A stretch of 24,159 bases of DNA from a virus, in the IMG/VR virus record IMGVR_UViG_3300047322_000626, positions 1-24,159 of that record. One strand, 5' to 3'. A program made the position numbers and the translations under genes. How positions within the stretch are numbered: position 1 is the first letter of the stretch; every line of letters begins with the position of its first letter. The notes beneath the pieces were generated by a model that was given only the letters and a program-made list of their open reading frames with translations, was not told the DNA's origin and ran no database searches. Positions 1 to 24,159 of this stretch are shown piece by piece.

Positions 1-66
1 CGTGACGGACAGCGCGAAGGCAAACAGCGCAAGAACCTCTCTGACCTGCAAGAAGTGATGAAGTGA
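1..66 (+). CDS. C-terminal end of an unknown protein (partial)
   Basis: The reading frame is open from the window edge and ends at TGA 64-66, giving a 21-residue charged tail ending in SDLQEVMK. The start and most of the gene lie outside the window, so no function can be given. The last codons are part of a 36-bp DNA repeat that recurs at 16793-16828, where another gene ends in SDQQEVMK. The shared tail therefore probably reflects the repeated DNA rather than protein homology. Confidence 0.55.
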   Translation, partial: RDGQREGKQRKNLSDLQEVMK

Positions 67-74
67 CGATTTAG
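39..74 (+). repeat. 36-bp dispersed repeat, copy 1
   Basis: This stretch matches 16793-16828 at 35 of 36 positions, the single difference being T47 against A16801. It covers the last codons and stop of the upstream gene and continues into noncoding DNA. It carries the left arm of an inverted repeat with GTGA and GTGACG boxes. Confidence 0.9.
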
Positions 75-146
75 ACCACACTCCAGTAATCCCTAAGGAG
101 TTCTATAGGGATTCTGAGACTGCCCTCCAAATCGTCACTCCGTCAC
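55..146. promoter_or_regulatory. Inverted GTGACG-box array upstream of promoter motif P1 (putative operator)
   Basis: The left arm 55-72 and right arm 129-146 are inverted repeats: 16 of 18 positions are Watson-Crick pairs, plus one G-T pair and one mismatch. Each arm holds two GTGA-type boxes about 8 bp apart, which suits a dimeric DNA-binding protein. A smaller inverted repeat (AATCCCT/AGGGATT) lies between the arms. The right arm ends directly before the promoter-like motif at 147. The same layout is found at 16809-16900. An operator role is inferred. Confidence 0.5.
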
Positions 147-164
147 TGGTAACCGACCCGCTAG
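147..164 (+). promoter_or_regulatory. Phage promoter-like motif P1
   Basis: TGGTAACCGACCCGCTAG, one of six copies of an 18-bp motif in the window. It ends 38 nt before the GTG start at 203. Repetition, orientation and constant distance to start codons support a phage-specific promoter. It has no host-type -35/-10 pair. Confidence 0.65.
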
Positions 165-202
165 CCCCTCTTCGACAGAGAAATCAACTGAAGGGGGCCA
201 CA

Positions 203-1045
203 GTGGCCATCCGCACTGTCCACAAGACTGGCGGGCGTTTCTACTTCAACGAGGATTTCCCGGATATCAAGTACCCGGGCGTTACCTCCGTTGTCGGCAT
301 GGTGCCCAAACCCTTTCTCGCGTACTGGCAGGCGAAGGAAGCGGCCGAACTGGCTGTCGACTCCATCGACTTCATTAAGGACATGGCCGCGCGGGATCGG
401 CAGGGCGCTGTCGACTACGTCAAGGGTGCCGCGAACCGCTACACGAAGCGACGCAGTCAGGTTGGCAGCGACGCGCACGATCTGTTCGAGCGGATGATCA
501 GGGGCCAGCGCGTAGGCCGTGTCCACCCCGACATGGTCCCGTACCAGCGCAACTTTGCTGAGTTCCTCGACGGCGTGCAGCCTGAGCTAGTCCGCGCCGA
601 AGATGTCGCCTGGTCCGACGAGCACCAGTACGCGGGCAGCTTCGACGGCATTCTGCGCCTGCGCCTCGACGAGCACGGCAAGCCTGCGAAGCATGGCGAG
701 CCCTCCCTTGTGATGGCCGACTGGAAGACAAGCAAGGCCACCTACCCGGACGTGGCGCTTCAGATGAGCGCTTACGCACACGCTGAGCACATCATCAGCC
801 CGGACGGAACCCGCACGGACATGCCCGACTTTGATGGGGCTGTGGTCCTGCACATCACCCCGGATCAGGCGGCGTTCAAGCCCGTGCGCATCGCCGATGA
901 GAACGGCCAGCCTGATGTGTTCGCACACTTCCTGAGCCTTCGGCACACGTTCGAGTGGGTCAACAAGGTGTCCAAGACCGTACTCGGGGACCCGATTTGG
1001 TCGACCGATGGCGCCCTGGTTACCGGCACTCAGCGAAGGGCGTAG
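203..1045 (+). CDS. PD-(D/E)XK nuclease, RecB/Cas4-like exonuclease family
   Basis: This 280-residue protein has the signature of RecB-like PD-(D/E)XK nucleases: a conserved His in SDAHDLF (H92), an acidic motif in GSFDGIL (D148), the catalytic pair in ADWKTSK (D173, K175), and a downstream Q-x3-Y helix (Q187, Y191). Such phage proteins are usually annotated as exonucleases and are thought to act in DNA recombination or replication. The GTG start at 203 follows AAGGGGG at 191-197 with 5-nt spacing, and promoter motif P1 lies just upstream. It heads a run with two very small genes. The fold assignment is by motif; substrate and polarity are unknown. Confidence 0.8.
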   Translation: MAIRTVHKTGGRFYFNEDFPDIKYPGVTSVVGMVPKPFLAYWQAKEAAELAVDSIDFIKDMAARDRQGAVDYVKGAANRYTKRRSQVGSDAHDLFERMIRGQRVGRVHPDMVPYQRNFAEFLDGVQPELVRAEDVAWSDEHQYAGSFDGILRLRLDEHGKPAKHGEPSLVMADWKTSKATYPDVALQMSAYAHAEHIISPDGTRTDMPDFDGAVVLHITPDQAAFKPVRIADENGQPDVFAHFLSLRHTFEWVNKVSKTVLGDPIWSTDGALVTGTQRRA

Positions 1046-1048
1046 CCC

Positions 1049-1129
1049 GTGGCACACAAGCACACCGGCCAGTGCTGCGGGCATGGGTACTGCGCGTGCG
1101 GGAAGTCCTGCAAGGTGGCGAAGCCGTGA
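1049..1129 (+). CDS. 26-residue cysteine-rich microprotein
   Basis: GTG 1049 opens 3 nt after the nuclease stop and reads 26 residues, with Cys at positions 9, 10, 15, 17 and 21 and His at 3, 5 and 12. This composition suggests metal binding, such as a mini zinc knuckle. Its stop overlaps the next start in GTGA (1126-1129), typical of translational coupling. There is no clear Shine-Dalgarno sequence; coupling from the nuclease gene would supply ribosomes. Function unknown. Confidence 0.55.
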   Translation: MAHKHTGQCCGHGYCACGKSCKVAKP

Positions 1130-1230
1130 CGCTCATGAATGTGCTGTCTAGCCCCTGGTTTTGGGCCTTCGCGCCCCTGTGGCTGATTGCCGTTGTCCTG
1201 TTCGCTGCCTGGCTCGACGGCGACTGGTAA
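1126..1230 (+). CDS. 34-residue single-pass membrane microprotein
   Basis: The GTG at 1126 overlaps the previous stop (GTGA). The protein has one hydrophobic segment of about 20 residues, roughly residues 8-29, rich in Trp, Leu, Val and Ala, and ends in the acidic WLDGDW. It is probably a small inner-membrane protein. Its TAA stop is formed by the TAA inside promoter motif P2 (TGGTAACC), so gene end and motif are fused. Function unknown; candidate roles such as superinfection exclusion are only conjecture. Confidence 0.5.
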   Translation: MTLMNVLSSPWFWAFAPLWLIAVVLFAAWLDGDW

Positions 1231-1242
1231 CCGACCCGCTAG
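1225..1242 (+). promoter_or_regulatory. Phage promoter-like motif P2
   Basis: TGGTAACCGACCCGCTAG, identical to P1. It overlaps the stop codon of the small membrane protein. The next credible start is 141 nt downstream at 1384, farther than for most copies. I found no gene in 1243-1383, so this would be a long 5' leader. Confidence 0.6.
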
Positions 1243-1383
1243 GACCACTTCGAAGGGGGACGGGCGGCAGGCTACGCCGAACTAGCGACCCTGCATGGGT
1301 TGCACGTAAGCGATGCGCCCCGCCCGTTCCCGTTCCACATTCACAGCCTGCGCGCGAGCGCTTCACAGATACGGCGGTAACCC

Positions 1384-2112
1384 ATGGCCCTGCGCATTTT
1401 CGACACCGACCCTGACGCAAAGCCGAAGCCTCGCACGGCGAAGGTTGAGTACGAGCGGCCCGTGTTTCAGTTCCGATCCGGCATGCAGGTGCGCAACCCT
1501 GACACGCGCCGCATGGAGCCTGTCAGCCTCTCCAACTGGCGTGTCCTGACGGACGATCCGACTGTGGCCGAGAGCATCGCCGAACTTCTGGGCGGCAGCG
1601 CTGAGGAGCACGACCCGACGAAGGCGATGCACCTTCAGGTACTCACTGAGACTCCCTCGGTTGAGATCGTCATTGCGGGCTCGCGCGCCATTGAGGACAA
1701 GCTCATCCTGTGGGGCATCGGCGGACCCGCCCACGAGTGCGACGGCGAGTATTCGCTACTGCCCGACGACAAGGGCGAGCCGTGTGGTTGCCCGCGCACC
1801 ATGGCCGAGCGCAAGGACCTGGCGAAGCGCCGTCCGCCCAAGGGTCCGTCCCCGTCCATCAACGTGACTTTCCGGCTCGCTGGGCTGGGCTACGAGCTGG
1901 GCGCTGGACGCCTGATAGCTACCGCCTGGTCGCTGGCCGAGGTCATCCACGAAGTGAAGGATGCGCTAGACCAGGTCGACGGAGAAGCCCTTTGCCGACT
2001 GGAGCTTGAGCACGTCCAGTACACCAACAAGGCGGGCATTGACGTCAGCTATCGCAAGCCGGTTATCACGGTGCTCGGGTCCTACAACGACGCCATCGGC
2101 GAAGAGCGGTAG
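1384..2112 (+). CDS. Gp3-like recombination directionality factor candidate
   Basis: This 242-residue protein resembles the phiC31 Gp3-like family, which is widespread in actinophages and contains the recombination directionality factor that makes the serine integrase catalyse excision. The match is from memory: similar length, an N-terminal region naming damaged or modified FRSG/FRLAGLGYELG elements, and a Cys cluster (C119, C134, C136). As in phiC31-type phages, it lies among early replication genes, far from int. Many family members sit in phages without serine integrases, so a wider role in DNA metabolism is also possible. The ATG at 1384 has only a weak ribosome-binding site. A direct link to the integrase at 14705 is inferred. 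Confidence 0.6.
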   Translation: MALRIFDTDPDAKPKPRTAKVEYERPVFQFRSGMQVRNPDTRRMEPVSLSNWRVLTDDPTVAESIAELLGGSAEEHDPTKAMHLQVLTETPSVEIVIAGSRAIEDKLILWGIGGPAHECDGEYSLLPDDKGEPCGCPRTMAERKDLAKRRPPKGPSPSINVTFRLAGLGYELGAGRLIATAWSLAEVIHEVKDALDQVDGEALCRLELEHVQYTNKAGIDVSYRKPVITVLGSYNDAIGEER

Positions 2113-2119
2113 GCAAGCC

Positions 2120-2305
2120 GTGCCGCTGAACGAAACTCAGCGGGTGAACGTGGTGGCTGTGCTGGCTCGCGCATCAGATGAGTACCTGGCCCAGCCACTC
2201 TGGAACTTCCACCCGTACTACGCGCCGTTCGTGCTGTCTGCGCGAGCGCGCCGCAATGTCCTGCAACACGACCCTGAGCCTTCGGGCGATCCCGAATACA
2301 GCTAG
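2120..2305 (+). CDS. Small unknown phage protein, 61 residues
   Basis: GTG 2120 lies 7 nt after the Gp3-like stop and opens a 61-residue frame. The longer in-frame extension upstream overlaps the Gp3-like gene and is unlikely to be used. The protein is mostly hydrophilic, with a mid-region rich in Tyr, Trp and Pro (WNFHPYYAPF) and an acidic C-terminus. No known domain is recognised. The stop TAG overlaps the Shine-Dalgarno sequence of the next gene, which points to a co-transcribed operon. Confidence 0.55.
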   Translation: MPLNETQRVNVVAVLARASDEYLAQPLWNFHPYYAPFVLSARARRNVLQHDPEPSGDPEYS

Positions 2306-2318
2306 GAGAGCGAAGCAC

Positions 2319-2588
2319 ATGGCCCTTTACGAGGTTATCCGCACCGACGACGTTGCCCCCGGTGAGTTCGTCTCTGCGTTCGTCATCGCTGGCGGTGCGG
2401 CGCAGGCACGTAACGCTGTGGCGCACCTGGCGGGCGTGGTGGCTACCGGCAAGCGGACGAACATTCTCGCTGCCAAGGTCGACACCACGAAGCGAGTCCA
2501 GATCATCAGCATTTACGACGACGAGCGCGCTCCTGACGCTGCCGCCGACCACATCACGGCGTTCCCTGAGGCTCACGAAGCCTGGTAG
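2319..2588 (+). CDS. Small unknown phage protein, 89 residues
   Basis: ATG 2319 follows AGGAGA at 2304-2309 with 9-nt spacing; this choice trims an extension that would overlap the previous gene. The 89-residue product is soluble-looking, begins ALYEVIRTDDV, and has an Ala-rich helical centre and alternating hydrophobic positions consistent with a small alpha/beta fold. No family is recognised. A strong hairpin follows, so this gene probably ends a transcription unit. Confidence 0.65.
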   Translation: MALYEVIRTDDVAPGEFVSAFVIAGGAAQARNAVAHLAGVVATGKRTNILAAKVDTTKRVQIISIYDDERAPDAAADHITAFPEAHEAW

Positions 2589-2595
2589 GCCGATT

Positions 2596-2633
2596 GCCCG
2601 GAGCTTCCGCACTGCGCGGAGGTTCCGGGCTTT
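2596..2633 (+). terminator. Intrinsic terminator-like hairpin
   Basis: GCCCGGA (2596-2602) pairs with TCCGGGC (2624-2630), and the stem continues inward with two wobble pairs around a short loop. A TTT run follows. It sits just after the stop at 2588. Confidence 0.65.
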
Positions 2634-2667
2634 AGGCAGTAGCGAAGCAAGGAGAGAGGCTACGCCG

Positions 2668-3024
2668 ATGGCTTTCATCTTTACGTCCGAACGTGACCCG
2701 AGGAGAGAAAACGTGGCTGCTTTCAAGGCTGGCGACAAAGTCAAGTACCGGGGCATGGTGATGCCCGCTGAGGTGCTGTCCGGCCCGCACCAGTCCAACG
2801 GCCGTAACCGCTACCTGATTACCAAGGCCGACGGCAACGTCTCGCTGGTGCCTGTCACCGACCTTGAGCGAGTGGTCCCCCGACTCGACCAGGTGGCGGG
2901 AACGCTGTCCGTGGTCCTTTACGGGCGCGCGTTCGTGTCGCTCCCGCGCCACACTCAGTTGCAGTTGGCGCAGGCCGCTTCCCGCGTAATCGCCATCGCT
3001 GATGACACGAAGGGCCAGGCGTAG
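2668..3024 (+). CDS. Unknown protein with SH3/KOW-like N-terminal segment
   Basis: Two starts compete. ATG 2668 gives 118 residues after a GAGAGG sequence. GTG 2713 gives 103 residues behind AGGAG (2701-2705) with 7-nt spacing and may be the better-supported start. From GTG 2713 the protein opens AAFKAGDKVKYRGMVMPAEV, with the Gly-Asp-x-Val pattern seen in small SH3/KOW-like beta barrels. A basic, Ala/Gln-rich C-terminal half follows. The next gene starts 3 nt after the stop. Function unknown. Confidence 0.6.
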   Translation: MAFIFTSERDPRRENVAAFKAGDKVKYRGMVMPAEVLSGPHQSNGRNRYLITKADGNVSLVPVTDLERVVPRLDQVAGTLSVVLYGRAFVSLPRHTQLQLAQAASRVIAIADDTKGQA

Positions 3025-3027
3025 CGC

Positions 3028-3318
3028 ATGGGAAAGCGCGGAGTAGTCACCGACTACGCAGGCGAGGAACTCTACGCTGGCGACCTGATCACGTTCGCTA
3101 CACGGCACGCTAACCGGGTCCGCATGTCCGATGCGGTGGTCCTGGATGTGACCACAAAGTCTGTTGGTGGCCGCCTGGTGCCCACGCTGATGGTTCAGCC
3201 CACGGGCAGGGACAGCGGATGGGGGCTGGGCGCTCGCAAGACGCTTCGGCCGGTTGAGGTCAGCGCGGAGCATGTGCGCCTGGTCACGCCCGATTTCGCT
3301 GTGCAGGACCGCAAGTAA
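3028..3318 (+). CDS. Unknown protein, 96 residues, beta-rich
   Basis: ATG 3028 lies 3 nt after the preceding stop, so translation is likely coupled. The sequence has the pattern of a small beta-barrel (YAGEELYAGDLITFATRH) with a conserved-looking RKTLRPVEV stretch near the C-terminus. It resembles its upstream neighbour in opening with a Gly-Asp turn near the N-terminus, so the two may be distant paralogues; that is inference. No catalytic motif is visible. A terminator-like hairpin follows at 3326. Confidence 0.6.
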   Translation: MGKRGVVTDYAGEELYAGDLITFATRHANRVRMSDAVVLDVTTKSVGGRLVPTLMVQPTGRDSGWGLGARKTLRPVEVSAEHVRLVTPDFAVQDRK

Positions 3319-3325
3319 CAGAAGG

Positions 3326-3363
3326 GGGGTCAGTGTTGCGCTCTGCGCTCGCTGGCCCCTTTT
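3326..3363 (+). terminator. Intrinsic terminator-like hairpin
   Basis: GGGGTCAG (3326-3333) pairs with CTGGCCCC (3352-3359) with one wobble pair, followed by TTTT. It lies 7 nt after a stop and 10 nt before palindrome site a. Confidence 0.6.
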
Positions 3364-3373
3364 CGTGTCGGAC

Positions 3374-3395
3374 CACATACGGATATCCGGAGGTG
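3374..3395 (+). promoter_or_regulatory. Palindrome site a (Shine-Dalgarno variant)
   Basis: The left arm CACATACGGAT and core CGGATATCCG (3380-3389) match the full 22-bp palindrome, but the right arm reads GAGGTG instead of TATGTG. The two T-to-G changes create GGAGGTG, the ribosome-binding site of the GTG at 3402 (6-nt spacing). Confidence 0.75.
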
Positions 3396-3401
3396 ACCCC
3401 T

Positions 3402-3572
3402 GTGACTATCTCGGGGACGGCTGCACCCGCGCTGGGTGATGTGCGGGCAGCAGCGTACGGAGAAACCATCTGGCTTAAGCCAGGTGCAACGAAGCGTAAG
3501 GACTGGCCCCGGTACATGGACGCGCTCACTGTGGCGCTGACTCGGGGCGTTGACGTTAGGTGGGTCCGATGA
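3402..3572 (+). CDS. Small unknown phage protein, 56 residues
   Basis: GTG 3402 is chosen because GGAGGTG lies 6 nt upstream. A GTG at 3393 is inside that Shine-Dalgarno sequence and has none of its own. The protein is basic near its middle (KPGATKRKDW) and has no recognised domain. Its stop overlaps the next start in ATGA (3569-3572). It is the first of three tightly coupled genes ending in the HNH endonuclease. Confidence 0.6.
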   Translation: MTISGTAAPALGDVRAAAYGETIWLKPGATKRKDWPRYMDALTVALTRGVDVRWVR

Positions 3573-3634
3573 CAACGCTGAATGCTCTTTGCTGGGGCCT
3601 GCTACTCGGGTACCTGATTTGGGGGAAGCGGTGA
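3569..3634 (+). CDS. 21-residue membrane microprotein
   Basis: ATG 3569 overlaps the preceding stop (ATGA), and the TGA at 3632-3634 overlaps the HNH start (GTGA). The 21 residues form one hydrophobic segment (NALCWGLLLGYLIW) with a GKR end, a typical tiny single-pass membrane protein. Overlaps at both ends suggest it is translated, either as a real product or to deliver ribosomes to the next start. Too short for homology inference. Confidence 0.45.
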   Translation: MTTLNALCWGLLLGYLIWGKR

Positions 3635-4053
3635 AGGTCTGCCGACTATGCGGGCGGGGAAAGCCCGCCGAACAGTTCCTCGCTGGCAAGGCCCAGAAGC
3701 CGTCTTCGACGTGCAGCACATGCCGCCGCAAGGCCCAGCAGCAACACATCAAGAATTTCTACCGCCGGTTGCCGCCAGACAAGCGCCATGAGCTAACCCA
3801 CAAGCGGCGCGCGGAGTCCTACGGCGTCGAGCATGCCCCTTACAGCCGTACGGCCATCCTCGCTCGCTGGAAGCACAAGTGTGCCTACTGCAACCGTGTT
3901 GCCACGCACCTTGACCACGTCCACCCGCTGAGCAAGGGCGGGGCAGATGCAGAGCACAACATCGTTCCGGCATGTGCCCCGTGCAATCTGAGTAAGGGGG
4001 CTAAGACGCTGGCCGAGTGGGCGCTCACCTTCACATACGAGCCACCCTTCTGA
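3631..4053 (+). CDS. HNH endonuclease with N-terminal zinc ribbon (HNH-1)
   Basis: GTG 3631 follows GGGGGAAG and overlaps the previous stop, giving 140 residues. An N-terminal zinc ribbon uses C4, C7, C28 and C31; a basic linker leads to an HNH domain with C84-x2-C87, D95-H96, and C115-x2-C118-N119. Such nucleases nick or cut DNA and may be free-standing homing endonucleases or work in phage DNA processing. The HNH domain is closely similar to the one at 10054-10368 (DHVxPLS, VPACAxCNLSK, TLAEW). Both genes end a few bases before a copy of the promoter motif. An upstream in-frame start near 3550 is less likely. Confidence 0.85.
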   Translation: MKVCRLCGRGKPAEQFLAGKAQKPSSTCSTCRRKAQQQHIKNFYRRLPPDKRHELTHKRRAESYGVEHAPYSRTAILARWKHKCAYCNRVATHLDHVHPLSKGGADAEHNIVPACAPCNLSKGAKTLAEWALTFTYEPPF

Positions 4054-4057
4054 GCGC

Positions 4058-4075
4058 TGGTAACCGACTCGCTAT
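4058..4075 (+). promoter_or_regulatory. Phage promoter-like motif P3
   Basis: TGGTAACCGACTCGCTAT, differing from the consensus at its last base. It lies 4 nt after the HNH-1 stop and ends 31 nt before the primase-helicase ATG at 4107. Confidence 0.65.
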
Positions 4076-4106
4076 ACCCCCGTGAACGACAGAGAGGATG
4101 CTGCAC

Positions 4107-6551
4107 ATGCAGTTCACTGAAATGCTCGACCGCTTCACGGGGGTCAGCGAACAGGATGACGGCGGGTACCTGGCGCACTGCCCAGCGCACGCCGACAGTA
4201 AGCCTAGCCTTCGGCTGTGGCGGGGCGACGACAACAAGGTTCGGATCACATGCCGCGCGGGGTGTTCAACGGGCGCTGTGATACAGGCAGTTGGGCTCAC
4301 ATGGTCCGATCTGTTCAACGCCGAGGGCGACGGCGCCACCGTTCCGAAGGAGCGCCCTGCCATGGTCGGCATAGCCCACATCGCTGGCCTTCAGAGCTAC
4401 GTCGACATTGCCGGGCAGAACTTGCGCGGTAGCGGGTCACGCAACGCAGACCATGCAGCGCGCTATGCGGCACACAGGTTCGGCATCACCCCAGCCATGT
4501 TCGAGGATCTTGAGCTTGGGCTCAGCGACGACGACACACGGGCCACGTTCCCGTACCTGAGTCGTGCGTTCCTGGCGTTCCCTCGCCTGGTTGTCCCCCT
4601 GTGTGACTTTGACGGGACCGTGCGCGGGTTGCAGGGACGTGACCTTACCGGCGAATGCCCAGGGCGCTGGGTATCGCTGAGCAACCCTCAGGGCCACCGT
4701 TGGGCGCCGTACGGCGTCTTTCGTGGGCAGGGTGGCTACGGGGTCACACTCATCACTGAGGGCCCCGGAGACGGGCTTACAGCGGTTGCGGTGGGCTACG
4801 ACGTCGTCATGGTCCGGGGCGCTGCGCTCGCTGGCTCACCCGAGTTGCTGGCAGAGATTGCCGAAGGGGTGCGCGGTACCCAGGTAATCGCCTGCGGTGA
4901 CGCTGACAAGTCAGGGCAGGACTTCAATCAGAAGTTGGCCGATGGCCTGAAGGCCCATGGCATTGAGGTCTACGCGCTGCCCCTGCCTACCTCGCTGCCC
5001 AACAAGGGCGACCTTACTGACTGGCGCGCGCTCGACCCTGACGCGTTCCCGTGGGCAATCCACAACGCCATCAAGGCCGCTCGACCCGTGGCCAAGCCTG
5101 AAGAGGCACGGCGCGAAGCTGTCAGTGTTGAGCTGAACGAAGCCACCGGCGCGGACACAGTCAGCCGTGACCAGGGCAGTGAAGCGGGCCGCATCCTGGC
5201 TTCGGTCATGGAACGCTACGGCGAGTCTGATGCGATGAACGCTCACGCACTGGTCGCTTGGACGGACGGCCGCATCAAGTACGCCCCGGGGCTTGGCTTC
5301 TATGTGTGGAACGGCCGCACGTGGGAGCGCAGCGAAGTCAAGGTTCGCCAAGAGATTCACCGTATGGGCGCCGCCCTGGTGCTCGCTGGCAAGCTGCAAG
5401 AGTCCAAGGGTTTCACCATGACGACGCGTATAGACGCGCTCATGACGGAGCTGCGCAGTGTGCCCAGCGTGTACGTGGCGGTGCAGGATTTCGACAACCG
5501 GCCCGACCTGCTGAGCTTCCGTAACGGTACCGTCGAGCTACGCACGGGCCACCTGCGGCCACATGCAAAGCAAGACATGCTCACGTATTGCCTGGCGCTG
5601 GACTACGACGCTGCCGCGCAAGCTCCGCGCTGGGAAGCGTTCCTACAAGAAATCATGCCTGGCATGCCTGAGATGCCTGCCTACCTGCAACGCCTCATTG
5701 GCTACGGCGTCACCGGCAACACGGATGAGCAGTGTTTCGCCGTGCTGTGGGGTAAGGGCGCCAACGGTAAGTCTGTCCTCACGGAGACGCTATCCAGCGT
5801 GTTCGGCAACGTCACGAAAACGACCCCCTTTGCAACCTTCGAAGAAAAGCAGTCAGGCGGCATTCCGAACGATATTGCTGCGCTGCGTGGTGCGCGCCTG
5901 GTCATGGCTTCGGAGGGCGAGTCGGGCAAGCCCATGAGCGAGGCAGTGCTAAAGCGGGTCACCGGTAAGGACATGGTCAGCGCACGATTCCTGCGCCAAG
6001 AGTTCTTTGAGTTCCGGCCGTCCTTTCTGCTGATGCTGGCCACCAACCACAAGCCTAAGTTTCGCGGGCAGGATGACGGCCTTTGGCGACGCGTCAAGAT
6101 GATTCCGTTCAAGCGTTTCTTTGCGCCCCATGAGCGTGATTACGACCTTGACAGCAAGCTGCGGGCAGAGGCGCAGGGCATCGCAGCGTGGGCGGTCCGG
6201 GGCGCTGTCGAGTGGTACTCCAACGGCTTGCAGGACCCCAGCGTCATCACAGCGGCTAGCCGCGAGTACCGCGAAACGTCTGACGCGCTGGTCGGTTTCT
6301 TCCCCGGAGTCTTCGAGCGGGACGAGTCGCACAGCGTGCCCGGGGCGGACGCATACAACGCCTACCGCGAGTGGTGTGAGGCCGAGGGACTCCCGTCCAA
6401 GGAAATCTGGACGCGTCGCAGCTTCTATGACGCGATGGAAGAGCGGCAGGTGTCGCGAAAGAAGACGAACAAGGGAATCACGCTGGTCGGTATCCGACCC
6501 GCTAGCGCTGCGCCGAAGGCAACGGGTCCGGGCATCTTCGCTCAGGACTGA
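4107..6551 (+). CDS. DNA primase-helicase (TOPRIM plus D5/P4-type SF3-like ATPase)
   Basis: This 814-residue replication protein has three parts. An N-terminal zinc site (C25, H28, C49, C53) resembles primase zinc fingers. A TOPRIM primase core has ITEG (E218) and ACGDADKSG (D265, D267). A C-terminal helicase of the phage/plasmid P4-D5 type has Walker A WGKGANGKS (548-556), an acidic MASEGESG strand and a sensor-like ATNHKP near 645. It would unwind DNA and lay primers at the replication fork. ATG 4107 is preferred because AGAGAGG at 4091-4097 is 9 nt away; an in-frame ATG at 4098 abuts that sequence. The polymerase gene follows, across a palindrome. Confidence 0.9.
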   Translation: MQFTEMLDRFTGVSEQDDGGYLAHCPAHADSKPSLRLWRGDDNKVRITCRAGCSTGAVIQAVGLTWSDLFNAEGDGATVPKERPAMVGIAHIAGLQSYVDIAGQNLRGSGSRNADHAARYAAHRFGITPAMFEDLELGLSDDDTRATFPYLSRAFLAFPRLVVPLCDFDGTVRGLQGRDLTGECPGRWVSLSNPQGHRWAPYGVFRGQGGYGVTLITEGPGDGLTAVAVGYDVVMVRGAALAGSPELLAEIAEGVRGTQVIACGDADKSGQDFNQKLADGLKAHGIEVYALPLPTSLPNKGDLTDWRALDPDAFPWAIHNAIKAARPVAKPEEARREAVSVELNEATGADTVSRDQGSEAGRILASVMERYGESDAMNAHALVAWTDGRIKYAPGLGFYVWNGRTWERSEVKVRQEIHRMGAALVLAGKLQESKGFTMTTRIDALMTELRSVPSVYVAVQDFDNRPDLLSFRNGTVELRTGHLRPHAKQDMLTYCLALDYDAAAQAPRWEAFLQEIMPGMPEMPAYLQRLIGYGVTGNTDEQCFAVLWGKGANGKSVLTETLSSVFGNVTKTTPFATFEEKQSGGIPNDIAALRGARLVMASEGESGKPMSEAVLKRVTGKDMVSARFLRQEFFEFRPSFLLMLATNHKPKFRGQDDGLWRRVKMIPFKRFFAPHERDYDLDSKLRAEAQGIAAWAVRGAVEWYSNGLQDPSVITAASREYRETSDALVGFFPGVFERDESHSVPGADAYNAYREWCEAEGLPSKEIWTRRSFYDAMEERQVSRKKTNKGITLVGIRPASAAPKATGPGIFAQD

Positions 6552-6568
6552 CACAAAGCACGTTCGAG

Positions 6569-6600
6569 GGGACCACATACGGATATCCGTATGTGGTCCC
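6569..6600. promoter_or_regulatory. Palindrome site b, perfect 32-bp dyad
   Basis: The common 22-bp palindrome (core 6580-6589) is extended by GGGAC/GTCCC-type flanks into 32 bases of perfect dyad symmetry, followed by TTT. It lies 17 nt after the primase-helicase stop and 26 nt before the polymerase GTG. It could be a protein-binding operator or an RNA hairpin acting as a terminator or processing site. Confidence 0.75.
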
Positions 6601-6626
6601 TTTGCGCTGAACAGAGGGGCTTCGCT

Positions 6627-8483
6627 GTGAAGATCTACCCGTACGAGATTGCTGGCGAGTTGGTCACCGTCAAGGTTCCCGAGACGTACGACGATCTACA
6701 GGAATTCCAAGCCTGGTTTGCCGAGGCGGACCGACGCGGACCGATCGCGCTGGATACCGAAACCACCGGCCTCGACATCTACTCCCCCGGATACCGCCTG
6801 CGCACCATTCAGTTCGGCGATCGGCGCACAGCGTGGGTCATCCTGTACGAGCTGGGCGGGCATTTCGTCGCTGCTGCGCTGTGGGCCCTGCGCCGTGGTC
6901 GGAAGTTCCAGATTCACAACGCGCCCTTTGACTGGGCCGTCATCGACCGCCATGCAGGCGTCAGCATTGAGTCGCTCGCCCCGCTAACCATTGACACTCG
7001 CCTAAAGGCTGGCCTGGTTGATCCGCGCCAGCCGCAGGAAGGTGGGCGAGGCACTGCCCTTAAGCCTCTCAGCGCGTACTACGTCGACCCCGCAGCGCCG
7101 GACACACAGGGAGACCTGACGGCAGTCTTCCGCTCGCTGAAACTGACTAAGGCAACGGGCTGGGCCGGTATTCCGCTGGACCACCCCACTTACCTTCTGT
7201 ACGCGGGTCTCGATGTGCTGCTCACGGCGCGTCTTGATGTGGAACTGGACCGTGAACTCAGCGCGCTTGATGTGCGTCCGCGCCTGGTCCAGTACGAGCA
7301 CGAGATAGCGCGCATATGTGCGGTCATGCAGCGCAAGGGCATGGTCCTTGACGTCGACTACACGCGCACGCTCGACGAGTCGCTACAGGCTGAGGCCGCT
7401 GAGTTTGAGTTGAAGGCCCAGCGCTACGGCGTGACCAACGTCAACGCTCCCGCACAGTTGCGCGAGGCACTCTTCGCCATGGGTGAAACCTGGCTGTCTG
7501 ACGAGCGCACAGCTTCCGGCGCACTGAAGGTAGACAAGGCGGTCTTGCACCGCTTTGCAGACCTTGACCAGAACAGCGGGGCACCCCTCGGCACGCGCAG
7601 GCCCAACCCGCTGGCCGAAGCCATCATTCGCAGTAAGCGGGCGGGGAAATGGCGCAGTGCCTACACACAGACGTTCCTCGACACCATGGACGCTGAGGGC
7701 AGGGTGCACAGCTTCATCAACAGCATGCAGGCACGCACCGGCCGTATGTCCATCACTCGTCCGGCGCTGCAAACCCTGCCGTCCGGTGATGCCATGGTCC
7801 GGCGCGCGCTACTCGCTGATGAAGGCGAGGTGATCGTGTCCACTGACTTCGCTGCCGTTGAACTGCGCGTGCTCGCTGCGCTGGGTGATGTGAAGCGTAT
7901 GAAGGAAGCCATCACGAAGGGCGAAGACCTGCACTCCTTCACTGCCCGACTCGTCTTCGGCGAAGGCTTCACAGCGAAGCACCGGAAGATCTCTAAGGGG
8001 ATTGCCTTCGGCAAGGTCTATGGGGGTGGCGCTGCAACCATCAGCCGACAGACCGGAGCACCGATCGAGGATGTTCGCCGCGCGATGGCCGCCTATGACC
8101 GGGTCTACCCGGAGGTGCGGCGCATGTCGAACGCGTGGCAGCGCGAAGCGTACGAGACGGGCATGGTGCATGTGTCTGTGACCGGGCGCAGGCTTCCGCT
8201 GGACCGTGATCGGACGTACGCCGTTGTGAACTACGGGGTGCAGAGCGCTGCCCGTGACTGCCTGGGGCAGAGTCTCATCAACCTTGAAGAGGCTGGCGTG
8301 CTTGATGCGCTCCGCTTGCCGATTCATGACGAGGTGCTGGCGAGTGTGCCGCGCGCTGAGGCCAGCGACTACGCGAAGATCATTCAGGACTGTATGACGT
8401 TCGACCTGTACGGGGTCCCGATCGAGGCAGAGGCAGAGATAGGCGGGCGGTCCTGGGGCTCGCTCTACGGCGCTGACTTCTAG
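6627..8483 (+). CDS. DNA polymerase I-like (family A) with 3'-5' exonuclease
   Basis: This 618-residue protein has the proofreading exonuclease motifs DTETTGLD (D43, E45), HNAPFD (N98, D102) and YAGLD (Y192, D196). The polymerase motifs follow: A in STDFAAVELR (D407), B in KISKGIAFGKVYG (K454 or K457, Y465) and C in HDE (567-569). No 5'-3' exonuclease domain is present, as usual for phage family A replicases. It would copy the genome with the upstream primase-helicase. GTG 6627 is chosen because GAGGGG lies 7 nt upstream; the in-frame ATG at 6591 is inside palindrome b and has no ribosome-binding site. Confidence 0.93.
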   Translation: MKIYPYEIAGELVTVKVPETYDDLQEFQAWFAEADRRGPIALDTETTGLDIYSPGYRLRTIQFGDRRTAWVILYELGGHFVAAALWALRRGRKFQIHNAPFDWAVIDRHAGVSIESLAPLTIDTRLKAGLVDPRQPQEGGRGTALKPLSAYYVDPAAPDTQGDLTAVFRSLKLTKATGWAGIPLDHPTYLLYAGLDVLLTARLDVELDRELSALDVRPRLVQYEHEIARICAVMQRKGMVLDVDYTRTLDESLQAEAAEFELKAQRYGVTNVNAPAQLREALFAMGETWLSDERTASGALKVDKAVLHRFADLDQNSGAPLGTRRPNPLAEAIIRSKRAGKWRSAYTQTFLDTMDAEGRVHSFINSMQARTGRMSITRPALQTLPSGDAMVRRALLADEGEVIVSTDFAAVELRVLAALGDVKRMKEAITKGEDLHSFTARLVFGEGFTAKHRKISKGIAFGKVYGGGAATISRQTGAPIEDVRRAMAAYDRVYPEVRRMSNAWQREAYETGMVHVSVTGRRLPLDRDRTYAVVNYGVQSAARDCLGQSLINLEEAGVLDALRLPIHDEVLASVPRAEASDYAKIIQDCMTFDLYGVPIEAEAEIGGRSWGSLYGADF

Positions 8484-8875
8484 TTACCAACCCGTACGGT
8501 GAGGGTGAGGCCATGTTCCGGTTGCGGAGCGTGGCCTTTTCCTACTTTTTACCAAATCCGTTGAACGCTGGTCACGCCTTCAAATCTGTGTGCGCCACAT
8601 GTGAAGGAACCGTGTCTTCCGATCATTCCAAGGGATGAACCCCGGTCTCGCCTTCGAAACCGCTACAACGATCTTGCCTAGTAGCAGGTCTAACGGGTGC
8701 TCAGCGCAGAAAAGATCGTTGACCACCTACGAAAAACGGCGTTGAGTGCACACAGCAACGACGAGTGATCCGGCCGGACACTCGTCCACGCAGACACCCC
8801 ACCGAGTGGGAGTCGTCTGGTACCCCGCGCCGCCCTCACATGCTTTGAGTTGCGCAAATCCGGCCGAACTCCGCT
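8484..8875. other. Long noncoding region with inverted repeats (possible replication origin)
   Basis: No convincing gene is found here. The region holds a terminator (8506-8543), an inverted repeat AACGATCTT (8667-8675)/AAGATCGTT (8712-8720), a hairpin GACGAGTG (8760-8767)/CACTCGTC (8779-8786) around a TCCGGCCGGA palindrome, and a second ATCCGGCC at about 8858. It lies between the polymerase and sigma-like genes and ends at promoter motif P4. An origin or regulatory role is inferred from dyads and location only. Confidence 0.35.
8506..8543 (+). terminator. Intrinsic terminator after DNA polymerase
   Basis: AGGCCATG pairs with CGTGGCCT (one wobble pair) around a 12-nt loop, followed by TTTT. 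It lies about 25 nt after the polymerase stop. Confidence 0.65.
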
Positions 8876-8893
8876 TGGTAACCGACTCGCTAG
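8876..8893 (+). promoter_or_regulatory. Phage promoter-like motif P4
   Basis: TGGTAACCGACTCGCTAG, a perfect consensus copy. It ends 33 nt before the ATG of the sigma-like gene, so if that protein reads the motif, it would control its own expression. Confidence 0.7.
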
Positions 8894-8926
8894 GGCCCCT
8901 AGCAAGCCAACCGAACGGAGTCCCCC

Positions 8927-10057
8927 ATGTCTCTCACCATCGAGCACATTCGCGCCGCGCAGGACAACGACCTTGCCGCCATCACGGCAGTCATCGCCGA
9001 CATGGACGAGCGCATATCCCGGCTCGCTGCGCAGGCTGCACGACGACTGAACGGCGACCACCGCGAAGACTTCGAGCAGGACGCACGCGAGGCACTCTTC
9101 AGGGCGCTCCCGCGCTTCGACGCTGACACCGTGGACGCGTTCCACGGGTTCATGTTCAGCAGCATTCAGGACGCACTGAAGGACAAGGTTCGCTCTGCGC
9201 GATACGTCGGTGTGGACAAGGACGCAGTGAAGGTCTTCATGTCGATGCTGGGCGACGCTGAGGGCGACCCGTACCGCGCTGAGCAGATGGCGCAGACCGT
9301 TCCCGCTAAGGGGCTCCGACTCAGCGCCGACCGTGCCCACGCTGCGCGGCTCGCATGGCAGGGCATCGTGTCTGTGGACCAGGTGGCCGGTTCGGGTGGC
9401 ACACAGCACGGGAACGGGTTCGCAGGTAACGGCACGATTGCCGACACGCTGGCCGTGACTGACGAACTCCCCCAGGTTCAGCCGAAGGTTGGTCACGGTG
9501 CCGCTCTGGAAGCGCTGGCCGTGCTCAACCGGTACGTGTGCGTGGGTGTCCGGCGCATGACTCCGGGCGAGTTTTCTGCCAACCTGCCCGCGCTGGTCGA
9601 GGCGCTGGAAGACACCGTGCGGGTGCCCAGTGACCCGACGATTCGCCGCTATGTGCTGGACGCGATGGCCATCCTGCGTTCCGCTGTGTCGACTGCTTCC
9701 GATGGCGACCTTGCCGATGAACTGCGGGATGTGTCCGACGATCGGCGCGACGAGCGGGTAGCCAAGATCGAAATGATTCGCAATGCGCTGGGCAGGGTGA
9801 GCGCGCAGCAGTACACCATCTTGGTTCACTCGTTCGGCATCGGCGGCGCGGAAGACTTCGGGTGGGGCGATGGCTCCGACCTTGACGGGCTTGCCAAGTT
9901 CCTCGGCACGACACCTGGCAACGTCAAGAAGCAGCGCTCGGCCGGACGGCTGGCGTTTACGAAGCACTTCATAGCCTTGGCGGTGCACACCCTCGAAGCT
10001 GCGATGGCGTGGGAAGCTGCCGCCGCTGAGATGCGCAAGCCTGCTGGCCGCAAGTGA
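8927..10057 (+). CDS. Putative phage RNA polymerase sigma factor (sigma-70 superfamily)
   Basis: This 376-residue protein has two parts resembling sigma factors. Residues about 15-90 look like region 2: a helical stretch, then EDFEQDAREALFRALPRFD and a FHGFMFSSIQDALKDKVR segment. Residues about 285-345 look like region 4, with LGRVSAQQYTILV, then a helix-turn-helix-like DLDGLAKFLGTTPGNVKKQ. The middle 180 residues are unassigned. If correct, it would direct host RNA polymerase to phage promoters, and the 18-bp motif is the natural candidate target. ATG 8927 follows CGGAG (8916-8920) with 6-nt spacing. The stop overlaps the HNH-2 start (GTGA). The match is by eye and could be another DNA-binding regulator. 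Confidence 0.55.
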   Translation: MSLTIEHIRAAQDNDLAAITAVIADMDERISRLAAQAARRLNGDHREDFEQDAREALFRALPRFDADTVDAFHGFMFSSIQDALKDKVRSARYVGVDKDAVKVFMSMLGDAEGDPYRAEQMAQTVPAKGLRLSADRAHAARLAWQGIVSVDQVAGSGGTQHGNGFAGNGTIADTLAVTDELPQVQPKVGHGAALEALAVLNRYVCVGVRRMTPGEFSANLPALVEALEDTVRVPSDPTIRRYVLDAMAILRSAVSTASDGDLADELRDVSDDRRDERVAKIEMIRNALGRVSAQQYTILVHSFGIGGAEDFGWGDGSDLDGLAKFLGTTPGNVKKQRSAGRLAFTKHFIALAVHTLEAAMAWEAAAAEMRKPAGRK

Positions 10058-10368
10058 CCGACGAATGTTGTGAGTGCGGAGGGGCTAAGCGTCCCTCCGC
10101 CTCTCGTCGTCCGCGCGCGACCCAGCCCCCTGACATGACGGCGCTGTACATGCGCACTCGGAGGCGCAGGAAGGCCCCTTACAGGCGCGCGGATGTGTTC
10201 GCCCACTGGGGAGGGCGCTGTGTGTACTGCGGGGCGCCAGCGGAGCATCTAGACCACGTGCAGCCGCTATCGCGCGGTGGCCGAGACATCTTGTCGAACG
10301 TGGTCCCCGCATGTGCCGACTGCAACCTATCCAAGGCAGCGCTCACCCTCGCTGAGTGGCTGGCGTAG
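10054..10368 (+). CDS. HNH endonuclease (HNH-2), paralogue of HNH-1
   Basis: GTG 10054 overlaps the sigma-like stop (GTGA). The 104-residue protein has an N-terminal Cys cluster (CCECGG), a basic linker and an HNH domain with C56-x2-C59, D67-H68 and C87-x2-C90-N. It shares DHVxPLSxGG, VPACAxCNLSK and LTLAEW with HNH-1 (3631-4053), so they are likely paralogues from duplication or repeated invasion. Its stop lies 3 nt before promoter motif P5, as HNH-1 lies 4 nt before P3. It may be a free-standing homing nuclease or act in DNA processing. Confidence 0.82.
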   Translation: MTDECCECGGAKRPSASRRPRATQPPDMTALYMRTRRRRKAPYRRADVFAHWGGRCVYCGAPAEHLDHVQPLSRGGRDILSNVVPACADCNLSKAALTLAEWLA

Positions 10369-10371
10369 CCC

Positions 10372-10389
10372 TGGTAACCGACTCGCTAG
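10372..10389 (+). promoter_or_regulatory. Phage promoter-like motif P5
   Basis: TGGTAACCGACTCGCTAG, a perfect consensus copy. It starts 3 nt after the HNH-2 stop and ends 35 nt before the ATG at 10425. Confidence 0.68.
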
Positions 10390-10424
10390 GCCCCAAGCAC
10401 AGAACGAGAAATGGAGAGATTCTC

Positions 10425-10589
10425 ATGACCTACAACCTGCGCAACGGTTACAGCGTGGTCACTCGCAAGGCTGAGGGCGGGACGGAGTTTGAGACCCGTA
10501 ACCCGCAGGGCGCCACCATCAGTACTGTGACGCTGCCCTACGTCGAGGCGAACGCGCTGGTGCGCAAGCTGTATCTGGGCCGTGTCTGA
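10425..10589 (+). CDS. Small unknown phage protein, 54 residues
   Basis: ATG 10425 follows GGAGAG (10413-10418) with 6-nt spacing and is the first gene after motif P5. The protein is beta-rich in pattern (NGYSVVTRKAEGGTEFETR) with a short C-terminal helix (VEANALVRKLYLG). It resembles small single-domain phage proteins of unknown role, and no motif can be named. Its TGA overlaps the next ATG (TGATG), indicating coupling. Confidence 0.65.
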   Translation: MTYNLRNGYSVVTRKAEGGTEFETRNPQGATISTVTLPYVEANALVRKLYLGRV

Positions 10590-10762
10590 TGGCGCACGTT
10601 GATGGTTCGCTGAACGACCCGACTCCCACCAGCGGACTAGCGGGGCGAGCGGATGTGTACCGGATTGCTGCCGCATTGATCAAACAGGTCGGATTGGTCG
10701 CAGAGGCCACCGCCGATGATGTGCTGCGGCTGGCCGAGTTTCTTGCAGGCGGCGACTTTTAG
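10589..10762 (+). CDS. Small unknown phage protein, 57 residues
   Basis: ATG 10589 overlaps the previous stop in TGATG. The 57 residues comprise a Pro/Thr-rich N-terminus and a helical remainder (ADVYRIAAALIKQVGLVAEA, then ADDVLRLAEFLAGGDF). The amphipathic helices could mediate protein contacts. There is no separate Shine-Dalgarno sequence, so translation probably depends on the upstream gene. The stop lies 7 nt before palindrome site c. Function unknown. Confidence 0.55.
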   Translation: MAHVDGSLNDPTPTSGLAGRADVYRIAAALIKQVGLVAEATADDVLRLAEFLAGGDF

Positions 10763-10769
10763 TTGGGAG

Positions 10770-10793
10770 GCACATACGGATATCCGTATGTGC
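10770..10793. promoter_or_regulatory. Palindrome site c, perfect 24-bp dyad
   Basis: The 22-bp palindrome (core 10777-10786) is extended by G/C, and outer GGGA/TCCC pairs flank it with one bulged base. The outer arms differ from those of site b yet remain complementary, which hints at selection for a stem. It lies 25 nt before the GTG at 10819. Confidence 0.75.
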
Positions 10794-10818
10794 TCCCATC
10801 ATCCCTAAGGCGGAGAGA

Positions 10819-11175
10819 GTGACACGCATCACAACAGACCCGCGTGAAGAGCGCTTGCCTAAGTGGGCGCAAGAGGAACTGCGGAGCCTGCGCATGCGAG
10901 TGCGCGTTGCGGAATCCAAGATCGAAGATCTAAAGGGCAACACCCCCGAGACGGACACGTACCTACTCGATTACGGCTCGCTGGATAACTTCCCGCTTCC
11001 GAAGGGTGCGCGCGTTGCGTACCACCTGACTCCCCCGGGCTTTGAGCGGAAAGTGCGCCAGGCAATTCAGGTCTATATCAGCGATAGCGCGTTGCACATT
11101 CAGGGTGATACCTCGCTGGTTATCTACCCGCAAGCGTCAAGTTCCCTTAATATCGAATTGGAGCGTTACCGCTAA
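10819..11175 (+). CDS. Unknown actinophage protein with N-terminal coiled coil, 118 residues
   Basis: GTG 10819 follows CGGAGAGA with short spacing. Residues about 8-40 (REERLPKWAQEELRSLRMR, continuing to KIEDLK) form a charged helical or coiled-coil segment. The rest looks beta-rich. Proteins opening with a similar LPKWAQEEL element are common small conserved proteins of actinobacteriophages; I recall no demonstrated function. The next gene's ATG follows its stop directly. It is first in an operon with two exported proteins. Confidence 0.65.
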   Translation: MTRITTDPREERLPKWAQEELRSLRMRVRVAESKIEDLKGNTPETDTYLLDYGSLDNFPLPKGARVAYHLTPPGFERKVRQAIQVYISDSALHIQGDTSLVIYPQASSSLNIELERYR

Positions 11176-11388
11176 ATGCGCAGGCTCGTAATCCTCGCCA
11201 TTCCCGCAGTGCTCGCCCTCAGCGCATGCGGGGCCGACCCGTATAACACAGGAGACTGCGGCACGGTAGTGCACCACCACGTGATTCATCACACAGGCAC
11301 ACACCGTGTAGTTACACGCCACCAGCGGGTTACCATCAAGTCCGCTCGACGGCATGTGTCGCTGAGCAAGTCAACCCGGAAGAGGTAA
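11176..11388 (+). CDS. Predicted phage lipoprotein, 70 residues, His-rich
   Basis: ATG 11176 abuts the previous stop. The N-terminus is a lipoprotein signal: MRRL, a hydrophobic core, and a lipobox L15-S16-A17-C18, so Cys18 would be lipidated and the protein held on the outer face of the membrane. The mature part is basic and rich in His and Arg (VVHHHVIHHTGTHR). Small phage lipoproteins in other systems can block DNA entry by competing phages, so superinfection exclusion is one possible role, but this is inference. Another exported protein follows 4 nt downstream. Confidence 0.75.
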   Translation: MRRLVILAIPAVLALSACGADPYNTGDCGTVVHHHVIHHTGTHRVVTRHQRVTIKSARRHVSLSKSTRKR

Positions 11389-11392
11389 AAAG

Positions 11393-11587
11393 ATGAGAGT
11401 CCTGGCCATCCTGTTCGGCACGGTGGCGCTGACAGTGGGTGCTCCCGCGTACGCGTCCGATGCCCCGCACCCTCCGACTCCTCCGCAGGCGCACGCTCCG
11501 CACACGGTGCATCTGCCGTCCGGTGCCCCGCGCTGGGTCAAGTGCCCGGGTAACCCGCGCATCTTGATGGCCTGCTTCACGCACTAA
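11393..11587 (+). CDS. Predicted secreted small protein, 64 residues, Pro/His-rich
   Basis: ATG 11393 follows AGAGG (11381-11385). The N-terminus is a typical Sec signal peptide with a likely cleavage after A19-Y20-A21. The mature part of about 43 residues is rich in Pro and His (DAPHPPTPPQAHAPH) and has two Cys (in VKCPGN and LMACFTH) that could form a disulfide. It would act outside the cell or at the wall. A strong terminator follows, so this gene ends the operon shared with the lipoprotein. Function unknown. Confidence 0.7.
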   Translation: MRVLAILFGTVALTVGAPAYASDAPHPPTPPQAHAPHTVHLPSGAPRWVKCPGNPRILMACFTH

Positions 11588-11599
11588 GGCTCAGCGAGA

Positions 11600-11631
11600 A
11601 ACCCCCTGGTCAGCGCGACCGGGGGGTTTTT
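11600..11631 (+). terminator. Strong intrinsic terminator
   Basis: A 12-bp stem (11600-11611 with 11617-11628, one wobble pair), a 5-nt loop, and a TTTTT tract form a textbook Rho-independent terminator 12 nt after the secreted-protein stop. Confidence 0.9.
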
Positions 11632-11644
11632 CTATGCCTCGGAT

Positions 11645-11666
11645 CACATACGGATATCCGTATGTG
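11645..11666. promoter_or_regulatory. Palindrome site d, 22-bp dyad
   Basis: A perfect copy of the 22-bp palindrome (core 11651-11660) without complementary outer flanks. It ends 2 bp before a host-type -35 element, a good place for an operator. Confidence 0.75.
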
Positions 11667-11668
11667 GG

Positions 11669-11698
11669 TTGCGCGAGTGCCCCACATGCCCCTAGGTT
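11669..11698 (+). promoter_or_regulatory. Host-type promoter candidate
   Basis: TTGCGC (11669-11674), an 18-bp spacer and TAGGTT (11693-11698) fit the vegetative sigma consensus of Streptomyces. It lies between a strong terminator and the gene at 11735. Confidence 0.5.
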
Positions 11699-11734
11699 GA
11701 GACCACAACAACAGCAACGAAGGGGCAGGACACG

Positions 11735-12100
11735 ATGGAGATCACGGTTCGAGTCAGCGGCGGAATGTACTGCGCACAGGTCCGCGACGGCCGCAAGCTC
11801 GTGCACTGCACCCAGCGTTTCTACACGGAAGGCATGGCGCTCGCAGACGCGAAGTGCTGGGTGGCGTTCCACGGAGAGGGAGAGATCATGAACGACCTGG
11901 TCAAGCCTGGTGACAAGTTCGAGGCGCACCGGAAGGTTACGGGTGAGCTGCGCCCGGTCGGCGCTGGTGAGATGCTGCGGCTGATCGCTGAGGCTAAGTC
12001 GTTCGGGCTGGAAGTCGTCGAAAAGATGGGCACGGAGCGGGCTTACATCGAGATTGGCCGGAACGGAAGCTCTTACGGCCAGTACTTCCGCGTGGCCTAG
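11735..12100 (+). CDS. Unknown phage protein, 121 residues
   Basis: ATG 11735 follows GCAGGA. The N-terminal 50 residues look like a small beta-strand domain with three Cys (MYCAQV, VHCTQ, AKCWV). An in-frame ATG at about 11888 has a strong GGAGAGGGAGAG before it, so a shorter product of about 70 residues starting MNDLVKPGDKF could also be made. The C-terminal half has a helix (AGEMLRLIAEAKSFGLEVVE) and a strand-rich end. No family is recognised. It starts a new transcription unit after a terminator and host-type promoter. Confidence 0.65.
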   Translation: MEITVRVSGGMYCAQVRDGRKLVHCTQRFYTEGMALADAKCWVAFHGEGEIMNDLVKPGDKFEAHRKVTGELRPVGAGEMLRLIAEAKSFGLEVVEKMGTERAYIEIGRNGSSYGQYFRVA

Positions 12101-12115
12101 TCGCATCAGCAGAAT

Positions 12116-12143
12116 GCCCGGGGCCGTAGCTGCGACCCCGGGC
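12116..12143 (+). other. GC-rich hairpin between genes
   Basis: GCCCGGGG (12116-12123) pairs with CCCCGGGC (12136-12143) around a 12-nt loop with no T tract. It lies just before the Shine-Dalgarno sequence of the next gene and may be a weak terminator or an mRNA-stabilising structure. Confidence 0.5.
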
Positions 12144-12156
12144 TGGGGAGGGAACC

Positions 12157-12402
12157 ATGTTCGTTCACACTGAGAACATCAAGCGCGTGGTGGCTGTGAC
12201 GACCGAGACGGGCGAGGATGGCAACTTTGTTCTCTGCCTCGAAGTGCAGACCGCCGGGAATGTGCGCAAGGTGCTTCGCGTGCCGCACTACTTCGCTGAC
12301 TTTCTTCGGGCATCGCTGGAAAGCGAATTTGATATGATGCCCGAAGATGAGCGCAAGCGCAGTTTTCAAGCCAGCATGGCCAGCGTCCGTAAGGGGAAGT
12401 AG
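12157..12402 (+). CDS. Unknown phage protein, 81 residues
   Basis: ATG 12157 follows a GGGAGGG Shine-Dalgarno sequence. The first 45 residues look like a beta-hairpin-rich fold (VVAVTTETGEDGNFVLCLEV), followed by an amphipathic helix (HYFADFLRASLESEFD) and a basic tail. There are no catalytic motifs. It is followed 1 nt later by the next gene, forming a three-gene run (12157-12773) that ends at a terminator. Confidence 0.65.
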   Translation: MFVHTENIKRVVAVTTETGEDGNFVLCLEVQTAGNVRKVLRVPHYFADFLRASLESEFDMMPEDERKRSFQASMASVRKGK

Positions 12403-12403
12403 C

Positions 12404-12601
12404 GTGCCGCAAATCAAGCTCGATATCCTGGAAATCACGGGCTTCGAAGAGTTCGCCGATCGCAGCGTTGATATTCAGGTGGTCGACCGGGTCCGGGGGC
12501 CGGTTGTCCTCCGCATGCAGGAAGATACGGCGCGCTGGCTGTTCGCTCTGGGTACGGATAAGCTCACTTCGTGGCGCAAGGCTGATGGAGAGGACGACTG
12601 A
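12404..12601 (+). CDS. Unknown phage protein, 65 residues
   Basis: GTG 12404 comes 1 nt after the preceding stop, with AAGGGGAAG as ribosome-binding site, so coupled translation is likely. The product is acidic overall (VDIQVVDRVRGPVVLRM, then a C-terminal KADGEDD). Its strand-strand-helix pattern resembles the upstream neighbour's, so the two could be related. Function unknown. Confidence 0.6.
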   Translation: MPQIKLDILEITGFEEFADRSVDIQVVDRVRGPVVLRMQEDTARWLFALGTDKLTSWRKADGEDD

Positions 12602-12602
12602 C

Positions 12603-12773
12603 ATGGAATACCAGACGCGAGAGTTCCGGGCGGACATGACGTGCGAGTACTCCACGCGGGATCGCTGGGACGGAGTCAGGGCGGTAACGCTGATTGATTG
12701 CGGGCCAGTGGTCGGCATGGTGGCAGCGTGCCAGGAGTGCGCGGACATGTACGAGCGCCTGCAAGCGAAGTAA
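12603..12773 (+). CDS. Unknown phage protein with Cys motif, 56 residues
   Basis: ATG 12603 lies 1 nt after the previous stop. The 56 residues include single Cys residues in MTCEY and LIDCG and a CxxC in ACQEC near the C-terminus. This spacing could bind one zinc ion in a small zinc-ribbon-like fold. It is the last gene of its operon and is followed by a terminator. No defined function. Confidence 0.6.
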   Translation: MEYQTREFRADMTCEYSTRDRWDGVRAVTLIDCGPVVGMVAACQECADMYERLQAK

Positions 12774-12779
12774 GGAACG

Positions 12780-12807
12780 GGGCCCCTTCGGGGGCCCTTT
12801 CTTTTGG
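12780..12807 (+). terminator. Intrinsic terminator
   Basis: GGGCCCC, loop TTCG, GGGGCCC and a TTTCTTTT tract, just after the stop at 12773. Confidence 0.85.
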
Positions 12808-12944
12808 CCTCAATAAGGTTGCTTGACTCAATTAATGAACACAACATGAATGTAATGTACAGGTTTGGCAAACCATACGGCGTATGTCGGAGTATTTGAT
12901 TCCGGAACCTTTACGCTTCCTGTGAGCCCCCCACCCGTCGCCCC
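12808..12944. promoter_or_regulatory. AT-rich intergenic regulatory region
   Basis: The first 80 bases are clearly more AT-rich than the rest of the window. They contain GGTTTGGCAAACC and CATACGGCGTATG (12874-12886), whose arms CATACG/CGTATG equal those of the 22-bp palindrome but with one central base instead of six. It separates the accessory operon from the integration module. Promoter or operator function is inferred. Confidence 0.4.
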
Positions 12945-12950
12945 TAGTTA
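12945..12950 (+). promoter_or_regulatory. -10 element of a leaderless promoter
   Basis: TAGTTA lies 6 nt before the ATG at 12957, which has no Shine-Dalgarno sequence. The spacing places the transcription start at or next to the start codon. The -35 element is not clear. Confidence 0.4.
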
Positions 12951-12956
12951 GCGATC

Positions 12957-13364
12957 ATGACTTGTATTGAGCCGACCCCCACGACAGACCTTTATTTGTT
13001 CATACCCGGACCGCTGGGCCACGGTTCCTGGGCATGGTCCGAACACCCGCGCTGGCCTGGTGTGCTGGCCTCTGACTTCGCTTACAGCGCCCGTGAAGCC
13101 TCAGCGCTCGTACGGGCCTACGCAACGACCGTGGCGCGCCTGATAGCCCCCCGCGAAGCCAACCGGTTCATAGTGCTCGGGCGTGGCCGAGTGACTGGCC
13201 TGGTGCTCGCCCGGGACGAGTGGGAGTGGCACCAGCGGGATAGGGAGTACGCGCCGACCGACGACGAGCCTTGGAACACGTGGCGTACTGCCGCCCGCGC
13301 CTACTACGAAATCACGGGCAAGTTGATCGAGCGTCAGAAGTTCAGACCTAGGCTGGACGTGTAG
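12957..13364 (+). CDS. Unknown phage protein, 135 residues
   Basis: ATG 12957 has a -10 hexamer 6 nt upstream and no ribosome-binding site, so it is probably translated from a leaderless mRNA. The protein has many Trp residues, an Ala-rich helix (AREASALVRAYATTVARLI) and a RFIVLGRGRVTGLVLARDEW strand-turn segment. It is not an obvious helix-turn-helix repressor, although a repressor would be expected somewhere near int. Another leaderless gene follows. Function unknown. Confidence 0.6.
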   Translation: MTCIEPTPTTDLYLFIPGPLGHGSWAWSEHPRWPGVLASDFAYSAREASALVRAYATTVARLIAPREANRFIVLGRGRVTGLVLARDEWEWHQRDREYAPTDDEPWNTWRTAARAYYEITGKLIERQKFRPRLDV

Positions 13365-13374
13365 CACGCACCGG

Positions 13375-13380
13375 TACGCT
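13375..13380 (+). promoter_or_regulatory. -10 element of a leaderless promoter
   Basis: TACGCT lies 7 nt before the ATG at 13388. CTGGAC, 16 nt further upstream, is a weak -35 candidate. No Shine-Dalgarno sequence is present. Confidence 0.45.
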
Positions 13381-13387
13381 CGCCTGC

Positions 13388-13606
13388 ATGAACGACGAGA
13401 CGAACGGGATCACCCCGCCCAAGATCAAGACCTACCGCAGCGTCCCCGAGCTACTCGCCAAGCTTGAGGGGCGTGCAGCCATGTGGGAGCGCGTATCGCG
13501 GGAGAACAAGGAACGGGCGGAAGACTTCGAGCGCGCTGCCCAAGAGATCAGGAACGGTGCAGCAAGCGTTGTCGTAGGGCGTACAACGTACGTGCTAGGG
13601 GAGTAG
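13388..13606 (+). CDS. Small coiled-coil protein, 72 residues
   Basis: ATG 13388 is preceded by a -10 element at 7 nt and no ribosome-binding site, so it is a leaderless candidate. Residues about 17-55 form a long charged helix with heptad-like spacing (ELLAKLEGRAAMWERVSREN, then KERAEDFERAAQEI), likely a coiled coil. A short strand ending follows. Small proteins of this type are common near actinophage integrases, without known roles that I can cite. Confidence 0.6.
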   Translation: MNDETNGITPPKIKTYRSVPELLAKLEGRAAMWERVSRENKERAEDFERAAQEIRNGAASVVVGRTTYVLGE

Positions 13607-13664
13607 CCTGATTCAACTAGTCCGGTAACGGGCCGGGCGTGGTGGTGAGTTAGGACAACCGAAG

Positions 13665-13889
13665 ATGACCCAAGCGGACAGCGTGCAAGCGCTGCGAATG
13701 TCGCTTGACTCGGAGCCTGCGGGTGCCGGGCAAGCGAAGATCGTTTTCCCGGAGTCGTGGGCTCTCTGCGTTCTGTGCGGCGGGCCGACTGAAGTCCTGG
13801 TGGTGATCGCTGTCTTTGAGTCTGCGTCGAACTCTGGCGCACTCAAGGGGTGCGGGTACTGCGCTGACCTACTCGGGGTGGCGGCATGA
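13665..13889 (+). CDS. Small zinc-ribbon-like protein, 74 residues
   Basis: ATG 13665 has no clear Shine-Dalgarno sequence; a TAGGAC 8 nt upstream may be a weak -10 element. Two CxxC motifs (LCVLCG and GCGYCA), about 30 residues apart, could bind a zinc ion. The N-terminal 25 residues look disordered. Its stop overlaps the next start in ATGA (13886-13889), so the two zinc-type proteins are probably made together. Function unknown. Confidence 0.6.
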   Translation: MTQADSVQALRMSLDSEPAGAGQAKIVFPESWALCVLCGGPTEVLVVIAVFESASNSGALKGCGYCADLLGVAA

Positions 13890-14098
13890 GCGAGGGAACG
13901 GGGCCCACGGTCCCACAAGAGGGCTACCAGGCAGCGTGGGCGGCGTACGTAGACCACGTACACCCCAGGGACGGAGAGACCCCGCCGTGCCCCGTCTGTG
14001 TCAGTTCCAAGGGGCCGAGCCTGGGGTGCGAAGAGGGCCAGAGGCTTCACGGTAACTACCGGCTCGCGAGGATCGGCAAGCCCATAACGGCTGGCTAG
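13886..14098 (+). CDS. Small Cys-containing protein, 70 residues
   Basis: ATG 13886 overlaps the previous stop. A CPVC motif and a third Cys (LGCEEG) lie in the centre, preceded by VDHVHP; together they might bind a metal. The N-terminus has an aromatic helix (QAAWAAY). The role may be linked to the preceding zinc-type protein through coupling, but no family is recognised. A strong hairpin terminator follows directly. Confidence 0.6.
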   Translation: MSEGTGPTVPQEGYQAAWAAYVDHVHPRDGETPPCPVCVSSKGPSLGCEEGQRLHGNYRLARIGKPITAG

Positions 14099-14111
14099 CC
14101 TCAAACAGAAA

Positions 14112-14145
14112 AAGACCCGTCCGGGCGGCATCCCGGACGGGTCTT
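14112..14145. terminator. Strong, probably bidirectional terminator
   Basis: AAGACCCGTCCGGG and its perfect complement (14132-14145) form a 14-bp stem around a 6-nt loop, with A residues upstream and T residues downstream. Confidence 0.9.
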
Positions 14146-14440
14146 CTGTGTCTAGTAAGGGGGCGCAGGTACCCGCCAAAGGGCCCACCCCTGCCCATAC
14201 GTGCGGAGCGCGCAGCGAAACGGCATTTGCAGCCTGGTGTACAACTGTGCGGTTTCATGCCAGCGGACGAGCGAGTCATGCCGACTGAGACAACCCGATA
14301 TCTGAACGGCGCCCGGGGGAAGCGGCGCACCCTTGCTCTTTCCCATGCCTCAACTGTACGAATTCCGGCCCGTTACCGAATCGGCCTGCGGTATGGGAAA
14401 GGGGTCACACCAGGGTCACGGCGCCCATATGATCATGGGC
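14146..14440. promoter_or_regulatory. Noncoding region upstream of the int module
   Basis: No convincing gene on either strand. It contains a long inverted repeat, CTTTCCCAT (14338-14346) and ATGGGAAAG (14393-14401), extendable to 12 bp with one mismatch. It also has a direct repeat GGGTCAC-x-GGGTCAC (from about 14402) and ends with TATGAT (14428-14433), 7 nt before the ATG at 14441. This looks like a regulated leaderless promoter, possibly the target of an unseen repressor. Confidence 0.4.
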
Positions 14441-14650
14441 ATGAATCGCAGATACGTAATCAGGCGTTCCCCGGGCGGTTGGGGAATACGCGACCTAGTG
14501 GCACCAGGCCTCTGCACGCTGCAAGACGACCAGGGCGCCACAGTGCCGCTTGAGTGGGACGACCCCACAGGGGCCGAAGAGTGGCTGTACCGGTGCCGCG
14601 TAGCTTGGGGCGCTGGCCTGGTCACAGCGCCGGACGGCTGGCGCGGATAG
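14441..14650 (+). CDS. Unknown phage protein, 69 residues, upstream of int
   Basis: ATG 14441 is preferred over the longer frame because TATGAT lies 7 nt upstream, giving a leaderless mRNA, and because the extension reads through the repeat-rich control region. The protein begins NRRYVIRRSPGGWGIRDL and has several Trp residues; the pattern suggests a small beta-sheet domain. It ends just before the inverted repeat next to the integrase. No family is recognised; a helper of integration is possible but unsupported. Confidence 0.55.
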   Translation: MNRRYVIRRSPGGWGIRDLVAPGLCTLQDDQGATVPLEWDDPTGAEEWLYRCRVAWGAGLVTAPDGWRG

Positions 14651-14651
14651 G

Positions 14652-14709
14652 TCCATGTACTCAAGGGTGTGCATGTGACCCCTGACGTGTGTAGCCTTGA
14701 GTACATGGA
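14652..14709. other. Candidate phage attachment site (attP), 58-bp inverted repeat
   Basis: Perfect 15-bp arms TCCATGTACTCAAGG (14652-14666) and its complement (14695-14709) flank a 28-bp centre. Attachment sites of large serine integrases are typically about 50 bp, lie next to int and show similar dyad arms; phiC31 attP has this plan. The right arm overlaps the int start codon. An int operator is the main alternative. Confidence 0.5.
14692..14697 (+). promoter_or_regulatory. -10 element of a leaderless int promoter
   Basis: TAGCCT lies 7 nt before the integrase ATG at 14705, the same spacing as for the genes at 13388 and 14441. It lies partly within the right arm of the inverted repeat. No strong -35 is seen. 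Confidence 0.4.
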
Positions 14710-16174
14710 TCAGAAAACGTTGAACGTCGCGCTGTACCTGCGCCTGAGCCGGGACGCCGAAGGCAGCGCCAGCATCGAGACCCAGCGTGCTGCGGCCCTT
14801 GCCTGGCTGGCCGCGAACGGGATCACTGACTACGTGCTCACTGAGTACCTAGACGCTGGCGTGTCCGGCGCGAAACCCCTGGAAGCCCGTAAGGGCATGG
14901 CCCAGCTCATGACCGACGTACAGGAGCGTGTCACGGCCGCAGGGCGGAACGGGCCGGGAGAGACGATTGTCATAGCGTGGAAGCTGGACCGGTACGCGCG
15001 CAGCGTGAGTGAGTTCCTCCGCCTGGTCGCGTGGGGCCAGCCTCGCAATGTGCGGTTGGCCACGACAGACAACACGATCAACACCACCACCGCCACGGGC
15101 CGCATGGTCGCAACGTTCCTTGCAGCGCTGGCCGAGTGGGAACGCGACCTGATCAAATCGCGCATCACCGAGGGGCAGGCCACTCGACGGACGCAGGGCC
15201 GATGGGGCGCCGGAAACCCCCCGTACGGGTACCGAATCGTGTTTCGGGACGGCGCTGCGTATCTCGAAATACACGAAGAGCAAGCGGCCGTAATCCGGAA
15301 AGCCGTCGACGAGCTGTTGAACAATGAAGACAGTTCGGTAGCGAGCACAGCGCTGATGGTGGACGTGTCAGAGGCCCAATGGCGCCGGTTGCTCAAAGCG
15401 CCGACGCTGAAAGGCCAGCGCACGCACCATGGCCAACTTGTCGTTGCCGATGATGGAATTACGCCCGTGCAATTCGCTGAGCCGATCATCGGCGCCGCTG
15501 AATTCAAAAAGATTCAAGCCAGGCTGGCGAGGCTGTCCACTGGGGCGCAGCAGACGCCTAGGGCGGGGGCTAACCTCTGCGCCGGTATGTCCTGGTGCGC
15601 TGTCTGCAACGGGCGACTGAACGGCGGACGCAGCGACAGGGGCGAACAGCTCTACCGGTGCAAGGCTGGGCACGTAGCCATCTACGCCCGTGTGCTCGAC
15701 GAGAAAGTTGAGGCCGAATTCATGACCAGGTTCGGCGGCATGGCTGAGTACGTGGTGCGACTCGAAGGCGGTAACGATCTCAGCGACCAACTGACGGAGG
15801 CGGAGGAGCAAGCGAAGCGTCTGTCCAAGCGCATGGCTACCGCTGGTCCGCTGATGCTCGGATCGCTCGAAGAGCTGGGCGCTGAGCTGGAAGCCACGTA
15901 CGCCGCTCTAAGGGCCGCGCACGACCCTGACGTACGCGAGGTGCTTGAGCCCACTGGAAGGACGGTAGGCGACGCGTGGGAGGCCTCCCCGGGGTCGCGT
16001 GGCCGCTTGCTCCGGGACCTAGGGCTACATGTAGTGCTGGCCGCCAACGGGCGGGGACGAATCAGCGCGGAGCGGGTAGGCGAGCGCGTGTCGGTCTCAT
16101 GGGCCATCGGGGGCGATGATCATGACCTTGCCGAAATGCTCGGCGACCTTGACGCAGAGATGGTGTCCCAGTGA
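14705..16174 (+). CDS. int: Large serine integrase
   Basis: This 489-residue site-specific recombinase would join attP and a host attB. The N-terminal resolvase domain has VALYLRLSRD with catalytic Ser15 and the conserved WKLDRYARS. A recombinase domain follows with GRWGAGNPPYGYR. A zinc ribbon (CAGMSWCAVCNGRL, then YRCKAGH) and a charged coiled-coil region near residues 355-410 complete the family order. Length fits the class. ATG 14705 is preferred for its leaderless -10 element; GTG 14675 with AAGGG upstream is a possible longer start. The stop overlaps the next gene. Excision would need a directionality factor, perhaps the protein at 1384. Confidence 0.93.
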   Translation: MDQKTLNVALYLRLSRDAEGSASIETQRAAALAWLAANGITDYVLTEYLDAGVSGAKPLEARKGMAQLMTDVQERVTAAGRNGPGETIVIAWKLDRYARSVSEFLRLVAWGQPRNVRLATTDNTINTTTATGRMVATFLAALAEWERDLIKSRITEGQATRRTQGRWGAGNPPYGYRIVFRDGAAYLEIHEEQAAVIRKAVDELLNNEDSSVASTALMVDVSEAQWRRLLKAPTLKGQRTHHGQLVVADDGITPVQFAEPIIGAAEFKKIQARLARLSTGAQQTPRAGANLCAGMSWCAVCNGRLNGGRSDRGEQLYRCKAGHVAIYARVLDEKVEAEFMTRFGGMAEYVVRLEGGNDLSDQLTEAEEQAKRLSKRMATAGPLMLGSLEELGAELEATYAALRAAHDPDVREVLEPTGRTVGDAWEASPGSRGRLLRDLGLHVVLAANGRGRISAERVGERVSVSWAIGGDDHDLAEMLGDLDAEMVSQ

Positions 16175-16674
16175 TTCACTGCACGATTTGCCAGCACGAC
16201 AAACAGCGAAGCGAATTCGCTGACAGCGAGGTGCGGAACGAGACCACCGGTTGGTGTAAGTCCTGCATGGTCCTGTACAGGGAAGCGGTCCGCTTGGGTG
16301 TCCGGGACCCCGCGCAGCACGTACGCAACGCCCTGCCTCCCATTGAGTGCTCTAAGTGCGGCGAGACCAGGCCCACCCGAGAATTCGCCCCGGGCGCGCA
16401 GGTAGCCACCTGTGTGGCGTGCTGGGACGGAGGCAAGGGCGAGCGCAGGCGGGAGTCAATGCGCAAGATCCGGGCAGCTACCCCAGCGGAGGACAAGGCG
16501 AAGGCACAGGCGGCATTCCGCGCTGGCATGCGCAAGGACAAGTGCGCCATCTGCGGAAGCCCCATCGAAGGGCACGGCATCTGCGTGCAGTGTGAAGGCC
16601 ACGTGATGGCGCTGGGCGGGCTCGACGGGTTGAAGCAAGCCGTTCGCGCTGTGCGGTATCTGCAAAGCGAGTGA
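16171..16674 (+). CDS. Multi-zinc-ribbon protein coupled to int, 167 residues
   Basis: GTG 16171 overlaps the int stop (GTGA). Six CxxC motifs are seen (CTIC, CKSC, CSKC, CVAC, CAIC, CVQC), which pair into three zinc ribbons: residues 4-33, about 55-86 and about 128-145. The first two modules resemble the N-terminal zinc ribbon of HNH-1, but no HNH nuclease motif follows. The last module ends in a helix (GGLDGLKQAVRAVRYL). It might bind DNA or the integrase. Its position suggests a role in integration, but this is inference. Confidence 0.65.
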   Translation: MIHCTICQHDKQRSEFADSEVRNETTGWCKSCMVLYREAVRLGVRDPAQHVRNALPPIECSKCGETRPTREFAPGAQVATCVACWDGGKGERRRESMRKIRAATPAEDKAKAQAAFRAGMRKDKCAICGSPIEGHGICVQCEGHVMALGGLDGLKQAVRAVRYLQSE

Positions 16675-16820
16675 GCTGGGTCACACTGTTTGGTAACGGG
16701 GCGATCACGGGCGAGTGCCGGTGGTCGCCCTTCGGCGCTACAGCGCACAGGGTCGGTGACGTTTTGTTTTCAGCGCCCAAGATCAAGACCCCCTCTGACC
16801 AGCAAGAAGTGATGAAGTGA
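16671..16820 (+). CDS. Small unknown protein, 49 residues
   Basis: GTG 16671 overlaps the preceding stop (GTGA). The frame reads a plausible soluble peptide (WVTLFGNGAITGECRWSPFG, then a basic APKIKTPSDQQEVMK end). Its last codons and stop are inside repeat copy 2, giving the same C-terminal EVMK tail as the partial gene at 1-66. Coupling and sensible composition favour a real gene, but it is short and unassigned. Confidence 0.45.
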   Translation: MSWVTLFGNGAITGECRWSPFGATAHRVGDVLFSAPKIKTPSDQQEVMK

Positions 16821-16828
16821 CGATTTAG
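16793..16828 (+). repeat. 36-bp dispersed repeat, copy 2
   Basis: This matches 39-74 at 35 of 36 bases and again covers a stop codon and the left arm of a GTGACG inverted repeat. Confidence 0.9.
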
Positions 16829-16900
16829 CCCATGTCTTACCAACACCTATGGGGCTACTAAGGGAAACCGGGGAGGCATGGTCGAGCGTCACTTCGTCAC
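16809..16900. promoter_or_regulatory. Inverted GTGACG-box array upstream of promoter motif P6
   Basis: The left arm GTGATGAAGTGACG (16809-16822) pairs with 16887-16900 at all 14 positions, one of them a G-T pair. The layout matches 55-146, with a different sequence between the arms. Promoter motif P6 follows 19 nt later. Operator function is inferred. Confidence 0.5.
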
Positions 16901-16919
16901 TCCCCCGGTCCGGTGCCTC

Positions 16920-16937
16920 TGGTAACCGACTCGCTAG
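16920..16937 (+). promoter_or_regulatory. Phage promoter-like motif P6
   Basis: TGGTAACCGACTCGCTAG, a perfect consensus copy, 124 nt upstream of the first tRNA. It probably drives the tRNA cluster. I see no gene in 16938-17061. Confidence 0.65.
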
Positions 16938-17061
16938 ATATATGGTATGGGCCGGTTGTTCCCGCGCATCAAGATGCAAGCGCACGGCGGACTGCGGACC
17001 CGTCCCATAAACGGCCCCGAGCGCTCCCCTGCCTCTCTCCCAGGGTTGAGCCCGGGGCTAC

Positions 17062-17137
17062 GCCGCATTAGCTCAGTCTGGCTAGAGCGCCCGCTCGTTG
17101 AGGCGGGAGGTCCTCGGTTCAAATCCTGGATGCGGCA
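17062..17137 (+). tRNA. tRNA-like gene 1, 8-nt anticodon loop, identity unclear
   Basis: A clear cloverleaf: acceptor GCCGCAT/ATGCGGC, D-stem GCTC/GAGC, anticodon stem CCCGC/GCGGG, variable loop AGGTC, and T-loop TTCAAAT on a stem with one C-T mismatch. The anticodon loop is TCGTTGAG, 8 nt instead of 7, and lacks the usual T at position 33 in any alignment that keeps the stem. An anticodon cannot be assigned. It may be degenerate, a quadruplet reader or otherwise altered. Confidence 0.55.
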
Positions 17138-17202
17138 CGGAGCGCGGGACATATGCGGGGCATACACTCCCTAGGCACTGGCAGACAGTGGCTCTCGCGC
17201 AA

Positions 17203-17273
17203 CGGCGTATAGCTCAAGGGTAGAGCGTCCGACAAGGGTCGGAAGACTGTTGGTTCGATTCCAACGGCGTCGA
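17203..17273 (+). tRNA. tRNA-like gene 2, 6-nt anticodon loop, identity unclear
   Basis: Acceptor arms 17203-17209 and 17266-17272 pair with two wobbles and one mismatch. The D-stem GCTC/GAGC and T-arm GTTGG/CCAAC with loop TTCGATT are canonical. The anticodon stem TCCGA/TCGGA encloses only CAAGGG, a 6-nt loop without T33, so no anticodon can be given. Confidence 0.5.
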
Positions 17274-17390
17274 CGTAGGTGCAGGCAGTAGGCCTTGACC
17301 GGTCCACGGTATGCACCCTGGGTGAAACCGGCTCGTACTGGCCAGCTAGTCACTGGTTGCAGCGCGCGGCGAGTAGCCCTAAATCTTGCT

Positions 17391-17479
17391 TCGCGTGCGG
17401 TGTGCTGGCTATTGGCGCGGCCAGTGGGAACACAATTCCCAGCCCGTTAAAGGGCGCCGGTTCGATTCCGGACCATGCG
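17391..17479 (+). tRNA. tRNA-like gene 3 with long variable arm, identity unclear
   Basis: A T-arm CCGG-TTCGATT-CCGG, acceptor pairing of 17391-17396 with 17473-17478, an anticodon-like stem TGGGA/TCCCA and a variable arm GCCC/GGGC (17441-17454) suggest a class II tRNA. The 7-nt loop ACACAAT has C instead of T at position 33, and the D-arm is irregular. Amino acid identity is not clear. Confidence 0.4.
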
Positions 17480-17565
17480 AAGCACTTGGTAAGGGGCAGC
17501 GTCAGCGCTGGAAATGCCACCACCCCCAAGCATCGGTGCCGCGTAGCGGAATGGCCTGGTGCCAA

Positions 17566-17638
17566 TGACACGTAGCTCAACAGGCAGAGCGCCGGACTGT
17601 TAATCCGGAGGTCGCAGGTTCGAGCCCTGCCGTGCCAG
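17566..17638 (+). tRNA. tRNA-Asn (GTT)
   Basis: A canonical cloverleaf with anticodon stem CCGGA/TCCGG and loop CTGTTAA (anticodon GTT, 17599-17601), variable loop AGGTC and T-arm GCAGG/CCTGC. The acceptor stem has one A-C mismatch. The 3' CCA is not encoded. Confidence 0.9.
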
Positions 17639-17692
17639 CGGGGGCAGACTGACGCCCCTAAGCGGTGAAACATCCGTGAAGTCAGTCACTAC

Positions 17693-17775
17693 CCGCTGGT
17701 GGTGGAACGGTAGACACGCCAGGCTTAGACCCTGGTGCCTGTGAGGGTGTGCGCGTTCGAATCGCGCCCAGCGGA
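17693..17775 (+). tRNA. tRNA-Leu (TAG)
   Basis: A class II tRNA: acceptor CCGCTGG/CCAGCGG, anticodon stem CCAGG/CCTGG with loop CTTAGAC (anticodon TAG, 17726-17728), a long variable arm, and T-arm GCGCG/CGCGC. It decodes CTA, a rare codon in high-GC hosts. CCA is not encoded. Confidence 0.9.
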
Positions 17776-17823
17776 CGAGCCCTGTACGGGGCGCCTGGTT
17801 AGCACACCATGAACGTGCGAAGC

Positions 17824-17899
17824 GTGGGTATGGCCCAGTTGGTAGGGCGCCTGGTTTGGGACCAGGAAGTCACAGGTTCGAGCCCTGTTACCCGCACCA
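17824..17899 (+). tRNA. tRNA-Pro (TGG), CCA encoded
   Basis: Acceptor GTGGGTA/TACCCGC with one wobble pair, D-stem GCCC/GGGC, anticodon stem CCTGG/CCAGG with loop TTTGGGA (anticodon TGG), T-arm ACAGG/CCTGT, discriminator A and an encoded CCA end. It is the last of the cluster and ends 3 nt before palindrome site e. Confidence 0.92.
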
Positions 17900-17902
17900 G
17901 AC

Positions 17903-17924
17903 CACATACGGATATCCGGAGGTG
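17903..17924 (+). promoter_or_regulatory. Palindrome site e (Shine-Dalgarno variant)
   Basis: Same form as site a: core CGGATATCCG (17909-17918) with right arm GAGGTG, giving GGAGGTG upstream of the GTG at 17930. It follows the encoded CCA of tRNA-Pro. A second bare core, CGGATATCCG, lies inside the gene at 17972-17981. Confidence 0.75.
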
Positions 17925-17929
17925 CCCTG

Positions 17930-18427
17930 GTGGGCGAGCATGTCCCCCAGCCTGGCGACTTCGGCCTATGCCGGATATCCGGGCTCACTGGTGTTGCCGT
18001 GTCCGCTGGCCAACGCCTGATCGGCTCCGGTAGCTATTTCACGCACGCGTTTGTCTATGTCGGCAACGGCGAAGTGGTTCAGGCCCAACCGGGCGGAGCT
18101 AAGCGCATGCCGCTGAGCGACGCAGTGAGCAACCACAGCCGCGTAGCGTACTCATCCTTTCCGCTGGCCCCTGTTCAGCGTGCTGCCATTTTGGGTGCGG
18201 CGACGTACCTGATTGGCACCCCGTACAGCTTTGCGGATTACGCGGCCATTGGTGCTCGTCGGCTGCTTGGCATTGCTGCGCTAGAACGCTTTGTGCGTGA
18301 TAGCGGCCACATGATTTGTAGCCAGTTCGTCGACGAGTGTTATCGGCGCGCTGGCTTTGAACTTTTCCCCGGGCGAATTCCGGGCGACGTTGCACCGGGC
18401 GACCTTGCCAGACTGATTGGAGCGTAG
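17930..18427 (+). CDS. Papain-like cysteine hydrolase, permuted NlpC/P60 (YiiX-like)
   Basis: GTG 17930 follows GGAGGTG with 5-nt spacing. The 165-residue protein has PGDFG near the N-terminus, a catalytic-type His in YFTHAFVYVGNGEVVQA (H39) and, later, a Cys in MICSQFVDECY (C130). His before Cys is the order of the circularly permuted NlpC/P60 group; in classical members Cys comes first. Such enzymes cleave amide bonds in peptidoglycan, lipids or proteins. No signal peptide is visible. Its site beside the tRNAs and packaging genes, outside a lysis module, leaves the role open: wall-active virion enzyme, lysis, or host modification. Confidence 0.65.
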   Translation: MGEHVPQPGDFGLCRISGLTGVAVSAGQRLIGSGSYFTHAFVYVGNGEVVQAQPGGAKRMPLSDAVSNHSRVAYSSFPLAPVQRAAILGAATYLIGTPYSFADYAAIGARRLLGIAALERFVRDSGHMICSQFVDECYRRAGFELFPGRIPGDVAPGDLARLIGA

Positions 18428-18429
18428 CT

Positions 18430-18732
18430 ATGCCAGCCTGCGGAGCATGCGGCAGCACTGCGCTTGTCGTCTGGGTAAGGCGCCCTAGCGATGCTGAGCT
18501 AGCGGCGATTCCTGCTGAGCATGGCGGAGAATCCGCGAACGCCGGTAATACCACGGTCGCTGTGTACGCCTGCGGATCACATGCCATTTCCGCTGATCTA
18601 GGCGCCCTAGTCCACCAGGCCGCATGCGCTGGTCCTTCTAGCCCTGCCTTGCCTGACTGCACGTGCACCCCGGAGCCTGCCCCTGTGGCTGTACCGGAGC
18701 CTGTGCAGGAGCTACCGGCTGGGTGGCAGTAG
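18430..18732 (+). CDS. Cys-rich zinc-binding-type protein, 100 residues
   Basis: ATG 18430 lies 2 nt after the hydrolase stop. The N-terminal PACGACGSTALVVWVRR contains a CxxC, followed by VYACGSHA, AACAG and DCTCT, enough ligands for one or two zinc sites. The C-terminal 30 residues are Pro/Glu/Val-rich and probably disordered. Similar short Cys-rich proteins accompany packaging genes in actinophages, but I know of no function. The HNH gene follows 4 nt later. Confidence 0.65.
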   Translation: MPACGACGSTALVVWVRRPSDAELAAIPAEHGGESANAGNTTVAVYACGSHAISADLGALVHQAACAGPSSPALPDCTCTPEPAPVAVPEPVQELPAGWQ

Positions 18733-18736
18733 GCCC

Positions 18737-19075
18737 ATGGCTAAGCGTCCCTGCCTGGTGTGCAGGCGTCTGACTACCAACCCTTCCCGCTGTGCTGTAT
18801 GCCAGGCCAAGTACATGGCAGGGCGTGAGCGGCAGCGTGGCAGTGCTAGCCAGCGTGGGTACACCAGTGCCTACCGAGTAGTAGCTAAGCAGGTGGTGAC
18901 AGAGCACAGGGCAAGGCACGGCGGTTGGTGTCCTGGCTACGGCGTGCCCGATCACAGGACCCACGATCTGACCATTGACCACATCATTCCGCTTGCCCAT
19001 GGTGGCACGCACGACCGTGCCAATCTTCGTGTGCTGTGCAGGGGCTGCAATGCCCGCAAGCGTGACTCTCTGTAG
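18737..19075 (+). CDS. HNH endonuclease (HNH-3), packaging-associated
   Basis: This 112-residue protein has N-terminal CLVC and CAVC motifs forming a zinc ribbon, then an HNH domain (HGGWCPGYG, LTIDHIIPLAHGG, ANLRVLCRGCNARK). It differs from HNH-1 and HNH-2 and resembles the HNH proteins found just upstream of terminase genes in many HK97-like phages, where they are needed for or assist cos cleavage and DNA packaging. That role is from established knowledge of the family and position, not shown here. ATG 18737 follows the previous gene closely. Confidence 0.88.
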   Translation: MAKRPCLVCRRLTTNPSRCAVCQAKYMAGRERQRGSASQRGYTSAYRVVAKQVVTEHRARHGGWCPGYGVPDHRTHDLTIDHIIPLAHGGTHDRANLRVLCRGCNARKRDSL

Positions 19076-19314
19076 GGCTATGCCCGCACTCCCCTGCCCC
19101 GCTGTGATGGCATAACCATGCATGGTCGTGCCCCGCGAAGTGCATATGTATGCGATGACGGGGGGTGGGTCAAAGTCCAGCGAAGATCATCCCAGGGACC
19201 CGGCTCCCATGGCTGGGGACACCGCTGCGAAATTAGGACCCCGGGGGTCTAGCCCAGAAACGCTCTAGAACTGCATAAAAATGCAGAATTCACGTCCGGC
19301 AGGGGGTAAAGCGC
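19076..19314. other. Noncoding region between HNH and terminase genes (possible cos)
   Basis: No gene seen in 239 bp. It holds several dyads: CCATGCATGG, CCCATGG, GACCCC-G-GGGGTC (about 19236-19248) and CTGCATAAAAATGCAG, the last unusually AT-rich. Cohesive-end sites often lie here in cos phages, but no cleavage site can be identified by eye. Confidence 0.35.
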
Positions 19315-19782
19315 ATGGCTGTGGGCCGTCCGCCCGTCCCCACGGAGCGTAAGCGAAAACTGGGAAATCCTGGCGCCCGCCCTTTGCCTGATCCCGCCGC
19401 TGTCCTTGACGCTGCGCCAGTCGCCATGGCTGCACCTGCACATTTGGGCCCGTCCGGCGCTGAGCTTTACTCACGGATCGTTACCGGCGCTGCCTGGCTT
19501 GCTGACACGGACCGCCCGACGCTGGAATTGCTCTGCGAAAAGGTCGACCGACGCGAGCAGATGAAGGCCGAGCTAGCGCGCGGCGATTTGGTGCTCTTCA
19601 CGGATAAGGCTTACGCCTATCCCAACCCGCTCGTCGGCATGCTCAGCACCATCGAAACCGAGATTGCGAAGCTATTCAGCGCGATGGGTCTGACGCCTAC
19701 CGACCGCACGCGCATGGGGCTCGCCGAGGTGAAAGCCCGAAACGCATTCGAAGACTTCCTAGCCAAAAAGGCTGGGGCGTAG
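19315..19782 (+). CDS. terS: Terminase small subunit (P27 family)
   Basis: This 155-residue protein starts GRPPVPTERKRKLGNPGARP, the typical basic opening of P27-type small terminases, and continues with helices containing HLGPSGAELYSRI, then DRPTLELLCEKVDRREQM and a PTDRTRMGLAEVKARNAFED end. It would recognise phage DNA for packaging and recruit the large subunit. AGGGGG lies before ATG 19315. The stop abuts palindrome site g, and the large subunit follows after one small gene. Confidence 0.88.
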   Translation: MAVGRPPVPTERKRKLGNPGARPLPDPAAVLDAAPVAMAAPAHLGPSGAELYSRIVTGAAWLADTDRPTLELLCEKVDRREQMKAELARGDLVLFTDKAYAYPNPLVGMLSTIETEIAKLFSAMGLTPTDRTRMGLAEVKARNAFEDFLAKKAGA

Positions 19783-19804
19783 CACATACGGATATCCGGA
19801 GGTG
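19783..19804 (+). promoter_or_regulatory. Palindrome site g (Shine-Dalgarno variant)
   Basis: Starts at the first base after the terS stop. Core CGGATATCCG (19789-19798) and right arm GAGGTG form GGAGGTG, 5 nt before the GTG at 19810. Confidence 0.75.
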
Positions 19805-19809
19805 ATGGC

Positions 19810-20016
19810 GTGCCACGCTGGCTTACGCGGTTCCTCCATTGGAGCCACATCGTTCGGTCACCTGCGCTGGCCTTCCACGATTCCGTCAAGAACATTGACT
19901 GGTCGTCTGTCGCTGAGGGCATGGCCAAGTATGAGGACGCGTACCGCAAGGAAGACGGCGCACGCATCCTGGCTTGGTATGAGGCGCGCGAGGCTTGGCG
20001 TAAGGCGAACGAATGA
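19810..20016 (+). CDS. Small unknown protein between terminase genes, 68 residues
   Basis: GTG 19810 follows the palindrome-embedded GGAGGTG. The 68 residues form an aromatic, mainly helical protein (PRWLTRFLHWSHIVRSP, then a charged helix EDAYRKEDGARILAWYEARE). Its stop overlaps the large terminase ATG (ATGA), so it is probably translated with the packaging motor. A role in packaging is suggested only by position. The alternative frame at 19802 lacks coupling and is rejected. Confidence 0.6.
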   Translation: MPRWLTRFLHWSHIVRSPALAFHDSVKNIDWSSVAEGMAKYEDAYRKEDGARILAWYEAREAWRKANE

Positions 20017-21530
20017 GTGCCCCCTATCTGCTGACCCCGGTCACTAAGGCGGATGTCAAGCGGGGCGATGGCGCTGACTTCGTCGACTTCTCGCAATCCT
20101 TCCTGCGGATCACCAAAGACTCTGTCGGTGGGTCCAGCGGCGAACTGCTTGTCTTCCGGGACTGGCAGCGCCAACTGTTCGGCCGGTTGCTCGCACGGCG
20201 CCCTGACGGCCGTTACAAGCATCGCCAGGCACTCGTGGGCATGCCCCGCAAGAACGGCAAGAGCGCCGTAGGTGCCGCGCTGGCTATCTTCGGCCTGGTG
20301 TCCGGTCCCCGTGGTGGTGAGGTCTACTCCATCGCCGCTGACAAGGAACAAGCGCGAATCGTCTTCGGCACTGCCAAGAAAATGATCGAGATGGCGCCAG
20401 AGATGGCGAACTCTTTCAGGGTGTACCGGGACGCTGTTGAGCTACCGGCAACCGGGTCTGTGTACCGCGTGCTGTCTGCGGAAGCCTTCACCAAAGAGGG
20501 ACTCAACCCGCATCTGACGATAGCCGACGAAGTCCACGCACAGCCCACCCGTGAACTCTGGGACGTCATGAGCCTTGCCTCTGGCGCTCGCGTAGAACCC
20601 ATGATGGTGGGCATCACCACCGCTGGCGTTAAGTCGGATTCCAGCGGTGGCGACTCGCTGTGCTACGGCATGTACCAGTACGGCGAGAAGATCATTCGGG
20701 GCGAGATCAACGACCCCGCTTTCTACTTTGAGTGGTGGGGGGCGCCGGAAGGTGCCGACCACAAGGACCCAGCGGTATGGGCAGCAGCGAATCCGGGCTT
20801 CAACGACATTGTGAGCGAAGAGGATTTCCATTCCTCCGTGCTGCGGACCCCGGAAGCGGAGTACCGAACCAAGCGGATGAACCAATGGGTGTCGACGGCG
20901 CAAGCCTGGCTACCCGCTGGCGCTTGGGACGAGTGCGCTGGCGACGCTGAGAGCATCGAGCCGGGTACCGAGGTGGTCCTAGGCTTCGACGGGTCGTTCA
21001 ACAACGACAGCACAGCGCTTGTGGTGGTTACCTGCCCGCAGGGCGAGGATGACAAGCCCCACATCGACGTCGTGGCAGCGTGGGAGAAACCTACGGACGC
21101 CGGGCAAGACTGGTCAGTGCCCATCTTTGATGTTGAGGACGAGATACGTAAGGCTTGCCGACGCTGGCAGGTTCGCGAGATTGTCTGCGACCCGTTCCGG
21201 TGGGCGCGCACGTATCAGATCCTCGAATCTGAGGGCCTCCCGATCGTTGAGTTCCCGCAGTCCCCCGCGCGCATGGTTCCGGCGACGCAGCGCTATTACG
21301 AAGCGGTCATGAATAAGACGCTGACTCACAGCGGCGACCCGCGCCTAGCGCGCCATCTCTCGAACTGCGTCCTGCGGACCGATTCGCGCGGCTCGCGCCT
21401 GAGTAAGGACGCGAAGGGCTCGCCCCGAAAGATCGACCTTGCCGTGTCCGCTGTGATGGCGCTGGAGCGAGCCTGCCAAGAGGCGGAAGTCATTCCCGAA
21501 CCCCAGTTCTTCAGTTGGGCGGATCTATAA
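20013..21530 (+). CDS. terL: Terminase large subunit
   Basis: This 505-residue packaging motor has an N-terminal ATPase with Walker A GMPRKNGKS (76-84) and Walker B LTIADEVHA (D172, E173). A C-terminal RNase H-like nuclease follows, with GFDGS (D326), CDPFRW (D393) and KIDLAVSAVMA (D475). It cuts concatemeric DNA and drives it into the prohead in an ATP-dependent way. Length and motif order fit the Terminase_1/HK97-type group. ATG 20013 overlaps the upstream stop. The small membrane protein and portal gene follow. Confidence 0.95.
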   Translation: MSAPYLLTPVTKADVKRGDGADFVDFSQSFLRITKDSVGGSSGELLVFRDWQRQLFGRLLARRPDGRYKHRQALVGMPRKNGKSAVGAALAIFGLVSGPRGGEVYSIAADKEQARIVFGTAKKMIEMAPEMANSFRVYRDAVELPATGSVYRVLSAEAFTKEGLNPHLTIADEVHAQPTRELWDVMSLASGARVEPMMVGITTAGVKSDSSGGDSLCYGMYQYGEKIIRGEINDPAFYFEWWGAPEGADHKDPAVWAAANPGFNDIVSEEDFHSSVLRTPEAEYRTKRMNQWVSTAQAWLPAGAWDECAGDAESIEPGTEVVLGFDGSFNNDSTALVVVTCPQGEDDKPHIDVVAAWEKPTDAGQDWSVPIFDVEDEIRKACRRWQVREIVCDPFRWARTYQILESEGLPIVEFPQSPARMVPATQRYYEAVMNKTLTHSGDPRLARHLSNCVLRTDSRGSRLSKDAKGSPRKIDLAVSAVMALERACQEAEVIPEPQFFSWADL

Positions 21531-21541
21531 GGACGTGACAC

Positions 21542-21694
21542 ATGAAGTTCAGTCGACGCCTGATAGGCGAAATCGCCGATGTCACTGGCATTGGATGTCT
21601 GGTAGGCGCCGGTTGGGCGTTCAACACGATTCTTGGTCTGGCGCTCGCTGGCGTAGGGCTTATCGTCATTAGCGCTGTGGTGGTGGACAAGTGA
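21542..21694 (+). CDS. Small membrane protein between terminase and portal, 50 residues
   Basis: ATG 21542 lies 11 nt after terL. After a basic start (KFSRRLIGE) the 50 residues form two hydrophobic stretches (residues about 12-25 and 28-47), probably a two-pass helical hairpin. Its stop overlaps the portal start in GTGA (21691-21694), strong evidence for translation. A GA-rich Shine-Dalgarno sequence is only weakly present (AAGGACG). Function unknown; a role in membrane association of head assembly is speculative. Confidence 0.6.
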   Translation: MKFSRRLIGEIADVTGIGCLVGAGWAFNTILGLALAGVGLIVISAVVVDK

Positions 21695-22953
21695 GCCTTG
21701 CCCGTAGAGCCGGTAAGGCCATTCGAGAGACCCGCTTTTATGCGCCCTCTGGCGCCGGTGATCCGTGGTCCATTCCCAGTAACGGCAGTCTCGCCGCTTA
21801 CACGTCCGCTGGCGTCCCTGTCAACGACGAAACAGCGATGCAGCTACTTGCCGTGTCTGCCTGCGTTCGTCTGCTGTCTGATGCTGTCAGCGGTCTGCCC
21901 TTCGATTCCGTCAAGGCGGATGGTGAGCTGCGGAAGACCGTCGAGCCACCACCTGTCATCATCGCTGACCCGTTCGGCGGAGGTGCTACACCCGGTCTGC
22001 CTACGCGTCGCCAAGGCTTCGTTCAGATGATGGTTTCGCTGCTGCTGCGCGGGAACGCCTATTGTCTGGTGCTGTCTAAGGACAGTTACGGGCGCCCCAC
22101 ACGGCTGATGGTGGTTCACCCCGATCGTGTGGACTGTGAGTTTGACGGGAGCGGTCGCCGGAAATACGCGATTGACCGTAAGCCCGTGCCCGACGCTGGC
22201 GACATTGTCCACATCATGGGAATGGGCTTCCCGGAGTCTCCCACGGGCCTAAGCGTCATCAGCTACGCACGACAGGCCATCGGCCTAGGCCTTGCCGCTG
22301 AAGAGTTCGGCGCACGGTTCTTCGGTGAGGGCGCCCACATGACGGGTGTCGTCGAGATTGAGGCGGACCTAGACAAGGATCGCGCGCGCACCATTAAGGA
22401 GAATTTCTCTGCCTCGCACAGCGGGCTGAAGAATTCCCACACGGTGGGCGTGCTGACTGGCGGAGCCAAGTGGAAGCCAATCAGCGTCACGCCGGAAGAT
22501 GCGCAGTTCCTCGGCACGCGCGCTGCGCAGAATCTCGATATTGCCATGCTGTTCGGCATCCCGCCACACATGCTGGGGCAGGTCGACAAGACAACCTCTT
22601 GGGGCACGGGCATTGAGCAGATGGGCCTAGGGTTCCTCGCCTACTCGCTGTCTGCATGGCTGGGCCGTTTCGAAGACGCCTGGTCGACCATGCTGCCCCG
22701 CCCGCAAAGCGCCCGTTTCAATGCTGACGCACTTCTGCGCACTGATACAGCGGGTCGGTATGCGGTGTACTCCGCTGCCCGTTCGGCCGGAATCCTTACC
22801 ACCAACGAAATACGCGCTCTTGAGAATTACGCGCCGGTTGATGGTGGCGACGATATCGCGGCGCCGCTGAATTCATCCGCACCGAAGCTGACCAAAGACA
22901 ACGGCGCTTCGCCGAGTGCACAGAAAGCCGACGCGTTGGGAGCTGTTCTCTGA
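21691..22953 (+). CDS. Portal protein (HK97 family)
   Basis: This 420-residue protein matches HK97-type portals: an N-terminal LLAVSACVRLLSDAVSGLPF helix segment, MVSLLLRGNAYCLVL, a VVHPDRV strand and a central stem region with FFGEGAHMTGVVEIE. It would form the dodecameric channel for DNA entry at one capsid vertex, where terminase and head-tail proteins dock. The GTG at 21691 overlaps the stop of the small membrane protein. The C-terminal 30 residues are low-complexity. The stop overlaps the protease start (TGATG). Confidence 0.92.
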   Translation: MSLARRAGKAIRETRFYAPSGAGDPWSIPSNGSLAAYTSAGVPVNDETAMQLLAVSACVRLLSDAVSGLPFDSVKADGELRKTVEPPPVIIADPFGGGATPGLPTRRQGFVQMMVSLLLRGNAYCLVLSKDSYGRPTRLMVVHPDRVDCEFDGSGRRKYAIDRKPVPDAGDIVHIMGMGFPESPTGLSVISYARQAIGLGLAAEEFGARFFGEGAHMTGVVEIEADLDKDRARTIKENFSASHSGLKNSHTVGVLTGGAKWKPISVTPEDAQFLGTRAAQNLDIAMLFGIPPHMLGQVDKTTSWGTGIEQMGLGFLAYSLSAWLGRFEDAWSTMLPRPQSARFNADALLRTDTAGRYAVYSAARSAGILTTNEIRALENYAPVDGGDDIAAPLNSSAPKLTKDNGASPSAQKADALGAVL

Positions 22954-23636
22954 TGACCGATTTTTCAAGCCGTGACTCACGGCGCAATGTCCGCGAGGAT
23001 CGCAGGCGCCCGTTCGAGGGTATGGAGCTGCGGGAGCAGTCCAACGGCACGTTGCGCTTTACGGGCTATGCGTCTGTGACTGAGACCCCGTATGACATGC
23101 AGGACTTCCTAGGTGACTACACAGAGGTTGTCCGGCGCGGGGCGTTCAGTAAGACGTTGGCCGAGGGCGCTGATGTCCCGTTCAAGTTGAACCATGATGG
23201 CATGACGCTCGCTCGCACGAAGAGCGGCACCATGCGACTGTCGGAAGACTCCACGGGCCTGCACGTCGAGGCGGACCTAGACCCGGGCAACGGGCAGGTG
23301 CGGGACATTCGTTCAGCGATGGACCGGGGCGACCTTGACGAGATGAGTTTCGCTTTTCGCGTGACTCGTCAGGAGTGGTCCCCCGACTGGACTCAGCGCG
23401 ACATCACCGAAGTGAACCTCAACAAGGGTGACGTCAGCATCGTGAACTACGGGGCCAACCCGCACACTCAGGGGCTTACCTCGCTGCGTAGTGCGCTGAC
23501 TGACGGCACGATCACACGTGACCAACTCGAAGCGCTCCTGCGGTCCGTCAGTGACTCCCCTGCCCCGCCTGAGCCTGTGATCGCCCCTGCGGATCTCTCG
23601 CTGTACGAAGCGCGCTTGCGCGCCCTGAATCTCTAA
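22953..23636 (+). CDS. Prohead maturation protease (HK97 family)
   Basis: This 227-residue serine protease begins after a 20-residue basic leader with RFTGYASVTE and has the catalytic-type His in FKLNHDG (H81) and Ser in EMSFAFRV (S132), the usual order and spacing of HK97 prohead proteases. It would cleave scaffold and capsid N-termini during head maturation. ATG 22953 overlaps the portal stop. The C-terminal 40 residues look disordered. The capsid gene follows after palindrome h. Confidence 0.92.
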   Translation: MTDFSSRDSRRNVREDRRRPFEGMELREQSNGTLRFTGYASVTETPYDMQDFLGDYTEVVRRGAFSKTLAEGADVPFKLNHDGMTLARTKSGTMRLSEDSTGLHVEADLDPGNGQVRDIRSAMDRGDLDEMSFAFRVTRQEWSPDWTQRDITEVNLNKGDVSIVNYGANPHTQGLTSLRSALTDGTITRDQLEALLRSVSDSPAPPEPVIAPADLSLYEARLRALNL

Positions 23637-23649
23637 CTCTCGCGTCGGT

Positions 23650-23671
23650 CACCTACGGATATCCGTATGTG
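23650..23671. promoter_or_regulatory. Palindrome site h, one arm mismatch
   Basis: Core CGGATATCCG (23656-23665) with right arm TATGTG and left arm CACCTA, one base off perfect. It lies 13 nt after the protease stop and 129 nt before the capsid start. Confidence 0.65.
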
Positions 23672-23740
23672 CCTTCGCTGCCCGCCCGGTTTACGCCGGA
23701 GCCTACGCCGGACCCCGCGCAACAAGGGGCACCACCTAGG

Positions 23741-23763
23741 CCACCACCTAACGCAAGTGGTGG
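23741..23763 (+). other. Hairpin upstream of the capsid gene
   Basis: CCACCAC (23741-23747) pairs with GTGGTGG (23757-23763) around a 9-nt loop; a smaller GATTC/GAATC hairpin follows. There is no T tract. It may stabilise or regulate the capsid mRNA. Confidence 0.45.
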
Positions 23764-23800
23764 GCGATTCCCAAAGAATCGAACCTAGGAAAGGTCCCAA

Positions 23801-24159
23801 ATGCCTACGCACAAGCGTGCACTTATTGCCGGTCTGGTCGCTCAGCGCTCTGAGGAGCGTGCGAAGCTAGATGTTCTTCTGGGCGAGGCTCGCTCCGCTG
23901 AGGGCGGCATGACCGACGAGCAGCGCACCGAGTTTGACAAGGGCGAAGCCGAGATTCGTTCGCTCGACGAGCGGGTTTCCGAGCTAGACGCACAGGTTCG
24001 CGCCGACGACGCTGCGGCGGACATGGCCAAGCGCTATGCGCCGAAGGCTTCGGGTGTCACTGTCACTTCCGAGCCTGAGATCTACCGTTCCGGGCTGAAC
24101 GGCCAGTCGTACTTCCGTGACATGTGGAATGCGCGCCAGAACGGCGACGCTTCCGCCAT
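23801..24159 (+). CDS. Major capsid protein, N-terminal part (partial)
   Basis: ATG 23801 follows AGGAAAGG. The 119 visible codons give a highly charged, helical delta/scaffold-like region (SEEERAKLDVLLG-type heptads; DEQRTEFDKGEAEIRSLDER) that in HK97-type heads is removed by the prohead protease. A strand-rich part begins around SGVTVTSEPEIYRSG. Position after portal and protease and this layout identify the major capsid protein. The frame runs off the window end. Helical continuity could also suit a separate scaffold protein, which is less likely. Confidence 0.82.
   Translation, partial: MPTHKRALIAGLVAQRSEERAKLDVLLGEARSAEGGMTDEQRTEFDKGEAEIRSLDERVSELDAQVRADDAAADMAKRYAPKASGVTVTSEPEIYRSGLNGQSYFRDMWNARQNGDASA

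Follow-up and report, generated by a model that had tools for sequence, protein, structure and literature searches.

Phage-specific early promoters exist in phiC31, as work from the 1990s showed. To our knowledge, no reader of phiC31-type phage promoters has previously been identified, and no title on the phiC31 early promoters or on gp12 as their reader was found in the open-access literature searched, whose coverage is incomplete. The late promoters of phage 7-11 are read by the sigma factor gp47 and carry the boxes GTAAtg and aCTA, located 16 bp apart (PMC8948821). The promoters of phiEco32 gp36 consist of a short compact element, with the transcription start 6 to 8 bp downstream, and the sigma factors of 7-11 and phiEco32 share only 15% identity (PMC8948821). 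In engineered chimeric ECF sigma factors, swapping the domains that read the -35 and -10 elements swaps the matching half of the promoter (PMC3817407).

The window (the whole stretch of DNA analyzed here, 24,159 bases) is part of a phiC31-like Streptomyces phage, as judged from its primase and its gene order. The primase shared 73% identity with its counterpart in Streptomyces phage Rowa and 64 to 67% with those in phiC31, phiBT1, TG1, and Vash. The phiC31-like gene order comprised gene 1, directionality factor, HNH endonuclease, primase, DNA polymerase, gp12, integrase, tRNAs, terminase, portal, and protease. The protein encoded at 1384-2112 showed 54% identity to the annotated directionality factor of Rowa and 39% to phiC31 gp3.

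An 18-letter repeat, which a first-pass annotation had described from sequence alone as a phage-specific promoter, occurred in six copies, and a seventh, weaker copy that the annotation had missed was found in the primase gene (Table 1). All seven copies lay on the + strand. Seven matches with up to three mismatches compare with 0.02 expected from dinucleotide shuffles, and none of 100 shuffles reached seven. The coordinates and strand claimed for the six copies held, as did the claim of at most one deviation per copy, which P3b, with two mismatches, does not meet. The claim that the motif always lies between genes held only in part, since P3b is intragenic and P2 overlaps the upstream stop codon, its TAA being the stop of the frame 955-1230. 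The claimed distance of 31 to 38 nt to a start codon was confirmed for P1, P3, P4, and P5, given starts at 203, 4107, 8927, and 10425. The claimed absence of a host-type -35/-10 pair was also confirmed, as no such pair was found near any copy; positions 1-17200 contained two consensus-like sites, neither adjacent to a copy, against 2.5 expected. By position only, the frame at 10425 is the counterpart of phiC31 gene 13, which is likewise preceded by a motif copy. At the place of P3b, the primase gene of Rowa contains that phage's version of the motif (29549), and the relatives L108, L092, and L087 likewise carry their own versions there. The 5' half of the window motif is GGTAACC, with GGTAAC at positions 1-6 and GCTAG at positions 13-17.

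Table 1. Motif copies and gp12 domains in the window
Feature	Position	Strand	Description
Promoter copy P1	147..164	+	Exact; 38 nt to start codon 203; precedes gene 1 homologue, PHROG exonuclease family
Promoter copy P2	1225..1242	+	Exact; upstream of recombination-directionality-factor gene 1384-2112
Promoter copy P3	4058..4075	+	One mismatch; precedes DNA primase gene, likely start 4107
Promoter copy P3b	6488..6505	+	CGGTATCCGACCCGCTAG, two mismatches; inside 3' end of primase gene, upstream of DNA polymerase
Promoter copy P4	8876..8893	+	Exact; 33 nt before sigma-factor gene gp12
Promoter copy P5	10372..10389	+	Exact; before small reading frame at 10425
Promoter copy P6	16920..16937	+	Exact; upstream of tRNA cluster and packaging/head genes (terminase, portal)
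gp12, sigma-70-family factor, 376 aa	8927..10057	+	Pfam, PHROG, and structure matches; proposed reader of all copies
gp12 region 2, residues 29-110	9011..9256	+	Pfam match, covariation, chimeras; tracks motif positions 13-17
gp12 region 3, about residues 111-150	9257..9376	+	Covariation; leans to motif positions 10-12
gp12 region 4 helix-turn-helix, residues 285-350	9779..9976	+	Tracks motif positions 1-6

The same 17-column motif was found before orthologous genes in phiC31, phiBT1, Rowa, and others, with a sequence that differs by phage. The 5' half is GGTCACC in phiBT1 and GGCATTC in Rowa; phiC31 and the window share a common register, but their 5' halves are GGTTGCC and GGTAACC, respectively. 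In phiC31, copies in identical register preceded genes 2, 3, 9a, 11, 12, 13, 25, 46, and 52. The core GGNNNNCGACNCNCT, chosen without regard to strand, had exact + strand matches in phiC31 (7), phiBT1 (6), Rowa (9), Lilbooboo (7), and Euratis (4), with none on the - strand; TG1 showed three + and one - match, and Tweety19 two and one. In three relatives with longer sequences than the window (39.5, 81.7, and 39.1 kb), there were 8, 8, and 9 forward matches and 1, 2, and 0 reverse matches, respectively, at up to three mismatches.

We extended the comparison to gp12 homologue loci with their surroundings (61 loci from viral contigs, 1 further locus, and 3 from Streptomyces genomes), besides the named phages. 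Motif seeds were taken from the 130 nt upstream of gp12, keeping those with the most + strand and fewest - strand repeats. Scripted pairing of motif and gp12 yielded 76 pairs, of which 72 were kept; those of Dubu (L073), phiSASD1 (L074), L128, and L130 were dropped by judgement because the motif was unconvincing. L131, with its gene at a contig end, was skipped; L096, L097, L098, L106, L113, and L117 were left out as repeats of named phages, as were L081, whose gp12 is identical to that of L080, and Tweety19. With strand-blind seeds, 330 additional copies in the 72 phages lay on the + (coding) strand, as against 9 on the opposite one. Another count, 449 on the + strand versus 0 on the - strand, is partly built in by the seed choice, which penalized - strand copies. 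At up to three mismatches, 363 of 509 copies were followed within 70 nt, at a median of 35 nt, by a reading frame that has a ribosome-binding site, compared with a mean of 67 and a maximum of 82 for random places in 20 trials. The gap between the two halves was nearly invariant across 64 phages: 367 pairs had the standard gap, one was a base shorter, and one a base longer. Other gaps occurred in 1 to 9 pairs each, as they also did on the opposite strand. These data show that the window motif has the phiC31-type register before orthologous genes, mostly on the coding strand; they do not cover activity restricted to the lytic phase.

The first-pass annotation had proposed a motif search in related phages, and this search revealed a coding-strand bias and a placement before gene starts rather than a random distribution. 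Its claim of a phage-specific promoter is supported by position, strand, and comparison, without a mapped transcription start. It had also noted a resemblance of the motif to the sigma-54 pattern GG-N10-GC, which the comparison does not support. At the "-12" position, phiC31 and phiBT1 have CC and Rowa has AC in place of GC, and the Shaeky-like phages carry CT instead of GG; a sigma-54 element was rejected because neither of these diagnostic dinucleotides is conserved among the relatives.

The gene gp12, located directly 3' of the DNA polymerase gene, encodes a phage sigma-70-family factor. The Pfam model Sigma70_r2 matched gp12 with 27.1 bits, above the curated cut-off of 24, and gp12 matched PHROG 15865 (RNA polymerase sigma factor) with an E value of 9e-113. 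No other protein in the window matched Sigma70_r2; gp12 was also the only match in phiC31, phiBT1, and two relatives of about 39 kb (one below the cut-off), and the 81.7-kb record had two matches. The Pfam region 4 model did not match the window gp12. A profile built from 23 short gp12 homologues matched SigA, RpoD, and RpoS among PDB sequences (best E value, 3.7e-6), with PDB sigma factors aligned over the C-terminal part. An AlphaFold2 model of gp12 (mean pLDDT, 86.6; pTM, 0.40) showed helices in sigma order together with a disordered linker and, ahead of region 4, an additional helical insert, with helices at 269-352 and a recognition helix beginning at residue 330. A Foldseek search with this model returned nothing at an E value of ≤0.001, the best match being a sigma-S chain at 0.018, whereas a model of a short homologue gave ten matches at ≤0.001. 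All 50 rows displayed by VIA-align were sigma-factor or transcription-initiation entries, with alignments spanning residues 1-358. The top match had a Z score of 12.8 over 209 residues with an RMSD of 21.6, and this score is inside the range that VIA-align flags as not decisive for helical folds. The model helices, the structure alignments, and the short-homologue profile indicate that gp12 has a region 4 helix-turn-helix and a sigma-like domain order. Binding to core polymerase and initiation are inferred, without biochemistry. Public annotation already identifies gp12 as a sigma factor (RefSeq uses this name in phiC31, phiBT1, TG1, Vash, and Rowa, among others); the link of gp12 and its domains to phiC31-type promoters is the contribution of the present analysis.

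We compared the motif letters of 53 non-redundant phages with 277 columns of the gp12 alignment. This set was obtained with a 95% redundancy filter after excluding eight loci of uncertain register (L071, L078, and L136-L141), and it contained 15 distinct 5' halves. Motif positions 1-6 scored higher with gp12 region 4, with top columns that included 332, 334, 335, and 336 in the recognition helix. Positions 10-12 scored higher with regions 3 and 2, leaning to region 3, and positions 13-17 tracked region 2, position 13 only weakly. The 13 motif positions can be divided six to seven in 1716 ways, and the real split gave the largest contrast of all (rank 1). It ranked first of 1716 again in four subsets that overlap with the whole 53-phage set: phages filtered at 80% redundancy, those outside the chimera groups, those with a long gp12, and those with a short gp12. 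Among the short-gp12 phages, the highest-scoring single columns were scattered and not concentrated in region 4. A permutation contrast of 0.97 exceeded the largest value in 300 label permutations (0.41), a null that ignores kinship. After controlling for the DNA polymerase distance and for the other domain, the partial rank correlation of the 5' half was 0.42 with region 4 and -0.19 with region 2, and that of the 3' half was 0.50 with region 2 and 0.07 with region 4. Each half retained a partial correlation of 0.35 with the DNA polymerase distance, and DNA polymerase was the only control protein. Positions 1-2 also correlated with the C-terminal tail of gp12. The comparison shows that the motif and gp12 change together in this phage family, half by domain, in correlations that include shared ancestry.

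Natural chimeras of gp12 altered only the motif half belonging to the swapped domain, as observed by comparison of related phages. The gp12 proteins of L087 and L085 were 89% identical in region 2 and 34% in region 4, and their promoters shared the end CGAACCGCTAG but started with TGCGTTC and GGTAATC, respectively. Similarly, L108 and L092 (92% in region 2, 36% in region 4) shared the end CTCGACAG and differed at the start (TGCGTTC versus GGTAACC). In L090 and L092 (94% and 45%), the promoters differed at position 2 only. The reverse case was observed for L108 and L087, which were 63% identical in region 4 and 37% in region 2, with the same start and different ends. Among matched reading frames, 19 of 25 were at least 70% identical between L087 and L085; at a threshold of 85%, the numbers were 12 of 22 for L108 and L092 and 18 of 25 for L090 and L092. 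These counts include gp12 and some overlapping frames.

We propose that each motif copy is a promoter for the host RNA polymerase core carrying gp12. We regard this as very likely, with a probability of about 0.85; no transcription start or binding data are available. The 5' part would act as a -35-like box recognized by region 4 of gp12 and the 3' part as an extended -10-like box recognized by regions 3 and 2, and transcription is predicted to begin about 10 nt past the motif. The copy before gp12 would provide positive feedback once a first supply of gp12 has been made in another way, and the copies may jointly turn on the replication, recombination, and tRNA/late genes.

Only about 7 to 8 bp separate the halves that follow regions 4 and 2, compared to 16 to 18 bp between the boxes of a standard sigma-70 promoter, in the absence of mapped starts. 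Such closeness is at odds with a standard holoenzyme. Downstream of the motif, a purine-rich element resembling GA[AG][AG]G was observed at a fixed distance (positions 27-31, up to 0.8 bits), and thymine was rare at positions 27 to 35. It is weak in the window, where only two of the seven copies have GAAGG at positions 27-31. This element showed no clear covariation with gp12, region 2 included, and we infer that it is the transcription start region. Of the 363 ribosome-binding sites, 95% began no earlier than about position 29, and a few have GGAGG exactly at 27-31; ten sites began before position 27, mostly at copies preceding a virion gene. This placement leads us to infer a start near position 27 rather than near position 37. 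A bolder reading is that the promoter is compressed, with the region 4 box (about -26 to -21) in rigid register and nearer to the -10 box by roughly a helical turn than in known sigma-70 promoters, and that regions 4 and 2 have been exchanged as modules with the promoters changing to match; the arguments for and against this reading seem to us nearly balanced.

Phage 7-11 resembles the gp12 system in having a phage sigma factor with region 4, a bipartite promoter, and similar boxes, but it differs in its host and in the distance between the boxes (16 bp, as opposed to about 7 to 8 bp in the window). The contrast in spacing is striking because the boxes are similar. The phiEco32 gp36 system shares a phage sigma factor and a compact promoter with the window, but its promoter is a single element and gp36 lacks region 4. 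The ECF chimeras were made in the laboratory and have their boxes at the usual places, whereas the gp12 chimeras are natural and occur in phages. The match of halves to domains, the chimeras, and the compressed spacing were all absent from the open-access literature searched, which misses most subscription journals.

The alternative that survives best is a standard geometry, in which positions 1-6 form the -35 box, the weak purine-rich element at 24-31 forms the -10 box at the canonical distance of 17 bp, and the 3' half serves as a spacer element. The fixed distance of the purine-rich element is in its favor. However, that element lacks clear covariation with region 2, whereas the 3' half does covary and follows region 2 in the chimeras. 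Moreover, some copies have a GGAGG ribosome-binding site at 27-31 followed by a start codon around 36-40, which leaves too little room for transcription to begin at about 37. We consider this geometry unlikely. Less likely still is a separate phage activator, distinct from gp12, that binds the motif and brings in host polymerase containing a host sigma factor. In its favor are the compactness and rigid spacing of the motif, which resemble those of an activator site, and the use of DNA polymerase alone as a control protein; however, the halves follow two domains of gp12, and they do so also in chimeras whose neighboring proteins are far less divergent. Reading of the motif by a phage single-subunit RNA polymerase is supported only by resemblance of the motif core to that of T7-type promoters, and we consider it very unlikely: gene 11 encodes a family-A DNA polymerase that carries an exonuclease domain, and PF00940 matched in none of six records, the latter being weak evidence because the control was also silent. 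An RNA-level 5' leader element for processing or antitermination, with no promoter, would fit the fixed orientation and short distance to start codons, but it is very unlikely, given the copy internal to the primase gene and the way in which the sequence tracks the DNA-binding domains of a sigma factor.

With gp12, a candidate reader of phiC31-type phage promoters is named, together with a prediction at the level of residues. The naturally diverged sigma factor and promoter pairs for Streptomyces, domain swaps included, might serve as mutually independent switches. The compressed spacing, if true, would challenge the rule of 16 to 18 bp between the boxes of sigma regions 4 and 2. Another question raised by the findings is how the promoters of a phage come to be rewritten upon a change of sigma domain. 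Orthologous promoter places were altered in situ, including the primase-internal copy in L108, L092, and L087. Individual sites depart from the consensus by one or two letters.

A 22-bp palindrome resembling CACATACGGATATCCGTATGTG occurred in seven copies in the window and in 10 copies in a 39.5-kb relative. These palindromes may be the sites of the lysogeny repressor. No palindrome of this type was found in phiC31 or phiBT1 in a search allowing up to three mismatches; a different palindrome, centred around ACTCACGTGAGT, was present in about 15 copies in phiC31. The copy at 6574 formed the core of a perfect 32-nt inverted repeat, for which transcription stop is a conceivable additional role. 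In three copies one arm read GGAGGTG, and the possible repressor site thus also contains a ribosome-binding-site sequence.

After promoter-motif copies preceding tRNA or virion genes, the usual purine-rich element (a weak element at motif positions 27-31) was replaced by ATATAGGTAG, GTGTAGGTAG or ATATATGGTATG-type stretches, which could represent a late-promoter version. Two predicted tRNAs had odd anticodons, of four bases and two bases, in the ARAGORN reading.

Positions of the features described (L061, L067 and L068, locus handles of the phages compared)
Feature	Genome	Position	Remark
Palindrome	Window	3374-3395	GGAGGTG arm
Palindrome	Window	6574-6595	
Palindrome	Window	10771-10792	
Palindrome	Window	11645-11666	
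Palindrome	Window	17903-17924	GGAGGTG arm
Palindrome	Window	19783-19804	GGAGGTG arm
Palindrome	Window	23650-23671	
Promoter copy, element replaced	phiC31 (L061)	12978	
Promoter copy, element replaced	phiC31 (L061)	40568	
Promoter copy, element replaced	Window	16920	P6
Predicted tRNA	Window	17062-17138	
Predicted tRNA	Window	17203-17274	
Direct repeat	Window	30-78	Starts 117 nt upstream of P1
Direct repeat	Window	16784-16832	Starts 136 nt upstream of P6
gp12	Heather (L067)	30334-31347	
gp12	Sebastisaurus (L068)	30256-31260	

Promoter copies P1 and P6 were each preceded by one copy of a 49-nt direct repeat (92% identity between the two), and its P1-side copy continued into an imperfect inverted repeat of 42 nt. 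The sigma factor gp12 of Heather and Sebastisaurus carried an additional C-terminal stretch with several cysteines, resembling a zinc-binding tail.
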